A stretch of 64,000 bases of DNA from Deltaproteobacteria bacterium (GTDB lineage Bacteria; Myxococcota; Myxococcia; Myxococcales; SZAS-1). The stretch lies in contig JAFEBB010000004.1 of the NCBI GenBank assembly GCA_018266075.1, forward strand, positions 124,001-188,000. The letters run 5' to 3'. Numbering within the stretch: position 1 is the stretch's first letter; every line of letters begins with the position of its first letter. Shown piece by piece: positions 1-64,000 of this stretch. The notes under the pieces are model-generated. The model saw nothing but the letters and a program-made list of their open reading frames with translations. It made no database searches and was not told where the DNA came from. A program made the position numbers and the translations under genes.

Positions 1-1
1 G

Positions 2-1858
2 CTCGACTTCCCCGGCCACGGGTTTCTCTCCTCGCCCGGGCAGACCGGCGTGGCGCTCTGGGCGTCGGAGTTCGATCCCCACGGCGGCCTGCAGACCATT
101 CGCTCCACCGCCTTCGACACCGGCACCAGCCTGAGCCTGCCCATCGTCGACGACGGCCTGGCCATCACCACCGACTTCGGCAACCTGCGCGGGCTCACCG
201 CGGTGGTCCCGGTGGCGGGAGGAGCGGTGGTGTACTTCGACGCCGGCTCCAACTTGCCGAGCTGGGTCATCCCGCGCGATCCGCACGAGGGCGTGGCCAG
301 CAGCGCGAGCAACGACTTCCCCTTCGCGACCGACGCGGGGATCGTCGAGCTCGGCGTGGTGACCTCGCTGCTGATCGACCAGGGAGGCCTGGCGGTGGAC
401 AAGCTCGTGGTCGAGACCGTGCAGGGCCAGCCGCCCACCGTCCTGGCCAGCACCTTCCTCCCCGTGGGTCCCGACTCGCCTGGCGCCGCCCTGGACCTCT
501 CCGGCGCGAACCCACAGATCATGTCGATCCAGACCGACAACAAGGTGGTCTGGTTCCCCTCGAGCAGCAGCATCAGCGGCAGCGTGCTGGTGAGCGTGAA
601 CGCCGACGACGGCGGCGCGCACGTGCTGCCGGTGGGCCTGCCCTTCGAGGTGGGCTCCATCGCCGCGACCACCAAGCACGTCGCCGTGGGCACGCCCACC
701 TCTCCGGAGCTGGTGCTGGTGACGCCCTTCGATGACGGGGGCTTCAGCACCGCCAGCGTGCAGCTCCCCGGGCCGCCGGAGGCGCTCGACCGCGATGTCC
801 TGCAGGAAGGCATGGTGTACGCCGTCGTCCCCGAGCCGCCCATGCTGGTGCAGGTGGACGCCGACGCCGCGCAGGTGGTGCGCTCCATGCCGCTCAACAA
901 CCAGCTCCTGGTGGCGGCGGTTCGCCCCGACGGCAAGTGGGTGGCGGTGGCGGCGCAGCGCTACCCGGCGCTGGCGGTGCTCGATGGCCAGACCCTCGTC
1001 GAAGACCCAGCGGGCTTTCAGCACTTGGCGCCGCCCGACCAGGTGGACCTCACCTTCCCGGTGAGCGCCGCCTGGCCCACGCCCAACAGCGACCAGCTCT
1101 GCGTGGCCGCGGTGCAGTACGTCATCCCCAACGGTCGGCTGGACCAGGGCTACGAGCAGTGGGGCGTGCACTGCGCGCCGCAGGACGCCGAGGGTGATCC
1201 CACGGCCGGCTGCGACGTGCTCCCGCCGCAGGCCATCGCCGCCGACGCGGGTTCGCAGATCACCGTGGCCGCGCTGCCCGACGGCCGGGTGCGCGCGCTC
1301 GGCGGCGGCCAGGCCTGGGACTGCACCGCCCGTTGCCCCGGCAGCTGTGCGGACGCGGGCGTGTACGGCCTCTTGAGCATGGTCTCCACCCGCTCGGGCG
1401 ATCTCCTCGGCGTGGCCGAGACGCCCAACGGCCCGACCCTGGAGCGGGTGACGCCCGGCGGAGACAGCCGCTTGCTCTGCGGCGACGTGCCCTGCGTGCG
1501 CGAGGGCTTCGCGGGCGTCATCGCCGTGGATCCGCAGGACAAGCTGGCCCTGGTGCTCGGCCACGACGCCGCGCTGGTGAATCTCGAGACGGGCGAGATG
1601 GTGGGTCAGCTCTTGTACTTCAGCGACATCCCCGCGTCGGCGGCGTTCAGCGCGGACAGCACCCGGCTCTACGTGGGCACCGAGCTGGGCCACGTGGACG
1701 AGTACCTGCTCTCGGACAAGGGCGACGCGAACACCATCCTGCAGCCGTCGCGGAGCATCTTCGCGGGCTTCCCGGTGGCGCAGATCGCGCCCTTCCCCGA
1801 CGGAAGCCGGCTGATCCTCACCGACTTCGACAGCGACCACCTGCACGTGGTGCAGTAG
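2..1858 (+). CDS. Beta-propeller-like (YVTN/WD40-type) protein, 5' end outside window
   Basis: The frame is open from the first bases, so the gene almost certainly begins upstream. A GTG at position 50 is the first start-like codon inside the window but has no convincing ribosome site. The protein is built of repeated beta-strand-rich blocks of about 40-50 residues with recurring GG, DG and aliphatic-strand patterns (for example TGEMVGQL and GSRLILTDFDSD near the end). This is typical of secreted or periplasmic propeller proteins. A Cys-rich loop (CTARCPGSC) near position 1340 suggests disulfides and export. No catalytic motif is visible. Function is unknown; a surface or periplasmic binding role is inference. 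Confidence 0.6.
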   Translation, partial: LDFPGHGFLSSPGQTGVALWASEFDPHGGLQTIRSTAFDTGTSLSLPIVDDGLAITTDFGNLRGLTAVVPVAGGAVVYFDAGSNLPSWVIPRDPHEGVASSASNDFPFATDAGIVELGVVTSLLIDQGGLAVDKLVVETVQGQPPTVLASTFLPVGPDSPGAALDLSGANPQIMSIQTDNKVVWFPSSSSISGSVLVSVNADDGGAHVLPVGLPFEVGSIAATTKHVAVGTPTSPELVLVTPFDDGGFSTASVQLPGPPEALDRDVLQEGMVYAVVPEPPMLVQVDADAAQVVRSMPLNNQLLVAAVRPDGKWVAVAAQRYPALAVLDGQTLVEDPAGFQHLAPPDQVDLTFPVSAAWPTPNSDQLCVAAVQYVIPNGRLDQGYEQWGVHCAPQDAEGDPTAGCDVLPPQAIAADAGSQITVAALPDGRVRALGGGQAWDCTARCPGSCADAGVYGLLSMVSTRSGDLLGVAETPNGPTLERVTPGGDSRLLCGDVPCVREGFAGVIAVDPQDKLALVLGHDAALVNLETGEMVGQLLYFSDIPASAAFSADSTRLYVGTELGHVDEYLLSDKGDANTILQPSRSIFAGFPVAQIAPFPDGSRLILTDFDSDHLHVVQ

Positions 1859-1917
1859 CGCGAAATAGGCCGCCCCCGGTGCCGTAGACCTGCCAGGCAC
1901 CACAAGGAGCGCCAATC

Positions 1918-2022
1918 ATGATCGGGATTTCGACCTTCCCCGCCCGCGACAACGCCGTCGGCGCCGCGGTCTTCACCGCCTACACCGCCTTCCTGCTCGC
2001 CTGCTTCCTCTGCTTCGCCTGA
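1918..2022 (+). CDS. Possible 34-residue membrane microprotein
   Basis: A short ORF starts with ATG at 1918, seven bases after a strong Shine-Dalgarno sequence (AAGGAGC, 1904-1910), and ends with TGA at 2020-2022. After a polar start (MIGISTFPARDN) the product is one hydrophobic segment of about 20 residues with two cysteines (LLACFLCFA at the end). It lies between the propeller gene and the zinc-ribbon gene, both on the same strand. It could be a genuine single-pass microprotein or a chance ORF. The ribosome site and the clean hydrophobic helix are the only support. Confidence 0.4.
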   Translation: MIGISTFPARDNAVGAAVFTAYTAFLLACFLCFA

Positions 2023-2090
2023 GCCCCGAGTCGGACCGGTAGCGCCCGTTTCGAGACTCTCCCCCCAGGGGCGGCTACACTTCGGGCACG

Positions 2091-3461
2091 ATGGGGGCTT
2101 CCGCCGAGTGTCCTCAGTGTGGCGAAGCCGTGCGGCGCTCGGACGTGGAGTGTCCGAGCTGCGACGCCGTGCTCACCGCCGACCGGCGAAACAAGCCCCG
2201 TGAGCGGCCCCGGCCCGCGACCACCCAGGACCGGAAGAAGCCCAGGCGCGCCTCGCCCTCGGTGTCCACCACCGGGCCCCAGCCCGAGCTGGTGCCCCTG
2301 AACCGGCTGCTGCACGTGGCCGAGGACGTCGATCTCCGGGCGCTGAAGCTGCACCCCTACGACGCCTGGGTGGTCTCGCTGATCGACGGCAACTCCACGG
2401 GCGAGATGCTGAACACCAAGCTGGCCCTGGAAGCGCGGGAGCTGCAGGCGCTGCTGCAGGGGCTCCTCGACCGCGAGGTGATCTTCCTCGGCGACGTGGC
2501 CACCCGGGGAAAGAAGCCCCAGCGCGCGTCGATGGACGCGCCCACCCGGCACATCCCTGCCCAGAGCGCGCCCGAGGAGGAAGGCGACGTCGAAGCCGAC
2601 GAGGGCGGGCCGGAGCCCACCCAGATCCTCTCGCGCGCGCAGTTCAACAAGCCGGGCATGCCCCGCGGCCGGGACCTGAACGCATCGATCATCGGCATGC
2701 CCGAGGACGACGACGAGGAGTCCACGGTCAGCCAGGCCAAGCGCGTGACCGAGCGGGGCGTGGACCGGAGCGAGCTGCAGCGCGCGGCGTGGGGCGAGTC
2801 GGGCCAGAAGCTGAGCCTGCCGCGGCCCAGCGCCATCGCCGAGCCCGAGCCCGAGACCCAGCTTCACGACGGCGACGCCGATCGCGACGCCGCCGAAGAC
2901 GACGACGTGCACGGCTCGCTGCCCCAGGAGACGGTGCTCCTCGGCCGCAAGCCGGAGCCGCAAGGCGTGGCCCAGGAGACGATCCTGGTGGGCAAGAAGC
3001 CGCAGCCCAAGCCCCCGCGCGCGCCGCCCCGGCCCGTCGAGCCCGAGCCTGCGCCGCGCAAGCCGACCAAGGCCCGCGAGCCCGAGCCGCAGCGGCCGAT
3101 GTCGGCGCCGGGGTATCGGCCGCCGCAGCCTGCTCCCGCGAACCGGGGCGTGCCCAAGCCGACCCTGGGCATCGAGGACGTCGACGCCCAGGGCGCCCTG
3201 CAGGTGGCGCAGCAGATGGAGCAGGCTGGCCGGCTGGAAGAAGCGGTGGCCTACCTGGAGCGCGCGCTGGATCGCCATCCCGAGGCGGCGCCGCTCCACA
3301 ACCGGCTGGCCATGATCCTCATGCGCGACTTCGAGGACTTCGCGCGCGCGGAAGAGCTCATCCTCCAGGCGCTGCGGCTCGCGCCCGGCCACCCCATGTT
3401 CACGCGGAACCTGAACCAGGTGCGCCAGCAGGTGCGCGACGCCAAGCGCAAGCGGCGCTGA
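2091..3461 (+). CDS. Zinc-ribbon / TPR protein
   Basis: 456 residues. The N-terminus has a zinc ribbon (CPQCGEAVRRSDVECPSC, two CxxC pairs, residues about 7-24). A helical domain around residues 65-135 (containing DAWVVSLIDGNSTG) resembles the winged-helix-like module in DUF4388-type bacterial proteins. A long low-complexity acidic/proline-rich linker follows, and the last 90 residues hold tetratricopeptide-like helices (EQAGRLEEAVAYLERALDRHP and a second repeat). Two near-identical ETxLxGxKPxP segments in the linker look like repeated phosphothreonine or FHA-type docking motifs, which is inference. Such proteins in Myxococcota are usually cytoplasmic scaffolds or regulators. No enzymatic domain is seen. 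Confidence 0.7.
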   Translation: MGASAECPQCGEAVRRSDVECPSCDAVLTADRRNKPRERPRPATTQDRKKPRRASPSVSTTGPQPELVPLNRLLHVAEDVDLRALKLHPYDAWVVSLIDGNSTGEMLNTKLALEARELQALLQGLLDREVIFLGDVATRGKKPQRASMDAPTRHIPAQSAPEEEGDVEADEGGPEPTQILSRAQFNKPGMPRGRDLNASIIGMPEDDDEESTVSQAKRVTERGVDRSELQRAAWGESGQKLSLPRPSAIAEPEPETQLHDGDADRDAAEDDDVHGSLPQETVLLGRKPEPQGVAQETILVGKKPQPKPPRAPPRPVEPEPAPRKPTKAREPEPQRPMSAPGYRPPQPAPANRGVPKPTLGIEDVDAQGALQVAQQMEQAGRLEEAVAYLERALDRHPEAAPLHNRLAMILMRDFEDFARAEELILQALRLAPGHPMFTRNLNQVRQQVRDAKRKRR

Positions 3462-3464
3462 GGG

Positions 3465-3686
3465 CTACGCGCTTCGGAAGCGACGACCGGCGACCACGCC
3501 CGACGTCACCGCGCCCGCCACGCCCGTCGCCGCGGCGAGGATGAAGGCCAGCACCACCCGCTCCGGGCGGTCGCCGAAGTGCGGCGCGAGGATGAACGCC
3601 AGCCTGAACGCCAGGTATCCGCTCGCCAGCCCCCCGAAGAGGGCCCAGAGGAAGACCTTGATGGCTGAGGGCAGTCCGTCGCGCAT
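3465..3686 (-). CDS. Small two-helix membrane protein
   Basis: 73 residues from the ATG at 3686; a TTG 12 codons upstream also fits but gives a poor start. Two hydrophobic segments (VFLWALFGGLASGYLAF and VVLAFILAAATGVAGAV) are separated by a short charged loop containing FGDRPERV, with a basic tail (AGRRFRSA). The gene converges on the zinc-ribbon/TPR gene, with stop codons three bases apart. The function is not recognised. Its glycine-rich helices suggest helix packing in the inner membrane. Confidence 0.5.
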   Translation of the reverse strand: MRDGLPSAIKVFLWALFGGLASGYLAFRLAFILAPHFGDRPERVVLAFILAAATGVAGAVTSGVVAGRRFRSA

Positions 3687-3793
3687 CGGCAGAGGATTCC
3701 AGATCGGCCGGCTGGCTTTCAAGGGCCTGGCTGCTCAGTGGGCGCTTTCGCATCGCGATTGACCCCCTGGGGCGAGGCCATTACGGTGCGCGC

Positions 3794-4474
3794 ATGCGAG
3801 TGGGAATCGTCGTCTTCCCGGGGTCGAACTGCGACCACGACGCCGTGCACGCGGTGGAGGACGTCTGCGGCCACCAGGCCGTGCCCCTCTGGCACAAAGA
3901 GGCGGACCTCAAGGCCGTGGACGCGGTGATCCTCCCCGGCGGCTTCTCGTACGGCGACTACCTGCGCTGCGGCGCCATCGCCGCCCTCGCGCCGGTGATG
4001 GGCGAGGTGAGGCGCTTCGCCGACTCGGGCGGGCCGGTCTTGGGCATCTGCAACGGCTTTCAGATCCTCTGCGAGTCGGGGCTCTTGCCGGGCGTGCTCC
4101 TGCGCAACGCCTCGCTCCAGTTCCGCTGCCAGGACGTGCTCGTCAAGGTCGAGAACGACAAGACGCGCTTCACCTCGAAGGTGCCAGCGCAGACGCCGCT
4201 GCGCATCCCCATCGCCCACGCCGACGGCAACTACTTCTGCGACGACGCCACGCTCGAGAAGCTCGAGGCCAATGGCCAGGTGGTGCTGCGCTACGTGGAC
4301 GAGACCGGCGCGGCGACGGCCGACGCCAACCCCAACGGCTCCCGGCACAACATCGCGGGCATCGTGAGCGCCCAGGGCAACGTGATGGGCCTCATGCCCC
4401 ACCCCGAGCGCGCGTGCGAGGCCGTGCTCGGCTCGACCGACGGCCTGGGCTTCTTCCGCTCGCTGCTCGGATGA
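3794..4474 (+). CDS. purQ: Phosphoribosylformylglycinamidine synthase, glutaminase subunit PurQ
   Basis: 226 residues, the normal size for stand-alone PurQ. A class I glutamine amidotransferase that releases ammonia from glutamine for the PurL/PurS-catalysed conversion of FGAR to FGAM in purine synthesis. Visible features are the PGSNCDHD start, the oxyanion region LPGGFSYGDYLRCG, the nucleophile Cys86 in GICNGFQIL, and the His203-Glu205 pair in MPHPERA. It starts at ATG 3794. purS and purL do not flank it in this window, so the trimeric enzyme is encoded at separate loci. Its stop overlaps the next gene's start (ATGA), so the two are translationally coupled. Confidence 0.95.
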   Translation: MRVGIVVFPGSNCDHDAVHAVEDVCGHQAVPLWHKEADLKAVDAVILPGGFSYGDYLRCGAIAALAPVMGEVRRFADSGGPVLGICNGFQILCESGLLPGVLLRNASLQFRCQDVLVKVENDKTRFTSKVPAQTPLRIPIAHADGNYFCDDATLEKLEANGQVVLRYVDETGAATADANPNGSRHNIAGIVSAQGNVMGLMPHPERACEAVLGSTDGLGFFRSLLG

Positions 4475-5196
4475 AGCGCGCGCTCGCCATCGCGCTGGTG
4501 CTGGCGCCGCTCGCCGCGCACGCGTCGCCGCCGCACGCGGTGGTCGAGGTGCGCCCCGGCGACGTGACCTTTCAAAAGCTCTTCGAGGTGAGCGCCATCG
4601 CCTCGGCAGATCCGTCGATCGCCACCGTGGAGCAGATGCCCTCGGGCGAGCTGCTCATCAGCGGCAAGAAGGCCGGGACCACGGACATCGTGGCCATGGC
4701 CGGCGGCAAGGTGGTGGGCCTGCGCGTTCATGTCCGGCCGCTCGGCGCGCCGCTCCCGGGCGACGGCGCCGCCCAGCTCGCCGCCATGCAGAAGGCCTGC
4801 CCCACCCACCGGCTGGTGGGCGACGGCGCGGACCAACAGCTCGGCGTCACCCCCAGCTCCAAGGAATGTCGGGCCGCGCTGGTGGCGCTCTTCGCCACCG
4901 ATCGCTTCATGGTGAAGCAGATCTCGGTGGACTTCGACACCGCGTCGCTGCAGGCCCAGCTCGCGGAGATCGAGGAGGCGCTCCAGGCCGCGAAGCTGCC
5001 GGTGACCCTGCGCTACCAGGGCGCCACCCTGCTCTTGAAGGGCAACCTCACCCAGGCGCAGGCGGGTCAACTCGCGGTGCTCATCTACAGCCACGTGGTG
5101 GGCGGCGCGCCGCTCGACGATTCAGAGCTGGAGATCGAGGCGCCCGACGCCGGAGCCCCAGAAGCGCCTGCCCCGCACAGCGCCCCCGTGCGATGA
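4471..5196 (+). CDS. Exported protein with secretin/CpaC N-terminal-type domain
   Basis: 241 residues starting at the ATG that overlaps purQ's stop. A signal peptide (MKRALAIALVLAPLAAHAS) is followed by about 75 residues matching the pattern of the pilus-secretin N-terminal domain: a VRPGDVTFQKLF start, then SADPSIATVEQ, then the ISGKKAGTTDIVAM turn. In CpaC/RcpA-type secretins this domain precedes the pore, but no pore domain is present here. The second half has alpha/beta character (two roughly 50-residue repeats, possibly BON-like) with conserved-looking cysteines. The C-terminus is Asp/Ala/Pro-rich. It probably acts in the periplasm as an assembly or accessory factor; its coupling to purQ looks organisational rather than functional. 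Confidence 0.7.
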   Translation: MKRALAIALVLAPLAAHASPPHAVVEVRPGDVTFQKLFEVSAIASADPSIATVEQMPSGELLISGKKAGTTDIVAMAGGKVVGLRVHVRPLGAPLPGDGAAQLAAMQKACPTHRLVGDGADQQLGVTPSSKECRAALVALFATDRFMVKQISVDFDTASLQAQLAEIEEALQAAKLPVTLRYQGATLLLKGNLTQAQAGQLAVLIYSHVVGGAPLDDSELEIEAPDAGAPEAPAPHSAPVR

Positions 5197-5361
5197 TGCT
5201 GGAGGGCCATCTTCGTGGGAGCGGCACCGATGCGCCAGCAGGTGCGTCCGGGTTCCTCTGAGGCATCGACGGGCCTCGTCGGTGCTGCGCGTTTGACGCC
5301 GCCTCGCCCGCGCTCTAGGTAGGGCGTTCCGCGGGCGCGCTGCCCGCCGAGGAGCTCTGCC

Positions 5362-6555
5362 ATGGCCAAGTCCGCCCCCAAGCTCGAGGGTGTCGACCTC
5401 TTCGGATTCGAGGCGATGCTCACCGACGACGAGCGCGCGGTGAAGACGCAGATGCGCGCCTTCGTGGAGAAGGAGATCCTGCCCACCATCGGCAAGCACT
5501 TCGCCGCGGGCACCTTCCCCAAGCACCTCATTCCGCACCTGGGCGAGCTGGGCTGCCTGGGGTCGAACCTCACCGGCTACGGCTGCCCGGGGATGTCGAG
5601 CGTGGCCTACGGCCTGGCCATGCACGAGCTCGAGCGCGGCGACGCCGGCATCCGCAGCTTCTGCTCCGTGCAGGGCTCGCTGGCCATGTACCCCATCTGG
5701 CAGTTCGGCTCGGAGGCGCAGAAGAACAAGTTCCTCCCCAAGATGGCCAAGGGCGAGCTGGTGGGCTGCTTCGGGCTCTCGGAGCCGGACTTCGGCTCGG
5801 ATCCCTCCGGCATGCGCACCCGCGCCGTGAAGGACGGAAACCACTACGTCCTCAACGGCACCAAGCTCTGGATCACCAACGGCACCCTGGCGGATCTCGC
5901 CGTGGTCTGGGCCAAGGTGGATCAGGGCGGCCCGGAGAGCATCCGCGGCTTCATCGTGGAGAAGGGGATGCCCGGTTTCACGGCGCGTGAAGTGGAGGGC
6001 AAGATGAGCCTCCGCGCGAGCGCCACCGCCGAGCTGAGCTTCCAGGACGTCCGCGTGCCCGCGGAGAACTTGCTCCCCGGCAGCGACGGCCTCAAGAGCC
6101 CGCTGATGTGCCTGAACCAGGCGCGCTACGGCATCGCCTGGGGCGCGCTGGGCTCGGCCACGGCGTGCTTCGAGGCCGCGCGCGACTATTCGCTGGCGCG
6201 GCTCCAGTTCAACAAGCCCATCGCCAGCTTCCAGCTCACGCAGCTCAAGCTCGTGGACATGCTCCAGGAGATCGTGAAGGGCCAGCTGGTGGCGCTGCAG
6301 CTCGGGCGCGCGAAGGACGCGGGCAACGTCACGCATCTGATGATCAGCCTCGCCAAGCGGAACAACGTGCGCATGGCTCTGGAGATCGCCCGCGAGGCGC
6401 GGTCCATCCACGGCGCGAACGGCATCACCGTGGAGTACGCGCCCATCCGGCACGCGCTCAATCTGGAGAGCGTGTACACGTACGAGGGCACCCACGAGGT
6501 GCACACGCTCATCCTCGGCAAGGCGATCACCGGGATCGACGCGTTCGGCGCCTGA
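5362..6555 (+). CDS. gcdH: Glutaryl-CoA dehydrogenase
   Basis: 397 residues, the full length of the family. An FAD-dependent acyl-CoA dehydrogenase that oxidises and decarboxylates glutaryl-CoA to crotonyl-CoA in lysine/tryptophan catabolism. Recognisable glutaryl-specific segments are GYGCPGMSSVAYGLAMHELE, GCFGLSEPDFGSDPSGM (FAD contact), LNGTKLWITN, SLRASATAELSF and NQARYGIAWGALG. The catalytic base is Glu375 within YTYEGTHEVH. It is preceded by GAGGAG-like purine-rich sequence about nine bases before the ATG. No other lysine-degradation gene is adjacent. Short-branched acyl-CoA dehydrogenases are the alternative, but the motif set fits glutaryl-CoA dehydrogenase best. Confidence 0.92.
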   Translation: MAKSAPKLEGVDLFGFEAMLTDDERAVKTQMRAFVEKEILPTIGKHFAAGTFPKHLIPHLGELGCLGSNLTGYGCPGMSSVAYGLAMHELERGDAGIRSFCSVQGSLAMYPIWQFGSEAQKNKFLPKMAKGELVGCFGLSEPDFGSDPSGMRTRAVKDGNHYVLNGTKLWITNGTLADLAVVWAKVDQGGPESIRGFIVEKGMPGFTAREVEGKMSLRASATAELSFQDVRVPAENLLPGSDGLKSPLMCLNQARYGIAWGALGSATACFEAARDYSLARLQFNKPIASFQLTQLKLVDMLQEIVKGQLVALQLGRAKDAGNVTHLMISLAKRNNVRMALEIAREARSIHGANGITVEYAPIRHALNLESVYTYEGTHEVHTLILGKAITGIDAFGA

Positions 6556-6575
6556 GCATCACGCTGCGCGGGATG

Positions 6576-6833
6576 TCACTGGCACGTCGGGCACTGCAGG
6601 CGTGAGCTCTGGCTGGTAAGCTCATCGCAGGTGGCGTTCTGGAAGCAGGTGGCGATGGCGTCCTCGTTGAGGCAGGTGCGGCCGCTCGCGGGGTGCTCGC
6701 AGTCGTCCTCGCACTGCTTCTCGCTGGAGGTGATGGCGTTGCACGACGCGAGCTTCTTGCACACGGTCGAGCACGGCGAGCTGCCACAGCCCACGACCAC
6801 CAGCGCCACCAGGACGACGAACGCGACTCGCAT
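6576..6833 (-). CDS. Cysteine-rich lipoprotein
   Basis: 85 residues with a signal peptide and lipobox (VALVVVGC, lipidated Cys at residue 16). The mature part holds nine further cysteines in a spaced pattern (CSTVCKKLASC, CEDDCEH, CLNEDAIATC, CDEL, CPTC), consistent with a small disulfide-bonded envelope protein. Similar Cys-rich mini-lipoproteins are common in Myxococcota and have no assigned function. It lies divergent from the DCC-family gene, with 64 bp between the two starts. Confidence 0.65.
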   Translation of the reverse strand: MRVAFVVLVALVVVGCGSSPCSTVCKKLASCNAITSSEKQCEDDCEHPASGRTCLNEDAIATCFQNATCDELTSQSSRLQCPTCQ

Positions 6834-6897
6834 CGCCCCGACGCTAGCGCAGCAAATGCCCGCTGCACAGGACCCGTGGCCGCGTTATCAAAGGGCC

Positions 6898-7302
6898 ATG
6901 GAAGCGCCGGTCGTGCTCTTCGACGGGGTCTGCAACCTCTGCACCGCCTCGGTGCAGTTCATCATCGATCGCGATCCCGACTCGGTCTTCCGCTTCGCCT
7001 CGCTCCAGTCCGAGGCGGGCCGCCAGGTGCTCGCCAGCGTGGGCCACACGGTGCCCGAGGGCGATCCCGAGTCGGTGCTGCTCGTGGAGGACGGCCAGCT
7101 CTACGAGCGCTCCGACGCCGCGCTGCGCATCGCCAAGCGCCTCAAGAGCCCGCTCCGCTTCACGGCGATCCTGCTCGCGCTTCCTCACGTGCTGCGCGAC
7201 CCCGCGTACAAGTTCATCGCGCGGAATCGCTACCGCTGGTTTGGCAAGGCGACCGAGTGCCGGTTGCCCACGCCGCAGCTGCGTGCGCGGTTCCTCGATT
7301 GA
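6898..7302 (+). CDS. DCC-family thiol-disulfide oxidoreductase-like protein (YuxK type)
   Basis: 134 residues from the ATG at 6898; longer in-frame readings would run back through the upstream divergent gene. The family signature VLFDGVCNLCTASVQFII contains the DGxCxxC motif (the DCC domain). RFASLQSEAG and a hydrophobic C-terminal half follow, ending in YRWFGKATECRLPTP. DCC proteins have a thioredoxin-like fold, and their substrates are mostly unknown. It converges on the cytochrome/propeller gene with no gap between stop codons. Confidence 0.85.
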   Translation: MEAPVVLFDGVCNLCTASVQFIIDRDPDSVFRFASLQSEAGRQVLASVGHTVPEGDPESVLLVEDGQLYERSDAALRIAKRLKSPLRFTAILLALPHVLRDPAYKFIARNRYRWFGKATECRLPTPQLRARFLD

Positions 7303-9582
7303 TCAAATCGACATCAGGTACGCGAGCAGGTCGTTCTTGTCCTGCTCGCTGAGCGTGGCCGTGTTGCCGTGCGGCTTGCTGCCCTTCATCTCCAGCACCG
7401 CGCGCAGCGCGAACGTCGCCGTGGGCACCACCGAGCCGCCTTCGACGCCGAGACCACCCGCGCCGCTCTCGAGCAGCGGGAACACGTCCCAGGTTCCAGC
7501 GAGCGGCGGAGGTGGCCAGCCACCAAAGATCGGCTCCTGCCACTCGGGGTGCAGCGGGAGGTGCACCGGCGTGCCCACGTCGTCGAAGTGGCCGCGCGTC
7601 TGGCGATCCTGATCCGCCGAGAAGGTCGGCCGCGGGTGACAGACCCGCGCCGAGCAGCCGACCTCTTTGCTCTCGAAGAGCTGCATGCCGTGCACCGCGT
7701 CGCCGTGCGTGCCGTCGGGCAAGGTGAGCTGCTTCGAGAACGCACCGTCGGCGGCCACGAACGGGTTCGGCGGCGGCGCGAAGAGCGCCTGGTAGTCGGA
7801 GAGCTCGCGGATCTCGTCGGTCGAGGGATCCGGGTTGTGGAAGCGATTGCGCGCGAGCACGTCGTGCGCGACCACGTCCAGCGTGGGCAGCGCCGAGGGC
7901 GTGAAGTACGGCGCGCTGTCGCGGATGCCGCGCAGCGTGGTCACCCGGTAGATGCGCAGCGGGTGCGTCTTTTCATAGAGCACGCCCGAGGTGTGGCCCT
8001 CCATGTGGCAGGCGTCGCAGCTCATGCCCGAGCGGCCCAGGTCGGTGAAGTAGATGATGTCGCCGAGCCGGCGCGCCTTCTGGTTCCACATGTTCGGGCC
8101 GTCGAAGGTGGCCGCGAGCGAGAGGTGCGCGGCGTCCTTGACGTCGAGGACGCTCACCGTGCCCGAGAGCCGGTTCACCGCGTAGAGCCTCTGCTTCTTC
8201 GCGTCGAGGCAGAGCGCGCGCGGGCCGGAGTGGATGGCCACGCTGGCGCGGTTGTTGGTCTCGAAGTCGCCGTCGGGGCGGATGTGCGGCGTGTTCGCGG
8301 GCGGCTGGATGTAGAGCTCGCCAACGAGCGCGTGCTCGGGATCGTCCTTGAGCAGGCCGGTGTCGAAGGCCAGCACGCGGCCCAGCGCGAGATCCGCGGC
8401 GTAGAGCCGGTTCTTCACGGGATCGATCGCCAGGCCCTCGAGCACGCCCGCGCCCATGCCCTTGTGGAGCAGCACCTGGTCGGTCTTGGCGTCGATCACC
8501 TCGACGCCGCCGTTCATGCTGACCTCCACCTTGTCCGGGTTGGGTCCCACGTTGGGGCCGATGGTGGACGCGAAGAGCAGGTCGTGCGTGGGGTCGTACG
8601 CGAGCGCGCGCGCGGCCTTGCCGCTCATCACGTATGCGCCGTACCTGGCCGTTCGGCCGCCGACGATCTTCACGCCCGGTCCGGGTGCGATGCGGACCGG
8701 CGCGGGATCTGGAGCGCCAGCCTGCGCGTTCGGCTTGAGGTGCACCACGTCGTCGGTGCCGATCTGCGCCACGTAGAGCGATCGCGACGAAGGCGCGACC
8801 ACCGAGCGCGGCTGCCGACCCGGCACGCGGTGCGACTCGATCTGGCCGTTCGCGAGATTGACGCGCAGCAGCCCGCCCTGACGCGTGGTGACCCAGGCGC
8901 TGTCGCCGTCGAGCGTGAGCGCTTGCGGCCATTCGCCCAGCGGCAGCTTCTTCGACACGCCTGGTTTGCTCGTCGAGAACAGCTCCAGCGCGCTCTCGTA
9001 CTCGTCGGCGACCACGAGCTGCGAGCCGTCCGCGGTGATCGCCAGCGCCCGCGGCCCGTCGCCCGCATGGATCACGTCGTGCTGCCCGCTGTCGGTGTTG
9101 TATCGATATATCTCGTCGGTCGTCGGCGAGGCCACGAAGAGCGCGCTGCCGTCGGGGGTGAGCGCGCAGGCGTAGGGCTCGGCGAAGTCCGCGTCGTTGA
9201 CCACGGTGATGCTCGCGGTGCCGGGCACCCGGCTGCCATCGGCGTGGCGCACGCTCACGGTGGCCTTCATGCTGTCGGTGAGCGCGTTGAGCTTCTGCGG
9301 CGGCAGACGGAGCGTGAGGTGGCTACCGTCGATGAACGTCGCGGGAATGGCGACGGTGAACGGACCTTCGAAGCTCACGAGGTCGCCATTGCGGAAGCCG
9401 CCGCCGTAGACCGTCAGCGGGTAGCTGGTCTGGTTGCTGATGACGGTGGGACCAATGGTGTCGAGCCGCTCGGTCACCGGCGGGGGCGGCTTGGGGCCGA
9501 GCGCGCTGTAGAGGAAGTACGCGCCACCGCCGAGCACGACGAGCGCGATCACGACCGCCACCATCAAGGAGTTCTTGGTCAC
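7303..9582 (-). CDS. Membrane-anchored beta-propeller fused to di-haem cytochrome/MauG-like domain
   Basis: 759 residues; GTG start at 9582, with an ATG six codons later as alternative. An N-terminal transmembrane anchor (residues about 6-28) is followed by an IPT/TIG-like Ig domain (about 40-130). Next comes a YVTN-type propeller (about 135-500, with repeats such as ALTPDGSALFVASP and AITADGSQLVVADE). The C-terminal cytochrome portion has a classical haem site, CDACH, near residue 520, and a second, unusual site, CSARVCH (CX4CH), near residue 645. The region between them (LRGIRDSAPYFTPSALPTL) matches MauG/cytochrome-c-peroxidase-like proteins. It is likely periplasmic and electron-transferring; the substrate is unknown. 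The DUF4846 gene lies 22 bp upstream on the same strand. Confidence 0.8.
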   Translation of the reverse strand: MTKNSLMVAVVIALVVLGGGAYFLYSALGPKPPPPVTERLDTIGPTVISNQTSYPLTVYGGGFRNGDLVSFEGPFTVAIPATFIDGSHLTLRLPPQKLNALTDSMKATVSVRHADGSRVPGTASITVVNDADFAEPYACALTPDGSALFVASPTTDEIYRYNTDSGQHDVIHAGDGPRALAITADGSQLVVADEYESALELFSTSKPGVSKKLPLGEWPQALTLDGDSAWVTTRQGGLLRVNLANGQIESHRVPGRQPRSVVAPSSRSLYVAQIGTDDVVHLKPNAQAGAPDPAPVRIAPGPGVKIVGGRTARYGAYVMSGKAARALAYDPTHDLLFASTIGPNVGPNPDKVEVSMNGGVEVIDAKTDQVLLHKGMGAGVLEGLAIDPVKNRLYAADLALGRVLAFDTGLLKDDPEHALVGELYIQPPANTPHIRPDGDFETNNRASVAIHSGPRALCLDAKKQRLYAVNRLSGTVSVLDVKDAAHLSLAATFDGPNMWNQKARRLGDIIYFTDLGRSGMSCDACHMEGHTSGVLYEKTHPLRIYRVTTLRGIRDSAPYFTPSALPTLDVVAHDVLARNRFHNPDPSTDEIRELSDYQALFAPPPNPFVAADGAFSKQLTLPDGTHGDAVHGMQLFESKEVGCSARVCHPRPTFSADQDRQTRGHFDDVGTPVHLPLHPEWQEPIFGGWPPPPLAGTWDVFPLLESGAGGLGVEGGSVVPTATFALRAVLEMKGSKPHGNTATLSEQDKNDLLAYLMSI

Positions 9583-9604
9583 GTTGCGCTCGGTGTGGTG
9601 CGGT

Positions 9605-10438
9605 TCACGGCAGCCTCCGCAGGCTGGTCCAGGGAAACGGCGCCCAGAATGGGGTCGTCACCTGCTCGCCGTCGAGCGAGAACCAGGCCTGCCCCGGCGC
9701 GGCGTTGAGCACGTGGAAGCTCTGCGCGGGCATGAAGCCCTGGCCCACCAGCGCCAGGCGGTGGCCCTTGCCGTCGTCGGCGATGTCGAGCACCAGCACC
9801 GCGTGCCCGAGGTCCTTCGCGGGCAGCACGAAGAAGTCGCCGGGCTGCAGCGCCGCGCGCGCGACGGGCTTGTTGTACGCCCAGAGCGAGCGCGTGCCCG
9901 CGTAGGTGAAGACGAAGTCGAGGTACTTGCGAAACGCCGCGCGAGAGCCGTCCGCCGAGGCGCCCGCGCTCCACGACACTTTTTGCCCCGACACCTTGGG
10001 CCGCATGCCGCTGCGCCAGTCATCCCACTTCGCGGGCGCGCCGCTGGTGAGCGTGTACTGCAGGCCGTCGCGCGACGCGTTCGCCCAGTGCCACTCGGCG
10101 TTCAAGCGGATGATCGAGTCCGCGCACTGCTGCAGATCGCGATCGCCGACGTCGAGCGCGGCCACGGCGGCCACGCGCGGATCCGTGCCCAGGTGCACCA
10201 CCGAGCCGTCGAAGGCCAGCACTGGCGCGCCCTCGGGCAAGAGCGGCAGCGTGCGCAAGAACGCGCCGAACGACTTCGGATCTTCCGCCACGCGCACGAA
10301 GCCCGCAGGCGGCGGAAAGGCGCTCTCCAGGGTGCGCACCGGCTGCTTGGCGTCGAGCCACACATAGCGCGCGCGCTGCGCGGCATCGGGCGGCACGGGC
10401 GCTGCGGCGAGGAGCGCGAGGGCGAGCGCGGAGAGCAC
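9605..10438 (-). CDS. DUF4846-family exported protein
   Basis: 277 residues with a GTG start at 10438 and a short signal peptide ending near AAAPVPPDA. Diagnostic stretches are RDLQQCADSIIRLNAEW, followed by a YTLTSGAPAKWDDWRSG-type region, FRKYLDFVFTYAGTRSL, and PGDFFVLPAKDLGHAVLVLDIA. Together these are characteristic of DUF4846 proteins. The PGDFF...GHAV...D pattern recalls NlpC/P60-like or transglutaminase-like folds, but no intact catalytic triad was confirmed. It sits 22 bp upstream of the propeller/cytochrome gene on the same strand, so co-transcription is plausible. Confidence 0.75.
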   Translation of the reverse strand: MLSALALALLAAAPVPPDAAQRARYVWLDAKQPVRTLESAFPPPAGFVRVAEDPKSFGAFLRTLPLLPEGAPVLAFDGSVVHLGTDPRVAAVAALDVGDRDLQQCADSIIRLNAEWHWANASRDGLQYTLTSGAPAKWDDWRSGMRPKVSGQKVSWSAGASADGSRAAFRKYLDFVFTYAGTRSLWAYNKPVARAALQPGDFFVLPAKDLGHAVLVLDIADDGKGHRLALVGQGFMPAQSFHVLNAAPGQAWFSLDGEQVTTPFWAPFPWTSLRRLP

Positions 10439-10510
10439 GGCGGGAGTCTAGGGCGATTGTCCGCTTCGGGAAATCGAACCGAAAAGCCCCCTCGCCCGTT
10501 GGAGGCGACC

Positions 10511-11089
10511 ATGACCCCTTCCATCGCCCTCCTGGTGCTCCTCGCCTCGCCCACGCTGCCTCCGCCGCTGCCGCCCGTCGAGCCGCCGACGGTCGAGAAG
10601 CTCCAAGACGCGAAGCCCGACAACAAGGAACTGAAGTCGCTCGTCGACGCCGACCAGGCCGATCGCCAGCACCCGCCGATGGATCCCAAGGGATTCCACG
10701 CGGTGATGGACCGCGATCACCAACGGCTGGCGCGTGTTAAAGAATTGGTTAAGTCCAACGCGCCGCAGACGGCGAACGACTTCTACGCGGCCGCGCTGGT
10801 GCTGCAGCACAGCGAGTCCCTCGACGACTACGCGCTCGCGCGCACGCTGGCGCTCGAGTCGGCCAGGCGCGGGGGTGCGAAGTCGCTCATGCTCGCGGCG
10901 GAAGCCTGGGATCGCTGGCTGATGAAGGCCGGTTACCCGCAGCACTTCGGCACGCAGTACCGGCCCAAGGCCGACGACAAGACGACGTTCGAGCTGGCGC
11001 CCATCGACTCTGCGACGACCGACGCCGAGCGCGTGAAGTGGGGCCTTCCGCCCCTCGCAGAGATTCCAAAGACGATGTCGCTGCACTAA
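10511..11089 (+). CDS. Exported alpha-helical protein, DUF6624-like
   Basis: 192 residues. The ATG at 10511 is preceded by GGAGG (10501-10505), which fixes this start over the longer in-frame reading. A signal peptide (MTPSIALLVLLASPTLP) precedes a Pro-rich stretch and a helical domain with a DADQADRQ motif and ALVLQHSESLDDYALARTLA. The Gln-His pair and the surrounding helices resemble DUF6624-type proteins; I am only moderately sure of this. A patch of rare AT-rich codons (TTG GTT AAG, 10745-10753) sits inside an otherwise GC-rich gene. Its last four bases overlap the stop of the convergent MocR gene. Confidence 0.6.
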   Translation: MTPSIALLVLLASPTLPPPLPPVEPPTVEKLQDAKPDNKELKSLVDADQADRQHPPMDPKGFHAVMDRDHQRLARVKELVKSNAPQTANDFYAAALVLQHSESLDDYALARTLALESARRGGAKSLMLAAEAWDRWLMKAGYPQHFGTQYRPKADDKTTFELAPIDSATTDAERVKWGLPPLAEIPKTMSLH

Positions 11090-12543
11090 CGCGCGCTGGC
11101 GAGCCGCTTCACCGCATCGTGGATCTCGCGCGCGTCGAGCGCCGCGAAGCCCAGGCGTGCTGCCGACTGCGGCTTGCCGTCGAAGGCGAAGCGGCTCGCG
11201 GGAAAGAACGCCACGCCGCGCTCGAGCGCGCGTTTGGCCCACGCATCGACGTCGATGCCCGGCTCCACCTTCGCCCAGAGTGAAATCCCGCCAGCGGGGA
11301 CTTCGAACTCGAGCGCGTCGCGCAGGTGCACATGCAGCGCGTCCGCGAGGGCGTCGCGGCGCGATTGATAGATGCGGCGCATGCGTCGTGCGTGCCGCTG
11401 CACCTCGCCGTCCTCGAGGAGCTCGGCCACGGCGCACTCCACGAGCTGATCGCCCTGTCGATCGGCGATGGCGCGCAGCGCGGTCATGCGGGCCATGAAC
11501 GGAGCCGGCGCGACCGCGAACCCGAGCCGCAACCCCGGCGCGAGGATCTTGGAGAGCGTGCCGACGTAGACCACCGCGCCCGCGCGATCCGCCGACGCGA
11601 GCGGCAAGATCGGCCGGCCCTCGTAGTGGAACTCGTGGTCGTAGTCGTCCTCGATCACCGCGAAGCGATGCGTCTCCGCGAGCTGGAGCAGACGCAGCCG
11701 TCGTCCCGGAGAGAGCACGGCCGTCGTCGGATATTGGTGGTGTGGCGTGAGGTACACCGCGCGGATCTTGTGACGCGCGAGGTGCGCGGCGAGCTTGTCC
11801 ACGTCGAGCCCGTGTGCGTCCACCGGGAACGGCTGGAGCTGCGCGCCCGCGAGCTTGAGCACCTCCCACGCCGGCCGATAGCCGAGGGCCTCCACCGCCA
11901 CCACGTCGCCCGGACGCACCAGCGCGCGGGCCGCGAGATCCAGCGCCATCTGCGAGCCTCGGGTGATGATCACGCCTTCGGCCCCGGCGGCGACACCGCG
12001 CGTCTGGGAGAGCATCTCCGCCACCGCCGCACGCAGCCGCGGATGACCAGCAGAGTCCGCCGCGTAGTCCAGCAGCGTGCGACCGTGCACACGAAGCGCG
12101 CGTCGATACGCACGCGCGAGCGCGCCCGCGGGCACGAGCCGCAGATCCGGCACGCCGCCGCCGAGCGAGAGCACGCCCCGTGGCAGCTTCGGCGCGAGCG
12201 GGCTCGGCGGGGCAGGCTCGAGCTCGAACGTGGTGCGCGCAGGCAGCTCGGTGCGCAGCGCGCCCGCGAAGCGCCGCGGCGTGACCTCGGGCAGCGCGCT
12301 CGACACGAACGTCCCGCGCGCCGGTTCGGTGGCGATCCAGCCCTCGGCCTCGAGCTCCTGGTACGCGGCGAGCACGGTGTTGCGGTGGATGCCGAGGGTC
12401 TCGCCCAGGGTGCGACTTCCCGGGAGCGCCGCGCCCGGCCGCAGCCGTCCGCGCCGGATCTCCTCGGACAGCGCGCGTGCAAGCTGCAGGAAGAGCGGCG
12501 TGTCCCCCTTCGGATCCAGCGCGATCGCGAGCTGCCAGCGCAT
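11086..12543 (-). CDS. MocR/PdxR-family transcriptional regulator (GntR-type HTH plus aminotransferase fold)
   Basis: 485 residues. An N-terminal GntR winged helix (residues about 15-80: LFLQLARALSEEIRRGRL, LPGSRTLGETLGIHRNTV, EGWIATEPARGTFV) is joined to a class I aminotransferase-like domain. The PLP lysine is in VGTLSKILAPGLRLGF, with the partner Asp in FAVIEDDYDHEF. Such proteins use PLP or a related metabolite as effector and often control vitamin B6, GABA or amino-acid genes. It is transcribed away from a GNAT gene across 69 bp holding TGGTCTA-like boxes. Those boxes resemble PdxR-type operators, so auto-control plus control of the GNAT gene is the likely arrangement. The target pathway cannot be named from sequence. 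Confidence 0.9.
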   Translation of the reverse strand: MRWQLAIALDPKGDTPLFLQLARALSEEIRRGRLRPGAALPGSRTLGETLGIHRNTVLAAYQELEAEGWIATEPARGTFVSSALPEVTPRRFAGALRTELPARTTFELEPAPPSPLAPKLPRGVLSLGGGVPDLRLVPAGALARAYRRALRVHGRTLLDYAADSAGHPRLRAAVAEMLSQTRGVAAGAEGVIITRGSQMALDLAARALVRPGDVVAVEALGYRPAWEVLKLAGAQLQPFPVDAHGLDVDKLAAHLARHKIRAVYLTPHHQYPTTAVLSPGRRLRLLQLAETHRFAVIEDDYDHEFHYEGRPILPLASADRAGAVVYVGTLSKILAPGLRLGFAVAPAPFMARMTALRAIADRQGDQLVECAVAELLEDGEVQRHARRMRRIYQSRRDALADALHVHLRDALEFEVPAGGISLWAKVEPGIDVDAWAKRALERGVAFFPASRFAFDGKPQSAARLGFAALDAREIHDAVKRLASAR

Positions 12544-12547
12544 GATG

Positions 12548-12593
12548 CTGGTCTAAGTGATTTTGTGGTTCTGGTCCATCTGCACAGACCAGA
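12548..12593. promoter_or_regulatory. Operator-like boxes between MocR gene and GNAT gene
   Basis: The intergenic region holds TGGTCTA (12549-12555), TGGTCCA (12572-12578) and, inverted, the complement of TGGTCTG (12586-12592). The last two form a perfect 7-bp inverted repeat, TCTGGTC/GACCAGA (12570-12576 and 12587-12593), with a 10-base spacer. Regulators of the PdxR branch of MocR are known to bind TGG(A/T)CTA-type boxes, and GabR-type dimers bind repeated boxes. Binding here is inferred from position and repetition. Confidence 0.55.
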
Positions 12594-12612
12594 TCGGCGT
12601 CATGCTGGAACC

Positions 12613-13443
12613 ATGGATCCGCTCCAGCGCCTGACCGCCGGGCCCGCGTGGCTCGCCACCACCGACGCCGATGGCTCGCACCGCATCACAAGCGTTCTCG
12701 CGACGCGCCAGCCCGAGCACCTGGGCTTCGACACCTCGGCCCTCCCGCGCGGACGGCAGGCGCTCTTGCGCGCAGAGCACGAGCTCGCGTCGCCGTTCGA
12801 AGATCGCGCGCTCACCCACTGGGCCGAGGCGCGCGGCGTCCTCGACGAGCGCGGGCTGCGGCTCTCGAGCGTGCAGGCAGGTCTGCCGTCGGGCGTGGAC
12901 CGCGCGCTCCTCGAGCGGCTCTGGCTTCGCGGTGAACCGCGCGACGCCGACGCGATCCAGGAGCTCTTCGATGCGCATCCGGAATCGCGGCCCGCATTCC
13001 TCGAAGGACCGCCAGGCTTCTCGCTGTGCTGCGCGCTCACCCACGCCGAGCGCGAATGGGCCGTGGACATGCTCGCGCCGCTCTATTGGAACGTGGGGCT
13101 GCCGCGCGAGCTCCTGGCGCGCGCGGTCCACGGCGCCGTGTGCAACGTGGGCGCGCGCGACGCGAGCGGCAAGCTGGTGGCCCACGCGCGCGCCATCTCC
13201 GACGGCGCCAAGTACGCGTGGGTCTACGACGTCGTCGTCCATGAAGCGCTGCGCGGCAAGGGGCTCGGCCAGGCGTTGATGAAGCTCCTGCTCGATCACC
13301 CGCGCGTGCGCGGCGCGCGCCAGGTGCTGCTCGCCACCCGCGATGCACAGAAGCTCTACGCGCGCTTTGGCTTCATCGATCGCCGGGACGTACCGCCCAA
13401 GGCCTACACCTCGACGGAGATGGTGCTGCGGCGCGCCATCTGA
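12613..13443 (+). CDS. GNAT acetyltransferase with N-terminal split-barrel-like extension
   Basis: 276 residues from ATG 12613. The C-terminal ~100 residues are a GNAT domain: KYAWVYDVVVHEALRGKGLG contains the acetyl-CoA-binding R/Q-x-x-G-x-G/A loop, followed by KLYARFGFIDRRD. The N-terminal ~110 residues begin AWLATTDADGSHRITSVL. This resembles the first strands of pyridoxamine-phosphate-oxidase-like flavin proteins, a combination known as PPOX/GNAT fusions. The flavin-site match is weak and could be coincidental. Its divergent neighbour is a MocR regulator using PLP, which makes a vitamin-B6-related context attractive but unproven. Confidence 0.75.
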   Translation: MDPLQRLTAGPAWLATTDADGSHRITSVLATRQPEHLGFDTSALPRGRQALLRAEHELASPFEDRALTHWAEARGVLDERGLRLSSVQAGLPSGVDRALLERLWLRGEPRDADAIQELFDAHPESRPAFLEGPPGFSLCCALTHAEREWAVDMLAPLYWNVGLPRELLARAVHGAVCNVGARDASGKLVAHARAISDGAKYAWVYDVVVHEALRGKGLGQALMKLLLDHPRVRGARQVLLATRDAQKLYARFGFIDRRDVPPKAYTSTEMVLRRAI

Positions 13444-13528
13444 CCTTCTCGTTTGACGCCGTTTCCGCGAAGATCGACCCGCGACTTCCCATGGCTGGGC
13501 GCTCGCGTGTCGAACTCCGGGAGCGTGG

Positions 13529-14014
13529 ATGGCCAGGGCCTTGGACGAGGAGGAGCTGCGCGCCCTCTACGTCGAGCTCGCGCCGGCGGTGCACCGGCGC
13601 GCCCTGGCCCTCCTCGGCGACGAGAGCGAGGCCTGGGACGTGGTGCAGGACGTGTTTCGCAAGCTGGTCGAGTCGCCCGCGGCCTTTCGCCGCGAGGCGC
13701 GGCCCATGACCTTCGTGTACCGCGTGGCCACCAACCTCTGCTTGAACCTGCTCCGTGCCCAGCGCGTCCGCAGCCGCGCCGATGCGCCTTCCGAGCCCGC
13801 GCTCCAGCCTGCGCAAGCCGACGCACGCGAGCTGCTCATGCACCTGCTCGATCGGCTCGACGAGCGCGCGCTGCAGATCGCCACCCTGCACTTCTTCGAC
13901 GGGCTGACGCAGGAGGAGATCTCGGACGTCATCGGCCTCTCGCGCAAGACGATTGGCCTGGAGCTGCAGAAGATCCGCGCGCTGGCCGCGGCGCTCGGCG
14001 GAGGCGCCGCATGA
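13529..14014 (+). CDS. ECF-type RNA polymerase sigma factor
   Basis: 161 residues, typical for ECF sigma factors. Region 2 is at about 12-75 (SEAWDVVQDVFRKLVESP, then the promoter-melting helix FVYRVATNLCLNLLRAQR). Region 4 is at about 100-150 (LDERALQIATLHFFDGLTQEEISDVIGLSRKTIGLEL). The start is the ATG at 13529. The gene begins a four-base-overlap chain with the anti-sigma and caspase-like genes, so all three probably form one transcript. The promoter specificity of this group is unknown; no repeated promoter motif was identified upstream. Confidence 0.92.
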   Translation: MARALDEEELRALYVELAPAVHRRALALLGDESEAWDVVQDVFRKLVESPAAFRREARPMTFVYRVATNLCLNLLRAQRVRSRADAPSEPALQPAQADARELLMHLLDRLDERALQIATLHFFDGLTQEEISDVIGLSRKTIGLELQKIRALAAALGGGAA

Positions 14015-14652
14015 ACCACCTCTCCGATCTCACGCTCGACGAGCTGGCCGGCCGCGAGCTGAGCGCGCCGCACCTGGCCGAGTGCGCGGCCTGTCGCGCG
14101 CGGCTCGAGGCGTTTCGAAGCTTCCGGGCGCGCTCGCTCGCGAGTCCGCGCTTCGAAGAGATCCGCGCGTCGCTCAAGCCGCCTCGGCGCATGCGCTGGG
14201 TGCCCTTTGGATTGGCGCTCGCCGCCTCGCTCGCGCTGGCGCTCGTCGTCGCGCCGCGGCTCGGGCCGCACGAGCGCATCAAGGGCAAGCCCTTCTTGCA
14301 GTTGGTGACCGCGCGCGGCGAGAGCGCGGGGCCCGTCTCGCCCGGCGCGCGGCTGGGGCTCACCGTGAACGGCGCCGGAAGCGGCTACGTGCTCGTGGTG
14401 GCGCTCGCGCCCGACGGCGGGGTGTCGCAGCTCTGGCCCGTGCACGGCGAGGTGAGCGGCGCCATCCCGCCGGGCTCGGCGCGGCTCGAGCCGCCCTTCG
14501 AGGTCACGCCGGGCTCGGCGCACCTGGTGGCGCTCTTTTCGGACGCACCGCTCGACGCGCGCGAAGTTCTTAACCATCCGGTGACATCCACAATCCCCGG
14601 CGAGCGCGCCCGCGCCGAGACCGACCTGGTGGTCGAGGAGAATTCGCGATGA
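14011..14652 (+). CDS. Membrane anti-sigma factor with DUF4384-like exported domain
   Basis: 213 residues, starting within the sigma gene's stop (ATGA). The cytoplasmic N-terminus has the zinc-binding anti-sigma pattern HLAECAACRARLEAF (H-x3-C-x2-C), residues about 25-40. A transmembrane helix follows near 70-88 (FGLALAASLALALVVAP). The outside domain carries LGLTVNGAGSGYVLVVALAPDGG and LWPVHG, which matches DUF4384, a module often linked to peptidase or caspase proteins. It probably holds the neighbouring sigma factor and releases it on an envelope signal. Confidence 0.82.
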   Translation: MNHLSDLTLDELAGRELSAPHLAECAACRARLEAFRSFRARSLASPRFEEIRASLKPPRRMRWVPFGLALAASLALALVVAPRLGPHERIKGKPFLQLVTARGESAGPVSPGARLGLTVNGAGSGYVLVVALAPDGGVSQLWPVHGEVSGAIPPGSARLEPPFEVTPGSAHLVALFSDAPLDAREVLNHPVTSTIPGERARAETDLVVEENSR

Positions 14653-16181
14653 GCCCTCGTGTGCTTGCTGGCTGCGCGCTGGCCTTGGCGCTCGTGCCTC
14701 CGTCGTCCGCGCACGCGCGCCGCTGGGCGGTGATCGTGGGCAACAACGTGGGCGACGCCGATGACGCGCCGCTGCGCTACGCCGAGACCGATGCCAGGCG
14801 GCTGGCCGACGTGCTCGCCGAGGTGGGCGGCGTCCACGCCGACGACGAGGTGCTGTTGCTCGGACGCAGCGCGGCCGACGTCGCGCAGACGCTCAAGTCG
14901 CTCGAGGAGAAGCTGAGGCTCGAGGCCCAGCCGGCGGATCAGCTCATCGTCTACTTCAGCGGCCACGCCGACGAAGGCGAGCTGCACCTTGGCGGCGGGC
15001 GCTTGCCGCTCGCGGAGCTGAACGCGTACGCGCAGCGGGTGCCCGTGGGCGTCGCGGTGTTGATCCTCGATTCGTGTCGATCCGGATCCGTCACTCGACT
15101 GAAGGGTCTCAAGCCGCTGGGCGGAACGGCGGTGAGCGTGGAGCTGCCCGAGGTGCGCGGCCGCGTGGTGATCGGCTCCTCGGGGCCGGACGAGCTCGCG
15201 CAGGAGTCGGACGCGGTGGGCGGATCCTTCTTCACCCACCACCTGCTCGCGGCGCTGCGTGGGCTCGCCGACACCAGCCACGACGGCGTGGTCACCCTCG
15301 AGGAGGCGTACACCTACGCGTACGCGCACACCGTCGAGTCCACGTTCGCCACCGAGGGCGGCGTGCAGCACCCGAGCTTCCACGTGGATCTCCGCGGTCA
15401 GGGCGCGCTCGCGCTCACCGCGCCCGGGCGCGCGCGCGGAAAGCTCCGGCTCGAGCTCGCAGACGTCGCTGAAGTGCTGGTGGTGAAGTGGCCGTCGAAC
15501 GAGCTGCTGGGCGAGTTCGTGAGCCCGGCCGGCGCGGCGGAGCTCGCGGTGCCGCCGGGTGCGTACGCGGTGCGCGTGCGTCGCGGCGCGCAGAGCGCCG
15601 AGCGGGAGATCACCGTGCCCGAGGGCGGCTCGGCCGTGCTTCACGACGGCGACTTCGAGCTCACCGCCGTGGCCCCGACGCGCTCGCGCGGACCGATGGA
15701 CACGGTCCGGCTCGCGGTCGGCGGCTCCGCCGGTCTTGGCCTGACGCGGAATGCCTCGACCGGTGTGGGCTTTGGCATCGGCGCGGAGCTCGACTCGCCC
15801 GGCTGGCCGAGCGTGGCCAAGCACCTCGCGGTGGATCTCGCCGCGCGCTCCAGCGACGCGACGGGCGAGGTGACCTACCGCGAGCGCACGCTCGATCTCC
15901 GCGCCGGTCCGGGTTGGGTGAGCTGGCTGGGCCCCGCCCGGCTGCGGCTCGCGCCCGAGCTCGGCGCCATTGGCGTGCTTCAGGATCGCCTGCCGGGAAA
16001 CCTGGCTCGCAACTCGCTGGCGCCCGAGCTCGGCGCGAGCGCCGCGCTGGAGCTGGGGCTCGTGGGGCCGGTGGCGGTGTTCGCAGATGCGTTCGGCGGC
16101 GGCGCGCTCTTGAACACGGTGGTGGGCGCGGAGCTGCGCCCGCGCGTGGACGGCGTGCTCGGGCTGGCCGTGCGGATCTGA
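14649..16181 (+). CDS. Exported caspase-like peptidase with PEGA-like and beta-barrel-like C-terminus
   Basis: 510 residues, start overlapping the previous stop (ATGA). A signal peptide (to about AHAR, residue 24) precedes a C14 caspase-fold domain. This begins RRWAVIVGNN, has catalytic His106 in VYFSGHADEGEL and Cys143 in LILDSCRSGS, and continues with GRVVIGSSGPDELAQES and FFTHHLLAALRG. Residues about 255-340 look like a PEGA/Ig-like segment (ELAVPPGAYAVRVRRG). The last 160 residues have alternating amphipathic strands (LRLAVGG-like start, LAVDLAARSS, LRLAPELGAIG) ending in AVRI, resembling a small outer-membrane barrel. A caspase domain tethered to a barrel and co-encoded with an ECF sigma pair suggests a regulated envelope protease. 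Confidence 0.85.
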   Translation: MSPRVLAGCALALALVPPSSAHARRWAVIVGNNVGDADDAPLRYAETDARRLADVLAEVGGVHADDEVLLLGRSAADVAQTLKSLEEKLRLEAQPADQLIVYFSGHADEGELHLGGGRLPLAELNAYAQRVPVGVAVLILDSCRSGSVTRLKGLKPLGGTAVSVELPEVRGRVVIGSSGPDELAQESDAVGGSFFTHHLLAALRGLADTSHDGVVTLEEAYTYAYAHTVESTFATEGGVQHPSFHVDLRGQGALALTAPGRARGKLRLELADVAEVLVVKWPSNELLGEFVSPAGAAELAVPPGAYAVRVRRGAQSAEREITVPEGGSAVLHDGDFELTAVAPTRSRGPMDTVRLAVGGSAGLGLTRNASTGVGFGIGAELDSPGWPSVAKHLAVDLAARSSDATGEVTYRERTLDLRAGPGWVSWLGPARLRLAPELGAIGVLQDRLPGNLARNSLAPELGASAALELGLVGPVAVFADAFGGGALLNTVVGAELRPRVDGVLGLAVRI

Positions 16182-16237
16182 GTTCCCATCGAAGCGAGCG
16201 CGCGTGTCCAAGGTCGGTCGACGCACTGGAGCGAATC

Positions 16238-17380
16238 ATGAAGCGACTGATCCTGGCGGCGCTGATCCTCGCGGGCTGCGGCAAGCCGCTCTACGAGTCG
16301 AGCGGGAGCACGAGCGGAAGCAGCGGCACCTCGGGGCAAACGCAGGACATCACCGTCACGGGCACGCGCCGCGCGCCGAACGTGATGTTCGTGGTGGATC
16401 GCTCGGGGTCCATGGCGGACAACCCGGACGACAGCTCGGATCCCTCGTGCGTGGGCACATCCGGGCAGCACGGGTACACGTGCAAGTGGGACCAGCTTCT
16501 CTCGTTGATGGCGGGCGACGGCATCAATTCGGGCTATGTGCAGCAGCTCCAGGACACGCTGGGGCAAGCAGCCGGTGAACCCGCACAGCTTGGGCTCATC
16601 ACGTACGCAGGTTCCGCAGCGTGCGACGTGGGCGTGGTCCAAGAGGCCGTCGCAGCCAACAACGCGGCCAACATCAACCGGGATCTGGATGCGATCGCGC
16701 CCCAGGGCGGCACGCCGACCGCTGCCACGCTCGCGGTGGCACGCGACGCGCTCCTCGCAGCTGCGGACAGCACCGGCCGCGATTCGTACGTGGTGCTCCT
16801 CACCGACGGCGCGCCCAACTGCGATCCGAATTTCCCCGCGACCTCCGCCAACTGCCAGGACGGCACCCAATACTGCGTCGGCGCCAACGCGTGCGTTCAG
16901 TCGAACGGGACACTCGATGGCGCGGCGCCGCTCGGTTGCCTCGACGAGGACGCCTCCGTCGCGGCAGTACAGGACCTCTTCAACAACGGCATCCAGACCT
17001 TCGTGATCGGCTTCGGCGCTGACTTCAACGACACCGCCAGCCTGGCCAACGACACCCTCAACAAGATGGCTCTCGCAGGCGGCGAGCCGTTTACCGCCAA
17101 TGGCGCGCTGACGACGTCGTTCTACCGAGCCAGTTCTGCCGCCGACCTCGGGGCCTCACTCCAGGACGTGTCCAATGCCATCCAGAACCGCTGCGGCTTC
17201 CGGCTCGCCGAGGCCGCGCCGGTAACCATCTCGGCTGCCAAGGTGCAGAGCGGCAGCACCACCATCTCGCTCACCCTGGGAACGATGCTGCTCAGCACCG
17301 ACCGCAAGAGCCTCACGCTCTCCGACACGGTCTGTCAGGAAGTCTCGGGCGACCAGGTCTCGTTCATCTTCACGCCGTAG
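16238..17380 (+). CDS. VWA-domain lipoprotein
   Basis: 380 residues, ATG at 16238. The lipobox is LILAGCGKPLY (Cys at residue 13), followed by a Ser/Gly/Thr-rich linker. The von Willebrand A domain has an intact MIDAS: MFVVDRSGSMAD, a threonine in GGTPTAAT and the aspartate in VLLTDGAPNCD. Cys pairs in the inserted loop (CQDGTQYCVGANAC) suggest disulfides. Its C-terminal domain of ~90 residues (NRCGFRLAEAAPV...) is shared with the next gene. It lies 56 bp after the caspase-like gene on the same strand and may belong to the same sigma-controlled unit. Confidence 0.85.
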   Translation: MKRLILAALILAGCGKPLYESSGSTSGSSGTSGQTQDITVTGTRRAPNVMFVVDRSGSMADNPDDSSDPSCVGTSGQHGYTCKWDQLLSLMAGDGINSGYVQQLQDTLGQAAGEPAQLGLITYAGSAACDVGVVQEAVAANNAANINRDLDAIAPQGGTPTAATLAVARDALLAAADSTGRDSYVVLLTDGAPNCDPNFPATSANCQDGTQYCVGANACVQSNGTLDGAAPLGCLDEDASVAAVQDLFNNGIQTFVIGFGADFNDTASLANDTLNKMALAGGEPFTANGALTTSFYRASSAADLGASLQDVSNAIQNRCGFRLAEAAPVTISAAKVQSGSTTISLTLGTMLLSTDRKSLTLSDTVCQEVSGDQVSFIFTP

Positions 17381-17395
17381 CGACAGGACCACGCC

Positions 17396-18715
17396 ATGAA
17401 ACGCGTCTTCTTGCTCGCGGCCATCGCTCTCGCGGGGTGCAACCAGCCGCTCTACGAAACCTCAACCACTGGAACGAGCGCGACGGGCGCCAGCGCCACG
17501 GGCACGTCTCAGACGAGCAGCTCGGCCGCTGGGGCGAATGGCGCAGCCGGCGCGACCGGAGGCACTGGAACAGGGGCGACGACGGGCGGCGTCAGCAGCG
17601 GAGCCGGCGTGACCGGCGGAATCACGACTGCCGGAGCGACGACAACCACACTCAGCAGCACCATGGGCGCCACGGGCTTCTCCGGCTCCTCGATGAACGC
17701 GTTCCTCGGCCAGCGCGTTACGCCGGAGATCGTGTTCGTGGTCGACCGCTCGAACGCGATGGCCGCACCGATCAACACCGCCAGCCAGGACTCCAAGAGT
17801 GTGGAGGTGCGGTACGGCCTGACCGACGAGCTGGTCGCTCTGGGCCGCTCGTTCTCCAGCGACGGCGGTGCTCCGATGGTGGGGCTCGTCGACTATCCCA
17901 AGTGGACCAGCGCCGCGCCCGAGGGCAACAACCTGTGCCTTCCGGCTGAGCTCTCGGTGGCGCTCACGCCGCTCGCTGTGGCAGCGGATGGCTCGAACGA
18001 GGTCCCGACCGCAGATGCGATCGACAGGGCGGTCGCTGGACTGACGCCGTTCGGCCAAGCCCCGCTCGTGAGCGGCCTCACCAAGGCGCGGGCGCTGTTC
18101 GATCCATTCGCCGACCGGTATGTGGTGGTGATCGCCGCGGGCGCACCGAACTGCAACCAGGCCTTCGCCGATCCGCCAAGCACTTGCGTCGACGGATCTT
18201 TGGGCTGCGTATTTCCGGGCTCGTGCTACGACGCGAGCGGAAACGCGGAGAGCAGCGACACGCCGCTGGGCTGCGCCGACACCGACCTTGCCTCGAGCAC
18301 GCTCACCAACATGGCACAGGGCGGGATCCCGACGCTCGTCATCGGCGTCGGGGCGGATTTGCAGGACCCGACCTCTACGAGCCACGTCGCGCTGGACCAG
18401 CTTGGGCTCGCAGGTGGCCTGCTCCAACCTGCGGACGACGGGGGCGCGCACTTCGAGCTCGCGACGGACCAATACTCGCTGCAGGCCGCGCTCTCGCAGG
18501 TCGACGACCTTCTCCAGACCGAGTGCACCATTCAGCTGGCGCAGGCGGTCCCGGCCGATGCCACGTTGATGCAAATCAGCACCGCCGGTTCCTTCGGCAT
18601 GCTGCCCCGCTCGGACTGGACGCCCAGCGGCGACGGCCTCTCGGTGAAAGTCATCAGCCCGGCGTGCGGCACCATGGCCATCGGCGTGCCCCAGCAGATC
18701 ACCTTCTACAACTGA
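17396..18715 (+). CDS. VWA-like lipoprotein paralogue with degenerate MIDAS
   Basis: 439 residues, starting 15 bp after the preceding gene. It has the same architecture: lipobox IALAGCNQPLYET, a longer Thr/Ser/Gly/Ala-rich linker (about 80 residues of low complexity), then a VWA-like domain and the shared C-terminal domain. The metal site is altered: VFVVDRSNAMAA has Asn where the second MIDAS serine's neighbour is Gly, and the later motif reads VVIAAGAPNCN instead of LLTDGAPNCD, so the acidic residue is lost. It probably arose by tandem duplication of the upstream gene and lost metal-dependent adhesion. N-terminal sequences of the two are very alike. Confidence 0.8.
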   Translation: MKRVFLLAAIALAGCNQPLYETSTTGTSATGASATGTSQTSSSAAGANGAAGATGGTGTGATTGGVSSGAGVTGGITTAGATTTTLSSTMGATGFSGSSMNAFLGQRVTPEIVFVVDRSNAMAAPINTASQDSKSVEVRYGLTDELVALGRSFSSDGGAPMVGLVDYPKWTSAAPEGNNLCLPAELSVALTPLAVAADGSNEVPTADAIDRAVAGLTPFGQAPLVSGLTKARALFDPFADRYVVVIAAGAPNCNQAFADPPSTCVDGSLGCVFPGSCYDASGNAESSDTPLGCADTDLASSTLTNMAQGGIPTLVIGVGADLQDPTSTSHVALDQLGLAGGLLQPADDGGAHFELATDQYSLQAALSQVDDLLQTECTIQLAQAVPADATLMQISTAGSFGMLPRSDWTPSGDGLSVKVISPACGTMAIGVPQQITFYN

Positions 18716-18781
18716 CTCGCCCGCCCGCTCGCTCCGCAAACCAGTGCCCGCCGCCGCGCCCGGTGCTAGCCTTCCTGCGCG

Positions 18782-19417
18782 ATGGCCGACTCCAAGCTCT
18801 CCCGCCGCCGCTTCCTCCGCAACGCCGCGTTCGCCGGCGGCGGCGTCTACCTCGTCGAGTGGGGCTGGGCCTGCAAGCAAGAGCCCAAGCCCGCGCCCGC
18901 TCCCCAGGTCACCAAGAAGCCGCAGGACGCCGCGCCGCTCTCCAGCTCGCACCGCGTCTTCACCGACGCCGAGTTCGTGGCGCTCACCGCCGCCGTCGCG
19001 CGCGTGTTGCCGACAGACGAGGATCCGGGCGCCCTCGAAGCCGGCGTGCCCGAGTACTTCGACCGCGTCTTCACGGATCCGGATCTGCACCACATGCGCG
19101 ACGACTTCGTCGCCGGCTTGAACGCGCTCGACCGCGCCAGCAAGCGCGAGAACCACGCGCCCTTCGCCCAGGCCACGCCCGAGCAGCAGGACGCGCTCCT
19201 GCGCAAGTGGGCCACCATGCCCGGTCCCTCGGGCGAGGCGCACTTCTACGAGACGCTCATCACCTTCACCCTCGAGGGCTTCCTGGGCGATCCGGTCTAC
19301 GGCGGCAACCAGAAGCGCGTGGGCTGGGCGCTGGTGGGCTTCGACCCTGGCCCGCCCATGCCCATGAAGCCCTCCGGCGAGATGCCCGACATGCCCGGCA
19401 TGAAGCACGGCAAGTGA
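18782..19417 (+). CDS. Gluconate 2-dehydrogenase subunit 3-like protein, Tat-exported
   Basis: 211 residues. A twin-arginine signal (SRRRFLRNAAFAGG, residues 7-20) is followed by a Pro/Lys linker and the helical subunit-3 domain: VFTDAEFVALTAAVARVLPTDEDPGA, then EYFDRVF, HFYETLITFTLEGFLGDPVYGGN and VGWALVGF. In known three-subunit dehydrogenases, subunit 3 carries the flavoprotein out through the Tat system. It ends with a Met/His-rich tail (MPDMPGMKHGK), which could bind copper or another metal. The GMC gene follows 13 bp downstream. No cytochrome c subunit is adjacent. Confidence 0.88.
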   Translation: MADSKLSRRRFLRNAAFAGGGVYLVEWGWACKQEPKPAPAPQVTKKPQDAAPLSSSHRVFTDAEFVALTAAVARVLPTDEDPGALEAGVPEYFDRVFTDPDLHHMRDDFVAGLNALDRASKRENHAPFAQATPEQQDALLRKWATMPGPSGEAHFYETLITFTLEGFLGDPVYGGNQKRVGWALVGFDPGPPMPMKPSGEMPDMPGMKHGK

Positions 19418-19430
19418 GCCCACCTTGGCC

Positions 19431-21095
19431 ATGAACGATCCCGTCGACGTGTGCATCATCGGCTCGGGCGCCGGCGGCGGCCCGATGGCGCTGGAGCTCG
19501 CCAAGGCCGGCTTCAAGGTGGTGGTGCTGGAGAAGGGCAAGCACCACAAGCGCGACGAGTTCGTCCACGACGAGATCATGATGTCTCGTCGCAACTTCTT
19601 CGTGCCCTACCCCTGGGACGAGCCGCACCTCATCCGCAAGGGCGACGGCAAGTTCGAGAAGAGCAACGAAGCCTGGACCAGCAACGTGGTCGGCGGCGGC
19701 ACCGTGCACATGAGCGCCTTCTTCTGGCGCATGCACCCCATCGACTTCAAGTTGCGCTCCACCATCGGCCCCATCCCCGGCGCCAACCTGGTGGACTGGC
19801 CCATCACCTACGACGAGATGGCGCCGTACTACGAGAAGGCCGAGAAGGCCGTGGGCGTCTCGGGCAAGGCCGTCGAGCATCCGTTCGCGCCTCCACGCAA
19901 GGGCGACTACCCCACGCCGCCGCTCGAGGAGCACCCCATCGCGAAGGAGATCGATCGCGTGGGCAAGCAGATGGGGTGGAACCCGTTTCCCACCCCGCGC
20001 GGCATCACCAGCCGCCCGTACAATGAGCGCGGCGGCTGCAGCTACTGCGCGCTCTGCGGCAGCTACGGCTGCGAGATGGGCGCCAAGGGAAGCTCGCTCG
20101 AGTCGTTCCTCCCCGGCGCGCTGGCCACCGGCAAGTGCGAGATCCGCGCGGAGAGCATGGCCGTCGAGATCGAGGTGGATCCGAAGACCAAGAAGGCCAC
20201 GCGCGTGGTCTACCTCGACGCCAAGGGCGAGCGGCAATCGCAGGAAGCCAAGGTGATCGTGGTGAGCTGCACCGCCGTGGAGAGCGCGCGGCTCTTGCTC
20301 AACTCGCGCTCGGGCGCGTTCGTCTCCGGCCTCGCCAACAACAACGGCCAGGTGGGCAAGAACCTCGTGTTCAGCTCGTTCGGCGAAGCGCGCGCGGATT
20401 TCCACATCGGCAAGCGCAAGCAGAGCTGGCCCTGGCTCGACGACCCCGCGCCGTTCGTGCAGCGCAGCCTCGCCGACTTCTACTTGATGAAGGACGCGAG
20501 CTTCGGCTTCCGCAAGGGCGGCCTGCTCTCGTTCCTCTGGCGCCACCCGAACCCGATCTTCGCGGCCATCAAGATCGCCGGCACCGGCGGCTCCGACGCG
20601 CTCTTCGGCAAAGCGTTGAAAGACGCGCTCCGCAGCTACAAGGACACCAAGACCCTGCAGTTCGAGACCTTCGGCGAGTTCTACGCCACCGACGGCACCT
20701 ACGTGACCACCGACGACAACGTGAAGGACAAGCACGGCCTCCCGGTGGCCAGCATCACCATCAACCGCCACCCGCACGACCTCGCGCAGACCAAGTTCCT
20801 CGTCGAGCGCGGCATGGAGGTCTTGTCGGCGCTGGAGCCGGAGAAGCTCGAGCTCATCGGCGAGGCGGGTGAAACCAAGATCCTGCAAGGCGGCACCTGC
20901 CGCATGGGCAAGGACCCGGCCACGAGCGTGCTGGATCCGCACTGCCGCACGCACGAGGTGCCCAACCTCTACGTCGTCGACGGCAGCTTCATGCCCACCT
21001 CGAGCGGCGTGAGCTTCACGCTCACCATCATGGCCAACAGCTTCCGCGTGGCCGACTACCTGGTGAAGCAGATGAAGCAGGGCAAGACGGGCTGA
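19431..21095 (+). CDS. GMC-family oxidoreductase (gluconate/sugar dehydrogenase large subunit type)
   Basis: 554 residues from ATG 19431 (a TTG two codons earlier is in frame). An FAD-binding Rossmann motif is at the start (CIIGSGAGGGPMALELAKAGFKVVVLEKG), then GGGTVHMSAFFWRM and the conserved CSYCALCGSYGCEMGAKGS cysteine cluster. The C-terminal GMC signature is GGTCRMGKDPATSVLDP with the active-site region HEVPNLYVVDGSFMPTSSGVSFTLTIMAN. The Cys-rich insert could hold an iron-sulfur cluster, as shown for some related dehydrogenases. With the Tat subunit upstream it should act in the periplasm, oxidising an unknown polyol or sugar acid. Confidence 0.9.
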   Translation: MNDPVDVCIIGSGAGGGPMALELAKAGFKVVVLEKGKHHKRDEFVHDEIMMSRRNFFVPYPWDEPHLIRKGDGKFEKSNEAWTSNVVGGGTVHMSAFFWRMHPIDFKLRSTIGPIPGANLVDWPITYDEMAPYYEKAEKAVGVSGKAVEHPFAPPRKGDYPTPPLEEHPIAKEIDRVGKQMGWNPFPTPRGITSRPYNERGGCSYCALCGSYGCEMGAKGSSLESFLPGALATGKCEIRAESMAVEIEVDPKTKKATRVVYLDAKGERQSQEAKVIVVSCTAVESARLLLNSRSGAFVSGLANNNGQVGKNLVFSSFGEARADFHIGKRKQSWPWLDDPAPFVQRSLADFYLMKDASFGFRKGGLLSFLWRHPNPIFAAIKIAGTGGSDALFGKALKDALRSYKDTKTLQFETFGEFYATDGTYVTTDDNVKDKHGLPVASITINRHPHDLAQTKFLVERGMEVLSALEPEKLELIGEAGETKILQGGTCRMGKDPATSVLDPHCRTHEVPNLYVVDGSFMPTSSGVSFTLTIMANSFRVADYLVKQMKQGKTG

Positions 21096-21445
21096 TGGCG
21101 GAAGCGAACGCCGAGCTGCGCGCGCTCTGGCGCACGGCCACGCGCGAGTCCATCGACGATCGCGGCGACGCGACGGGCGTCGCGGCCCTGCGAGAGATCG
21201 ACGGCAAGCATGTCGCGGTGGCGCTGCAGCCGCGCGACAACTCGGCGCTCCTGCGGCTGCGCAGCTTCCTCGACGATGCGCGTGGCGTGGTGCTCCTCGA
21301 GGCGCTGGTGAAGGCCCACGCGCGGCTCCTGGAGCAGCGCGCGCCGGGCGCGGCGCCGGAGACGGAGTCGCTGACCATCCTCACCCTGGCGAGCGTGATC
21401 GACGAGCCCGAGGCGCTCTTGCGCGCGCTCAAGCCCGGACACTAG
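21095..21445 (+). CDS. Small uncharacterised protein coupled to GMC gene
   Basis: 116 residues, its ATG sharing one base with the GMC stop (TGATG). It is rich in Ala, Arg, Leu and Glu, with predicted long helices and no signal peptide or metal motif. Segments such as LRLRSFLDDARGVVLLEALVKAHARLL suggest a compact helical fold. Coupling implies a role with the dehydrogenase, for example as a cytoplasmic maturation factor, but I recognise no family. Its stop codon lies in a palindrome shared with the convergent rapA-like gene. Confidence 0.5.
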   Translation: MAEANAELRALWRTATRESIDDRGDATGVAALREIDGKHVAVALQPRDNSALLRLRSFLDDARGVVLLEALVKAHARLLEQRAPGAAPETESLTILTLASVIDEPEALLRALKPGH

Positions 21446-21463
21446 TTAACCAAGCGGTTAACT
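21444..21463. terminator. Palindrome containing both stop codons of convergent genes
   Basis: AGTTAACC (21444-21451) and GGTTAACT (21456-21463) form a perfect 8-bp inverted repeat with loop AAGC. The TAG of the small gene (21443-21445) and the TAA of the rapA-like gene (21458-21460, minus strand) both lie in or against the stem. There is no T-run, so it is not a classical intrinsic terminator. It also matches the TAAC-N6-GTTA pattern found elsewhere in the window (21447-21460), so protein binding is an alternative to RNA termination. Confidence 0.5.
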
Positions 21464-24400
21464 CAGCAAGAAGCCCGCGGCCGCGTCGAGCTCGGTGCGG
21501 AGCTGATCCAGCGCCTCGCCGATGTCGTCGAAGAACTCGCGCTCCGCGGCGCCTTCCTGCTCCAGGCCCTTCTTCTCCGCGCCCTCGGCACGCGCGAGCC
21601 GGAGCTGCAGCCGCGCCGCCGCCGCCTCGCGATCCTGCTCGAGCCGCGCCTTGGCCTGGCCCACGTCCTCGGCGAGCGCGCGCTTGGCCTCGGCCGTCGC
21701 CAGCGCCAGCGCGGCCTCCAGCGGCTGCACCAGCTTGTCGAGCGGCACCGCCTCGCGGCGCATCGGCTCAGCCTCGAGATCCGGATCCACCAGCTTCTCG
21801 ACGAGATCCTTGCGCAGCTTGGGCTGGCCGCCGTCGGGCGCGGTGATCACCACGTCCAGGCTCATGCGCGGCAACAAGCGCTGCGCCGCGCGCGAGGGCA
21901 CGCGCGTGCCACCGGCCACGTCCGCGGCCTCGGGCAGCTCCCACAAAAAGCGGAACTGGAACCCGAGCGCGCGCTCGCGCGCGGGGATCTTGCGGAACGT
22001 GCTGCGGCCCACCTGGCCGTCGCGCGCGAGGCCGATGAGCGCCTCGACCAATCGATGACCCGAGCCGTAGTACTCGATCTCTTCGCGCTCGATGGCGGTG
22101 TCGCGCCAGAACGAGCCGAGCATCGTCTCCGGATCTTCGGGGATCACCACGCCCGGCAGCGCCTCGATCTTCATCTCGCGCCCCAGCGTGAACGCGGCCT
22201 CGAAGGCCTCCACCTGCTCGTCGGTGTCCACGCCGATGCCCGCCTGCTGCGCGAGCCGCACGGTCACGTCCTCGAGGCGTTCCTCCAGCTCGCGCGCGAG
22301 CAGGGTGAGGCCCTCCTCGAGCTCGCCCGCGTCGACCGGCCCGCTCTCGTCGCGCTCCGCCAGCGACTCGGGCAGGTCCTCGATTACGCCCAGCCGCTCG
22401 GCGCCGCGCACCAGCAGCCGCGCCACCGACTCCTTGTCGAGCGAGCGGCGATCGAGCAGGGGATCGAAGTTCTCGCGGATCTCGGCGCGCGCGAGCTCCA
22501 CGCGGTCGCGCAGCTCCTTGGCGTACGCGTCCCAATCCTTCTCGTTGCCGGCGGCGGCGAGCCTGGCCACCTGCTCTTCCACGCCGTCGAGCACGGGATC
22601 CAATCCGCCCACCGGCTGGGTGAACACGCCCACCGCATCGGCGAAGAGCTCGGTCACGCGCGCGCCGGTGGTGCCGTCGGCCTCGAGCACGTGGATGGAC
22701 ATGTCGCGGCGCTGGCCCACGCGATCGATTCGGCCGATGCGCTGCTCCACCACCGCTGGCGAGTAGGGCAAATCGTAATGAACCAGGTGTCGACAAAACT
22801 GAAAGTTGCGACCTTCGCCGCCGAGCTCGCTCGAGAGCAGCACGCGCGGGCCGTCCTCGTGGCGGAACCGGGCCACCTGGCGGTCGCGCTCCACCGCGGG
22901 CAGGTCGCCGTGGTACTGCGCGCTCGCGAAGCCATCGCGCTCGAGCTGCGCCGCGAGCATGGTCAGCGTCTCGCGCGCCTCGCTGAAGATGAGCACCTTC
23001 TCGTCCTTCGGAATCTCGCGCAGCAGGTCGCGCAGTGCGCGATAGCGCGCGTCGCGATCCGGTCCTTCGAGGGCGCGCGCCTTCTGCGCCAGCTTGGCCA
23101 GCGGCGCGTGCTTCACGCCGGTGAGCGCCTGCGCCGCCGCCGCGGGCGAGCTCTCGATGCGACGAAGCAGCGCGCCACCGACAGCGCCCGTGGGCACGTC
23201 GCCCGCTTCCTGGCCTGCGCGGAACGCCTTCTGTGCCTCGGCGATGAACTTCTTCTCGTCGGCCGAGAGCTTCACCGCGTGCCGCTCGAGCACGCGCTTG
23301 GGAAAGCCGCCCACGGCCGCCCGGCGGTTGCGGAGCAGGCGCGTCGATAATGTATAGCCCTCGGCCAGGTGCTCGAGCAGCCGGTCGCGATCCGCGGGGC
23401 GCTTCTTCCACGCGTCCATGAGCTGCTTCAGCTTCGCATCGCCTGGAAAGCGCGCCACCAGCGCGTCGGCCAGCGCTGAGGCCTCGGAGGCGCCCGCGAG
23501 CACCGCGCGCGAGAGCTCGGCCACTTCACCCGAGCGCGCCAGCCGGTTGCGGAAGTCCGCCGGATCGCGCGCGGCCGAGGGCTCGAGCAATTGCAGAAGA
23601 TGAAAGTACTCCTCCTGATCCAGCGCGAGCGGCGTGGCGGTAAGGAAGAGCACGCCCCAGCTCGCCTTCGCCAGCTTCTCCGCGGCAGCGAAGGCCTTGG
23701 CGCCGGCGAGGTGGTGGGCTTCGTCGAAGACCACCATGTCCGGAGCGCCCTCGAGCGAGGTGAGCGCGTCCACGGCTTCGTCCGAGCGCGCCAGCAGCTC
23801 CAGAGAGGTGAGGATGCGATCGTGCCGCAAGAACGGCGACGTGGTGGGATCCTTCTTGCGCTCCGCCTCGAGCCGCTCGCCGTCGAGCAACGTAAATCGC
23901 AAATTGAATTTTCTATACAGTTCCGCGAGCCACTGCAGCGTCAGGTGCCCCGGCGCGACGACCAGCAACCGCCGCCCCAGCCCGCTCTGCGAAAGCGCGC
24001 TCAGCACCATGCCCGCTTCGATGGTCTTGCCGAGACCCACCTCGTCGGCGAGCACGAAGCGCGGCGCGCGCGCGTTGAGCACGCGCTGCACCACCGACAC
24101 CTGGTACGGCTTCACCATCACGCGGCTGGCGAAGAGCGCACCGAGCGCGTCGCCGCGGCGCTGCAGGTCGAGCGTCACGGCCTCCTGGCGCAGGGCGAAA
24201 TGATCCGGCGAGTCCCACTGGCCGGCCTTGAGCGCCGCGATTGGGCCGGCCTCGGGCGGCGGCGCGAAGACCTCGCGCTCGTCGACGACCTTGCTGCCGC
24301 CTGCGGTCTCGACTTCGTACTTCACATAGCCGTCGAGGTTCTTGCCCTTCTCGCCGAGGATCACCGCGGGCGCGCGCGCCGCGCCGATCTGCACCGGCGA

Positions 24401-24589
24401 GCCGGGCGGAAAGCGGTAGGCGGCGAGCGCGGGGTCGCGGGTGGAGAGGACCACCGGGCCGTCGAGGCGGCCGGCGAAGAGCACCTTGATGAAGCGCCCT
24501 TCTTCCGCGCTGCCCAGCACCGCTCCCACGCCCCAGCCCGGCTGCGCGCGGTGGACGAGCTTCATGCCCAGCTTCCAGGAGGTCGCCAT
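21458..24589 (-). CDS. rapA: RapA-like SNF2 helicase
   Basis: 1043 residues, close to RapA (968 in E. coli). The N-terminal part resembles the Tudor-like domains (WGVGAVLGSAEEGRFIKVLF). Motor motifs are ADEVGLGKT (181-189, Walker A), DEAHH (289-293), FLTATP, and in lobe 2 LLSSELGGEGRNFQFC and QRIGRIDRVGQ. RapA is an RNA-polymerase-bound ATPase that recycles stalled polymerase. Two short patches (around 22770-22815 and 23890-23925) use AT-rich rare codons, unlike the rest of the gene. The start is ATG 24589. Other SNF2 proteins with similar layout exist, so the gene symbol is likely but not certain. Confidence 0.88.
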   Translation of the reverse strand: MATSWKLGMKLVHRAQPGWGVGAVLGSAEEGRFIKVLFAGRLDGPVVLSTRDPALAAYRFPPGSPVQIGAARAPAVILGEKGKNLDGYVKYEVETAGGSKVVDEREVFAPPPEAGPIAALKAGQWDSPDHFALRQEAVTLDLQRRGDALGALFASRVMVKPYQVSVVQRVLNARAPRFVLADEVGLGKTIEAGMVLSALSQSGLGRRLLVVAPGHLTLQWLAELYRKFNLRFTLLDGERLEAERKKDPTTSPFLRHDRILTSLELLARSDEAVDALTSLEGAPDMVVFDEAHHLAGAKAFAAAEKLAKASWGVLFLTATPLALDQEEYFHLLQLLEPSAARDPADFRNRLARSGEVAELSRAVLAGASEASALADALVARFPGDAKLKQLMDAWKKRPADRDRLLEHLAEGYTLSTRLLRNRRAAVGGFPKRVLERHAVKLSADEKKFIAEAQKAFRAGQEAGDVPTGAVGGALLRRIESSPAAAAQALTGVKHAPLAKLAQKARALEGPDRDARYRALRDLLREIPKDEKVLIFSEARETLTMLAAQLERDGFASAQYHGDLPAVERDRQVARFRHEDGPRVLLSSELGGEGRNFQFCRHLVHYDLPYSPAVVEQRIGRIDRVGQRRDMSIHVLEADGTTGARVTELFADAVGVFTQPVGGLDPVLDGVEEQVARLAAAGNEKDWDAYAKELRDRVELARAEIRENFDPLLDRRSLDKESVARLLVRGAERLGVIEDLPESLAERDESGPVDAGELEEGLTLLARELEERLEDVTVRLAQQAGIGVDTDEQVEAFEAAFTLGREMKIEALPGVVIPEDPETMLGSFWRDTAIEREEIEYYGSGHRLVEALIGLARDGQVGRSTFRKIPARERALGFQFRFLWELPEAADVAGGTRVPSRAAQRLLPRMSLDVVITAPDGGQPKLRKDLVEKLVDPDLEAEPMRREAVPLDKLVQPLEAALALATAEAKRALAEDVGQAKARLEQDREAAAARLQLRLARAEGAEKKGLEQEGAAEREFFDDIGEALDQLRTELDAAAGFLLS

Positions 24590-24658
24590 GGGCGCGCAAT
24601 CTAGCCGCTGGAGCCGCGGCTTGCAGCGAAAACTGAAGATATATCGTGATGTATCGAA

Positions 24659-25567
24659 CTACTTCAGCCCGTTGTTCAGCGCCTTGAGCAGCGCGTCCAC
24701 GAGGTCGAAGTAGGTCTTGATCTCCGGCTTGGCGCCCACGTCGCTCGGGGCCGACACCACGTGCGCGCCGCTGTGGGCTGCCACGTCGTCGGCAATGGCG
24801 CGGTTGTAGAAGTCCTCCACGATGAGGAGCTTCACGCCCTGCGCCTTCATCTGGGTGATGAGCTGCGCCAGGTGATCCGGCGAGGGCGGGATGCCGGGCT
24901 TGTTCTCGATGTAGCCGATCTCGTCGAGCTTGAGCCACGCGGACACGTAGCTCCAGCTCTTGTGGTACGTGACGACCTTCTGGCCCGCGAGCGGCTTGGC
25001 CGCGGCCTCCCACGCGGGCACGTGGGCCTGCACGTCGGCCACGAACTTCTTGAACTGCTCGTCGAAGTAGGCCGCGTCCTGCGGGCGGAGAACCTTGAGC
25101 CGCTCGCTGATGCCCTTGGCGATGCGCACCGCGTTCACCGGCGGGATCCAGTAGTGCGGGTTGCCCATGGGGTGGATGTCGCCCTGGCTGCGGTCGACGC
25201 GGGTGATGGGCACATCCAGCAGCTTGATGAACTGGGAGCAGTCGAGGTTGCCGGGCTGGCCCACCATGATCTTCTCGTTGCGCGAGCCAGTGACCAGCGG
25301 CGGAAGCCAGCCGATCTCCAGCTCCAGGCCCACGTGGATGAGCAGGTCGGCGCGGTTCAACGTGAGCATCAGGTTCGGCTTCGCCTCGACGAAGTGCGGA
25401 TCCTGGTAGCCGTGCGAGAGGCTCTCCACCTGGACCTTGTCGCCGCCCACGCGCTTGGCGAGATCGGCGAAGGTCTGGATGGAGGTGACCACGCGCAAGG
25501 GCTCGTCAGCGCGGGCGATGGCCGGCGCGAGCAGCGCGGCCAGGAGAATCAAGAGAGAGCGCTTCAT
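24659..25567 (-). CDS. znuA: Zinc/manganese ABC transporter substrate-binding protein (ZnuA-like)
   Basis: 302 residues from the ATG at 25567; an ORF start 12 codons upstream adds only a basic leader. The signal peptide is MKRSLLILLAALLAPAIARA. The cluster A-1 fold features VVTSIQTFADLAKRVGGDKVQVESL, with candidate metal ligands in GYQDPHFVE (His), MGNPHYWIPP (His), VVTYHKSWSYV (His) and a C-terminal acidic residue in VEDFYN. There is no His-rich loop of the kind seen in high-capacity ZnuA. It is the last gene of a minus-strand operon whose ATPase and permease lie upstream beyond a putative porin gene. Confidence 0.85.
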   Translation of the reverse strand: MKRSLLILLAALLAPAIARADEPLRVVTSIQTFADLAKRVGGDKVQVESLSHGYQDPHFVEAKPNLMLTLNRADLLIHVGLELEIGWLPPLVTGSRNEKIMVGQPGNLDCSQFIKLLDVPITRVDRSQGDIHPMGNPHYWIPPVNAVRIAKGISERLKVLRPQDAAYFDEQFKKFVADVQAHVPAWEAAAKPLAGQKVVTYHKSWSYVSAWLKLDEIGYIENKPGIPPSPDHLAQLITQMKAQGVKLLIVEDFYNRAIADDVAAHSGAHVVSAPSDVGAKPEIKTYFDLVDALLKALNNGLK

Positions 25568-25626
25568 GGAGTCTTTCCTCGCTTGCCATCTGCTTCGACG
25601 CAAGCTTCAAAGATTTGTTTCATTCG

Positions 25627-27081
25627 CTAGAAGGCATGCGCGCCGTGGGCGCCCATGGCGATCTCGAGCTGCAAGAGGCCCATGTAGTTGGTGGCCCACG
25701 ACGAGCCTCCGCCAAGCGGGCCGACGGGCGTGTTCACGTCCTCGCGCTCGCCGTAGAGGCGGATCTTGGCGAACTCGCTGGTGACGAACGTGACATCCGC
25801 TGCCACGCGATTCACCTCAGGCTGGATGTCGCTCGTGGGCGCGCCGAGGAAATCCTCGCGCACGCCCACGAACCAGCGGCGATCGAGCTGGAAGACGAGC
25901 TGGCTGTAGAAACCGCCGTCGACCTTGTCGCTGCCGAGGTTCGTCAGCGACGCATCACCGGTGATGAAGACTTCGCAGTCTCCGGTCGACGTTCGCACGC
26001 AGGTGTCTCCCGAGGTGTGGCGTACGTAGTACTCGCTCTGCCACGCCACGCTGAAGTAGCCGCCGCTTTGGTTGGGAGGCTTGAACTTCACGTAGAGGTC
26101 GGATCCATAGAGCTGGGTCGCGGCGTCGGCGAGAACGCTGGAGCCCAGGGCGGCCAGGCCTGCGGGGGTGGTGGGGGTTCCCAACGGCACGTTTCCGCGT
26201 CCAAACGCCGCGCTCAAGCCCCAGTAGATCGACAGGCTCTCGGTCGCGGGCACGAAGAGCTTCGCCTCGCCGGTGTACGTGAGGTCCTGCCGCGGGCCGC
26301 CGCCGAACGTCGAGGGCTGTGAAGTGTCGTCGGGCTCGGCCACGCTGAAGGCCTCGCCGAGGAACTGCAGGAAGAACGGCGTGGGCGCCAGCCAGCTCAC
26401 CTGCACGCCTGGCGCGCGCAGGCCGTCGGTTCCGAGGTACGCGGCGTTGATCAGCGGCCGACGGGTGAAGTCCTGCACGTGCAGGTGCTGCCCGTTCTGA
26501 CGCCCGATCGCCGAGCGGAACTCGCCCGCCTTCACCTGCAAGTCGCCCGGCAACGACGTCGCCGTGATGTACGCCTCTTCGACTTCCAATCCGTTCAGGT
26601 TGGGGATGGTGAGGAACATGTCCGCGCGGAAGTACGGATCCACCACCGCCTGCAGGCCGACCTCGGCCTCCTGAATCGTGAAGCCCGCGAAGCGCCCGGG
26701 CTTGAGCTGCTGCAGGTCTGGATCATCGCCCGCGAGCGAGTACGGGAAGTGCGGCGCGTAGCCGCCCGTGGCGTCGATGATCGCGGAGATGTCCGGGTTC
26801 ATGGACTGGAACACGCGCGCGCCAAATGACATCGGCGCGGCCACCGGTGCAGGCGCAGGTGCAGCCGCGTTGGGAGTTGGCGCAGGCGTGGGGGCACCGG
26901 CCGCTTCGTTGATCTGATTCATCAGATCCGAAGCGTCCGCGCCGCCTGCATCGACCGCAGGCACGTCGCCAGCGTCGGGTGAAGCTTGCGGCGCAGGCTG
27001 CGTCGAACCGGCGTCGGCGGGCACCTGGGCCCACGCCGTCGCGGAGAAACCGAAGACACAAAATACAATTATAAACTTCAT
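25627..27081 (-). CDS. Putative outer-membrane channel inside the metal-uptake operon
   Basis: 484 residues from ATG 27081, where a signal peptide (MKFIIVFCVFGFSATAWA) appears; longer readings lack one. A linker rich in Ala, Pro and Asp-Ala-Gly precedes about 370 residues of alternating strands and turns resembling phosphate-selective-porin/beta-barrel proteins (PYFRADMFLTIPN, AYITATSLPGDLQVKAGEFRSAIGRQNGQ, RWFVGVREDFLG). The last residue is Phe, as expected for a BAM-recognised barrel. A Cys pair (TCVRTSTGDCE) lies in one loop. Its place between znuB and znuA suggests outer-membrane passage of the same metal, which is inference. No TonB plug domain is seen. Confidence 0.72.
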   Translation of the reverse strand: MKFIIVFCVFGFSATAWAQVPADAGSTQPAPQASPDAGDVPAVDAGGADASDLMNQINEAAGAPTPAPTPNAAAPAPAPVAAPMSFGARVFQSMNPDISAIIDATGGYAPHFPYSLAGDDPDLQQLKPGRFAGFTIQEAEVGLQAVVDPYFRADMFLTIPNLNGLEVEEAYITATSLPGDLQVKAGEFRSAIGRQNGQHLHVQDFTRRPLINAAYLGTDGLRAPGVQVSWLAPTPFFLQFLGEAFSVAEPDDTSQPSTFGGGPRQDLTYTGEAKLFVPATESLSIYWGLSAAFGRGNVPLGTPTTPAGLAALGSSVLADAATQLYGSDLYVKFKPPNQSGGYFSVAWQSEYYVRHTSGDTCVRTSTGDCEVFITGDASLTNLGSDKVDGGFYSQLVFQLDRRWFVGVREDFLGAPTSDIQPEVNRVAADVTFVTSEFAKIRLYGEREDVNTPVGPLGGGSSWATNYMGLLQLEIAMGAHGAHAF

Positions 27082-27140
27082 CGATAACGAGCCCTCATTG
27101 TCCCCGAAACAGGAGACGGACGGGCCTCTGCGCGCGTTAT

Positions 27141-28010
27141 TCATCCGCGCACCCCGAGCTTCTCGATCGCGCGCTTTCCGCCCGCGACGATCCAGAACGC
27201 CGACGCCAGCGCCACCATCATCGGACCGGTGGGCAGCGAGAACGTCCACGACAGGTAGTAGCCCAGCCCCGCCGAGACGATGGCGAGAAACACCCCAATC
27301 CAAATCACCGGCCGCAGCCGCTCCGAGAGCAGCAGCGCCGCGCCCGCCGGCAGCACCAGGAACGCGAACACGGGCAAGGCACCGAGCGCGCGCGTGGTCA
27401 CCGCGACGGTGAGCGCGAGCGAGAGGTGCAGCACCAGGTCCAGATTCCGGACCGGGTAGCCGGCCGCGCGAGCGGTCTCGGGATCGAAGCTGCAGAAGAG
27501 GAAGTCCTTGAAGAGCACCGCGTGCAGGAGCAGGACGCCCGCGGCGACGATGCCGAGCTGCACCAGGTGCTCGTGCTTCACCACCACCGCGTTTCCGAAG
27601 AGGAGGTCGCCGATCTCGTGGGCCTCCTGCGCGATGCGCGGGCTGTTGAGCACCATGATCACGCCGGCGCTCGAGGCCAGATACGCGAGCGCGACGATCG
27701 ACTCCGGGCTCACCCGCTTGCTGCGGCTGGGCAAGGCCATGGTCACCGCGCCGAGCACCGCGAACAGGATCGCGTAGAGCGCAGGCGAGGCGTACCAGGG
27801 CGTGCCCTCCTGGTGCGGCGTGACCTCGGCGAAGCTGCCCACCCAGAACGCCATCGCCACGCCCAGGCCCGAGACCTGCGAGAGCGCCGCGCTCATGAAG
27901 GCGATGCGCCGCAAGACGACGAAGAAGCCCAGGTAGCCGCAGAGCGCCGCGCCCAGCACGGCCGCGAGCATGGGCTCCTGCCAGAGGAACCGTGCGTCCC
28001 AGAAGCTCAT
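27141..28010 (-). CDS. znuB: Zinc/manganese ABC transporter permease (ZnuB-like)
   Basis: 289 residues, ATG at 28010 overlapping the ATPase gene's stop (ATGA). About eight hydrophobic segments of the ABC-3 family are visible. Typical stretches are FVVLRRIAFMSAALSQVSGLGVA, LAYLASSAGVIMVLNSP, EIGDLLFGNAVVV, and the C-terminal GALPVFAFLVLPAGAALLLSERL. A basic loop (SRSKRVSPES) is probably cytoplasmic. It forms the membrane channel with the adjacent ATPase. The metal could be Zn or Mn; family membership does not decide. Confidence 0.9.
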   Translation of the reverse strand: MSFWDARFLWQEPMLAAVLGAALCGYLGFFVVLRRIAFMSAALSQVSGLGVAMAFWVGSFAEVTPHQEGTPWYASPALYAILFAVLGAVTMALPSRSKRVSPESIVALAYLASSAGVIMVLNSPRIAQEAHEIGDLLFGNAVVVKHEHLVQLGIVAAGVLLLHAVLFKDFLFCSFDPETARAAGYPVRNLDLVLHLSLALTVAVTTRALGALPVFAFLVLPAGAALLLSERLRPVIWIGVFLAIVSAGLGYYLSWTFSLPTGPMMVALASAFWIVAGGKRAIEKLGVRG

Positions 28011-28795
28011 GACTGAGCCTCCGGTCCGCGCGGAGCCACGCTGCCGGACAGCCACACGAGCGTTCGGCCGTCCTCCCGCTTCACCTCCACGGGGCGGCCG
28101 TAGAGCCGGCTCATGCGCGCGCTGGAGATGTAGTCCTCCACCGGGCCGGCCTCGAAGTACTTCTGCGGGCCATCCATGAGCATCACCTGCCGCGCGAAGC
28201 CGGCGGCGGCGCTGATCTCGTGGGTCACGAAGAGCACCGCCACCCGCCGCGCCGTGGCGAGCTCCGACACCAGCGAGAGCAGCGCGTGCTCCGCGGCCGG
28301 GTCCATCTCGCTGGTCGGTTCGTCGAGCACCAGCAGCTCCGGCACCGCCGCGAGCGCCCGCGCCACCAGGACGCGCTGCCGCTGTCCGCCCGAGAGCGAG
28401 CGGAACGGCTGGTGCGCCTGCTTGCCCAGGCCCACCGCCTCGAGCTGCTCGAGGACGATCTTCTCGTCCTCCGGCCCGGTGCGGCGTCCGACGCCCGCGA
28501 GGCCGTAGCGGCCCATCAGCGCCACCTGCAGCGCCGAGAGCGGATAGGCGAAGTCTGGGCGGTGGCCTTGAGGCACGTAGGCCACGCGCGGCGGGCGTCC
28601 GAGCGGCTTCTGGATCTCGCCGCCCAGCGCAGGCTGCAGCCCGAGCAAGGTGCGCAGCAAGGTGGTCTTGCCCGAGCCGTTCGGCCCGAGGATGCCCACC
28701 ACGTCTGCTTGTCGCACTGCAAAGTCGATCGGCGGGAGCAGCGGTCGGTCCTTGCGGTACCCGACCACCACCCCCTTCAACAGGAGGAGGTCCAC
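28007..28795 (-). CDS. znuC: Zinc/manganese ABC transporter ATPase (ZnuC-like)
   Basis: 262 residues from a GTG at 28795, preceded by AGGA; the longer reading begins with an Arg-rich leader and is less likely. Walker A is GPNGSGKTT, the Q-loop lies in AYVPQGHRPD, the signature is SLSGGQRQRVLVARAL, Walker B is LLVLDEPTSEMDP, and the switch His is in FVTHEI. The C-terminus adds about 35 residues (RPVEVKREDGRT...) beyond the core. It powers the permease encoded immediately downstream. Confidence 0.9.
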   Translation of the reverse strand: MDLLLLKGVVVGYRKDRPLLPPIDFAVRQADVVGILGPNGSGKTTLLRTLLGLQPALGGEIQKPLGRPPRVAYVPQGHRPDFAYPLSALQVALMGRYGLAGVGRRTGPEDEKIVLEQLEAVGLGKQAHQPFRSLSGGQRQRVLVARALAAVPELLVLDEPTSEMDPAAEHALLSLVSELATARRVAVLFVTHEISAAAGFARQVMLMDGPQKYFEAGPVEDYISSARMSRLYGRPVEVKREDGRTLVWLSGSVAPRGPEAQS

Positions 28796-28846
28796 GTCAT
28801 GTCCTGGAAGAAGAGAACGCACGCGGGCTCGCGCCCGCACGGCGGT

Positions 28847-29128
28847 CTACGTCCAGGACGGTGGTGCGTTCCCCGAGTGCGCAAGAGGCAGCACCACCTT
28901 GCGCGGCGCGGGCGTGGGCTCCACGACGAGCAGCTCCACGTGCAGCGCGGCCATGAGCGGCGCGAGGTCCGGCTCGGGCGGGGCGGCCATGCCACCGGCG
29001 CAGAAGGCGCAGCCCGCGGTGTCCAGGTCGGCGCCGGAGACGACGGCCGCGTGGTGGTGCCCGAACGCCACCACCAGGGTGACGAGCAGGGCCATTGCGC
29101 AGGCGATGGTGGCGAACCGCCGGATCAT
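28847..29128 (-). CDS. Small His/Cys exported protein at head of metal-uptake operon
   Basis: 93 residues. An N-terminal hydrophobic segment (residues about 5-22) runs into GHHHAAVV, and CAFCAGG follows about 20 residues later. The His triplet and CxxC are plausible metal ligands, and the layout resembles DUF2946-type small proteins found with metal genes. It is 51 bp upstream of znuC on the same strand and so probably the first gene of the operon. Metal handling is inferred from motif and position. Confidence 0.6.
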   Translation of the reverse strand: MIRRFATIACAMALLVTLVVAFGHHHAAVVSGADLDTAGCAFCAGGMAAPPEPDLAPLMAALHVELLVVEPTPAPRKVVLPLAHSGNAPPSWT

Positions 29129-29175
29129 CAGGGTAAACGTAACGCCTGGGGCGAGCGGGTTGTCAAGGATTCGCG

Positions 29176-29733
29176 ATGCATCTCAACCGCAAGTCCGTTC
29201 TACTTGGTGCTGCGGGCCTGGCGCTGGTGACGCTCGGTGTCCTCGCTCTGGCCACGCGCGGCCCGATGGAGCCGCCCGCGCAAGATCTGTCGAACGACCT
29301 GGCTGCGGCCTACAACGCCGTCGACTCCGGCGCGGTGAAGCTCTCCACGCCCGCCAAGGTGAGCATGACCGTGCTCGCCGCCGACGGCGTGCCGCAGCGC
29401 AACGCGCCCAGCTTCCAGCCGCGGGTGATCTCGGTGGTGGGCGCGGCGCCGGTGGAGGCGCTGCACCGGCGCGCGGTGCTGGTGCGCTACCGGGGCGACG
29501 TGGAGGGCACGTTCGCGGTGATGTCGCTTCCTGGCAAGCCGGACGACTTCGCGCTCGACGCCGGGACGATCGAGTTCCAGAACCACCGCTTCACCACGTT
29601 CTTGCGGCCTGGGCCGGGCGGCGCGCCGCTGCACGGCGTGGGTCAGGTGATGGGTGGACGGCTGGTTTTTCTCGTGGGTCCGCAGCCGTTCGACAAGCTG
29701 GCAGAGCTGGCGGTGATGATTCCGCCAGTCTAG
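29176..29733 (+). CDS. Uncharacterised membrane-anchored protein
   Basis: 185 residues: a single N-terminal transmembrane or uncleaved signal segment (SVLLGAAGLALVTLGVLALA), then about 155 residues outside the membrane. Segments such as VRYRGDVEGTFAVMSLPG and TFLRPGPGGAPLHGVGQVMGGRLVFLV suggest a beta-rich domain. No family is recognised. It diverges from the metal-uptake operon across 47 bp, so the two may share a control region. Its TAG stop begins the heptad repeat element at 29731. Confidence 0.5.
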   Translation: MHLNRKSVLLGAAGLALVTLGVLALATRGPMEPPAQDLSNDLAAAYNAVDSGAVKLSTPAKVSMTVLAADGVPQRNAPSFQPRVISVVGAAPVEALHRRAVLVRYRGDVEGTFAVMSLPGKPDDFALDAGTIEFQNHRFTTFLRPGPGGAPLHGVGQVMGGRLVFLVGPQPFDKLAELAVMIPPV

Positions 29734-29798
29734 TTCCGGGTCGCTGGTTCCTGGCAGGCGCTCAACCAGGAACCAGGAGCTAGGAACCAGGAACTGAA
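29731..29798. repeat. Heptad inverted-repeat element, GGTTCCT subtype, copy 1
   Basis: Seven-base units run TAGTTCC, GGGTCGC, TGGTTCC, TGGCAGG on the left and AACCAGG, AACCAGG, AGCTAGG, AACCAGG, AACTGAA on the right. The core is a perfect 11-bp inverted repeat, CTGGTTCCTGG (29744-29754) with CCAGGAACCAG (29766-29776), and an 11-base loop. It lies between convergent genes. The left end is the stop codon of the plus-strand gene. The helicase gene's stop (TAG, 29780-29782 on the minus strand) lies within the right units, so the repeat also encodes that protein's last residues. Confidence 0.85.
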
Positions 29799-31798
29799 TC
29801 TCGGATCTTTTTCCAAGCCGGTCCGAGCTTGGCGAAATCTCCGACGCGCGTGGCCGGCGGCAGCGACTCGAGGAACTTCCGGCCGTAGCCCTTGGTGCGA
29901 ACGCGCTTGTCGAGCACGGCCACGATGCCGCGATCGCGCTGGGTTCGGATCAGCCGGCCAAAACCTTGCCGCAGCGAGAGCGCCGCTTCGGGAACCTGGT
30001 AGGCGTCGAACGGCTCCTGACCTTGCTCTTTCAGCCACTGGATCCGCGCGGCCACCACCGGATCCTTCGGGTTCGCGAACGGCAGCCGGTCGATGATCAC
30101 CAGGGACAGCGCGTCGCCAGGAACGTCGACGCCTTCCCAGAAGCTCTGCGACGCAAAGAGCACGCTCGGCTCCTCGCGGAAGCGCTCGAGCAGCTTCTGC
30201 TTGGGCAGCTCGCCCTGGAGCAGCATCTGCCAGGGCAGCCGGCCCTCGAGCAGCTTGTAGAGCTCGCCCATCTGCCGCAGCGAGGTGCAGAGCACGAACG
30301 CGCGGCCGTCGGTCACGTGGGTGAGGGCCTCGACCTCTGCCGCCGCGGCCGCCGTGAAGCGCGGGTCGTTCGGCTCGGGCAGGTGCACCGGCACGTAGAG
30401 GATCGACTGGCTGCCGTAGTCGAACGGCGAAGGCAGGCTCTTCGACTCCAGCTCCACACGCGGCTGGCCCTTGGAATCGACGAGCCCGAGGCGCTTCTTC
30501 AGGAACTCGAACGAGCCGCCCGTGGAGAGCGTGGCCGAGGTGAACACCGCCGTATCCAGCGCGGGGTAGACGCGCCGCGCGAGCTCCTCGGCCACGTCCA
30601 CCGGCGCTGCGCGCAGCGCGACGGAGCGCATCCGCTGCTCGGCAAAGTAGACGTGGCTCGGCTTCTCCTCCGCGAGCACGAAGCGCAGCTGCTCCGCGAG
30701 CTCACCCGCGCGCCGCCCCAGCGACGCCACCTCGGCCAGCTCGTCACCCGCCAGCGACTCGCGCACGCTCTCCAGCACGCGAAACGTATCGCTCGACTGC
30801 GCCATCGCCGCTTCGCGCAGCGCGGGGGTGAGCCGCACGCTCTCGCTCTGCGGCAGCTGCGCCGACACCGCCCCAAACAGCGCCTGCGACGCGGTCCGCA
30901 AAGCGGCCCACGCCGGCGCCGCCTCGGGATACTTCTCGTGGCCGGGCAGCAGCATGCGCTCGCCGTCGCGCGCGAGCTCCTCCAGCTTGAAGCTCGAGAT
31001 GTGGGTGCCGAAGTGCTCGCTGGCGATCTCTTCGAGCGCGTGGGCCTCGTCGAAGATCACCACGTCGTAGCGCGGGATCACCTCGCCCGCGCCGCGCATG
31101 GGCCGCCGCTTCTCGTCCGACGGATCCGCGGCGTCGTCGTCCTCGATCACTTCCTTCGACTTCCCGGTGCGCACCGCCACGTCGGCGAAGAAGAGCGCGT
31201 GGTTCACCACGACCAGATCCGCCGCGGCGGCCTCGGCGCGCATCTTGGTCACGAAGCACGCCTCGTAGTCCGGACAGCGCTGGCCGGTGCACGTATCCGC
31301 CGTCGCGCTGAGCTCGCGCCAGGCCGCGAAGCCCTCGGGCAGATCGAGCTCGGACTTGTCGCCGGTCTCGGTGGCCTTGGCCCAGGCGCGCAGCCGCGGG
31401 TAGAGGCGCGCGTCGTGCTTGGTCTGGAAGAGCGGCTCCTGCTCGAAGCGCCCGAAGCGCGCCAGGCACAGGTAGTTCGAGCGGCCCTTCATGTACGCGG
31501 CGCGGAACGAGAGCCCCGCGCGCTCGGCGAGCAGCGGCAGGTCCTTGAAGAAGATCTGATCTTGAAGCGTCTTGGTCGCCGTGGAGACGACCACCTTCCG
31601 ACCCGAGCGCAGCGCGGGCACCAGGTACGCGAGCGTCTTGCCGGTGCCCGTTCCCGCTTCCACGAGCAGGTAGCGCCGCTCGGCGAGCGCGCGGGTGACG
31701 GCCTCCGCCATCGCCAGCTGCCCCGGTCGCAGCTCGTAGCCGGGCAGCCCGCGGGCGAGCGCGCCGTCCGGGCCGAGGATGTCGTCGAGCTCGCTCAT
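29780..31798 (-). CDS. dinG: DinG/XPD-family ATP-dependent DNA helicase
   Basis: 672 residues from ATG 31798, overlapping the previous gene's stop. Superfamily 2 motifs: ELRPGQLAMAEAV (Q-like), VEAGTGTGKTLAYLVPA (Walker A), DEAH in VVIFDEAHALEE, TSATLSTGG, and the lobe-2 segment LSLRQGFGRLIRTQRDRGIVAVLDKR. Four cysteines (SNYLC, TADTC, QRC, YEAC) lie between motifs Ia and II, where XPD/DinG proteins bind a 4Fe-4S cluster. The C-terminal residues SVPGS come from the adjacent heptad repeat. A repair or R-loop-resolving role follows from family knowledge; YoaA-type proteins are the alternative name. Confidence 0.9.
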   Translation of the reverse strand: MSELDDILGPDGALARGLPGYELRPGQLAMAEAVTRALAERRYLLVEAGTGTGKTLAYLVPALRSGRKVVVSTATKTLQDQIFFKDLPLLAERAGLSFRAAYMKGRSNYLCLARFGRFEQEPLFQTKHDARLYPRLRAWAKATETGDKSELDLPEGFAAWRELSATADTCTGQRCPDYEACFVTKMRAEAAAADLVVVNHALFFADVAVRTGKSKEVIEDDDAADPSDEKRRPMRGAGEVIPRYDVVIFDEAHALEEIASEHFGTHISSFKLEELARDGERMLLPGHEKYPEAAPAWAALRTASQALFGAVSAQLPQSESVRLTPALREAAMAQSSDTFRVLESVRESLAGDELAEVASLGRRAGELAEQLRFVLAEEKPSHVYFAEQRMRSVALRAAPVDVAEELARRVYPALDTAVFTSATLSTGGSFEFLKKRLGLVDSKGQPRVELESKSLPSPFDYGSQSILYVPVHLPEPNDPRFTAAAAAEVEALTHVTDGRAFVLCTSLRQMGELYKLLEGRLPWQMLLQGELPKQKLLERFREEPSVLFASQSFWEGVDVPGDALSLVIIDRLPFANPKDPVVAARIQWLKEQGQEPFDAYQVPEAALSLRQGFGRLIRTQRDRGIVAVLDKRVRTKGYGRKFLESLPPATRVGDFAKLGPAWKKIRDSVPGS

Positions 31799-32466
31799 CC
31801 CGGCTTGAGGGCGTAGGTGATGAGCACGGCCAGGATGCCCAGCATGCCGATGAGCGCCAGGGCCATGACGATGTTCCGGCTGCGGTCGTTCGGCCCTCGC
31901 GCGAGCTGCTCCGACTGCGCCGCGGCCGAGGCCAGGGCCATGCTCCGCGCGGCGAGCGCGTCGATGACGCCCTGCGCGCGCGGATCGCCGGGGAAGTCGG
32001 CGAGGTGATGCCGGGCCAGGCGGCCCACGAAGGCCACGTTCTCCGGGGGCACGGCGGCGAGCACCAGGCTCGCCTCTTGCGAACCCCACTTCTCGAGCGC
32101 GAACGCGAAGTCGCGGCGCGCGGACTGCGGGATCACGTCCTCTTCGGCGCGGTAGAGGTCGAAGGTCAGCCCGCAGGTGGCGCACGAGCTGCGGCCGTTC
32201 TTGGGCGTCGCGCACTTCGGACAGCGATCTGCGGCAGACACGGGCGCCGGCGGCGGCGGCGCTTCGACGACCGTCGGCCGCGCGAAGGGGATCACCACCG
32301 GGCGCTCGGGTTCGGCCGCCGCCACGGCCTCCTTCACCAGCACCGGCCCCGCGCCCAGCTGGGACTCGGCGCCACAGCGCGCGCAGGTGAGCACCAGCCG
32401 CGTGCCCTCCACGCGGAAAGCGCCGGGCTCGGCCAGGCGCTCGCAGGCGTCGCAGAGGAGCTTCAC
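31795..32466 (-). CDS. Zinc-ribbon membrane protein
   Basis: 223 residues from a GTG at 32466 that overlaps the protease gene's stop (GTGA); the end overlaps the helicase start (ATGA). The N-terminal pair LLCDACERL and LTCARCGAE forms one zinc ribbon. A second is RCPKCATPKNGRSSCATCG near residues 90-110. A helical middle and a C-terminal transmembrane segment (IVMALALIGMLGILAVLITYAL) follow. The tight overlaps on both sides indicate one transcript for M50 protease, this protein and the helicase. The function is unknown. Confidence 0.72.
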   Translation of the reverse strand: MKLLCDACERLAEPGAFRVEGTRLVLTCARCGAESQLGAGPVLVKEAVAAAEPERPVVIPFARPTVVEAPPPPAPVSAADRCPKCATPKNGRSSCATCGLTFDLYRAEEDVIPQSARRDFAFALEKWGSQEASLVLAAVPPENVAFVGRLARHHLADFPGDPRAQGVIDALAARSMALASAAAQSEQLARGPNDRSRNIVMALALIGMLGILAVLITYALKPG

Positions 32467-33488
32467 GGGCCGCCTCGCGTCTCGAAGGGCACGGGGATGA
32501 AGGTGAGCACCAGAAGCACCAGCGAGACCAGCGCGATCACGTAGCGGCTCGCGCTCAGCGGCTCCTGGGGCTGGGTCACCGGCGGGTGGCGCACGCCCAC
32601 CAGGTAGCGCGTCACCAGCAGCCAGCCAATCCACGACGGCGACGCGAACACGATCAGGGCCAGCAGGCTCAGGTGCATGCCGTGCCCAATCCACTCCGCC
32701 TTTTTCCCGAAGAGCGCCGCGGTCACGTGGCCGCCGTCGGTCTGGCCGATGGGGAAGAGGTTCAGCATCGTCACCAGGCAGGCCCACCAGCCCGCGAACG
32801 CGACCGGGTGGAGAAAGAGATCCTGGCCCGGCGGCCGCGGGCCCAGGAAGAGGCGCTGCGGGATCCACGTGAGCAGGCAGTCGCCGCTCCAGAACACCGG
32901 CGGCTCGGGCGAGAGCAGCGCACCCAGGGCGTGCCCGCCCGCGCTGAAGCGCGCCCCGAGCGTTCCGCCCGCGAGCTGAAACGCGTGCGCGAACGTGGTG
33001 GCCGCCGACCAGAGCGACGCGCGCCCGGGCAGATGGATCCCTGCCTCGTAGACCACCGGCGCGTAGTGCGAGTGCGCCGTGCCCCAGAACAGCAGCGGGA
33101 TGCCCAGCACCATGCCGGCGATGGGCCCTGCCGCGCCGATGTCGACGAGCGCATTTCGCGTGGGGATGAGGGTGCGGATCTGGATCACCGCGCCCAGCGT
33201 GCCAATGCCGATCGGCAGGGGCAGGGGGATGAAGTACGGCGGCGAGATCGACACGCCGTAGTACTTGCCCGCGAAGTAGTGGCCGAACTCGTGGCAGGTG
33301 AGGATCGCCAGCAGCGCCGCGGTGAACATCAGCGCGTCGCGCACGCTCTGGGTGGAGAGCCACTGCAGCCCGGCGACGCACGCGAACGTCGCGACGAAGA
33401 GCCCCACATGCAGCAGCCACCGCTCGCGCACCGGCGCGACGGGCTCGGGGGGAGGAAGCTCGAACTCCGCGGCGCTGGGGTTGGACAT
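32463..33488 (-). CDS. Site-2-protease-like M50 metallopeptidase
   Basis: 341 residues. The ATG at 33488 follows a GGTGGAG ribosome site. About seven membrane segments are present. The zinc site HEFGH is in ILTCHEFGHYFAGKYYG, and the second ligand region is LNLFPIGQTDGGH (NxxPxxxxDGGH pattern). A hydrophilic insertion with small-residue-rich sequence occupies the middle. M50 proteins cut substrates inside the membrane, for example anti-sigma factors. No PDZ domain is visible, as in the FtsH-free plant EGY and several bacterial members. Substrate unknown; whether it acts on the anti-sigma factor at 14011-14652 is speculation. Confidence 0.88.
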   Translation of the reverse strand: MSNPSAAEFELPPPEPVAPVRERWLLHVGLFVATFACVAGLQWLSTQSVRDALMFTAALLAILTCHEFGHYFAGKYYGVSISPPYFIPLPLPIGIGTLGAVIQIRTLIPTRNALVDIGAAGPIAGMVLGIPLLFWGTAHSHYAPVVYEAGIHLPGRASLWSAATTFAHAFQLAGGTLGARFSAGGHALGALLSPEPPVFWSGDCLLTWIPQRLFLGPRPPGQDLFLHPVAFAGWWACLVTMLNLFPIGQTDGGHVTAALFGKKAEWIGHGMHLSLLALIVFASPSWIGWLLVTRYLVGVRHPPVTQPQEPLSASRYVIALVSLVLLVLTFIPVPFETRGGP

Positions 33489-33713
33489 CGCTCCACCCTT
33501 CATAGAGACAACGCGCCGAAATATCCACGCGCGGCGGACCGCGCCGCCTGCAGGATCTGGCTGATCCAATCGGCGCTGGCTGCTTTGCAACCTCGCAAGG
33601 GTCTTGACTGCCCCTCGGCAACTAGATACTCACGCACAGCCTCAGGGAGGCATTTGCAGCAAAAACGCAGTTCACATCGACCCTTCTGGGTCCTCTGATA
33701 GGGAGCTTTCACA

Positions 33714-34070
33714 ATGAAGAAGCTGCTCGTCGTTGCCGTCGCGGCTGTGAGCTGCGGCCTGTTCGCCTGCACCAGCGTTGAGACCGCGACCGTGTCGGGT
33801 GCCGAAGTTGTCGCCTCCGGTGGCGAGGCCGTTGCCGTTGCCCAGGCTGAGTCGCTCGGTCTGTCGGCGATCTTCCACATCGTGGACATCGTCGCCTCCG
33901 ACCTCGACCAGGTCGTGAACAAGCTCCTCGTCTCCGAGGCCAAGGCCATGGGCGGCACCAAGGTCGACCTCAAGGGCGCCGGCACCACCCCCCGCCACGG
34001 CCTGTTCGCGCTGATGGGCGGCATCATCGGCGTGACCCAGTCGCACGCCATGGGCATCGTGGTGAAGTAA
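33714..34070 (+). CDS. Small lipoprotein, probably abundantly expressed
   Basis: 118 residues; an AGGGAG-type ribosome site lies about ten bases before the ATG. The lipobox is CGLFACTS, with lipidated Cys at residue 19. The mature protein is rich in Ala, Val, Gly and Ser, with SAIFHIVDIVASDLDQVVNKLL and a glycine-rich C-terminal part (FALMGGIIGVTQSHAMGIVVK). It is followed by a strong intrinsic terminator and has unusually uniform preferred codons (GCC, GTC, AAG). Both fit a highly expressed single-gene unit. No family recognised. Confidence 0.65.
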   Translation: MKKLLVVAVAAVSCGLFACTSVETATVSGAEVVASGGEAVAVAQAESLGLSAIFHIVDIVASDLDQVVNKLLVSEAKAMGGTKVDLKGAGTTPRHGLFALMGGIIGVTQSHAMGIVVK

Positions 34071-34108
34071 GCCACGCCGCGGCCGGTCGTTCTCGGCTGC
34101 AACAGAGA

Positions 34109-34137
34109 ACCCTCTCCGGCGACGGGGAGGGTTTTTT
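34109..34137 (+). terminator. Intrinsic terminator after small lipoprotein gene
   Basis: Stem ACCCTCTCC (34109-34117) pairs with GGGGAGGGT (34124-34132), with one G-T pair and a six-base loop, followed by a T-run to 34137. This is the clearest factor-independent terminator in the window. Confidence 0.88.
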
Positions 34138-34187
34138 GTTTGCGGGAGTGGAAGCAGAATGGGGCAAGGCTGCTCTGGCAGCCGGGG

Positions 34188-34676
34188 GTGAGCGTGAGCC
34201 AGGTTTTTGCCGCACAGACCGAGCCGCTCTGGGTGCGCGCCGCGCAGGCGCTCGAGCCGCGCTCGACGCCCATGGGCCTGACCGAGTTCTGGCGCGAGGT
34301 CGTGGAGCTGGGCTGGGGCAGCCGCCACCAGGACGCCGAGGCCTGCGGCGTGTCGCTGGCCGCGCGCCTGGGCCCGACGGAGCTCGTGGCCTTCAAGCTC
34401 CGCCTCCGCCAGCTCGACGCCCAGCTCGCCCGCGCCATCGAGCTCTGGGAGATGCAGAACGAGGAGAGCCTGGGCCTGCCGCGTGAGCTGGCCGGCGCGC
34501 TGCGCGAGCACGTGATTGGCCAGGGCGAGATTCCCTACGGCGCCGCGGTGCAGGGCCCGTGGCGCGTGAAGCACCGCGCGGATCGCGACGACTACCTCGA
34601 GGGCTTTGGCCGCGTGGTCGACGAGGCGCTCAAGCACGTGCCGCAGGAGAAGCTGCTGGCTGTGATTGGTTCCTAG
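34188..34676 (+). CDS. Uncharacterised helical protein, DUF4240-like in places
   Basis: About 162 residues if the GTG at 34188 is used; the frame opens at 34140 inside the terminator tail, so the earliest TTG is unlikely, and an ATG at 34272 is another option. GLTEFWREVVELG, LRLRQLDAQLARAIELWEMQ and HVIGQGEIPYGAAVQGPW recall DUF4240-type proteins (xFWxxI start, LWxAA helix, xQGxxxYxxA). The match is loose. The stop codon TAG (34674-34676) lies inside the heptad repeat. Confidence 0.5.
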   Translation: MSVSQVFAAQTEPLWVRAAQALEPRSTPMGLTEFWREVVELGWGSRHQDAEACGVSLAARLGPTELVAFKLRLRQLDAQLARAIELWEMQNEESLGLPRELAGALREHVIGQGEIPYGAAVQGPWRVKHRADRDDYLEGFGRVVDEALKHVPQEKLLAVIGS

Positions 34677-34743
34677 TTCCTGGTTCCTGGTTGATGGTCA
34701 CTCGCCAACCAGGAACCAGCGACCAGCAACCAGGAACTGAATC
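34668..34743. repeat. Heptad inverted-repeat element, GGTTCCT subtype, copy 2
   Basis: Left units read GGTTCCT, AGTTCCT, GGTTCCT, GGTTGAT. Right units read AACCAGG, AACCAGC, GACCAGC, AACCAGG, AACTGAA. The core is a perfect 14-bp inverted repeat, CTGGTTCCTGGTTG (34680-34693) with CAACCAGGAACCAG (34706-34719), and a 12-base loop. It separates convergent genes, contains the plus-strand gene's TAG, and ends against the minus-strand gene's TGA. Its right border AACCAGGAACTGAATC is identical to copy 1. Confidence 0.88.
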
Positions 34744-35833
34744 AGCGCAACTCGATGCCGAGGCCAGGCTCGGATCCGAGCGTGTAGCGCGGTCCGGACT
34801 CGCGATAGCCGCCGCGGAACGGATCCGTGCGCAGCAGCCAGGCGGTATCGAGATCCGGGAACTCGACGCCACCCAGCGCCGCGGCGAGGTGCGTGGCCGC
34901 GGTCATGCCCAGGCGGGTCTCCACCATGCCGCCGACCATGATCGACATGCCCGCCGCCCGCGCCGCCCGACCGATGGCCAGCGCCGGTAGCAGCCCGCCG
35001 CTCTTGGCGATCTTGAGGTTCACGCCCGAGGCCGCGCGCGCGTCGCGGACGCGACCGAGCTCCGCCAGGTGCTTCACCGACTCATCGGCCACCACCGGAG
35101 CGCGGCTCGTCGAAGCGACCTGGGCCATTCCCGCGAGATCGTCCTCGGCACAGGGCTGCTCGTAGCACTCGACCGGTCCGAGTGCTTCCGCGGCGCGCAA
35201 CACCCGGACGGCCTCGTCGGCGGTGAAACCGCCATTGGCGTCGAGCCGAAACCGCGCGCCCGGCACGGCCCGGTGGACCGCAGCGAGGGCGTCGAGATCG
35301 CCCTGGAGATCTTTTCCGACCTTCACCTTGAAGCTCACGAAGCCCTTGGCGCTCCACTGCGACGCCAGCTCGGCCATGCGCGCGGGCGGCAGGATGGGCA
35401 AAGTGATGTCGGTGACCAGCTCCGGCGCGCGGCCTGGCTCCGGCCCGCCGAGCAGCGTGTAGAGGGGGACGCCCTTCGCGCGCGCGAGCGCATCGAGCAG
35501 CGCCAGCTCCACGCCCGCGCGAGAGACCAGGTGACCGTGGAACGCGGCGTCGAGCGGCGCCTGCAGCGAAGCGAGGTCGTCCGGATCCAACTTGATCCCG
35601 ATCAACCTCGGCGCGGCGGCGGCGACGGCGCGGAGCACGTCGGGCTGATCTTCGCGCGTGACCGGCGGCAGGCACGCCGCCTCGCCCAGCCCGGTGAAGC
35701 GGGCGCTGCCATCTTCGAGGACCGCGGTCACCAGCGCGCAGCGGGTGGCATCCACGCGCCCCGAGGCGATGACGAACGGATCGACGAGCGGAACAGAGAG
35801 CTCGACGACGGTGAGCGAAGCCAGCTTGAGCAT
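34742..35833 (-). CDS. Dipeptide epimerase / muconate-lactonizing-type enolase superfamily enzyme
   Basis: 363 residues with the full enolase-superfamily layout: a capping domain, then a barrel. Catalytic features are the KxK motif in SFKVKVG, metal ligands in FRLDANGGF (Asp), VECYEQPC (Glu) and VADES (Asp), and the opposite-face Lys in NLKIAKSGGL. GGMVETRLGMTAATHLA near the end is typical of L-Ala-D/L-Glu epimerases, which act in murein-peptide recycling. o-Succinylbenzoate synthase and muconate cycloisomerase are alternatives. The upstream cNMP-binding gene ends four bases before this start, so the two form an operon. Confidence 0.85.
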   Translation of the reverse strand: MLKLASLTVVELSVPLVDPFVIASGRVDATRCALVTAVLEDGSARFTGLGEAACLPPVTREDQPDVLRAVAAAAPRLIGIKLDPDDLASLQAPLDAAFHGHLVSRAGVELALLDALARAKGVPLYTLLGGPEPGRAPELVTDITLPILPPARMAELASQWSAKGFVSFKVKVGKDLQGDLDALAAVHRAVPGARFRLDANGGFTADEAVRVLRAAEALGPVECYEQPCAEDDLAGMAQVASTSRAPVVADESVKHLAELGRVRDARAASGVNLKIAKSGGLLPALAIGRAARAAGMSIMVGGMVETRLGMTAATHLAAALGGVEFPDLDTAWLLRTDPFRGGYRESGPRYTLGSEPGLGIELR

Positions 35834-35836
35834 GTC

Positions 35837-36826
35837 TTAGAGGGTGAGCTTGAAGTCGAGCTCGCCCAGGCTGCTCGCGGTGAGGCCCTGCTCGCCCGGC
35901 GCCGCCGTGTGGGCGACGAGCGTCGAGTTCGCCTGCCGCAAGTTCGCCGCCAGCTGCCGCGAGACCAGCTCCACCAGCCGGTACGCGAAGCGATTGCCGG
36001 CCTGAAAGAGCATCTCGAAGTCCGCGCTGCCGAGCCGCCACACGCGCGATTCGGACCGCGCCACCACGCTGGCCGAGCGGTTGCCGCCGTCGAGCGTCGA
36101 CACCAGCCCGAACAGCGAACCCGGCCCGAGCACCAGGAACGGCGTGCCGTGTCGACGCGTCTCCACCTCGCCGGCCACGAGCATGAAGATGGCGTCGCTG
36201 GGCTCGCCCTCGCGGCAGACCATCTCGCCCGGCTGGAGCGTGCGCTCGGTGAGCTTCTGCGCCAAGGCCAGGCGCGCGGTGGCGGGCGTATCGCGCAGGG
36301 GCCAGAAGTCGTCGAGGGTGCTCGCGTGCAGGCGCGTGCCCTCGTTCACCTTCGTGGCCGGCTCGGGCTGACCCACACCCTCGGGCACGATCTGCACCGA
36401 GACCATGCGCAGCCGCAGCGACATGTCCCGGGCCATCTTGCGGAGCACGTTGTAGGCGGCGGGGCGCTGCTGATCGCGGAGGACGTCGAAGTCGGACGCC
36501 TCGATGCGGTAGGCGCCGCCGGCCTTCTTCACCGTGGCGGTGGCCGAGCGGACGGCGTCGTCGATGAGCGACATCTCGCCCAGGGTGTCGCCGCCGGTGA
36601 GCGTGGCCAGCGGGCGCGCGTCGGGGCCGACGGTGAGGGCGACCTCGGTCTCCGGGCCGAGCACCCACATGGCCCCGCCGACGTCGCCCTCCTGGAAGAT
36701 GACCTCGCCCTGCGCGAGCTGGATGGGCCGCACCAGCCGCAAGAGCTCGACGAGGTCCTCCTTCTTCACCAGCTCGAAGAGCGGGATGGAGTGCAGGAAC
36801 TTCTCGAGGGCGGGATTCGGCTCCAT
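35837..36826 (-). CDS. Protein with two cyclic-nucleotide-binding domains
   Basis: 329 residues from ATG 36826; a TTG 12 codons earlier is possible. Two Crp-like cNMP-binding folds: the first near residues 15-125 (FQEGDVGGAMWVL, GDTLGEMSLIDD) and the second near 185-300 (REGEPSDAIFMLVAGEVE, GSLFGLVSTLDGG). The first retains the GE-S/L phosphate-binding-cassette pattern better than the second. No HTH or kinase domain follows, so it may act by binding partners. It is coupled to the epimerase gene downstream. Such proteins in Myxococcota are numerous and mostly uncharacterised. Confidence 0.82.
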   Translation of the reverse strand: MEPNPALEKFLHSIPLFELVKKEDLVELLRLVRPIQLAQGEVIFQEGDVGGAMWVLGPETEVALTVGPDARPLATLTGGDTLGEMSLIDDAVRSATATVKKAGGAYRIEASDFDVLRDQQRPAAYNVLRKMARDMSLRLRMVSVQIVPEGVGQPEPATKVNEGTRLHASTLDDFWPLRDTPATARLALAQKLTERTLQPGEMVCREGEPSDAIFMLVAGEVETRRHGTPFLVLGPGSLFGLVSTLDGGNRSASVVARSESRVWRLGSADFEMLFQAGNRFAYRLVELVSRQLAANLRQANSTLVAHTAAPGEQGLTASSLGELDFKLTL

Positions 36827-36936
36827 GAACACTGCATCGCCAATGGCGGCAGGCTCTGTCAACTCCCTTCCCCTCGCGAAACCCCATCCCGCCCATCACT
36901 TCCCCGTCTCACGCGGGAAAGGGAAGTCTCGTCATT

Positions 36937-36950
36937 AACCACCACGTTAA
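36937..36950. other. TAAC-N6-GTTA interrupted palindrome upstream of two divergent genes
   Basis: TAAC (36937-36940) and GTTA (36947-36950) are separated by CACCAC; another GTTAAC lies at 36999-37004. The site is in the 184-bp region between divergent genes, where an operator is plausible. Half-site centres are ten bases apart, one helical turn. Confidence 0.4.
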
Positions 36951-36981
36951 CAAACCAGCCACCAGCCACCAGCCACCGACC
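36951..36981. repeat. Heptad repeat, GGTGGCT subtype, single arm
   Basis: Three tandem CCAGCCA units (36956-36976) followed by CCG. This matches one arm of the larger element at 53201-53342; no opposite arm is present nearby. It lies between divergent genes, directly after the TAAC-N6-GTTA palindrome. Confidence 0.75.
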
Positions 36982-37010
36982 CGAGTCGCCGAGTGCGTTA
37001 ACGTCCGAGA

Positions 37011-38354
37011 ATGCTCCTCGCGCTCCTCCTCGCCGCCTCGCCGGTCACCATCGACGCCGGGCCGCTGAAGGTCCGCGTGGTGATCGCCGAGACGCCGAAC
37101 CTCTTCCACGCGGTGGATCAGCTCTCGGGCTGGTTTCCCTACGCGCACAAGCAGTACCGCCGCTACTATGCCGCGCCCGAGCACGGCGGCCTCTCGCCCG
37201 AGGACGAACAGCTCCTCGCCGCGCACGCCGCGGTCCGCAAGGCGCACGGCTGGGGCATGGTCGACGCGGCGCTGCTCAGCGGCGACAGCCTCGACGACGC
37301 GCTCGCCGGGGCCGTGCGCCAGAAGGCCCTCACCGCCGATGAGGCCGCCACCGAGAGGAAGGTCCTCGCCCACTTCCAGCCGCGGCTGCACGCGCTCTTC
37401 GAGGCGCAGCGGCCCGCGCTCGAGCGCTTCGCCCAGGGCGCGCTGGCGGCCACGCCCGAGCTCACCGCGTACGCGAAGAAGGCCTCGCGCTTCTGGGGCG
37501 GCTCCAAGGTCGACACCCAGCTCGTGCTCGTGGCCACGCCGCCGGGCGGAGGGGGCGGTGGCTACGCGGGCGGTCGGCTGGTGGTCGAGGTCGACGCGAC
37601 GAGCTCGCCCACCTACGTCCTCGAGCACGAGGGCTGGCACGCGTTCGCCGAGCCGCACGACGCCGCGCTGCACGCGGCTGCGACGGAGCTGGGCACCGAC
37701 TACGAGACGGTGAGCGAAGGGCTCGCGTACGCCGTCGCACCGGGGATCTGGAAGCCCGCGTCGGATCCGGATCAGCTCGTGCACCAGGTCGCGAAGGACG
37801 CCGCGGCGCACAAGTCGTTCTTCGACGAGCCCTACGTGCGCTTCAATCGGCTGGGGCTCGCGCTGCGACCCACGCTCGGGCCTGCGCTCGACGGCAACGG
37901 CACCTTCGAGAGCTACCTGGCGACGGAGAAGGCCGTGTATCGCGCGCTGGCCGAGCTGGCCGCCGTCGACGACAAGCTCCCCCCGCGCTACTTCTTCTTC
38001 GGCCCACGCGACGACGCGCTGGCCCGGGCCATCTCCCAGGAGAAGTTCGACATCTGGTCGCGGCCGGTTCAGGAGAAGTTCCTCGACGAGCTGCGTCCGA
38101 AGATTCGGCCCAGCGATCGCGTGGTGCTCGTGCTCGACGCGTCGCCGCTTCCGCCCGCGTTCACGTCGTTCCTCGGCGACAACGCGGCGAAGCTGGCGGC
38201 GCTGCGCCAGGCGTCGAAAGCGGGCGAGGCCTCGCTCGCTGGGCCAAAGGGCGAGCAGCTGACCGTCATCTGGGCGGCGGACTCTGCGGGTGCGCTGGAG
38301 AAGGCGCGCACCTCGGCGCTGCTCCGGCCCGAGTCGCCCGACGCCGGACGCTGA
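37011..38354 (+). CDS. Exported HExxH-type putative metalloprotease
   Basis: 447 residues. A short signal peptide (MLLALLLAASPV) is followed by a helical N-terminal half and a Gly-rich loop (PPGGGGGGYAGG). The zinc-binding pair is His206-Glu207-x-x-His210 in YVLEHEGWHAFAE. A downstream YETVSEGLAYAVAP may give the third ligand, Glu, in the gluzincin manner. The remaining C-terminal 180 residues are unassigned. I do not recognise the family. Peptidase activity is inferred from the motif and its context in two helices; it could instead be an inactive relative. Confidence 0.65.
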   Translation: MLLALLLAASPVTIDAGPLKVRVVIAETPNLFHAVDQLSGWFPYAHKQYRRYYAAPEHGGLSPEDEQLLAAHAAVRKAHGWGMVDAALLSGDSLDDALAGAVRQKALTADEAATERKVLAHFQPRLHALFEAQRPALERFAQGALAATPELTAYAKKASRFWGGSKVDTQLVLVATPPGGGGGGYAGGRLVVEVDATSSPTYVLEHEGWHAFAEPHDAALHAAATELGTDYETVSEGLAYAVAPGIWKPASDPDQLVHQVAKDAAAHKSFFDEPYVRFNRLGLALRPTLGPALDGNGTFESYLATEKAVYRALAELAAVDDKLPPRYFFFGPRDDALARAISQEKFDIWSRPVQEKFLDELRPKIRPSDRVVLVLDASPLPPAFTSFLGDNAAKLAALRQASKAGEASLAGPKGEQLTVIWAADSAGALEKARTSALLRPESPDAGR

Positions 38355-38388
38355 CGCCGCGCGCGTCCTCTGCTACTGCATCGAAGCG

Positions 38389-39270
38389 ATGTCCCGCTCC
38401 ACGGCGCACACGATCCTCTTCGTCGGGCTGTTCCTCGTCTCGACGAGCGGACCCGTCTTGCGCATGGCCCAGATGGACGCCTTCGCGGTGGTGCTCTACC
38501 GCATGGGCTTCTCGGGCGTGCTCTTCCTGCTCTGGGCGCTCATCCGTCGCGAGCGAATGCCCACCCGCGCGGAGCTCTCTCGCGTCGCGCTGGGCGCGGC
38601 GTTCCTGGCGGCGCACTTCTGCCTGTGGATCAAGGCATTCGATCTCACCAACTACGCGTCGAACCTCTTGCTGCTGGTGACCGAGCCCGTGACCGCGGCC
38701 GTCTTCGGGGTGTGGCTCGGCGAGCGGCCCAACGCGAACACCTGGATGTCGGTGGCGCTGTCGATCGTGGGCCTGGCCATCGTCGCGGGCGGCGACTTCG
38801 CGCTCGGCTCGCGCGCGCTCCTCGGCGACGGCTTCTGCGTCCTCGGTGGCGTGGCCATCACCCTCTTCTTCGCGGTGACGCGCAACGAGCGCAACACCCT
38901 CTCGCTCTCGAGCTTCATGGGCTGGACGATGGCCGTTGGCGCGCTCTGCGCGCTGCCGATTGTCCTGCTCGCGCGCTCGCCGCTGCTCGCCTATCCGCCG
39001 GCGTCGTGGGGCTGGATGGCGGCGCTGGTGGTGCTGACGACCGTCGGCGGACATGGCGCGTTCAACATCGCCGCGCGCCACGTGACGCTCTTCACCGTGA
39101 ACGTGGTCGTCGTGCTCGAGCCGGCCATCGCCATCGCCATGGGCGCGGGCCTGTTCGGCGCGACGGTCACGAGCCTGCAAGTCGTCGGCGGCTTGATTCT
39201 CGCGGTCGCGGTGGTGGTCGGGCTGCGCGCGCCTGCGGGCGCGCACGCCCAGGCGATGCCGAGCGAATAG
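38389..39270 (+). CDS. EamA/DMT-family transporter
   Basis: 293 residues, ATG at 38389. Ten hydrophobic segments in two EamA repeats: the first contains VLYRMGFSGVLFLLWALI and CLWIKAFDLTNYASNLLLLVTEPVTAAVFG, the second GGHGAFNIAARHVTLFTVNVVVVLEPAIAIAMG. The LxxTxPVxxxxxxxxxLGERP pattern of drug/metabolite transporters is clear. Direction and substrate are unknown; amino-acid or metabolite efflux is common in the family. It ends three bases before the convergent sdhC stop. Confidence 0.9.
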   Translation: MSRSTAHTILFVGLFLVSTSGPVLRMAQMDAFAVVLYRMGFSGVLFLLWALIRRERMPTRAELSRVALGAAFLAAHFCLWIKAFDLTNYASNLLLLVTEPVTAAVFGVWLGERPNANTWMSVALSIVGLAIVAGGDFALGSRALLGDGFCVLGGVAITLFFAVTRNERNTLSLSSFMGWTMAVGALCALPIVLLARSPLLAYPPASWGWMAALVVLTTVGGHGAFNIAARHVTLFTVNVVVVLEPAIAIAMGAGLFGATVTSLQVVGGLILAVAVVVGLRAPAGAHAQAMPSE

Positions 39271-39273
39271 TGC

Positions 39274-39948
39274 TTAGAGCGTCGCGCCGGCCTGCCAGAG
39301 GCCGTAGATCGCGCCCCAGCTCATCACCCAGAGGAGCACGAAGAGGCCGATGCCGAAGAGCTGCCAGCGCTGCATGCCCTTCTTGCTCGCGGTGAGCCCC
39401 CAGCCCATTCCGATCGACGCGATGCCGTTGCCAAGGTGGTACGCGACGCCCAGCGTGCCGAGCAGATAGACGGGCAGCGTGGGGCCGTTGAAGTGCATCT
39501 CGTGGGCGATGTCGGCGAAGTTCTCGGGCGCGCCCTCGACAAAGCGCGGGTGCAGGAACGCCAGCCAGAGGTGCGCGCCCAGGAACGCGAACACGCCGAG
39601 GGCCGCGAGGCGCTGGAGCATGTAGCGGAGGTTGTCGAAGTAGCCGTAGCGCGCGTTGTTGGGCCGCGACTTCATCAGCCGGCCCACGCCCCACACGGTG
39701 TGGAAGAGCAGCGGCAGCAGCACCAGCACCGAGATCGCAAACGAGCCATACGGGTGCTCGTAGCCGGTCACCTGGTTCTGCCAGGCGGTCGGGCTGCGGT
39801 AGACGGCGAGGTTGTTCCAGATGTGGATGAGCGTCCACACGCCGAGCGGCGCGACGGCGAGCACCGAGCCCAGCCGGTTGAGCAGGAAGTAGCCCTCATT
39901 GCTCGCTGCCGGCTCGGCGACGGTCGTGGTGGGGGCTTGGGCGCTCAT
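39274..39948 (-). CDS. sdhC: Succinate dehydrogenase/fumarate reductase cytochrome b subunit
   Basis: 224 residues with five transmembrane segments, the type-B cytochrome b558 arrangement. Candidate haem-ligand histidines: TLIHIWNN, LLFHTVWG, GAHLWLAFLHP and VAYHLGNGI. The start (LLNRLGSVLAVAPLGVWTLIH) and the GPTLPVYLLGTLGVAYHL region fit the SdhC family of delta- and epsilon-type enzymes. It anchors the dehydrogenase and passes electrons to quinone. The flavoprotein and iron-sulfur genes normally downstream are absent: the next genes encode unrelated proteins. It is therefore either an orphan or a second copy. Confidence 0.85.
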   Translation of the reverse strand: MSAQAPTTTVAEPAASNEGYFLLNRLGSVLAVAPLGVWTLIHIWNNLAVYRSPTAWQNQVTGYEHPYGSFAISVLVLLPLLFHTVWGVGRLMKSRPNNARYGYFDNLRYMLQRLAALGVFAFLGAHLWLAFLHPRFVEGAPENFADIAHEMHFNGPTLPVYLLGTLGVAYHLGNGIASIGMGWGLTASKKGMQRWQLFGIGLFVLLWVMSWGAIYGLWQAGATL

Positions 39949-40055
39949 GGCGTGCTCGGGGACGGCGGGCCGTTTTACCGACGCGACTTCCTAGCACGCG
40001 GCCGGGGCACGCGCCTCAAATCGTTATTCATCGGATCGATTAGGCCAGCTTGGGA

Positions 40056-41864
40056 TCAGCGCTGGCCGGCGGCCACGCGCTCGGCCAGCAACGACGCCGC
40101 CCCCAACGCCCAGCGCCGCTGCGAGAGCGTGGGCTCGGTGAACGTGAGCGTGTGCGCGGCGAAACGAAGCATCGCCACGCGATATCCGCTCGTGGCCACC
40201 TGGCCCGCGAGCTCGCGGATGACCCCGATGGCCGCGTGCGCTCGACGCAGGCCCTCGTCGCGAATCGACTCCGACAGCGGCGGCAGCGGCGTGCCCAGCT
40301 CGTGGCCCGCGAGCAACTCGCTCAGCGCGCGCGCCTGCGCGAGGTCGTCGCCCACGGGCGTCATGATGAAGAGCAGATCGTTCTCGAGCTTGGCGAAGTC
40401 GCGCAGGGCGTGCCCGCGCCGCACGCGGCCGAAGTCGATCACCCACACGTTCTGCTTGGCGTCGACGAGAATGTTCTGCCCGTTGAGATCACCGTGCGTC
40501 ATGCACACCGGGTGGCGCTCGCCGGGCGCGCGCGAGAGGCGCGCCAGCTCGCGGTCGTAGAAGCGCGCGAGGTGAAACGCCTCGCCCCAGCCCGGAATGC
40601 GCAGCCGATCGTTGGAGCTCAAATCATCGGTGAGCGCGGCCACGTTCTTGGCCACGCCCGGTGCCCACTTCGGCGAGAACTCGTAGTCTTCGATGAGATC
40701 CAGCGGCTCGTGCGTGGCCGCGGCGTAGAGCGGCGCGAGCACCTCGCCGAGCGCCTCGCGGATCACCTTGGGCGCGCTGGCGTCGGCTTGCGAGTAGAGC
40801 TTCTGGAAGCTGCGCACATCGCCCTTGCCCATAGCTGCGTAGCGATAGCGGATGGCGCCGCGCTCGGCGTCGTCAGCGAAGTCGATGATGCTGGGCGCGG
40901 CGTTGCCCAGCACGGCCTCGATGCTCTCGAACGCCGCGCGCTCGAAGCCCACGTCGCGGTTCGGCCCGACCTTGGCGACGCTTGGCGCCTGCCTCTGCCC
41001 CATCGCGTCGACGCTCTCCGCGAGCAGCACCGAGCAGCCCGAGAACCCGCCCGCGAGCGGCCGGAACGTCACCTCGCGACAGTTCCGGTACAGATACGCC
41101 AGCAGCGCGCGATCGGATCCGTTCGGATCCTTGAGCGGCTCCGGCGGCTCCTTGGTGAAGTTCACCTGCACCATCGCCCCGCGGGTCAGCTTCTGCGGCC
41201 CGAGAGCCGCCGCGGGCGCGTCCACCAGCCACGCCGCGAACTCACCCGGCGAGTGATCCACGCGCACGTCGAGCAGGCGATTCAGTTGGTCGAGGGCGTT
41301 GGCGTGCTGCGCGCGAGAGAAGCTCGCGGTGAACGCGGAGCACGTGGCGAGCTCGGAGATCGCGCCGCGCGTCTTCAGGTCGTAGAGCAGGAAGCTGACC
41401 TTGGCGTCGGTCCACACGCCGAGCACGCCCACGCGCAGCGCGCCGTCGGGGCTCTTCTTGCGCAGCTCCGCGAGCACCTGCGGCAACGGCGTCTCGTTGA
41501 AGTCGTTGAGGTCGACCGCGTTCACTACGTGCACGTTCGGCCGCGCGGCGTCGATGCCGGGCACGAACGCGGCGCCAGGAGACTCACGCAGGCAGTGGTT
41601 GCCGAAGCGCGCGAGGTGCGCGACCTGGCTCGGATCCTTGGCGTCGTGCCAATCGCGGATGTGCACGAGCTGGAGCGTCTCGGGCTCTTGCTCGTGCGCC
41701 CACCGCAGGAAGCGGGCGAGCGGACCTTGATCCGGATCTTCGCCGAGCAGCCGCCGCGCTTCGGCGTGGCCGACGTGCAGCGGATTGGGAACGGGCTGGC
41801 CGGCCGCGAGCGGCGCGACGAAGTCGTGCTGCAGGCACTGCGTGATCAAGACGCCAAGGGGCAT
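40056..41864 (-). CDS. Pseudo-nicotinamidase fused to APH-like kinase domain
   Basis: 602 residues. Residues 1-200 have the nicotinamidase/isochorismatase fold: Asp14 in QCLQHDF, the metal-type RDWHD (Asp71, His73) and FGNHCLRESPGAAFVPGI. The position of the nucleophilic Cys reads Lys155 (VWTDAKVSF), and the usual catalytic Lys is not evident, so the domain looks inactive. Residues about 260-590 form an aminoglycoside-phosphotransferase/choline-kinase-like domain: GGFSGCSVL, Lys298 in SVAKVG, catalytic THGDLNGQN (Asp459, Asn464) and Asp477 in VIDFGR. This kinase-like type resembles those placed beside NTPase conflict proteins. Substrate unknown. Confidence 0.75.
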   Translation of the reverse strand: MPLGVLITQCLQHDFVAPLAAGQPVPNPLHVGHAEARRLLGEDPDQGPLARFLRWAHEQEPETLQLVHIRDWHDAKDPSQVAHLARFGNHCLRESPGAAFVPGIDAARPNVHVVNAVDLNDFNETPLPQVLAELRKKSPDGALRVGVLGVWTDAKVSFLLYDLKTRGAISELATCSAFTASFSRAQHANALDQLNRLLDVRVDHSPGEFAAWLVDAPAAALGPQKLTRGAMVQVNFTKEPPEPLKDPNGSDRALLAYLYRNCREVTFRPLAGGFSGCSVLLAESVDAMGQRQAPSVAKVGPNRDVGFERAAFESIEAVLGNAAPSIIDFADDAERGAIRYRYAAMGKGDVRSFQKLYSQADASAPKVIREALGEVLAPLYAAATHEPLDLIEDYEFSPKWAPGVAKNVAALTDDLSSNDRLRIPGWGEAFHLARFYDRELARLSRAPGERHPVCMTHGDLNGQNILVDAKQNVWVIDFGRVRRGHALRDFAKLENDLLFIMTPVGDDLAQARALSELLAGHELGTPLPPLSESIRDEGLRRAHAAIGVIRELAGQVATSGYRVAMLRFAAHTLTFTEPTLSQRRWALGAASLLAERVAAGQR

Positions 41865-41885
41865 GCGCCGATTCTACACGCGCCT

Positions 41886-43049
41886 TCAGCTCGCCTTCGG
41901 CAGCTCCACGTCCACCAGCTCCTGCGCCGTGAGCTCCGGCGCGGCCTTCTCGTGCTCCCAGTCGAGCAAGCCGATGGCCTGGTAGTGCGGCCGGATCCGC
42001 TCCGACATCAAGCCGATCCGTTTCAAGTTCGGAACGATGCGCCGGAACATCGTGCTCCGGAACAGCTTCATGAACTTCGAGTTGAGGATGAACGCGTCCC
42101 ACTCTTTCCGCGTGAGCGACTGTGCGTAGAACTCCTCGTAGAACTCGTGCGCGAGGAAGCGATTGCGCAGGAGCAGGGCCATCTCGAAGGCCCAGTCCTC
42201 GCGGTCGCGGCGGACCTTCTCGCTCACGTCGTGCAGGTAGTGCTCGCGCAGCGCCACCACGCCGTAGTGCACGTGCCGGGCCTCGTCGGTGATCACGTAC
42301 TTGAGCAGCTCGCGCAGCAGCGGCTCGCGCGTGCCCGCGCGCATGCTCCCGAAGGCGCCCAGCGCCAGGCCCTCGATCATGATCTGCATGCCCAGGAACT
42401 TGAGATCCCAATCGGACCCGCGCATGAGCGCGTCGATGATAACAAAAAGGTTATCATTGATGGCGTACACGCGGCCCATCTTCTCCTGGAGGTAGCGGTT
42501 GAAGACCTCCACGTGGCGGCCTTCGTCCATCACCTGGGTGGCGCCGTAGAGCTTGCCGTCGAACCAGCCCACGCTCTCGGTGACCTGGCACGCCGCGAAG
42601 AGCGCCCCCTGCTCGCCGTGCAGGAACTGCGAGAGCATCCACGCCACCAACCCCGCGCGGTGCTCGGCCTGCTTGTGCTTGTTTAGCGCCTGGTGCGCGG
42701 GCAGCTCCGAGAGCGGCAGCAGCGCGTCCTCCATCAGCGAGTGATCCGGATCGTGGAAGTCGACGCTCGTCTTCCAATCGAGCACCTGGTCCGGATCCCA
42801 CTGCGAGGTCTTGGCCGCGGCGTAGAGCTTGGCCATCTCCGGCTGATCCCGGCGGTACTGCCAGGTGAAAGCCGCCGCGTGCGACGCGGGCATGTGCGTC
42901 TGCGCGCCCTGCTTGCCCTGCTGCAGCACCAGCCCGCGCACCGCCGGGCCGAGCAGCGTGGCCACCACCGAGAGGTTCTTCACCCGCGAGGCATCGCGGG
43001 CCGCGTCGGCGTTGTTCACCACATTCGCGACATATCGAGATATATCCAT
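41886..43049 (-). CDS. Ferritin-like diiron protein
   Basis: 387 residues from ATG 43049, two bases after the TetR gene's stop. Diiron ligands can be placed: Glu146 (HGEQGA), Glu176 and His179 (MDEGRHVE), Glu226 (IEGLAL), Glu256 and His259 (DEARHVHYG). This is the E...ExxH / E...ExxH pattern of ribonucleotide-reductase-like and AurF-like oxygenases. The N-terminal 130 residues are specific to this subfamily. A patch of rare AT codons (NDNLFVI, residues 198-204) encodes a hairpin-forming site. It is likely an oxygenase or desaturase acting on a lipid or aromatic compound and controlled by the TetR regulator. Confidence 0.82.
   Translation of the reverse strand: MDISRYVANVVNNADAARDASRVKNLSVVATLLGPAVRGLVLQQGKQGAQTHMPASHAAAFTWQYRRDQPEMAKLYAAAKTSQWDPDQVLDWKTSVDFHDPDHSLMEDALLPLSELPAHQALNKHKQAEHRAGLVAWMLSQFLHGEQGALFAACQVTESVGWFDGKLYGATQVMDEGRHVEVFNRYLQEKMGRVYAINDNLFVIIDALMRGSDWDLKFLGMQIMIEGLALGAFGSMRAGTREPLLRELLKYVITDEARHVHYGVVALREHYLHDVSEKVRRDREDWAFEMALLLRNRFLAHEFYEEFYAQSLTRKEWDAFILNSKFMKLFRSTMFRRIVPNLKRIGLMSERIRPHYQAIGLLDWEHEKAAPELTAQELVDVELPKAS
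42440..42453. other. TAAC-N6-GTTA palindrome inside diiron gene
   Basis: The full arms are ATGATAAC (42436-42443) and GTTATCAT (42450-42457), with spacer AAAAAG: eight paired bases. It lies in coding sequence and forces the codons GAT AAC CTT TTT GTT ATC, unlike the GC-rich neighbours. Confidence 0.45.
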
Positions 43050-43051
43050 GT

Positions 43052-43642
43052 CTAGCTCCGCAGCAGGACCATCCGGGCCAGGGTCGGGGTGTGATCTTTG
43101 GGGCCGAAGAGCGGATCGCGCAGCTCCTCGGCGGCGGCGCGGACCATGGCCGAGAAGGCCACGGCCAGCACCGCCTGGCGCAAGGGAACGCCGGGCCGCA
43201 ACGCGCCCTTCGCAGAGCGGCGCAGGAAGCCCTCGATGAGCTCCAGCACCGGCACGGCCTCGCGGAGCATGAGCGCGCGCCCCGGCCCCTTGCCGTCGAC
43301 GACCTCGCGCAGCACCAGCCGCGCGACGGCCGGATTCGCGTGGATGAAGCGGAGGTAGCCGTTCACCAGGGCGTCGATCCGCTCGGGCAACGCGGCGTCG
43401 AGGTCGGTCGACTCCGCGATGGCGGCGCCCATGCGCGCGAAGGCGCCGTGCACCACCGCCGCGTAGAGCTCGTCCTTGGACTTGAAGTGGTACAGCAGCG
43501 ACGGCCGCGAGATGCCCGCGCGCTTGCCGATGTCCTGCAGCCGCGCCGCCGCGAAGCCCACCCGCCCGAACTCGAGCTCCGCCGCCGCGAGCAGCCGCTC
43601 GGTGGTGGCCTGCTGATCCGGTCTCGCACGCGGACGCCCCAT
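43052..43642 (-). CDS. TetR-family transcriptional regulator
   Basis: 196 residues. The N-terminal HTH (residues about 10-58: TTERLLAAAELEFGRVGFAAARLQDIGKRAGISRPSLLYHFKSKDELY) matches the family closely. The C-terminal ligand domain is helical (TetR_C-like, RFIHANPAVARLVLREV). The gene begins 13 bp from a perfect 18-bp palindrome and is followed two bases later by the diiron-protein gene. Auto-repression and control of that gene are likely. The ligand is not predictable; fatty-acid-type ligands are frequent when the partner is a diiron enzyme. Confidence 0.92.
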   Translation of the reverse strand: MGRPRARPDQQATTERLLAAAELEFGRVGFAAARLQDIGKRAGISRPSLLYHFKSKDELYAAVVHGAFARMGAAIAESTDLDAALPERIDALVNGYLRFIHANPAVARLVLREVVDGKGPGRALMLREAVPVLELIEGFLRRSAKGALRPGVPLRQAVLAVAFSAMVRAAAEELRDPLFGPKDHTPTLARMVLLRS

Positions 43643-43654
43643 GACCTGGGCAAT

Positions 43655-43672
43655 ATCTACTCGCGAGTAGAT
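43655..43672. promoter_or_regulatory. Perfect 18-bp palindrome, probable TetR operator
   Basis: ATCTACTCG/CGAGTAGAT is fully symmetrical with no spacer and lies just upstream of the TetR gene's start. It probably overlaps that gene's promoter. Size and symmetry fit a TetR dimer site. Confidence 0.8.
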
Positions 43673-43698
43673 TTGTCAAACCGCGGGGCGCGAACCGT

Positions 43699-44247
43699 TC
43701 AAAAGCCCGACAGCTTCAGGGCCGGCGTCTGGACGTAGTCGTTCGCCGCGGCGGCCACGTGACATTGGGTGCAGGTCTGGTTGCTGCCGTTGTAGGTGGG
43801 GCCGCCGTCGGGCTGGTCCTGGCCGCGCCAGACGATGCTCACGTCGCCGCCGTCGTTGTCGGTGAGCTCGAACCACTCCCAGCCGTGCGCGCCGCCGTCC
43901 TGGGCGTTGAAGCCGCCGCCGCGCTTGGCCATCGCGTGCAGGGTGTAGCCCGTGGCCGAGGTGGGATCCGCGAACTGCCGCACGATTCGCGTGCCCACCG
44001 GGAACTCGGTGGCGCCGTGATCCGGCAGCGCGCTGATCCACACGAAGCGATCCCAGATGGCGTTGTTCGGATCCGCGACGGTGAACTCCTGCCAGGCGCG
44101 GAAGCCGTCGAAGTCGCCGGCGAGGGCGATGAAGGACCCCGCGTCGGGACCCGCGTCGGCGCCGGCGTCGAGCGGCGCTCCGGCATCGCTCGGGCCCGGA
44201 TTGCCCGCGCAGCCCGCAAGCAGGATCAGGATCAGCGCGCGCTTCAC
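43699..44247 (-). CDS. Cytochrome P460-like haem lipoprotein
   Basis: 182 residues from GTG 44247, overlapping the upstream gene's stop (GTGA). The lipobox is ILLAGCAG, followed by an Asp-Ala-Gly-rich linker (DAGAPLDAGADAGPDAG). The folded part includes FRAWQEFTV, GTRIVRQF, YTLHAMAKRGGGFNAQDGGAHGWEWFEL and the haem-binding CTQCH, then AANDYV. This order fits the cytochrome P460 superfamily. A cross-linking Lys, needed for P460 chromophores, was not identified with certainty. It is probably anchored in the outer membrane and redox-active; the substrate is unknown. Confidence 0.75.
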   Translation of the reverse strand: MKRALILILLAGCAGNPGPSDAGAPLDAGADAGPDAGSFIALAGDFDGFRAWQEFTVADPNNAIWDRFVWISALPDHGATEFPVGTRIVRQFADPTSATGYTLHAMAKRGGGFNAQDGGAHGWEWFELTDNDGGDVSIVWRGQDQPDGGPTYNGSNQTCTQCHVAAAANDYVQTPALKLSGF

Positions 44248-44804
44248 GACGCCGCTCCGCCGAAGAGCCGCGTCTTCCACACGCGCAGGACCTGCACGAA
44301 CACCGCGTCCCAGCGGGTGGAGAAGAGCTCGACGATCGAGTACCCGCGCGCGGCGCCCACCGCGAGGATGGCCAGCGACGCGCTCAAGGCGATGACCGAG
44401 TTCTGGCAGGAGGCGAGCTCCCAGCCCCAGCGGAACGGCGCGATCATCGCGTCCGAGAGCGGGTACGCGTAGGCGATCGGCCAGCCGTGACCGCTGCCCA
44501 TCAGGTCGCAGACCAGATGCAGATGGAACGACGCGAGCGCGAGCAAGCCGACGCGCAGCCGCTGTCCCGCGCCGCCGGTGGCGAAGGCGACACCCAGCGT
44601 GACGAGCGCCGCGACGAAGCCATGGGTGAGCAGGTGATGCCAGCGCGCGTAGGCGTCGCCGCCGTCCCAGGGATAGGCCGCGAGCGAGAGACCGTCGAGA
44701 TCCGGCAGCACGCCCGCGACGGCGCCCCACACGCGCGTGCGCCGGTCGGCCGCCACGGGGACGGCGAGCAGCCAACCAAGCTCGGCATGCGCGATTGGAC
44801 TCAT
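44244..44804 (-). CDS. Membrane-bound metal-dependent hydrolase-like protein (YdjM type)
   Basis: 186 residues from ATG 44804; the longer reading starts in the heptad repeat. The family pattern is SPIAHAELGWLLA, GVLPDLDGL, ARWHHLLTHGF and SFHLHLVCDLMGS, with His and Asp residues at the ends of membrane helices, as in the YdjM/DUF457 family. Those residues probably form a metal site at the membrane face. Some relatives are linked to lipid or DNA-damage responses. Coupled to the P460-like gene downstream. A second family member is at 57069-57575. Confidence 0.8.
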   Translation of the reverse strand: MSPIAHAELGWLLAVPVAADRRTRVWGAVAGVLPDLDGLSLAAYPWDGGDAYARWHHLLTHGFVAALVTLGVAFATGGAGQRLRVGLLALASFHLHLVCDLMGSGHGWPIAYAYPLSDAMIAPFRWGWELASCQNSVIALSASLAILAVGAARGYSIVELFSTRWDAVFVQVLRVWKTRLFGGAAS

Positions 44805-44818
44805 ACTTACAAGCTCTT

Positions 44819-44906
44819 CAGTTGCTGGTTCCTGGTTCTTTTTCCTGGCGGATTCGCAAGATCTTGCTTGGACAGCCAACCAGGAACCCAGGAACTAGGA
44901 ACTTAA
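44819..44906. repeat. Heptad inverted-repeat element, GGTTCCT subtype, copy 3
   Basis: Left units AGTTGCT, GGTTCCT, GGTTCTT; right units AACCAGG, AACCCAGG, AACTAGG, AACT. The paired core is GGTTCCTGGTT (44827-44837) with AACCAGGAACC (44878-44888), separated by 40 bases. It lies between two minus-strand genes. The GNAT gene's stop TAG (44895-44897, minus strand) is within the right arm. Confidence 0.8.
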
Positions 44907-45536
44907 AAGTTTCAGTTCTTTTGCAGCAAATCGGATCAACTGCGATCCGGGCCCATCCGGCAGGTGCTCGAGCTTGCCATCTTGCGGCAACGGCGGCAGC
45001 GCGAGGTCGATGTGCACCACGCCGGCGTCCGCGTGGGCGTTGACGGTGGCGCCCAGATGCCGCAGCAGGCCAAGCACCGGCGCGTTGCTGGCGAGGATCT
45101 CCGCCTCGAAGCGCTCCACGCCGCGCTCGCGCGCCGCCAGAGTGATGGCAGCCAGCAGGAGCCGGCCAAGACCGCGACCCTGGTAGTCATCGAGCACCGT
45201 CACCGCGGCCTCGGCGACATTCCCACCTGGCGCCTGGCGAACGAACCGCGCCAGCCCCCAGCCCTCCTGCTCGTCCTCGCTGTCGGTGGGCTTGCCCGCG
45301 ACAATGGCCAGGTGGTCCTCGTTGTCCACCGCGGAGAGGTAGTTGAGGGCGTTGTCGGAGAGCGTGGTGGTGGCGGAGAGGAAGCGGTAGTACCGCGACT
45401 CGGGCGAGAGCTTGGCGATGGCGTCGGCCAACCGCCCCTTGTCGCTGGGGCGAAGCAAGCGAACACGCACCAGGGTGCCGTCCGGGAGCGCAATGTCGCG
45501 CTGGAAGTCTCCATCGATGAGGCGCCGCACGGACAT
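44895..45536 (-). CDS. GNAT-family acetyltransferase
   Basis: 213 residues. GNAT motifs: the N-terminal VRVRLLRPSDKGRLADAIAKLSPESRYYRF region, the central EAAVTVLDDYQGRGLGRLLLAAI (acetyl-CoA loop QGRGLG) and FEAEILASNAPVLGLLRHLGA. The start resembles domains seen in protein-lysine acetyltransferases of the Pat type (SPESRYYRF), but no second domain is present. Its last residues, KLLSS, come from the heptad repeat. Divergent from the metallophosphoesterase gene across 37 bp. Confidence 0.88.
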   Translation of the reverse strand: MSVRRLIDGDFQRDIALPDGTLVRVRLLRPSDKGRLADAIAKLSPESRYYRFLSATTTLSDNALNYLSAVDNEDHLAIVAGKPTDSEDEQEGWGLARFVRQAPGGNVAEAAVTVLDDYQGRGLGRLLLAAITLAARERGVERFEAEILASNAPVLGLLRHLGATVNAHADAGVVHIDLALPPLPQDGKLEHLPDGPGSQLIRFAAKELKLLSS

Positions 45537-45573
45537 GCGTTCATCCTAGCGGGCTGTGCCACAATCCCGCGCC

Positions 45574-46566
45574 ATGACCCTTCCACTCTATGCGCTGGTC
45601 ACCGCTGGAGCACTCGCCGCAGCACCCGCAACCTGGGACGGCTTCCAAGGCGAGCACAGCTTGAGCTGTCTCACCGCCGACGCGCTCGAGCCGCCCGAGA
45701 CCATCCAGCATGCGGGCTTCACCTACGTGTTCCACGGGACGAGCGTGCAAGTTCGGCGCGCCGCCAAGCGCGCGCACGCCGACGTCCGCCTGGGCGTCAT
45801 CTCCGGCATCAAGGAGCTCGACGACGCCACCAAGGCGCAGCTCTCCGGCTGGCTCGCGAAGTTCAAGAGCGCCGACGTGGACGCGATCCTCGTGGGCGGC
45901 GACAACGCCGAGGACGAGAGCCGCCTCGACGACGTCTTCCAGTTCCTCGCGGCGAGCGAGTTGCCGACGTACGTGATCATCGGCAACTGGGAAGGTCGCG
46001 CGTCGTTCAACCGCGCGCTGCGAGCGGCCGCGAAGGATCACCCGAACCTCATCAACGGTGACTTCGCGCGGCGCTTCGACGGCGAGGGCTTCGACGTGGT
46101 CACCCTGCCCGGCTACTTCGACAAGACCTACGTACGCTCCAGCGGCGGCTGCATCTACTCGGCCGACGATGCCAGGAGCATCGTCAGCCTGGCCAAGCAG
46201 GCCGACGATCCGGTGGTCCTGCTCATGCACGGTCCGCCGCGCATGAAGGGAAAGGACGCCATCGACTTCGTGCCCGACACGGGAAACGTGGGCGACGAGA
46301 ACGTGGCCGCGGCGATCGCCGACGCGAAGATCGCCTTCGGCATCCATGGGCACATCCTCGAGGCCGGGCAGCGCGCCACGGACGCGAGCGGCAAGCCCGT
46401 GGCACAAAACAAATTGGTTAAGTCGCTCTTCGTGAACCCCGGGCCGGCGAACGCGCTTCCGTGGAAGCTCAACGATGGCAAGACCAGCTATGGCGCGGCC
46501 GCGCTGGTCACGCTCCAGGACGGCAAGGCGAAGTGGGAGCTCTGGGCGGCGCCCAAGCCGAAGTAG
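45574..46566 (+). CDS. Exported metallophosphoesterase-like protein
   Basis: 330 residues from ATG 45574, with a signal peptide (MTLPLYALVTAGALAAAPA). Calcineurin-type motifs appear in relaxed form: DAILVGGDNAEDES (GGDN), VIIGNWEGR where GNHE is usual, LLMHGPPR and FGIHGHILEAG (GHxH region). The N-terminal DxH motif is replaced by VRLGVISGIKEL, so the metal site is incomplete and activity is doubtful. Rare codons TTG GTT AAG occur at 46414-46422 within a sequence shared with the gene at 10511. Substrate unknown. Confidence 0.7.
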   Translation: MTLPLYALVTAGALAAAPATWDGFQGEHSLSCLTADALEPPETIQHAGFTYVFHGTSVQVRRAAKRAHADVRLGVISGIKELDDATKAQLSGWLAKFKSADVDAILVGGDNAEDESRLDDVFQFLAASELPTYVIIGNWEGRASFNRALRAAAKDHPNLINGDFARRFDGEGFDVVTLPGYFDKTYVRSSGGCIYSADDARSIVSLAKQADDPVVLLMHGPPRMKGKDAIDFVPDTGNVGDENVAAAIADAKIAFGIHGHILEAGQRATDASGKPVAQNKLVKSLFVNPGPANALPWKLNDGKTSYGAAALVTLQDGKAKWELWAAPKPK

Positions 46567-46569
46567 TCA

Positions 46570-46601
46570 CGCCAGGAACGAGGAACCAGGAACTGGATCT
46601 G
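46570..46601. repeat. Heptad repeat, GGTTCCT subtype, single arm
   Basis: Units GCCAGG, AACGAGG, AACCAGG, AACTGGATC follow the stop of the metallophosphoesterase gene directly. Only the right-hand arm type is present. It keeps the AACCAGGAACTG border seen in copies 1 and 2. Confidence 0.7.
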
Positions 46602-46617
46602 AGCTAGGTTGCACCTC

Positions 46618-48687
46618 ATGCGCGCCGCCACCGAGCCGACGTTGGATCGCCTGGTGGAGCTGGTGGCGCGCGGCGCGGATCCAGAAGGCGCGCTCGCGCG
46701 GATCCAGGCGGGCATGCTCGCGCGCGCGGCCGGCGCGACGGATCTGGCTCACGCGCGCGGCCTGCTCGCGAAGACCTCGCCCGAAGCCGCCGCGCTGCTC
46801 GCGCCGCTGGCCACGCTGGACGTGGCGGTGCTCCCGCCGCTCGGCGACACCGACGCGCTCTCCCGCTTCTACGAGCTGCTCCAGGCGCGCCTCCAGCCCG
46901 CACAGCGGCGCGCGCTCGGCCAGTACTTCACCCCGCGGCCCCTGGTGCGCGCGATGTGGTCGCTCGCGCTCGACGCGCTCCGCGCCACCGGCTTCGACAC
47001 CCGTCGCACCCGCGTGGTGGATCCGGCTGCCGGATCTGGCGCGTTCTTGGTCGAGGGGCTCACGCGCGGGCTCACGGGCGCGCAGTTGCTCGGCGTGGAG
47101 ATCCTCGGATCCGCGGCGCGCACGGCCACGGTGAACGCGTGCCTGGCCGCGCAGGGCAAGGGCTCGCCGCGCGTGCTCGAGGCCGACGCGTACGCCCCGT
47201 CCACGTTCGACGCGCTCCTCGCGCACGCGCGCGGCGCCGAGTCGCTGCTGGTCATTGGCAACCCGCCGTACAACGGCACCTCGCCGCTGTTGAAGGATCC
47301 GGCGCGGCTGCAGTCGGCGCGCGAGCGGCTGCTTCCGTTCGCGCGCTACCACGCGCCGCACTCCGGGTTCCGCGACGACTTCGCCTATTTCTTCGGGCTC
47401 GCGCACGCGCTCTTCGCCGAGAGCGACAAGCCCGGCGCCATCGTGCTCATCACGCCCAGCTCGCTGCTCGACGCGCGCGACTACCTCGGGCTGCGGCGCT
47501 TTCTGCTCGAGCGCTACGCGGTGCAGATCGTCGACGTGGGGCCAGCCGCGTTTCCCGACGCGCGCGTGGACACCTGCATCAGCGTGCTCACCCGCGGCGG
47601 CCATGGCGCGCGCTACTTCTCGCTGACCGAGAATCGCGACGATCAGGTGGAGTCGATCGCCGAGCAGCCCTCGCTGGCGGCGCTGGGGCCCGCGATTCTG
47701 CCCGCACATCCCGACTACGCGCTGCGGCCGGTGCCGGAGGTGGACGCGCTCACGAGCGACGTCGATGCGATCACGGACGTGCTCCAGCGCTGGTTCACGC
47801 CGCACAAGACCGGCTTCGACGAGCTCCTGGTCGACGCGGATCCGGAGGCGATCTGGGGGCGGCTCGTGGCGCTGCGCTCCAGGCGGTTCTCGCCGCGCGC
47901 GTTCGCGGAGCGCTTCGGCGAGGACTTCGCGCCGGCGCGGGTGCAGAGGAAGCTCGAGGCCGCGCACGCGTGGGCCGTCGCGCAGCCGGAGTTTCCCGAG
48001 CGGGGTCGACTTGGGCCGTACCTGCGCTACAACCCGCGGCAAGCCCGCTTCGCCGCGCCTCGCGAGCAGTGGCAGCACGTGTACTTCGAACCGCGCATCG
48101 CCACGCTCTTCAACCACGCGTTCAAGGGAACCATCGGGCGGTACAAGCCGCACGAGAAGAAGCCGCAGCTCATCTTCAACACCTTCGAGTCGCCGCTGTA
48201 CGCGATGGTCGTGGAGAAGCGCGGCGTGCTGCACCTCTACCAGCACGCGCGCTTCGCCCCGCTGCACGTGCCCGAGGGCATCTGGCGGTCGCGAGATGAC
48301 AAGGTCGACCGCCCCGATGCAGGCAAGCCGATCTTGAACCTCACTTCAACCTGGCAGGAGCGCGCGTCTCTCTTGCGCGAGCCGTCGGACGTGTTTCACC
48401 TGCTCGCGGGCGTCACCCAGAGCGCGCTCATGCAGAAGCTCTTCGCGCCGCACTTCGGCAAGCGGCGGGCGCTGCCGATGAAGCGGCTGACTGAGGAGCT
48501 GGCGCCTCTTGGGCAGCGCATCGCGGATCGCGCCCGACTCCTGGCGGCGCTGGAGGCGCGCGGCGGCGATGGCTCGGAGCTGCAAGCCCGGCTCGACGCC
48601 GACGTGCTCCGGCTTTACCTCGGCGCCGATCTGCCGGCTGCGGAGCTGGCCAAGACGCCGCTCCACCGCGCCGTCGAAGGCGCTTGA
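46618..48687 (+). CDS. Solitary N6-adenine-type DNA methyltransferase
   Basis: 689 residues from ATG 46618. After a helical N-terminus comes LGQYFTPRPLVRAM (the xQYFTP motif of type I/ISP-like methylases). Motif I is VVDPAAGSGAFLVE (134-146) and catalytic motif IV GNPPYNG (214-220), giving the NPPY of N6-adenine enzymes. A mid-region (PSSLLDARDYLGLRRFLLERYAV) and a long C-terminal half with a probable target-recognition domain follow. The C-terminus resembles the methylase/TRD part of type ISP or BREX PglX-like enzymes, but no helicase or nuclease domain is fused. No restriction gene is adjacent. Confidence 0.85.
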   Translation: MRAATEPTLDRLVELVARGADPEGALARIQAGMLARAAGATDLAHARGLLAKTSPEAAALLAPLATLDVAVLPPLGDTDALSRFYELLQARLQPAQRRALGQYFTPRPLVRAMWSLALDALRATGFDTRRTRVVDPAAGSGAFLVEGLTRGLTGAQLLGVEILGSAARTATVNACLAAQGKGSPRVLEADAYAPSTFDALLAHARGAESLLVIGNPPYNGTSPLLKDPARLQSARERLLPFARYHAPHSGFRDDFAYFFGLAHALFAESDKPGAIVLITPSSLLDARDYLGLRRFLLERYAVQIVDVGPAAFPDARVDTCISVLTRGGHGARYFSLTENRDDQVESIAEQPSLAALGPAILPAHPDYALRPVPEVDALTSDVDAITDVLQRWFTPHKTGFDELLVDADPEAIWGRLVALRSRRFSPRAFAERFGEDFAPARVQRKLEAAHAWAVAQPEFPERGRLGPYLRYNPRQARFAAPREQWQHVYFEPRIATLFNHAFKGTIGRYKPHEKKPQLIFNTFESPLYAMVVEKRGVLHLYQHARFAPLHVPEGIWRSRDDKVDRPDAGKPILNLTSTWQERASLLREPSDVFHLLAGVTQSALMQKLFAPHFGKRRALPMKRLTEELAPLGQRIADRARLLAALEARGGDGSELQARLDADVLRLYLGADLPAAELAKTPLHRAVEGA

Positions 48688-48734
48688 TGGATCGGGCGGC
48701 AGCCACTATCACCGAGCGAACGTTCGGAGGTTCG

Positions 48735-49289
48735 ATGCGCGTCCACGTGGTGCTGCTCGGGTTGGTGCTGGCCACGGGCTGCGCGAGCTCGCAGGTGATC
48801 ACCGTCTCGAGCAATCCGGTCGGCGCGGATCTCGTCGTCGATGGCAAGTACGCGGGCAAGACGCCGGCCACGTTCACCGACGAGCCCAGCGACGGCCACT
48901 ACTACAAGCTCGACTTCGCCATGCCTGGCTACAAGCCGGTGCAGAAGGTGATCAAGCAGGAGCAGGGCAAGGGGACGGTGGCGTGCATCGGCGTGGCGGC
49001 CGGGTGTTGTCCGCTGGCGCAGGTGTGCTTGCTCAAGTCGTACACGCTGCCCAAGAACACGTACGACTTCGCGCTCGAGCCGGACACGGGAAGCGTGGTC
49101 GGGACGCCGCCGCCGTCGCCGAATGGCGCCTACCCGGTGCCGCCGCCGACGCATGCGCCGCCGCCGTCCGCGAAGGCCCCGCCGCCGCCGAGCAAGTACG
49201 CGCCGCCGCCGCCGTCACAGGGGAACTACCCGGCGCCGCCGCCGCCGCCGCCGGTCCAGGCGCCGCCGCCCCCTCCGCCGCCGAAGTAG
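48735..49289 (+). CDS. PEGA-domain lipoprotein with proline-rich tail
   Basis: 184 residues; GGAGG at 48726-48730 fixes the ATG at 48735. The lipobox is LVLATGCASS. The PEGA domain is ITVSSNPVGADLVVDGKYAGKTPATF, followed by DFAMPGYKP. A hydrophobic Cys-rich segment (CIGVAAGCCPLAQVC) could be a second membrane contact. The last 65 residues are Pro-rich with PPPPS/PPPPP repeats, like wall- or envelope-spanning linkers. PEGA domains bind surface or S-layer components by family knowledge; the exact role is unknown. Confidence 0.75.
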   Translation: MRVHVVLLGLVLATGCASSQVITVSSNPVGADLVVDGKYAGKTPATFTDEPSDGHYYKLDFAMPGYKPVQKVIKQEQGKGTVACIGVAAGCCPLAQVCLLKSYTLPKNTYDFALEPDTGSVVGTPPPSPNGAYPVPPPTHAPPPSAKAPPPPSKYAPPPPSQGNYPAPPPPPPVQAPPPPPPPK

Positions 49290-49326
49290 CGTCGCACCGA
49301 GGTTCGTTGATCCGCGGGCGTCCCAT

Positions 49327-49392
49327 TTCGTTTGTATATGGCGATACAAAATACGATATTTGTATATCCATATCATTACAAAATCAGAAATC
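49327..49392. promoter_or_regulatory. AT-rich island with four alternating TTTGTAT/ATACAAA half-sites
   Basis: Half-sites are TTTGTAT (49331-49337), ATACAAA (49344-49350), TTTGTAT (49359-49365) and TTACAAA (49376-49382). Neighbouring pairs form 7-bp inverted repeats; the first has a 6-base spacer and the second an 8-base spacer. The ~60-bp block is far richer in A+T than anything around it. It lies in the 248-bp region between convergent genes, where no promoter is needed. Alternatives are a recombination or attachment site, a nucleoid-protein site, or a scar. Confidence 0.6.
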
Positions 49393-49537
49393 CGCCCTCG
49401 GGAGCCGAAAGGTCGCCTGAGCGTCGCGAGACGGCGACGGCGCTGGTTCGAAGCGAGGCCCGAAGAAGCCGCCGCTTGCCCAGAGGCGCGTCGTCGCGTG
49501 CCTGGGATCCGGGTTGGCCCTTGGGCGTCCCGGCCAG

Positions 49538-50260
49538 CTAGCGACCGAACCGCGCTTCCACCAGCTTCTTCGCCAGCCGACTCGCGCCGGGCACGCCCTG
49601 GACGCGGAAGTCGCTCGCGGCCTGCATGAGCGGATACTCCACGCGGCGCAGCTCGATCGTCCAGCCGTCCGGCCCGAGCGTGAACAGGCCGTAGGCCGCG
49701 CGCGTATCGCCGTCGCGCGGGTTGCCCACGCTGGCCACGTCGACGAGGGTCACGCCGTCGAGCTCCTTCTGGTAGGCGATGTGCAGGTGCCCGAACGCCA
49801 GCACCCGCGCGTCGCAGCCGCGAATCAGGCTGCGCAGCACGCCCTCGGGCGCTGCGGGATCCAGCGCCGCCTCCATGTCGCGCGGGTTGGCGTGCACCAG
49901 GAGCAGGTCGCCCTTGCCCTCGCCGGAGACGCGGTGGCTGAAGGTGTACTGCCGCATGCGCGAGATGCGCGCGACGCCGAGCTGCTCCGCGGTCCAGCGG
50001 TAGAGCCGGAACTTCCAGTGCTGGGGGTTTCCGTAGTTCCGCAGCGGCAGCTCGCCGGTGAGGTAGGCGTCGGTGTTGCCCTTGACGATGGCCGTGCACT
50101 TCTCGTGGATGAGGTCGGCGACCTCGGCGGGGCGCGAGCCCTTCAGGGAGACGTCGCCGCCGCAGAGGATCTGGTCGACGCCCTGCGCTGCGATGTCCTG
50201 AAGGACGGCTTCCAGCGCCAGCAGGTTCCCATGCACATCGCTGACGATCGCCAGTCGCAC
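49538..50260 (-). CDS. Metallophosphoesterase (YfcE/MJ0936-like)
   Basis: 240 residues from a GTG at 50260. All calcineurin-type motifs are intact: AIVSDVHGN (DxH), LCGGDV (GD), VKGNTD (GNxD form), LVHANP (H) and LAFGHLHI (GHxH form). The size and the GNTD variant fit single-domain bacterial phosphodiesterases of the MJ0936/YfcE group. It is probably cytoplasmic, with no signal peptide. It lies downstream of the DUF5916 gene on the same strand with a 44-bp gap. The true substrate is unknown. Confidence 0.88.
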   Translation of the reverse strand: MRLAIVSDVHGNLLALEAVLQDIAAQGVDQILCGGDVSLKGSRPAEVADLIHEKCTAIVKGNTDAYLTGELPLRNYGNPQHWKFRLYRWTAEQLGVARISRMRQYTFSHRVSGEGKGDLLLVHANPRDMEAALDPAAPEGVLRSLIRGCDARVLAFGHLHIAYQKELDGVTLVDVASVGNPRDGDTRAAYGLFTLGPDGWTIELRRVEYPLMQAASDFRVQGVPGASRLAKKLVEARFGR

Positions 50261-50304
50261 GCCATCTGGATATCGAGGAATCGATCCCGTTGCCAGCTTG
50301 GAGG

Positions 50305-53067
50305 CTAGCCGCCGAAGTAATACGAGACCTTGAGCATCAAGACGTCGTCGTACGGGCCCTTGTGCAGCGAGGCCCAGTCGGGGTTGTTGTACGAGAGCGC
50401 GGGCGAGAGGTCCCCGTTGGTCTGGGCGCGGGTGTACACGAGGTAGGCCACGCTCCCGGGCAGGTACTCCCAGCGCAGGAGGACGTTCACGTTCAAGGCG
50501 CTGCTCTTGCCGTCCGGGCTGTAGGCCGGGTCGGGCGCCGGCACCGGGCGCAGGTCGGAGAGCGCCACCCGGCGGATGCCCGGGTCGGCCTGGACCTCGT
50601 AGAACGGCCCGTAGTGCTCGGTGGCGAAGAAGAGCTGGGCGTAGGCCTGGAGCGTGAGGTGCGGGGTGAAGGTGTACGTGCCGCGGACCACCACGCTCGT
50701 CGACTTGGCGTTCAGGTTGGCGATCTCGTACGCGTGCGGCGTGGTGATGTCGCCGGAGGTGCCGAACCAGCGCGGGTCGCCGTCGGTCCAATCGAGCTGC
50801 GGGTTGGCGGTGAGCTCCAGCGCGTCCGAGGGCCGGAAGGTGACCCCCACCTGCTCGGAGTACTCCACGCCCTGGCGCAGCTTGCCCACGTAGTTGAAGA
50901 GGAACCCGGAGAACATCTTCCGGCTGTCGGTGTGGAAGACGAAGACGCCGCCCACGCTCCAGTCGCGCTCGTAGGGTGAGCCGTCGCGGAGCTCGCGGTT
51001 GTCGTCGTGGGCGGGGTCGAAGTCGAGCTCGGCGTAGGTGCCCCAGAAGTTCTTCCAGTAGATGCCGTCGCCGATCTGGAAGTGCCGGCCCAGGTTCACG
51101 CCCTGGGTGCTCTCGCGCCCGTTGGCGAAGACGTTCAGGTCGGTGTTCAGCGTGGGGCCCCAGGGCTTGGTGGTCCGGTAGTCGCCCGAGACCTGCACGT
51201 AGTGGAGGTTCTGCTGGCGGAGGTAGCCGGCCTCGTTCAGGTCGAGCTTGGGCGAGTAGCCCTCGTAGGCGATGGAGTAGAGCCAGTTGCCGCCGGCCTT
51301 GGCGAACTGGGCCATGCCGCCGTAGCCGGTGTCGCCGCCCTTGATGATGGTGCCGTCGGGCTCGTCGATGTCCGGGCCGCCCACGCGCTTGCTGCCCAGC
51401 AGCGAGGCCATGGCCACGTAGGTGCCGCTCTCCGAGCTCCAGGTGGCGTCGAGGCCGCCGGTGTAGGCGTCGGCGGTGCAGCGGCCGTTGGCGTCGGCCA
51501 CCGGGTAGTCGCCGCTCTGCGTCTCCGGGCAGCCATAGGGGCCGTTCAGCTCCCCGCGGTCGCGTCTCGTCACGCCGGTGCCGGTGAGGCCCAGGGTCAA
51601 TCCGCCGCCCACGTCGTAGCGCAGCCGGCCCACCGCGAAGTTGGCGAGCGGCGCGACCTGCTCGTGGATTTGGCTGCCGTCGGCCTCCCCGATCGTGGCG
51701 AAGGCACGGTTGGAGACGCCGTCGAGCAGCGCCACGGTGAGCTTGTCCGTGGCCTTCCCGGTGACCTTGACCGCGCCGAGGATGTCGTCCGTCAGCGGCT
51801 GATCGAGCAGGCGCTCGCCCGGCCCGTAGAGCGCGTAGTCCGGCGGCCGGCCCACGCGGCGCGAGTAGAAGAGCTGCGTCGTCGTCGGACTGCCCATCTG
51901 GTCGTGCAGCGCGAACAGGTCCGCGCCGGAGAGGAAGAACGGCCGCTTCTCGGGGAAGAAGATCTCGAAGGTGGAGAGGTTGAGCACCACCTGGTCGGCC
52001 TCCACCTGGCCGAAGTCGGGGAGCACGGTCGCATCGAGCGTGAGGTCGCTGCCCGGGTGCCAGCTGACGTCGCCGCCGGCGCTGGCCGCGAAGCCGTTCC
52101 CCGAGGGCGGGTCGTAGCCGATGCCCGGCGAGTAGCGGCTGTCGAACTTGCCCAGCACGAAGGGCCGGAGCTCGAGCCCGGTGCCCGTCGACAGCTCGTG
52201 CATGCCGGTGAGCTCCGCCATGCGCAAGAGCGCGCCCTGCTCTTCGGGCGGCTGGAGCACGAGCTCGTCGGTCTCGCCCTTGCGCGAGATGTAGCGCGCG
52301 ACTTCGACGCGGAACGACACCTCGGGACCGGCCTTGAAGCGCAGCACGGAGAAGGGGATGGCGTACTCCGCGTCCCAGCCTTGAGCGGTGCGCTTGGTTC
52401 CCGAGCGCCAGACGGCGTCGAAGTCCATGTCCTGGAAGTAGTCGCCGGTGCGGTTCCAGTCGGCCTGGACGTTGGTGGGGTACACGCCGAAGCCGTAGGC
52501 GCTCTTCTTGTCGCCGCGGGAGTCGACCTCCAGGTAGACGTAGTCGCTCTCGATGATGCGGTCGCGGCGGGTGAGCTTGTTGGAGACCTCGGCGGGCTCG
52601 GGATCCACGCAGTGGACGGCCACGTAGAGGAAGTTCGCGTCGTAGGCGAAGCGCACGGTGGTGGCCATGCTCGGCTTGGCGCCCGACTCGGGCTGCTGCT
52701 GGGTGAAGCCGTCGAGCTCGGGGGCCTGCTTCCACACGGGGTCGCTCAGGTCGCCGTCGATCGCCGGCGGCGACTCGGCCTTCACCGCGTGGAACTGCGG
52801 CATCGGAGGAAGCACGCCCTTGGCCTCGCCGGCATCGGCCACGTCCGCGATGGCGCCCGCATCCAGCGCGGCAGCACCTGCATCGGGCGCATCCGCGCCT
52901 GCGCCCGCATCGAGCGGGGCTGCTCCAGCGTCGAGAAGGTCAGCGATCCGGCCTGCATCGACAAGCGCAGGGGGCATGGGCTCGGCCGCCACGGGACCGG
53001 CGTCGGCAGGCGCCGGTGGGGCGTCGACCGGGGCGGCCGCGAGGAGCAGGGCGAGGAAGAGGGTCAC
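50305..53067 (-). CDS. DUF5916 / CBM9-like outer-membrane protein
   Basis: 920 residues. A signal peptide is followed by about 70 residues of Asp-Ala-Gly repeats (DAGAAPLDAGAGADAPDAG). A CBM9-like sugar-binding module (about 92-260) has PPAIDGDLSDPVWKQAP and DANFLYVAVHCVDPEP. The C-terminal DUF5916 part shows VLPDFGQVEADQVVLNLSTFE and FFPEKRPFFLSGADLF, then a long series of amphipathic strands ending YYFGG, consistent with a large outer-membrane barrel. Such proteins are thought to bind carbohydrate at the surface. Export to the outer membrane is inference from the strand pattern. Confidence 0.85.
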   Translation of the reverse strand: MTLFLALLLAAAPVDAPPAPADAGPVAAEPMPPALVDAGRIADLLDAGAAPLDAGAGADAPDAGAAALDAGAIADVADAGEAKGVLPPMPQFHAVKAESPPAIDGDLSDPVWKQAPELDGFTQQQPESGAKPSMATTVRFAYDANFLYVAVHCVDPEPAEVSNKLTRRDRIIESDYVYLEVDSRGDKKSAYGFGVYPTNVQADWNRTGDYFQDMDFDAVWRSGTKRTAQGWDAEYAIPFSVLRFKAGPEVSFRVEVARYISRKGETDELVLQPPEEQGALLRMAELTGMHELSTGTGLELRPFVLGKFDSRYSPGIGYDPPSGNGFAASAGGDVSWHPGSDLTLDATVLPDFGQVEADQVVLNLSTFEIFFPEKRPFFLSGADLFALHDQMGSPTTTQLFYSRRVGRPPDYALYGPGERLLDQPLTDDILGAVKVTGKATDKLTVALLDGVSNRAFATIGEADGSQIHEQVAPLANFAVGRLRYDVGGGLTLGLTGTGVTRRDRGELNGPYGCPETQSGDYPVADANGRCTADAYTGGLDATWSSESGTYVAMASLLGSKRVGGPDIDEPDGTIIKGGDTGYGGMAQFAKAGGNWLYSIAYEGYSPKLDLNEAGYLRQQNLHYVQVSGDYRTTKPWGPTLNTDLNVFANGRESTQGVNLGRHFQIGDGIYWKNFWGTYAELDFDPAHDDNRELRDGSPYERDWSVGGVFVFHTDSRKMFSGFLFNYVGKLRQGVEYSEQVGVTFRPSDALELTANPQLDWTDGDPRWFGTSGDITTPHAYEIANLNAKSTSVVVRGTYTFTPHLTLQAYAQLFFATEHYGPFYEVQADPGIRRVALSDLRPVPAPDPAYSPDGKSSALNVNVLLRWEYLPGSVAYLVYTRAQTNGDLSPALSYNNPDWASLHKGPYDDVLMLKVSYYFGG

Positions 53068-53200
53068 GCCGGGATCGCCAGGAGGTGCCGGCTCGGGACC
53101 GGCAGGGCGGGCAACATAGGCTGCGAGGACGGGTTCGAGAAGGACGAGCTGAGCAGCGTGCGAAGGGACGCTCCGGTTGGGGCGACCTGACGACCGATCG

Positions 53201-53342
53201 AGTGGCTGGTGGCTGGTGGCTGGTGGCTGGAGCGGCGTTCGGGTTTCAGGGGATGCCCCAACCGGACTTTACAGCGAGTGAAAAGACGAAGGGCTTTTCA
53301 AATTGGAAATCGGCAACCAGCCACGAGCCACCAGCCACCGCT
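53201..53342. repeat. Heptad inverted-repeat element, GGTGGCT subtype
   Basis: The left arm is four tandem TGGCTGG units (53203-53230). The right arm is CCAGCCA, CGAGCCA, CCAGCCA, CC (53317-53339). The 86-base loop holds a smaller hairpin (GAAAAG/CTTTTC near 53279-53302) and is AT-richer than its surroundings. It lies between the DUF4097 gene and the DUF5916 gene (both minus strand) and fills most of a 283-bp gap. The unit length and layout equal those of the GGTTCCT subtype. Confidence 0.82.
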
Positions 53343-53350
53343 TTTCGAAG

Positions 53351-54043
53351 TCACTTCACCTCGACGTTTCCGCTCACGCTCTGGGCCTGGACCTTGACGC
53401 CGCCGCCGCGCACGCGCGACTCGAGGTGGCCGATGCCGGGCTTCTGGCCGTTGAGCGCGCCCGAGACGGTGGTGAACGACACGTCCGCGCCGGTCGAGGC
53501 GGGGAGCACCAGCACCACGTCCGCGGACACCGTCTCCAGGCGGGCGCTGCTGGCCTTGGCCGCGCGCGCCTCCACGTCGCCCGAGACGCTGCGCAGGTCG
53601 AGCGCGCCCTCGGTGCCCTCGACCTTCACTTTTCCGGACACGGAGTGCACCTCCAGATCGCCCACCACCCCCTTCACCGACACCGTTCCCGAGACCTGGT
53701 TCGCGGTCACCCGACTTCCCGCGGGCACGCGGAGGGTGAAGGCCAGCTTGGCGTCGCCGCTGCAGTTCCGGTCGCGGTCCTGGACATCGCAGGGGCCACA
53801 GCAGACGCGCGCCACCACCTCGCCGGCCTTGCCGCGGAGATCGACCGTCCACTTCTTCTGCTCGGCCTCGCTGCCCGAGAGCCACTCCGCGTCGACCTCG
53901 GTCCGCGTGCCGGGAATGGCCTCGACGGTGATCGGCCCCGCCACGTTGCTCACCTGCACCGTCGGGGTGGCGCCGGTGTCGAAGGCCACGTGCGAGGCGC
54001 CGTCGCCGGCGGTGAGGGCCAGGGCCAACAGGACAGACGTCAT
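53351..54043 (-). CDS. DUF4097-type beta-helical exported protein
   Basis: 230 residues from ATG 54043, signal peptide MTSVLLALALTAGDGA. The second half repeats short strands with the pattern VxSVSGxVxVxG: ANQVSGTVSVKGVVGDLEVHSVSGKVKVEG and LETVSADVVLVLP. This is typical of DUF4097/adhesin-like beta-helices. A Cys group (CCGPCDVQDRDRNC) suggests disulfides in the N-terminal part. Relatives are often paired with anti-sigma or PspC-like regulators, which are absent here. The role is unknown. Confidence 0.8.
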   Translation of the reverse strand: MTSVLLALALTAGDGASHVAFDTGATPTVQVSNVAGPITVEAIPGTRTEVDAEWLSGSEAEQKKWTVDLRGKAGEVVARVCCGPCDVQDRDRNCSGDAKLAFTLRVPAGSRVTANQVSGTVSVKGVVGDLEVHSVSGKVKVEGTEGALDLRSVSGDVEARAAKASSARLETVSADVVLVLPASTGADVSFTTVSGALNGQKPGIGHLESRVRGGGVKVQAQSVSGNVEVK

Positions 54044-54137
54044 GCGCGACTCCGTAAGAGGTCCGCAAGGTACGAGGGACGCCGCGCGGCTATTTCGACA
54101 CCTTGTGCCCTCCGACTCGCGCGCCCACAATGGCCTC

Positions 54138-55427
54138 ATGGCCACCAAGCCGCCGTCGGGGCGCCTCGCGCGTCTGGGCAAGCTGGCGTCGCTCTCGGCC
54201 AAGGTCTCCACCGGGCTGGCGGCGAGGGCCGCGGCGCGCGTGATCGGCAAGAACCCCGACGAGCTGGAGCGCCAGGCCACCGAGCGCGTGGTGGCCACCC
54301 TCGGCGAGCTCAAGGGCGCGGCCATGAAGCTGGGCCAGGCGCTGTCGATGGATCCAGACGCGCTCCCGCCCGAGCTGCGCGCGGTCATCGCCCGCTTGCA
54401 GAACCAGGCGCCGCCGGTGGCGTACGAGGAGATCGCGACCGTCATCGAAGCCGAGCTGGGCGGACCGCCGGAGGCGCGCTTCGCCGAGTTCGACCACACC
54501 CCGCTCGCCGCCGCCAGCCTGGGCCAGGTGCACCGCGCGCGGCTGCAGGACGGCCGAGAGGTCGCCGTGAAGGTGCAGTACCCGGGCATCGTGGACGCCA
54601 TCGAGTCGGACTTCGCGAACCTGGGGGTGATCGTGAACGCGGTGGGCAAGACCTCGCCCACCTTCGACGGCCGCGAGTACTACGAGGAGTTCCGCCGGGA
54701 GATCGCCCTTGAGACCGACTACGAGCGCGAGGCGCTGCACGCGCGCCAGTACCGCGGCTGGGTGTCGCGCTTTCCGGATCTCGTGGTGCCCGAGGTCATC
54801 GACTCGCACTCGGGCAAGCGGGTGCTGACCCTGGAGCTGGTGCGCGGCGTGACCCTGGGCCAGTTCGTGACCACGTCGGCGGACGACGCGGCGCGCCTGC
54901 GCGTCTCCAGCCAGCTCATCCGCGCCATCTACGGGCCGTTCCTGCTCGCCGGCGAGATCCACGCGGATCCGCATCCAGGTAACTTTTTGGTTACAGACGA
55001 CGGCAAGCTGGCCATCCTCGACTTCGGCAGCGTCAAGGCCTTCAGCCCCTCGTTCGTCGACGCCTGTCGCCGCTACTTCCGCGCGAACCTCGAAGGCCCG
55101 CCCATCGACGTGCTCGAGGCCGTGCGCGCCGCGGGCTTCCGGGTGGAGCTGCCCGATGCCCTGGCGCGCGACGTGCTCGGCGAGGTCCAGGCCATCGCCG
55201 GACGGCCGGTGCGCACCGGGAGCTACGACTACGGCGCCGACACCGCCAACAAGGACATGCGCGCCCTGGTCGCCCGCCGCGGCAAGGACGTGCTCCGCAT
55301 CCGGCCGCCGGCCGAGGGCGTGATGTTCGCCCGCGCCATCGGCGGCTGCGCCCAGAACCTGCGCGCGCTCGCGGCGCGCGGAGACTTTCGCGCGGTGTTC
55401 GAAGGGCTCTTGCCCCTGCTGCCGTGA
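54138..55427 (+). CDS. ABC1/UbiB-family atypical kinase-like protein
   Basis: 429 residues, ATG at 54138. Family motifs: the N-terminal KxGQ in AAMKLGQALSMDPDALPPE, the Ala-rich loop AAASLGQVHRA, Lys in VAVKVQYPG, the ExD in EIALETDYERE, catalytic HADPHPGNFL and LAILDFGSVK. These proteins bind ATP and support ubiquinone synthesis or lipid handling in UbiB relatives. An AT-rich TAAC-N6-GTTA site (54980-54993) lies exactly at the GNFLVTD segment of the catalytic loop. No ubiquinone gene is adjacent. Confidence 0.9.
   Translation: MATKPPSGRLARLGKLASLSAKVSTGLAARAAARVIGKNPDELERQATERVVATLGELKGAAMKLGQALSMDPDALPPELRAVIARLQNQAPPVAYEEIATVIEAELGGPPEARFAEFDHTPLAAASLGQVHRARLQDGREVAVKVQYPGIVDAIESDFANLGVIVNAVGKTSPTFDGREYYEEFRREIALETDYEREALHARQYRGWVSRFPDLVVPEVIDSHSGKRVLTLELVRGVTLGQFVTTSADDAARLRVSSQLIRAIYGPFLLAGEIHADPHPGNFLVTDDGKLAILDFGSVKAFSPSFVDACRRYFRANLEGPPIDVLEAVRAAGFRVELPDALARDVLGEVQAIAGRPVRTGSYDYGADTANKDMRALVARRGKDVLRIRPPAEGVMFARAIGGCAQNLRALAARGDFRAVFEGLLPLLP
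54980..54993. other. TAAC-N6-GTTA palindrome inside ABC1 kinase gene
   Basis: GTAAC (54979-54983) and GTTAC (54990-54994) flank TTTTTG. It is coding sequence for GNFLVT and uses rare codons AAC TTT TTG GTT ACA in a gene otherwise ending codons in G or C. Confidence 0.42.
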
Positions 55428-55529
55428 GCCCCAGCCAGGGCGCGCTCGCTTTTCGCACTTGCGAGCGAGCGGTGCGTTGAACATTCTCGCCGCGTCGGTC
55501 GTCCAACCGGCACCTTGCGAGGTCGTCCC

Positions 55530-57041
55530 ATGCGCCGCGCCACCCTGCTCGCCTCCCTCCTCCTCTTCGCCTCGACCGCGTCGGCCCAGACCGCGCAAAC
55601 GCCGATGGCGCCCGTGCCCCACCCCGTCTCGCCCATGCCCGGCTTCGTGCCGCCTCAGGTGCTGGTGACCCTCTCGGCGACGCCCGGGTCCAAGACCTGC
55701 GACCAGCTCATGGTCGACGGCAAGCGCAGCGACCTCGCCGGCCTCGCGCAGACCGCCAAGAACACGCTGGCGCACACGCCGCACGCGGGCGGCATCGTGA
55801 AGGTGGACAGCGCCTGCGCGCCGGCCGACGTCACCAAGATCGTGGACGCGCTCCACCAGGCCGGCATCGCCGAGGTGAAGGTGAGCCAGGCCGGCGCCCC
55901 GCTGCCGCCGCCGTCCGACGCCGTGAAGGCCGCCGCCACCGGCACCAACGCCTTCGCCGCGCAGCTCTACGGCCAGCTCAAGGGCAAGGGCGAGGCCAAC
56001 CTCTTCTTCTCGCCGCTGTCGGTGGCTGCCGCGCTGGGCCTCGTCGATCTCGGCAGCGCGGGTGAGACCGCCAAGCAGCTCGACGCCGCGCTCCACCTCA
56101 CGATGCCGCACGAGCAGGCGCACCTGGCGCTCGCGGACCTGCTCCAGCGCTACGTGCAGGGCCGCGGCGACTCGACGCTGGAGATCGCCAACCGCCTCTG
56201 GGTGAAGCCGGGCTTGAAGATCCTGCCCGAGTACACCACCAAGCTGCAGAGCGAGTTCGCGGGCGGCATGGAGACGGTGGACTTCTCGAAGTCGGAGGCG
56301 GCGCGCAAGACCATCAACAGCTGGGTCAATGACCAGACCCACGGAAAGATCTCCGACCTCATCGGCAGCGGCGCGCTCAGCGGGGCCACGGAGCTGGTGC
56401 TCACCAACGCCGTCTACTTCCTGGGCACCTGGCAGCACCCGTTCGACCCCGCCAATACGAAAGACGCGCCCTTCACCCTGCCCTCGGGCCAGAAGGCGAA
56501 CGTGCCGCTGATGCACCTCGCGGAGAAGGGCATCGGCATCGACACCGGCGACGTGCAGGTGGTGGAGCTGCCCTATGGCCAGCAGGGCTCGCTCGCGTTC
56601 GACCTCATCGTGCCCAAGGCCGCCGACGGCCTGCCCGCGCTGGAGAAGAAGCTGCAGCCCGGCTACCTGGACTCGCTGCTCGGCGGCCTGCGGCCGGCGC
56701 ACCTGAACCTGGCCATGCCCAAGTTCACCGAGCGCTCGCAGTTCGAGCTCACCCAGCCGCTGACCGCGCTCGGGCTGGGCGGGCTCTTCAAGAACCCCGA
56801 CTTCTCGGCGATGACGCCGGCGAAGGGGCTGTTCGTCTCGGCCGTGATCCACCAGGCCTTCGTGGACGTGAACGAGAAGGGCACCGAGGCCGCGGCAGCC
56901 ACGGCGGTGATCACCTCGCGGGCGATGCTGCGCATCCCCGAGCTGAACGTGACCGCGGATCACCCGTTCCTCTTCGTCATCCGCGACACGGCGACGGGCG
57001 GCATCCTCTTCATGGGCCGCGTGTCGGATCCGCGGAAGTAG
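55530..57041 (+). CDS. Exported serpin with ExbD/TolR-like N-terminal domain
   Basis: 503 residues from ATG 55530. A signal peptide (MRRATLLASLLLFASTASAQ) and a Pro/Met-rich spacer precede residues about 43-118, which follow the ExbD/TolR periplasmic pattern: VLVTLSATPG, a central DLAGLAQTAKNTL, VKVDSACAPADVTKIVDAL and AGIAEVKV. Two cysteines (57 and 96) may pair. The serpin starts near residue 137 (NAFAAQLYGQLKGKGEANLFFSPLSVAAALGL) and has an inhibitory hinge, NEKGTEAAAATAV. The likely scissile region is in ITSRAMLR; P1 could be Arg, Ala or Met. This is an inhibitory-type serpin, probably acting in the periplasm or outside the cell. Confidence 0.9.
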   Translation: MRRATLLASLLLFASTASAQTAQTPMAPVPHPVSPMPGFVPPQVLVTLSATPGSKTCDQLMVDGKRSDLAGLAQTAKNTLAHTPHAGGIVKVDSACAPADVTKIVDALHQAGIAEVKVSQAGAPLPPPSDAVKAAATGTNAFAAQLYGQLKGKGEANLFFSPLSVAAALGLVDLGSAGETAKQLDAALHLTMPHEQAHLALADLLQRYVQGRGDSTLEIANRLWVKPGLKILPEYTTKLQSEFAGGMETVDFSKSEAARKTINSWVNDQTHGKISDLIGSGALSGATELVLTNAVYFLGTWQHPFDPANTKDAPFTLPSGQKANVPLMHLAEKGIGIDTGDVQVVELPYGQQGSLAFDLIVPKAADGLPALEKKLQPGYLDSLLGGLRPAHLNLAMPKFTERSQFELTQPLTALGLGGLFKNPDFSAMTPAKGLFVSAVIHQAFVDVNEKGTEAAAATAVITSRAMLRIPELNVTADHPFLFVIRDTATGGILFMGRVSDPRK

Positions 57042-57068
57042 CCGCAGCGGCCACGGGTTGAACCGGCG

Positions 57069-57575
57069 ATGGCGAGCCTGGGCCATGCCGCCGTGGGGCT
57101 CTTCCTGGGACGCGCGGCGCGGCCGGGGGTGACGCTGCGCGAGCGCGCGTGGCCCATGCTCGGCTTCGCGACCCTGGCCCTCGCGCCGGACCTCGACGCC
57201 ATCGGCTTCATGCTCGGCGTGCCCTACGCCGCCGAGTGGGGCCACCGCGGCGCGGCGCACTCGCTGCTGCTGGCGCTGGTCGTCGGCGCGCTGGTCGGGC
57301 TCGCGGCGCGCTCGTGGCGGATGGGGCTCCTGGCCATCGTCGCGCTGGGCAGCCACGGGCTCCTCGACGCGCTCACCGACGGGGGCCTGGGTGTCGCGCT
57401 CTACTGGCCCTTCGACCTCACTCGGCACTTCTTTTCCTGGCGGCCGATCCCGGTGGCGCCGATTGGCGCGGGCTTTCTGTCCTGGCGCGGGCTGCGCTGC
57501 GCGCTCTTCGAGTTGGTCGCGTTCGCGCCCGCGTGGCTGGCCGCGCTCTGGCCCAAGCCGACCAGGCCGGCTTGA
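57069..57575 (+). CDS. Membrane-bound metal-dependent hydrolase-like protein (YdjM type)
   Basis: 168 residues. It opens with SLGHAAVGLFLGR, then ALAPDLDAIGFMLG, WGHRGAAHSLLLAL and GSHGLLDALTDGGLGVALYWPF: the conserved His/Asp set of the YdjM/DUF457 family at helix ends. It has four or five membrane segments. It shares the family with the gene at 44244-44804, but the two are only distantly alike. It follows the serpin gene by 27 bp on the same strand. The substrate is unknown. Confidence 0.85.
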   Translation: MASLGHAAVGLFLGRAARPGVTLRERAWPMLGFATLALAPDLDAIGFMLGVPYAAEWGHRGAAHSLLLALVVGALVGLAARSWRMGLLAIVALGSHGLLDALTDGGLGVALYWPFDLTRHFFSWRPIPVAPIGAGFLSWRGLRCALFELVAFAPAWLAALWPKPTRPA

Positions 57576-57608
57576 TTTCGCTGCGCCCGCGTGGGAATTG
57601 CTTGGCGC

Positions 57609-58352
57609 ATGACGCGCGTGGAGTCACTGGGGCGGGTGCTCTTCCAAATCCGCTCCTGGAGTCCGTTGCCGGTGGTGGCCGCGGTGCTGGCGCTCCTGGC
57701 CTTCGTGCCCGGGCCTGCGCCCACGCCGGCCATGGAGCGGGTGCTGGTCGCGCTGGGGCTTTTGGCGTGCGCGCTCGGCCAGGCGCTGCGCGCGTGGGTG
57801 CTGGGCCTGGTGCAGGCGGGGACCAGCGGCCAGAACGACTACCTCGAGGCGGTGCACCTCAACACGGCCGGGCCGTACGCGCACGTGCGCAACCCGCTGT
57901 ACGTGGGCAACTTCCTCATCTGTCTGGGGCTGGCGCTGGCGGCCGGCAACCTCTGGGCGGCGCTGCTCGGGCTGGGCTTCTTCGCGTTCGAGTACGCGTT
58001 CATCGTCCCGGCCGAAGAGGGCTTCCTGCGCGAGCGCTTCGGCGCGGCCTACGACGCCTACTGCGCCGCCGTTCCGCGCTGGCTCTGGCGGCTCACGCCC
58101 GCGCCCTCGAGCCAGACGCTCCCCGCGACCTTCGACTGGCGCCGCGCCCTGAAGAAGGAGCACAACCCCTTCTGCGCCTGGGCGAGCGGGATGCTGGTGC
58201 TGGTCGGCCTGCGCGCGTGGATGCAGCACCGCGCCGAGGCCATGCCCACGCTCGCGATCCTCGCGGCGACGGAGCTCGCCTTGCTGCTGGCCTACGTGGG
58301 CGTGAAGGGCTGGAAGCGCCGCTGGTGGCTCGCCGGCGGGTCGCCAAGCTGA
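57609..58352 (+). CDS. Isoprenylcysteine/phospholipid methyltransferase-like membrane protein
   Basis: 247 residues from ATG 57609. Membrane helices flank the family signature GPYAHVRNPLYVGNFLICLG, which carries the RxPxYxG-type SAM site. EEGFLRERFGAAYDAYCAAVPRWL (ExxLxxxFGxxYxxYxxxVPR) follows. This is the ICMT/PEMT fold, which methylates lipids or prenyl-cysteine. A C-terminal extension of about 95 residues adds further hydrophobic stretches. It follows the YdjM-type gene by 33 bp. Substrate not predictable from sequence. Confidence 0.88.
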   Translation: MTRVESLGRVLFQIRSWSPLPVVAAVLALLAFVPGPAPTPAMERVLVALGLLACALGQALRAWVLGLVQAGTSGQNDYLEAVHLNTAGPYAHVRNPLYVGNFLICLGLALAAGNLWAALLGLGFFAFEYAFIVPAEEGFLRERFGAAYDAYCAAVPRWLWRLTPAPSSQTLPATFDWRRALKKEHNPFCAWASGMLVLVGLRAWMQHRAEAMPTLAILAATELALLLAYVGVKGWKRRWWLAGGSPS

Positions 58353-58353
58353 A

Positions 58354-59061
58354 TCAGTCGAGGTGTCCCTCGGCGCGGGAGCCGCCGGTGGGCGCCGTCG
58401 CGCTGGCCGGCGCTCGCGGCGGGAGCGGCGCGCGCCACCCGAAGCGCAGGCTGAGCAGGCGGATGCCGGATCCGACCGCGGCCCCCACGAGATCCGGAAT
58501 CGGCCGCGGCAGAGGCGCGGCGCGCAAGGCGAGGAAGGTGGCGCTCCCGGCAAGCGCGGCCACGGCGTAGAGCTCGCCGGCGCGGAAGGTGCGGGGCGTC
58601 TCGCCGGAGAGCAGGTCGCGGCAGATGCCGCCGCCCACCGCGCCGATGACCCCGAGCAGCAGGCAGGGCAGGAGCCCCAGCCCCGCGTCTTGCGTGCGCA
58701 GCGTCGACGACACCGCGTACCAGCCCAGCGCCAGCGCATCCATGAACAGGATCGCCTTCTCGCTTCGAGCGCCCGCCCGCCAGCCGAAGAACCACGCCAG
58801 GCCCACGGCGACGAGGACCGTGAGCAGGTAGGTCGGGTTCGTGAGCGCGAGCGGCGTGCCGTGCTGGAGCAGCGTGTCGCGCAGGAGGCCGCCGCCCACG
58901 CCCGCGGCCAGGGCCACGCCGGCCACGCCGATGACGTCGTACTCGTGGCGGCGCTCTGCGGTCAGCGCGCCCGCCAGCGCGCCCGCGAAGACGCCTGCCA
59001 GGTCCACCGCAAAGAACGTCCAGGTCAGCTGGGGCACGAACGCCGGAGGCATGGCGCTCAC
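58354..59061 (-). CDS. TRIC-type cation channel family membrane protein (UPF0126/YadS)
   Basis: 235 residues; ATG at 59061 or three codons later. Two related halves, each with three membrane helices and a glycine motif: GVGGGLLRDTLLQ in the first and GAVGGGICRDLLSGETP in the second. GGGxxRD is the family hallmark. Bacterial TRIC proteins are trimeric potassium-permeable channels. The C-terminal 35 residues are Ala/Pro/Arg-rich and probably cytoplasmic. It converges on the methyltransferase gene with one base between stop codons. Confidence 0.9.
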   Translation of the reverse strand: MSAMPPAFVPQLTWTFFAVDLAGVFAGALAGALTAERRHEYDVIGVAGVALAAGVGGGLLRDTLLQHGTPLALTNPTYLLTVLVAVGLAWFFGWRAGARSEKAILFMDALALGWYAVSSTLRTQDAGLGLLPCLLLGVIGAVGGGICRDLLSGETPRTFRAGELYAVAALAGSATFLALRAAPLPRPIPDLVGAAVGSGIRLLSLRFGWRAPLPPRAPASATAPTGGSRAEGHLD

Positions 59062-59115
59062 ACTTAACCAACTGGTGCGGGCGTGTCGAAGACCGGAGAC
59101 CGGGCGAGCGGCCGC

Positions 59116-62100
59116 TCAAGCCTTGCGCGTCAGCTCCACCAGGACTCGCACCAGCTCCAGCGGGTGCACCGGGCGCAGCAGCTGGGCGTCGAAGCCGGCG
59201 GCCCTGGCGCGGACGCCAAGCTCGGGCCGCCGGTCGGCCACCAGCGCCACCGCGGGGATTCGCCCGCCCTTCTCCTCGGGCAACGCGCGCAACGCCTTCA
59301 TCAGCTCCAGGCCGCTCGCCTCATGGGCGGAGAGCTCGGCGATGACCACGTCGAAGGAGCCCAGGTCCAGCGCCGTCCGGCCCACGTTGGAGCAGGACTC
59401 TTCCCTCACGGCTGCGCCCGCGTGCTCCAGCGCGAAGGCGAGGGCGTCGTGGGTGCGCGAGGGCGCGTCGACCATCAGCACCTTCAAGCCGCGCAGCTCG
59501 CCCTGGGGTCGCCAGACGTGCAGGCCAGGCGGCGTCTGGCGCCGGGCCTGGGCCGCCTCGGCGCCCGCGAGCGGCAGGGTGATCCGGAAGGTCGCGCCCC
59601 GGCCCGAACCTTCGCTCTCCACCTCCACCCGCCCGCCGTGCAGCTCCACCACGTGCTTCACGATGGCCAGCCCCAGCCCCAGCCCGCCATGGGTGCGCGT
59701 GCTCGAGGGATCCGCCTGGCGGAAGCGCTCGAAGACGTAGGGGAGGAACGCGGGCGCGATGCCCTGCCCCGTGTCGCGCACGGAGATCTGCGCCTGGCCC
59801 TCGCCGCCGCGCAGGAGCACCTCCACCCGGCCGCCAGCCGGCGTGAACTTGATGGCGTTGGAGAGCAGGTTCCAGATCACCTGCTGCAGCCGGTCCGGAT
59901 CCGCGAGCAGCGGGCCCACCTCGGTCGACGGCGCGCCGGAGAGCACGATGCCCTTTGCTTCGGCCGCGGGGCGCACCGCCGCCAGCGCCGCCTCGATGAT
60001 CTCCTGCGCGCGCGTGGAGCGCACGTGCAGGCGCAGCTTGCCGCTGGAGATGCGGGAGATGTCGAGCAGGTCCTCGATGAGCTGGCTCTGGGCGCGCACG
60101 TTGCGGTCGATGACCTCCACCGCCCGCGTCTTGCGCTCCTCGCTGAGCGTGCCCGCGCGGAGCATGCTGGTGTAGCCGAGCACCGCGGTGAGCGGCGTGC
60201 GCAGCTCGTGGCTCACCACGGCCAGGAACTCGTCCTTGGCGCGGTTGGCGGCCTCGGAGTCGCGCAGCAGGCGGCCGTTGTCGATGGCCAGGCCCGCGCG
60301 GCGGCCGAGCTCGAGGGCCAGCTCCAGATCGTCGTTGCCGAAGCGGCGGCCCTCCTCGCACAGGAAGATGAGCGCGCCCAGGGTGCGCCCGCGCGCGGTG
60401 AGCGGCACCTCGATGAGCGAGCGCATGCGCAGGTCGACGTAGAACTGCAGGAGCGCCGGATCCGCCACCTGGGACCGGAGCATGTCCAGATCCACCTCGG
60501 GAAAGAACTCGTGCTTGCCCTGGCGAAGCACCCGGCCCAGGCCGAGGCGCTCGTCGAGCTGGTCGCCGAACTGGCCGGCCGCGTTCCACATGAGGCCCAC
60601 CGCGCCCGGGCGCTGGTGCGAGACCGCCACCCGGCGCACCCTGCCATCGGGCTCGATGACGTCGGCCACGGCGCCGTCGGCGAAGCCGGGAACGGCGAGC
60701 TCGGTGAGCTTGCGCAGGGCAGCGTCGAAGTCGGTGGCGCCGGCGAGCTCGGCCGAGGCCTCGGAGAGGAAGCGCCAGCGCCACTCGGCCTGCTTCTGGC
60801 CGTGGACGTCGGTCGCGGTCGAGAACCAGCGCACCGGGCCGCCCGGGGCGTCCACCAGCGGCATGCCGCGCACCAGGAACCAGCGGTAGGCGCCGTCGGC
60901 GCGGCGGAGGCGCAGCTCGATCTCGACGGGGATCTTCCGGTCGTTGGCCTCTTTCCAGCGGGCGGCGGTGCGCGCGCGATCGTCGGGGTGCACCGCGCGG
61001 AGCCAGCGGGATTGGTTGAAGAAGGTGAGGCCCTGGCCCACGTACTCCAGGAGGCGGCGGTTGGCGAAGCTGGCCCGGCCGCCGGGCTCGCCCACGATCA
61101 CGTGGTGCGGGATGGCGTCGGCGATGGAGCGGAGCTCGCGCTCGCTGCGCTCGGCGGCGGCGCGCGCGCCCTGCTCGCGAGCGAGGAGCGCCTGGTGCTC
61201 GGTGACGTCCTCGTACGCAACCACCCCGCCCGAGAGCCGGCCCTCGGGGTCGTGGATGGGGCGCACGTGGGTGCGCAGCAGCATCACCCGGCCGTCTTTG
61301 GCCTCGAGCTGCAACAGCTCGCCGTCCACCCGCTCCCCGCGCGCGGCGCGCATGAAGGGGAGCTGCTCGAAGTCCAGGACCTCGCCGTGCGCGTCGCGGG
61401 CCAGGCAGCGCGGCCCGGACTCGCGCAGCTTGAGCAGCTTCTCCGCGGGCGGGTTGGCGTAGAGCAGCCGCCCCGTGGGCGCCTCGACGAGAATCACCGC
61501 CTGGGGCAAGGCCCCCAGCACCGCGTTGAGCTGCTGCTGCTTCTGGTGCACCTCGGCGGCGAGGGCGCGCGCGTTGCCTTCGGCGGCGCGCTGCTCGGTG
61601 AGGTCGAAGAAGGAGCAGACCACCTGACGCTGCGCCGGATCCGCCGCGGGGATCACCCGGGCGTGCGCGCTGTACCAGTGGACCTTGCCGTCGAGGGTGC
61701 TGCGCATGCCCAGCACGGTGGCGGGCTGGCTCTGGCCGGTGGCGAGCGCGAGGGCGATGGGGAGCTCGGCGTCTGGACAGCGCGCGCCGTCCTCGCGGAC
61801 GTACTCGATCTCCGCCCTCCAACCCGCCATGCCCTCCTGGGCGCGACCGCGGCGGTCGAGGAGCTTCCGGGCGCTGCGGTTGGCCATCACCAGCGAGCCG
61901 TCGGCGGCGATGACCACCACGCCCTCGTCGAGCGCGTCGACCACCGCGCGGAGCTGGAACTCGCGGCCCTCGAGCGCGCGCGCCAGCTCTTCGGCGCGCT
62001 GGCGGGCGCGGGTCTGCTCGGTGATGTCCGTGGCCACCAGGAGCAGCCCGGCGACGGCGCCCGCGGTCCCGCGCAAGGGCTCCACCAGCAGGCGGAAGTG

Positions 62101-62421
62101 GCTGTGCTCCGCCAGCCCGCCGCGCAAGAGCGGCAGGCGCAGCTCCGGCGCGAGGTAGGCCTCGCCGGTGCGGTACACCTGGTCGGCGAGCTCGAGCAGC
62201 CCGGAGCCAGCGAGCTCGGGCAGGGCCTGCTTCAGCGGACGCCCGCAGAGGTCGGTGCGGCCCAGCACCTCTTCGCAGGCGTGGTTGGCGAACTCGAGGA
62301 CGTGCTCCGGGCCGCGGGCGATGCAGAGCGCCGCCGGCGCGTCCATGAGCGCCGAGAGGACGTCGAGGTCCTCGGAGGTGACCCCGGAAACGGGATCGAA
62401 GCTGGTGGGCGGCATAGGCAT
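59116..62421 (-). CDS. PAS/GAF hybrid sensor histidine kinase with degenerate receiver
   Basis: 1101 residues from ATG 62421. Four PAS-like domains (about 20-145, 150-280, 285-420 and 430-550; ATDITEQTRA, SFFDLTEQRA, AYEDVTEHQA and ATDVHGQKQA mark their ends) are followed by a GAF domain (about 555-715). HisKA has DEFLAVVSHELRTPLT, and HATPase_c has NLLSNAIKFTP, DTGQGI and GGLGLGLAIVK. The C-terminal receiver (about 985-1095) lacks the usual residues: the first acidic pair reads MVDAPS, the phosphoacceptor region FDVVIAELSAHEASG has Glu where Asp is expected, and the Lys-Pro is Arg-Pro. No membrane segment is seen, so the kinase is probably cytoplasmic. Confidence 0.9.
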   Translation of the reverse strand: MPMPPTSFDPVSGVTSEDLDVLSALMDAPAALCIARGPEHVLEFANHACEEVLGRTDLCGRPLKQALPELAGSGLLELADQVYRTGEAYLAPELRLPLLRGGLAEHSHFRLLVEPLRGTAGAVAGLLLVATDITEQTRARQRAEELARALEGREFQLRAVVDALDEGVVVIAADGSLVMANRSARKLLDRRGRAQEGMAGWRAEIEYVREDGARCPDAELPIALALATGQSQPATVLGMRSTLDGKVHWYSAHARVIPAADPAQRQVVCSFFDLTEQRAAEGNARALAAEVHQKQQQLNAVLGALPQAVILVEAPTGRLLYANPPAEKLLKLRESGPRCLARDAHGEVLDFEQLPFMRAARGERVDGELLQLEAKDGRVMLLRTHVRPIHDPEGRLSGGVVAYEDVTEHQALLAREQGARAAAERSERELRSIADAIPHHVIVGEPGGRASFANRRLLEYVGQGLTFFNQSRWLRAVHPDDRARTAARWKEANDRKIPVEIELRLRRADGAYRWFLVRGMPLVDAPGGPVRWFSTATDVHGQKQAEWRWRFLSEASAELAGATDFDAALRKLTELAVPGFADGAVADVIEPDGRVRRVAVSHQRPGAVGLMWNAAGQFGDQLDERLGLGRVLRQGKHEFFPEVDLDMLRSQVADPALLQFYVDLRMRSLIEVPLTARGRTLGALIFLCEEGRRFGNDDLELALELGRRAGLAIDNGRLLRDSEAANRAKDEFLAVVSHELRTPLTAVLGYTSMLRAGTLSEERKTRAVEVIDRNVRAQSQLIEDLLDISRISSGKLRLHVRSTRAQEIIEAALAAVRPAAEAKGIVLSGAPSTEVGPLLADPDRLQQVIWNLLSNAIKFTPAGGRVEVLLRGGEGQAQISVRDTGQGIAPAFLPYVFERFRQADPSSTRTHGGLGLGLAIVKHVVELHGGRVEVESEGSGRGATFRITLPLAGAEAAQARRQTPPGLHVWRPQGELRGLKVLMVDAPSRTHDALAFALEHAGAAVREESCSNVGRTALDLGSFDVVIAELSAHEASGLELMKALRALPEEKGGRIPAVALVADRRPELGVRARAAGFDAQLLRPVHPLELVRVLVELTRKA

Positions 62422-62584
62422 GGCCTGCACGAAGCCCCCCGGCTTCAGCTCAGGTCATACACGTTCTCGCCCGGCGAACGGCGCCGCGGCGACGCTGGCC
62501 GTCGGGTGGTGAACGCGGTTCCGCGCGCTGGGCAAAACGCGGAACTCAGAGGGCATGTCGGCGCGGGCGGTTGCGGGCCGCGGA

Positions 62585-62657
62585 CGCCTGTCCGTCCCCG
62601 GGCATTTCCAGGATGGACAGGCGCGGACTGTCCGGATCCGAGCGGATCCGGATCCGA
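62585..62657 (-). terminator. Hairpin cluster downstream of LolA-like gene
   Basis: CGCCTGTCCGTCC (62585-62597) pairs with GGATGGACAGGCG (62611-62623), with one wobble pair. Next to it are three overlapping CGGATCCG palindromes (62633-62640, 62643-62650) and GGATCCG (62650-62656). On the minus strand these follow directly after the stop at 62661. There is no long T-run, so it may be a Rho-assisted terminator or transcript stabiliser. The rest of the 239-bp gap up to the hybrid kinase start holds nothing I recognise. Confidence 0.4.
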
Positions 62658-62660
62658 TTT

Positions 62661-63455
62661 TCAGGGTCCGGCGGCGAGGCTGCGCTTCTCTTCGGTGCCA
62701 CCGGGCGGCACGGCGAGGACGAACTCCGCGTCGGCGACCTGGCCGTTGATGGCCACGTCGCTGAGGACGGTGCGCGCGGTGGCCTTGCCGTCGTGGCTCT
62801 CCACGACCTCGCTGGGGAAGCACAGGCCCAGCTTGGCGTCGCAGGTCTGCTGGGTCACCTCCACGCGGCTCGCGCCCTCGGGGCCCTGGATGGCCTTGTC
62901 CATCAGGTCCATGGCGGGCATGCCGAAGCGGAAGGTGAAGGCGTAGCTCTGGGCGCCGTCGGCCACGCTGGCCTTGAGCTCGGCCACGTCGCGGTCGCCG
63001 GTGGCGGCCTTGGTCTTTGCAGCCGTGACGGTCGCGGGCAGGAGCGGCGCACGGAAGCCCTCGGGCACGAAGGGGGCGAAGATCTGGTGCAGGAAGGCGT
63101 CGGCCTTGTCCTTGGGGAGCGCCGAGAGATCGAACGTGGTGAGCTTCTTGGCGGCGACGTCGAGGTCTTTGAGCGAGGAGCCGTCGAAGACGAAGACGTG
63201 CGCCTGCGCGCCCTCGGTCTCGCCGCGCATCTTGCCCGGGCTGCGGTAGGCGAACTTGAAGCCCAGCGACTGGTTCGAGGCGAGGTCCGTGGTCACGCCG
63301 TGGAAGCGGTACGAGGTGAGCTTGCGCTCGCGCTCCGCGAGCTGGGTGCGGACCTGCGAGGCCAGCTCGTCGCTGGGCGGTGCGGCCTTGTTCTTGTCGC
63401 TGGGGCAGGCCGCGAGCACGAAGGCGAGAGCGAGGAGCGAGAGGCGAGCGCGCAT
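62661..63455 (-). CDS. LolA/DUF2092-like periplasmic lipoprotein
   Basis: 264 residues from ATG 63455. The lipobox is FVLAACPSDK (Cys at residue 16). The mature region has the beta-sheet pattern of the LolA/LolB/DUF2092 superfamily: VRTQLAERERKLTSYRFHGV, KFAYRSPGKMRGETE, HVFVFDGSSLKDLDVAAKKLT and VEVTQQTCDAKLGLCFPSEV. These proteins hold acyl chains or lipoprotein anchors in a half-barrel. Two cysteines near the end may form a disulfide. It is divergent from the lipase-maturation gene. Confidence 0.75.
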   Translation of the reverse strand: MRARLSLLALAFVLAACPSDKNKAAPPSDELASQVRTQLAERERKLTSYRFHGVTTDLASNQSLGFKFAYRSPGKMRGETEGAQAHVFVFDGSSLKDLDVAAKKLTTFDLSALPKDKADAFLHQIFAPFVPEGFRAPLLPATVTAAKTKAATGDRDVAELKASVADGAQSYAFTFRFGMPAMDLMDKAIQGPEGASRVEVTQQTCDAKLGLCFPSEVVESHDGKATARTVLSDVAINGQVADAEFVLAVPPGGTEEKRSLAAGP

Positions 63456-63612
63456 GGGCTGAGGAACCTCGCAAAAAATCGGGGGGAGCGCCACATCCCC
63501 CGGGACCAGGCCGAAGTCCACCCGAGGCTGGGCCAGGGCCACCCAGGACGTCGGGGCTCGGAAGCCCCTCCTCCATCCACCACGTCCTTGGCTTCGGGAG
63601 TAGAACGCGCGC

Positions 63613-64000
63613 ATGCAACGGCTCCAGCGCTGGCTGCTCGAGGGCGATGGCCACGGCTCCGGTCCCGCCGTGGCCTGGCTCTTCCAGCGGCTGCTCGCGC
63701 TCTGCATGGCCGGCGCGTTCGCGTCGCTGGCGGTGCAGGTCGGTCCCTTGCTCAGCAGCCGGGGGATCTTGCCCTGGGCTCCCTTCGCCCAGCTGCTGCA
63801 CGACCAGCACGTCTCGCTGCTCGACGCGCCAAGCCTCCTGCGATTCACGCCCTCGGACGGCGCGCTCGTGGGGCTGGCGTGGTTCGGCGCGGGGCTCTCG
63901 TTGCTGGCGCTCTTCGACATCGCCCCGCGCGCGATGCTCGGCATCGGCGGCCTGCTCTACCTGAGCTTCGTCACCGCGGGCCGCGACTTCTTCACGTTTC
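63613..64000 (+). CDS. Lipase maturation factor-family membrane protein, 3' end outside window
   Basis: 129 codons before the window ends; ATG at 63613. The visible part matches the N-terminus of bacterial LMF1 relatives: a first helix with FQRLLALCMAGAFASLAVQVGPLL, then SSRGILPWAPFAQLL, LLRFTPSDGALVGLAWFG and GIGGLLYLSFVTAGRDFF. Three or four membrane segments are already present. Vertebrate LMF1 helps fold lipases in the ER; bacterial members are uncharacterised. The gene continues beyond base 64000. Confidence 0.8.
   Translation, partial: MQRLQRWLLEGDGHGSGPAVAWLFQRLLALCMAGAFASLAVQVGPLLSSRGILPWAPFAQLLHDQHVSLLDAPSLLRFTPSDGALVGLAWFGAGLSLLALFDIAPRAMLGIGGLLYLSFVTAGRDFFTF

Follow-up and report, generated by a model that had tools for sequence, protein, structure and literature searches.

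Inverted heptamer arrays at stop codons of a Myxococcales genome and their probable kinship with an S23p-bearing insertion element

Short arrays of seven-base units lie between genes at six places in this DNA, and they raise the question of what kind of element they are and how they reached these sites. The window, by which we mean the whole stretch of 64,000 nucleotides at positions 124001-188000 of contig C4, belongs to a draft genome of about 7.84 Mb (about 70% GC, 96.6% complete), hereafter the source genome. An earlier note had placed heptamer arrays at 29731, 34668, 36951, 44819, 46570 and 53201, and all six were found there, with facing arms at four sites (29731, 34668, 44819 and 53201) and one arm at 36951 and at 46570; the border AACCAGGAACTG likewise occurs in three copies, at sites 1, 2 and 5. 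The loops, given before as 11, 12, 40 and 86 nt, measured about 9, 14, 37 and 76 nt. The arms, with unit types A and B as defined below, are the following.

29731..29754, plus strand: left arm of site 1, type A, G-rich; the plus-strand gene 29227-29733 has its TAG stop in the first 3 bases of the arm
29764..29800, minus strand: site 1 right arm, type A; outer border AACTGAATC
34667..34692, plus strand: left arm of site 2, type A; the plus-strand gene ending at 34676 takes its TAG stop from a CTAGTTC unit
34707..34741, minus strand: site 2 right arm, type A; border AACTGAA; abuts the TGA stop (34742-34744) of a minus-strand MR_MLE enzyme gene
36950..36982, minus strand: site 3 single arm, type B (GGCTGGT on the minus strand), between the divergent genes 35837-36832 (minus) and 37011-38354 (plus)
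44819..44851, plus strand: left arm of site 4, type A, with some additional T breaking the array; the inner border is TGGCGG
44876..44904, minus strand: right arm of site 4, type A; one nucleotide is inserted, and the inner border is AACCA
46570..46596, minus strand: site 5 single arm, type A; border AACTGGATC
53198..53234, plus strand: site 6 left arm, type B
53311..53341, minus strand: right arm of site 6, type B; a minus-strand gene has its TGA stop (53351-53353) at a distance of 9 nt

The TAG within a CTAGTTC or CTAGCTC unit serves as the stop codon of several genes, including genes at sites 1, 2 and 4. The minus-strand helicase gene 29780-31798 ends at such an in-frame TAG (CTAGCTC unit) inside the right arm of site 1, and its final codons (DSVPGS) are arm sequence; at site 4 a CTAGTTC unit of the right arm gives the stop (44895-44897) of a minus-strand acetyltransferase gene. 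The arm of site 5 begins 3 nt past the stop of the plus-strand gene ending at 46566 and lies 21 nt ahead of the next plus-strand gene as called. GTTAAC flanks the single arm of site 3 on both sides (window 36935-37000), and an additional inverted repeat, CCGGTTGGGGC / GCCCCAACCGG, at window 53150-53270 has one half within the site 6 element and the other half outside it. A search of the window against Rfam gave nothing above threshold.

Beyond the window, our genome statistics cover 2.82 of the 7.84 Mb, partly contigs picked for type-A matches, and use a home-made gene caller. Two points on which the earlier note had made its proposal depend were settled in its favour: period-7 runs are not equally frequent in coding DNA (43 intergenic vs 9 coding), and many more copies exist in the genome. 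Seven is also the sole tandem period with an intergenic excess in the 2.82 Mb, where periods 5, 6 and 8-12 gave 0-8 intergenic runs each. A 19-mer query allowing at most 2 mismatches found 118 genome matches, compared with 0 for the reversed pattern, and 65 type-A arms were counted in 2.82 Mb, again with 0 for the reversed control; because of these two comparisons the six-site pattern cannot be put down to chance. Matches to the units numbered 204, against 19 for reversed units. Two positions indeed separate the subtypes recognised before, CTGGTTC and CTGGTGG. The units of the genome number at least five, all G-rich, and the intergenic runs are built from them: GGTTCCT (A), GGCTGGT (B), GGCTCGT (b), GGGGGCT (C) and GGGTCGT (D).

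The arms usually measure 22-33 nt, or three to five units, and follow a strict layout. In all 22 two-armed pairs the left arm is plus (G-rich) and the right arm minus, the minus/plus order occurring in none, and the two arms are both A or both non-A in 21 of 22. Type-A arms have TTCAGTTCC or TAGTTCC as the outer border and TGG-TTG or TGG-CGG as the inner border; the common inner endings greatly exceed expectation (TTG, 21 vs 0.5 expected; CGG, 12 vs 2.2 expected), and several short-loop pairs show one of each. As the border types recur, with one of each across several short-loop pairs, the pattern points to copies of one asymmetric unit and not to independent growth. Single arms predominate (88 of 115 element-bearing intergenic regions), and 58 of these 88 have the 5' gene as the nearer neighbour (p=0.004); a search inward from them for a degenerate second arm gave no clear excess. 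No target-site duplication was detected at the source-genome elements.

The heptamer family is real and genome-wide, and its arrangement has a precedent. The earlier note did not recognise the inverted layout, which had in fact been described for Xanthomonas (Rehm et al. 2015, PMC4692102). That study reported GGGAATC and GGGGA(C/T)T heptameric repeats in Xanthomonas and Nostoc; those of Xanthomonas are dispersed genome-wide, 89-93% intergenic, and arranged as facing inverted pairs at about 70 of 186 sites; they lie nearest to stop codons, and their G-rich strand coincides with the coding strand. They are the closest published precedent, sharing with our elements the intergenic arrays, the facing pairs by stops and the same positional grammar. 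The differences are that the source genome holds five units at once and that its main units A, B and b are without G3 tracts (the G3 motif fits 1/65 type A, 0/28 B, 0/20 b, 5/9 C and 11/31 D arms). No mobile-element link is reported in PMC4692102, and S23p is unmentioned there. Scattered intergenic heptamer direct repeats are also known as cyanobacterial STRRs and as TAACTGA of Beggiatoaceae (PMC4679880), the latter mostly direct repeats before start codons with no reported S23p link. On the repeat sequence itself we found nothing relevant in open-access papers.

A possible origin is suggested by one larger copy in the source genome. On contig C35, type-A arms at 62845 and 63286-63325, 398 nt apart, enclose an S23p gene, and this element has the polarity and the outer border (TCAGTTCC) of the small copies. 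The protein encoded in its interior is a four-helix bundle (PF05635, E=1.7e-34; TIGR02436, E=5.9e-34; weak Avd match), and its best PDB match is 2gsc (E=1e-23), the S23p protein XCC0516 of Xanthomonas campestris, which the title of a cited reference describes as a pentamer; arms of three to five units may echo that number or agree with it by chance. This is the one S23p copy in 2.8 Mb of the source genome. In the same 2.8 Mb no S23p partner was found for types B, b, C or D, and no S23p fragments lie beside other source-genome arms. A second PF05635 gene of the genome, C41:36405-36710, has no A, B, b or D array nearby among the matches listed.

The association recurs in other organisms. The A unit occurs in at least 119 stretches from scattered phyla, and because other heptamers abound at these foreign loci (71 other period-7 runs vs 0-16 for other periods), the period and the layout recur whereas the unit varies. 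An S23p-like gene is present at 5 of the 119 foreign loci, and in an acidimicrobial (L152) and an acidobacterial (L138) locus it lies between inverted heptamer arms. PF05635 was found in 31 of 49 genomes with the A unit vs 32 of 142 of the class, groups that are not taxon-matched. In a Gemmatimonadaceae genome, ES-bin-78 (L132, L134, L159, L167, L185), facing A arrays have the opposite polarity, with the C-rich arm on the left, uniformly. In the planctomycete GH22 (L116, L137, L143, L148, L153, L157, L160, L178), interspersed elements of about 150 bp carry GGAACCA arms, an extra internal GCGCGC stem and a partly conserved interior; its 5.6 Mb gave no PF05635 match, though inverted heptamer elements are many, and these are possibly another gene-less family. 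A relative (G025:C1) has four loci (1810679-1811307, 1862771-1863399, 3592873-3593501 and 4837889-4838736) at which a pair of PF05635 matches face each other across about 100-300 nt, perhaps intervening sequences (IVS) in rRNA operons.

Plasmids gave the broadest comparison, with 39 matching records and 20 regions examined. In almost all S23p regions facing period-7 or period-8 arrays surround the gene; such arrays lie within 120 nt of 17/18 plasmid S23p genes vs 16/73 of the remaining annotated genes at these loci, and complementary flanks were seen at 12/18 vs 2/73. The plasmid units are copy-specific (for example GTAGGGA, AGGTGAC, TAGGGTG, CTAAAAG and AGGGAAC), and octamer arms replace heptamers at the S23p genes of a Gemmatirosa plasmid (L302) and of L306 and L314. 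The distance from the upstream stop codon to the start of the arms is no more than about 10 nt in 10 or more of 14 cases. An AGGACGG-type array stands by S23p in Azospirillum, where the flanks were read by eye as 23S rRNA. Annotated phages contained no S23p, and viral contigs a single S23p locus (L298) without strong arrays.

Filled and empty sites, a polymorphism observed here on plasmids, indicate how such elements are placed. Two plasmids about 98% identical differ by a clean 428 bp: GTAAT stands at either end of the filled site (L310) and once in the empty site (L319), where it holds the TAA stop of the upstream gene. In another pair (L308 vs L325) the difference is 506 bp; it lies at an overlapping stop and start (TAATG) and is bordered by ATG on each side. 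A clear 5-bp repeat was seen at one plasmid site only. The remaining filled/empty pairs are too diverged for exact ends. At the site of the first pair, a third plasmid (L320) retains a remnant, one arm with a piece of S23p, and at a TraM site (L326) heptamer arms stand without S23p; these are natural one-armed and gene-less examples, the two forms present in the window. Further S23p elements (L299, L300, L305, L314) lie between nrdB and nrdA, cas6 and cas4 of type I-D, or cas10 and cmr3 of type III-B, and at these sites the S23p gene is probably a passenger. On pAQ6 of Picosynechococcus PCC 7002 the interval between cas10 and cmr3 is free of S23p.

We propose that the window sites are copies, whether miniature, gene-less or decayed, of an insertion element that carries S23p between heptamer arms, and we regard this as probable. 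As none of the six window copies contains an S23p gene, they would be related miniature or decayed copies rather than full members. The full-length element would span about 430-500 bp and consist of two inverted heptamer (sometimes octamer) arrays, the left arm G-rich and the right arm complementary, around one gene, S23p (PF05635/TIGR02436, the 23S rRNA intervening-sequence protein), which is related to Avd of diversity-generating retroelements. Such an element would land at or right after stop codons between genes, where it would do little harm, and later loss of the gene or of one arm would leave short-loop two-armed copies and single arms. We infer that S23p elements gave rise to the window copies or mobilised them; S23p may recognise or act on the arms, small copies may move in trans, and slippage or unit exchange within arms would produce the subtypes and the varying unit number. 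Of the three ideas in the earlier note, a transposon product is the best supported, as the arms match the S23p insertion element, but the REP-like origin it had in mind did not hold.

The position of the elements could also be read as function. Of 100 stop-side distances, 61 were below 10 nt; placing the elements at random within their intergenic regions gave 38, and no more than 47 in any of 300 trials. At 68 tandem gene pairs, 50 elements lie closer to the stop (median 5.5 nt) than to the start that follows (63.5 nt). The arms might be RNA hairpins or G-rich 3' structures after stops that stop transcription or shield mRNA 3' ends, selected and not mobile. Besides the proximity to stop codons, this agrees with the G-rich strand being sense after stops (52:27, p=0.007; before starts it is antisense, 40:15) and with the strong hairpins of two-armed copies (z about -4 to -11). 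However, no U-tract follows the element hairpins, 88 of the 115 regions are single-armed and have no hairpin, 25 of 109 intergenic elements sit between divergent genes, and the same arms border a mobile gene elsewhere. The two-armed copies were accordingly rejected as intrinsic terminators, having the hairpin and lacking the U-tract. We therefore consider selection as transcript-end elements unlikely to explain the family, and the transcript-end structure suggested before stands as to position and hairpins and fails as to the U-tract and for about three quarters of element-bearing regions, which are one-armed; a secondary role of this kind is possible.

It is also improbable that the arrays are plain heptameric microsatellites, grown by slippage and retained where harmless. 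Unit number does vary, and PMC4692102 and PMC4679880 cite work in which period 7 makes up the most frequent long class of bacterial simple sequence repeats, with slippage proposed as its cause. Against this, one unit occupies about 100 intergenic places and is found in none or almost none of the other genomes of the class: the A unit (at most 1 mismatch) occurs in none of 146, and the D unit is nearly missing (140-146 genomes searched for units). The polarity fixed at 22:0, the shared inner borders counted above (TTG and CGG) and the association with S23p are further difficulties. Replication slippage, as the earlier note also suggested, probably alters unit number in the arms but cannot place one unit at about 100 genomic sites.

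Movement of REP- or BIME-like elements by a RAYT (Y1) or another unrecognised transposase of the source genome appears very unlikely. The elements resemble REPs in being small, palindromic, intergenic and numerous (more than 100 arms) with facing pairs, their two-armed forms have unlike inner borders as in BIMEs, and the source genome has two Y1_Tnp genes. However, both Y1 genes carry other flanking repeats, one of them being a RAYT with classical GTAGGAGGCGTT hairpins; no heptamer arrays occur in the 3.3-kb loci of either gene (L292, L293), and the heptamer arms are without a GTAG head. With no ends common to the heptamer elements and the Y1 loci, a REP/RAYT origin was rejected. The RAYT-like transposase (C10:16878-17201, L293) lies between classical REP hairpins (TGTAGGAGGCGTTTCCAACGCC), and this REP family of the source genome is separate from the heptamers; the IS200-like Y1 transposase (C28:21760-22122, L292) has its own terminal palindromes (CCCCGGGGCAAGCCCCGGGG). 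That the arrays were copied from a short repeat template by a reverse transcriptase, whether telomerase-like or from a retroelement, is scarcely credible: templated 7-nt repeats in several units and the resemblance of S23p to Avd, an RT partner (PMC10053308), would fit, but the 96.6% complete source genome has no RVT_1 domain.

The S23p-element reading has a parallel in the IVS of 23S rRNA in Coxiella and Leptospira, where an S23p gene lies between terminal inverted repeats in about 430 bp, horizontal transfer is suspected and, in Coxiella, three to four GACAGAT heptamers stand ahead of the S23p gene (PMC4990558). In contrast to these, the source-genome and plasmid elements are at stop codons between protein genes, and the window copies are without S23p. 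Apart from the Coxiella IVS heptamers, we found no published S23p-heptamer mobile element in the open-access literature. In CRISPR loci, Zhang et al. 2013 (PMC3936711) listed 23S_rRNA_IVP genes among assorted CRISPR-Cas-associated functions; the PF05635 gene between cas6 and cas4 described there has its like at L300 and L305. We read such genes differently: their heptamer arms, and for L314 an allele with the site empty, point to insertion by a mobile element.

More tentatively, S23p with inverted heptamer arms may form a class of mobile element without a recognisable transposase, recombinase or reverse transcriptase, which would use host functions, target stop codons and be the common source of heptamers in Xanthomonas, cyanobacteria, the source lineage and others, of the 23S rRNA IVS and of stray S23p genes in cas operons. 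We find it credible that the S23p-linked heptamer family could prove to be a new class of mobile element. Heptamer repeats have been reported for decades without an account of their origin, and the link to S23p offers one that can be tested. For S23p, a widespread protein known mainly from rRNA insertions, it provides a candidate role, and for S23p genes in CRISPR loci an alternative reading. It would also define a family of very small mobile elements at stop codons, able to leave hairpins behind.

Follow-up and report, generated by a model that had tools for sequence, protein, structure and literature searches.

A heptamer repeat dispersed in a myxococcal genome lies against gene 3' ends and supplies some of their stop codons

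In a stretch of 64,000 nucleotides from a genome of the Myxococcales (hereafter the window), several genes end inside, or at the edge of, copies of the same short repeat. How does one repeat come to carry the stop codons of its neighbors? A sequence-only reading of the window had offered two answers, that the element inserts preferentially at stop codons or that it has replaced the original 3' ends of the genes.

Anatomy and distribution of the repeat

The unit is a tandem heptamer, (GAACCAG)n on one strand and CTGGTTC on the other, frequently arranged as an inverted pair that gives a hairpin. In the full form, of about 65 nt, the pair reads AGTTCCTGG(TTCCTGG)n, a short spacer, and CCAGG(AACCAGG)nAACT, with GTTCCTG units in the left arm and CAGGAAC units in the right arm.

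Four copies in the window were studied together with their flanking genes, which were called with a codon model trained on the source genome. Copy 1 (29733..29794) is an inverted pair with a left arm of GTTCCTG units (29733-29754), a 9-nt spacer and a right arm of CAGGAAC units (29764-29794). At its left border, a plus-strand gene (29227..29733) coding for a 168-aa protein without Pfam or NCBIfam match ends with TAG at 29731-29733 (CTAGTTCC). Inside its right arm, the motif TTCCTAG holds the TAG (29780-29782) of a DinG-like helicase gene on the minus strand (29780..31798). The product ends in ...KKIRDSVPGS, the terminal residues (D)SVPGS being encoded at or in the array, and its sole NCBIfam match over the cutoff is YoaA (NF053712; 705.6 bits, cutoff 680). 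Copy 2 (34667..34737), also an inverted pair, has arms at 34667-34692 and 34707-34737. The plus-strand gene for a 162-aa protein (34188..34676) stops inside it, at TAG 34674-34676 (TTCCTAGTTCC), with the tail ...VIGS, and an enolase-superfamily (MR/MLE) gene on the minus strand (34742..35833) stops 4 nt outside it, at TGA 34742-34744. Copy 3 (44821..44903) has a left arm found by scan (44821-44838) and a weaker right arm, assigned by eye, at about 44879-44903. The TAG (44895-44897) of a GNAT acetyltransferase gene on the minus strand (44895..45536) lies inside this copy (AGTTCCTAGTTCC), and the array supplies the final two residues (SS) of the protein end ...KLLSS. Copy 4 (46572..46593, plus strand) is a single-arm array that starts 5 nt after the TAG (46564-46566) of a calcineurin-like phosphoesterase gene (45574..46566, plus strand) and lies 24 nt before the gene at 46618-48687. 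The sequence thus bears out the claims that adjacent genes stop inside the motif in copies 1 to 3 and that the plus-strand gene stops at the left edge of copy 1. The window is, however, enriched in a rarer subclass: of the five arrays in which a deep-internal TAG closes a gene, three lie here (the others are at loci L185 and L188).

The genome comprises 7.84 Mb in 166 contigs. A 15-mer of the unit, with at most one mismatch, gave 130 matches, against 0 for the reversed 15-mer, and in the 64-kb window an 11-mer of the unit matched 13 times against 0.94 expected in shuffles. The stretches retrieved for array analysis cover 124 of the 130 matches and hold 52 array clusters (about 52 sites). Fourteen clusters have two arms, separated by 5 to 59 nt, and the remaining 38 do not. 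In four of the 14, the spacers are 9 nt long and similar in sequence, suggesting dispersal as one unit. The genes flanking the arrays are co-directional in 30 cases, divergent in 11 and convergent in seven; three arrays are intragenic and one is at a contig end. The family is therefore mostly intergenic, with 3/52 arrays within genes. Arrays that lie within predicted genes or at their ends were seen at L197:4141-4170, L176:4702-4731, L198:3947-3980 and L213:4021-4051, and those of L198 and L213 encode a TRNQEPGTRN-like peptide. At L211:1-55, contig C66 starts inside a pure array of AACTAGG units, where the repeat probably broke the assembly.

In 59 other genomes of the same order we found 0 to 3 matches each, so that the element is essentially absent there; the source genome alone represents its family in the set searched. 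Of 146 genomes drawn from the phylum, the source genome included, one other was rich in the repeat, with 36 matches to an 18-mer against 71 in the source genome. A second heptamer family, (ACCAGCC)n, occurs in the same genome (window 36954-36977 and 53202-53230; L177:503-630; L243:10947; L269:19637). Its copies in the window and at L177 lie between divergent genes, and those at L243 and L269 are 5 nt away from a stop.

Placement relative to stop and start codons

We measured the gap between each array border and the gene end that it faces, omitting the three intragenic arrays and the absent side of the contig-end array. The 45 borders facing gene 3' ends had a median gap of +4 nt, and 37 of them lay within 16 nt of the stop, whereas the 52 borders facing starts had a median gap of 65.5 nt, with nine within 16 nt. 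When only long, well-scored genes were considered, the counts within 16 nt were 26/31 for stop-facing and 6/42 for start-facing borders. The right arm of copy 3 was counted in these gaps, in the Monte Carlo simulations and in the open-frame TAG test described below, and left out of the KS test and the stop-overlap TAG test.

Part of this proximity follows from the space available. Convergent spacers that lack an array have a median length of only 6 nt in the stretches analysed, so that convergent copies lie near stops by necessity. In co-directional spacers, the relative position of the arrays was non-uniform (KS p = 4e-6), and 22 of the 30 arrays lay at most 8 nt from the stop, against 9.3 expected by Monte Carlo simulation under uniform placement. 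When the 40 nt before start codons were forbidden to arrays, the expectation rose to 16.1 (p = 0.002). This change indicates that selection against arrays in coding and promoter DNA explains a good part of the placement. With the same exclusion, a test on the median gap lost significance (p = 0.11), and selection alone could thus explain much of what is seen. A leftover stop preference nevertheless remains beyond tolerance. The 11/52 divergent and 3/52 intragenic arrays make the 3' end a preference and no rule; the arrays are intergenic and strongly favour the stop side, but do not form a strict 3'-end element. The proposal that the element inserts preferentially at stops therefore holds as a statement about location (37/45 within 16 nt; 22/30 within 8 nt), but not as one about targeting, since tolerance explains part of the pattern.

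Stop codons in the arrays and protein C-termini

At 15 of the 45 stop-facing borders the stop codon overlaps the array by at least one base; eight stops lie wholly inside and seven more overlap the border. Of the 14 genes with an array-overlapping stop, 11 end in TAG, a codon that closes 113 of the 351 remaining genes (p = 7e-4). Where an open reading frame enters the array, a TAG is found in the array at 6/8 borders, against 7/89 other borders (p = 4e-5); the other two open frames (L201 and L213) traverse the array to a TGA at its far edge, giving tails such as TRNQEPGTRN. The TAG arises by either of two routes. At the border (copy 1 left, L177, L179, L188 left, L191 and L207), the AG of TAG is the AG of the element end AGTTCC. 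Internally (copy 1 right, copy 2, copy 3, L185 and L188 right), the TAG is one transition away from the unit, TGG or CAG to TAG. A helicase and an RNA methyltransferase, which are unrelated proteins, have the -SVPGS tail in common, and TRNQEPGTRN-like tails are found on other proteins.

How much of each protein does the array encode? Among genes with a border TAG, the L179 thiolase places residue 394 of 395 at position 394/395 of its NCBIfam model, the L207 G6PD residue 498 of 500 at position 484/486, and the L177 PleD-type diguanylate cyclase residue 349 of 352 at position 454/457. Proteins with an in-array stop extend slightly past their models: TrmJ at L188 by two residues (234 of 239 at 230/233), the NorR/NtrC-like protein at L185 by three past the end of the NorR model (438 of 442 at 511/512), and the YoaA/DinG protein by nine (657 of 672 at 624/630). 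For array-abutting genes with a full-length model that reaches the end, the C-terminus differs by about -6 to +9 residues. In the testable cases, then, C-termini at or near the profile ends mean that the array swaps the stop and a few codons at most. Large-scale replacement of 3' ends was rejected, as the profile ends are normal, and the second answer of the sequence-only reading is unsupported beyond the last codons.

Comparison with orthologues, as that reading had proposed, was informative for the DinG-like protein. In 15 other genomes its orthologues end within several residues either side of the pre-array core ...AWKKI, and the protein itself ends near their ends. As for the other two cases, the plus-strand 162-aa protein of copy 2 has a homologue in none of 24 relatives, and the C-termini of the GNAT family are variable, so that the normal end point of the copy 3 gene is not fixed by comparison. 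In the L180 rubrerythrin the C-terminal part of a longer model is missing, and TolC at L209 stops short of one of three models; neither difference could be attributed to the array.

We consider it fairly probable that the repeat is a dispersed, non-coding heptamer element that is pressed against stops, survives where it is least harmful, and has the stop restored by a nonsense transition in the repeat or by its border. The heptamer unit would spread by some copying or insertion process, and copies would survive at gene 3' ends since they do least harm there, possibly with some preference for stop codons. A copy landing on a 3' end could destroy or displace the native stop and so open the frame; either the border or a nonsense transition arising within the array would then restore termination and leave tails such as -SVPGS. 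The order of these events is what we infer from the present-day sequences. Any effect on the gene would probably be exerted through the RNA hairpin right after the stop, by analogy with REPs, on mRNA 3' stability or through slowed termination.

Alternatively, an enzyme, or the replication or transcription machinery, could put the element at stops, for instance via the AG common to TAG and AGTTCC. The six border-route loci, at which TAG is followed directly by TTCC, are in line with such targeting, as are the T that precedes AGTTCC at 6 of 18 scorable stop-facing but 0 of 17 start-facing borders, the excess of arrays within 8 nt that survives the 40-nt start exclusion, and the comparably tight abutment in the planctomycetote GH22 (see below). 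Many abutting stops, however, are TGA codons about 4 nt off, without common bases, and the 11 divergent and three intragenic copies do not fit. Nor did we find target-site duplications in the 14 two-armed copies, all of which have terminal inverted repeats (the longest word shared by the flanks averaged 3.4 nt, against 3.2 nt for mismatched pairs), or an enzyme; no transposase was linked to the element. We regard targeted insertion as rather unlikely.

Origin of the arrays and related repeats

It is also conceivable that nothing inserts, and that polymerase slippage expands heptamers from non-coding seeds, gene ends being merely the commonest free space. Slippage on 7-nt units has already been proposed, in the part of the Xanthomonas/Nostoc study drawn on here (PMC4692102), and the genome favours period 7: in an 800-kb sample outside the array loci (L236-L275), the non-genic tandem arrays with periods of 4-12 were four of period 7 and one of period 6. 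Yet inverted pairs with similar spacers resemble copies of one unit, and 130 matches to one pattern with recurring AGTTCC ends are improbable by independent slippage. This explanation appears unlikely to us.

We give about the same low credence to a third possibility, that the hairpin is a selected RNA signal, a transcription terminator or mRNA stabiliser, and that its position after the stop is functional. Eleven of 12 folded sequences exceeded shuffles in stability (z -3.5 to -8.5), and the folded two-armed copies gave hairpins of about -31 to -59 kcal/mol; the single-arm copy 4 folded no better than shuffles (z +1.45). Strong hairpins immediately after stops in the two-armed copies, with convergent and tandem genes both served, would suit such a role. 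However, 38 of 52 clusters are not two-armed and 11 copies are divergent. Moreover, arms matched their own partner no better than the arms of other copies (14 two-armed copies; p = 0.87 and 0.98), and this absence of covariation leaves a selected hairpin unsupported; compensatory hairpin evolution was rejected on the same grounds. Between 28000 and 47000 of the window, eight intrinsic terminator-like sites (a G+C-rich stem and a T run) were found, none of which coincides with an array, and a canonical terminator was rejected. A known RNA family was likewise rejected, the window having no Rfam match.

Across the genome collection, at least 119 stretches hold an exact 22-mer of the unit; 52 of them were read for element structure and 51 for border placement. 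Eleven genomes, picked mostly for having several stretches, were searched whole: 10, from several phyla, had 20 to 273 matches, and Sorangium had nine. Expansions of this heptamer, the one unit searched for across the collection, occur in Planctomycetota, Gemmatimonadaceae, Clostridiales, Bacteroidota, Acidimicrobiia, Acidobacteria and another member of the Myxococcota, and apparently are independent across phyla. In GH22 (Planctomycetota), the best sampled of these cases, an element of about 140-175 nt has the heptamers at its ends, and 17 of 31 stop-facing borders lie within 8 nt, against 1 of 19 start-facing borders; in this count, arms of one element more than 160 nt apart were taken as separate clusters. 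At L039, L042, L045, L154 and other GH22 loci, a conserved palindromic body is bounded by the heptamers as terminal inverted repeats, and the element often lies 0-8 nt after stops. At the Acidimicrobiia loci, 5 of 10 stop-facing borders were at 3 nt or less, in the same direction as in GH22. The stop-side pattern was not seen at the Saprospiraceae, Bacteroidales KA21 and Yes46-11 loci, with few borders per genome. In Acidobacteria BP6.bin107 (L093 and L157), the heptamers alternate with an extra base to form higher-order units of 15-16 nt. That a widely shared, undescribed process writes heptamers at the ends of translated genes, with the stop codon as its landing site, seems to us quite improbable.

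Several known repeats resemble the arrays, as far as the parts of the cited papers used here describe them. Xanthomonas/Nostoc heptamers, GGGAATC and GGGGA(C/T)T, occupy about 180 loci, most of them between genes, in each Xanthomonas genome, with "a strong bias" to just after or overlapping stop codons and with frequent convergent inverted pairs, 70 of them in Xcc (PMC4692102). The arrays share with them the 7-nt tandem units, the many loci, the intergenic location, the inverted pairs and the stop-side bias. The unit is another one, though, and whereas the Xanthomonas/Nostoc heptamers are described as forming G-quadruplexes, the G3-tract pattern (four G-tracts) was found in 0/52 arrays, so that a quadruplex repeat was rejected.

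REP elements with GTAG or CGTC tags are small palindromes no more than about 20 bp from ORF 3' ends, between convergent and tandem gene pairs; their termini often furnish a TAG stop, and some copies lie in frame inside genes (PMC3733652). The arrays are similar in lying near ORF 3' ends, in supplying TAG and in being intragenic at times; they differ from REPs, as characterised in that part of the literature, in their tandem heptamers of variable copy number and in having neither the constant tag nor an associated RAYT. That they are REPs mobilised by a RAYT transposase is highly improbable, despite two Y1 transposase (Y1_Tnp) matches in the genome and the placement of REPs within 20 bp of ORF 3' ends, as no array lies within about 1.5 kb of either match, a GTAG/CGTC-type tag is found at only 2 of 28 palindrome ends, and tandem heptamers are foreign to REP anatomy; this candidate was rejected. 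Since E. coli REPs within 15 nt of a stop are reported to stall ribosomes (available portion of PMC12306157), the arrays may have a REP-like effect on the termination of translation or on mRNA 3' stability.

TAACTGA heptamers of Beggiatoaceae, some cyanobacteria and Bacteroidetes, 13 sets of which overlap the stop of the upstream gene, are likewise direct, intergenic and patchy over phyla, but in the Beggiatoaceae genome, by the portion of that account consulted, most of them immediately precede start codons, and the forward repeats have stops in all three frames (PMC4679880). MITE-like ERIC, NEMIS and RPE are short inverted-repeat elements, mostly intergenic and in some cases fused in frame to genes (PMC2229807), as are the arrays; unlike these elements, in the part of that source covering them, the arrays have no target-site duplication, terminal TA motif or known donor transposon. 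A literature search returned no paper on (GAACCAG)n in bacteria among the matches listed. Both placement at stops and a supplied stop thus are already precedented, by REPs and by the Xanthomonas/Nostoc heptamers, and the element is best regarded as a new sequence family within the dispersed intergenic heptamers, one that resembles REPs in its behaviour at stops.

The arrays offer a countable example of a non-coding repeat becoming the 3' ends of genes, through its placement at stops, TAGs formed by single transitions and tails common to unrelated proteins. Such array-derived C-terminal tails can be encountered in gene annotation and in domain-based studies. The recurrent rise of one heptamer across phyla is a testable puzzle on the origin of bacterial heptamer repeats.
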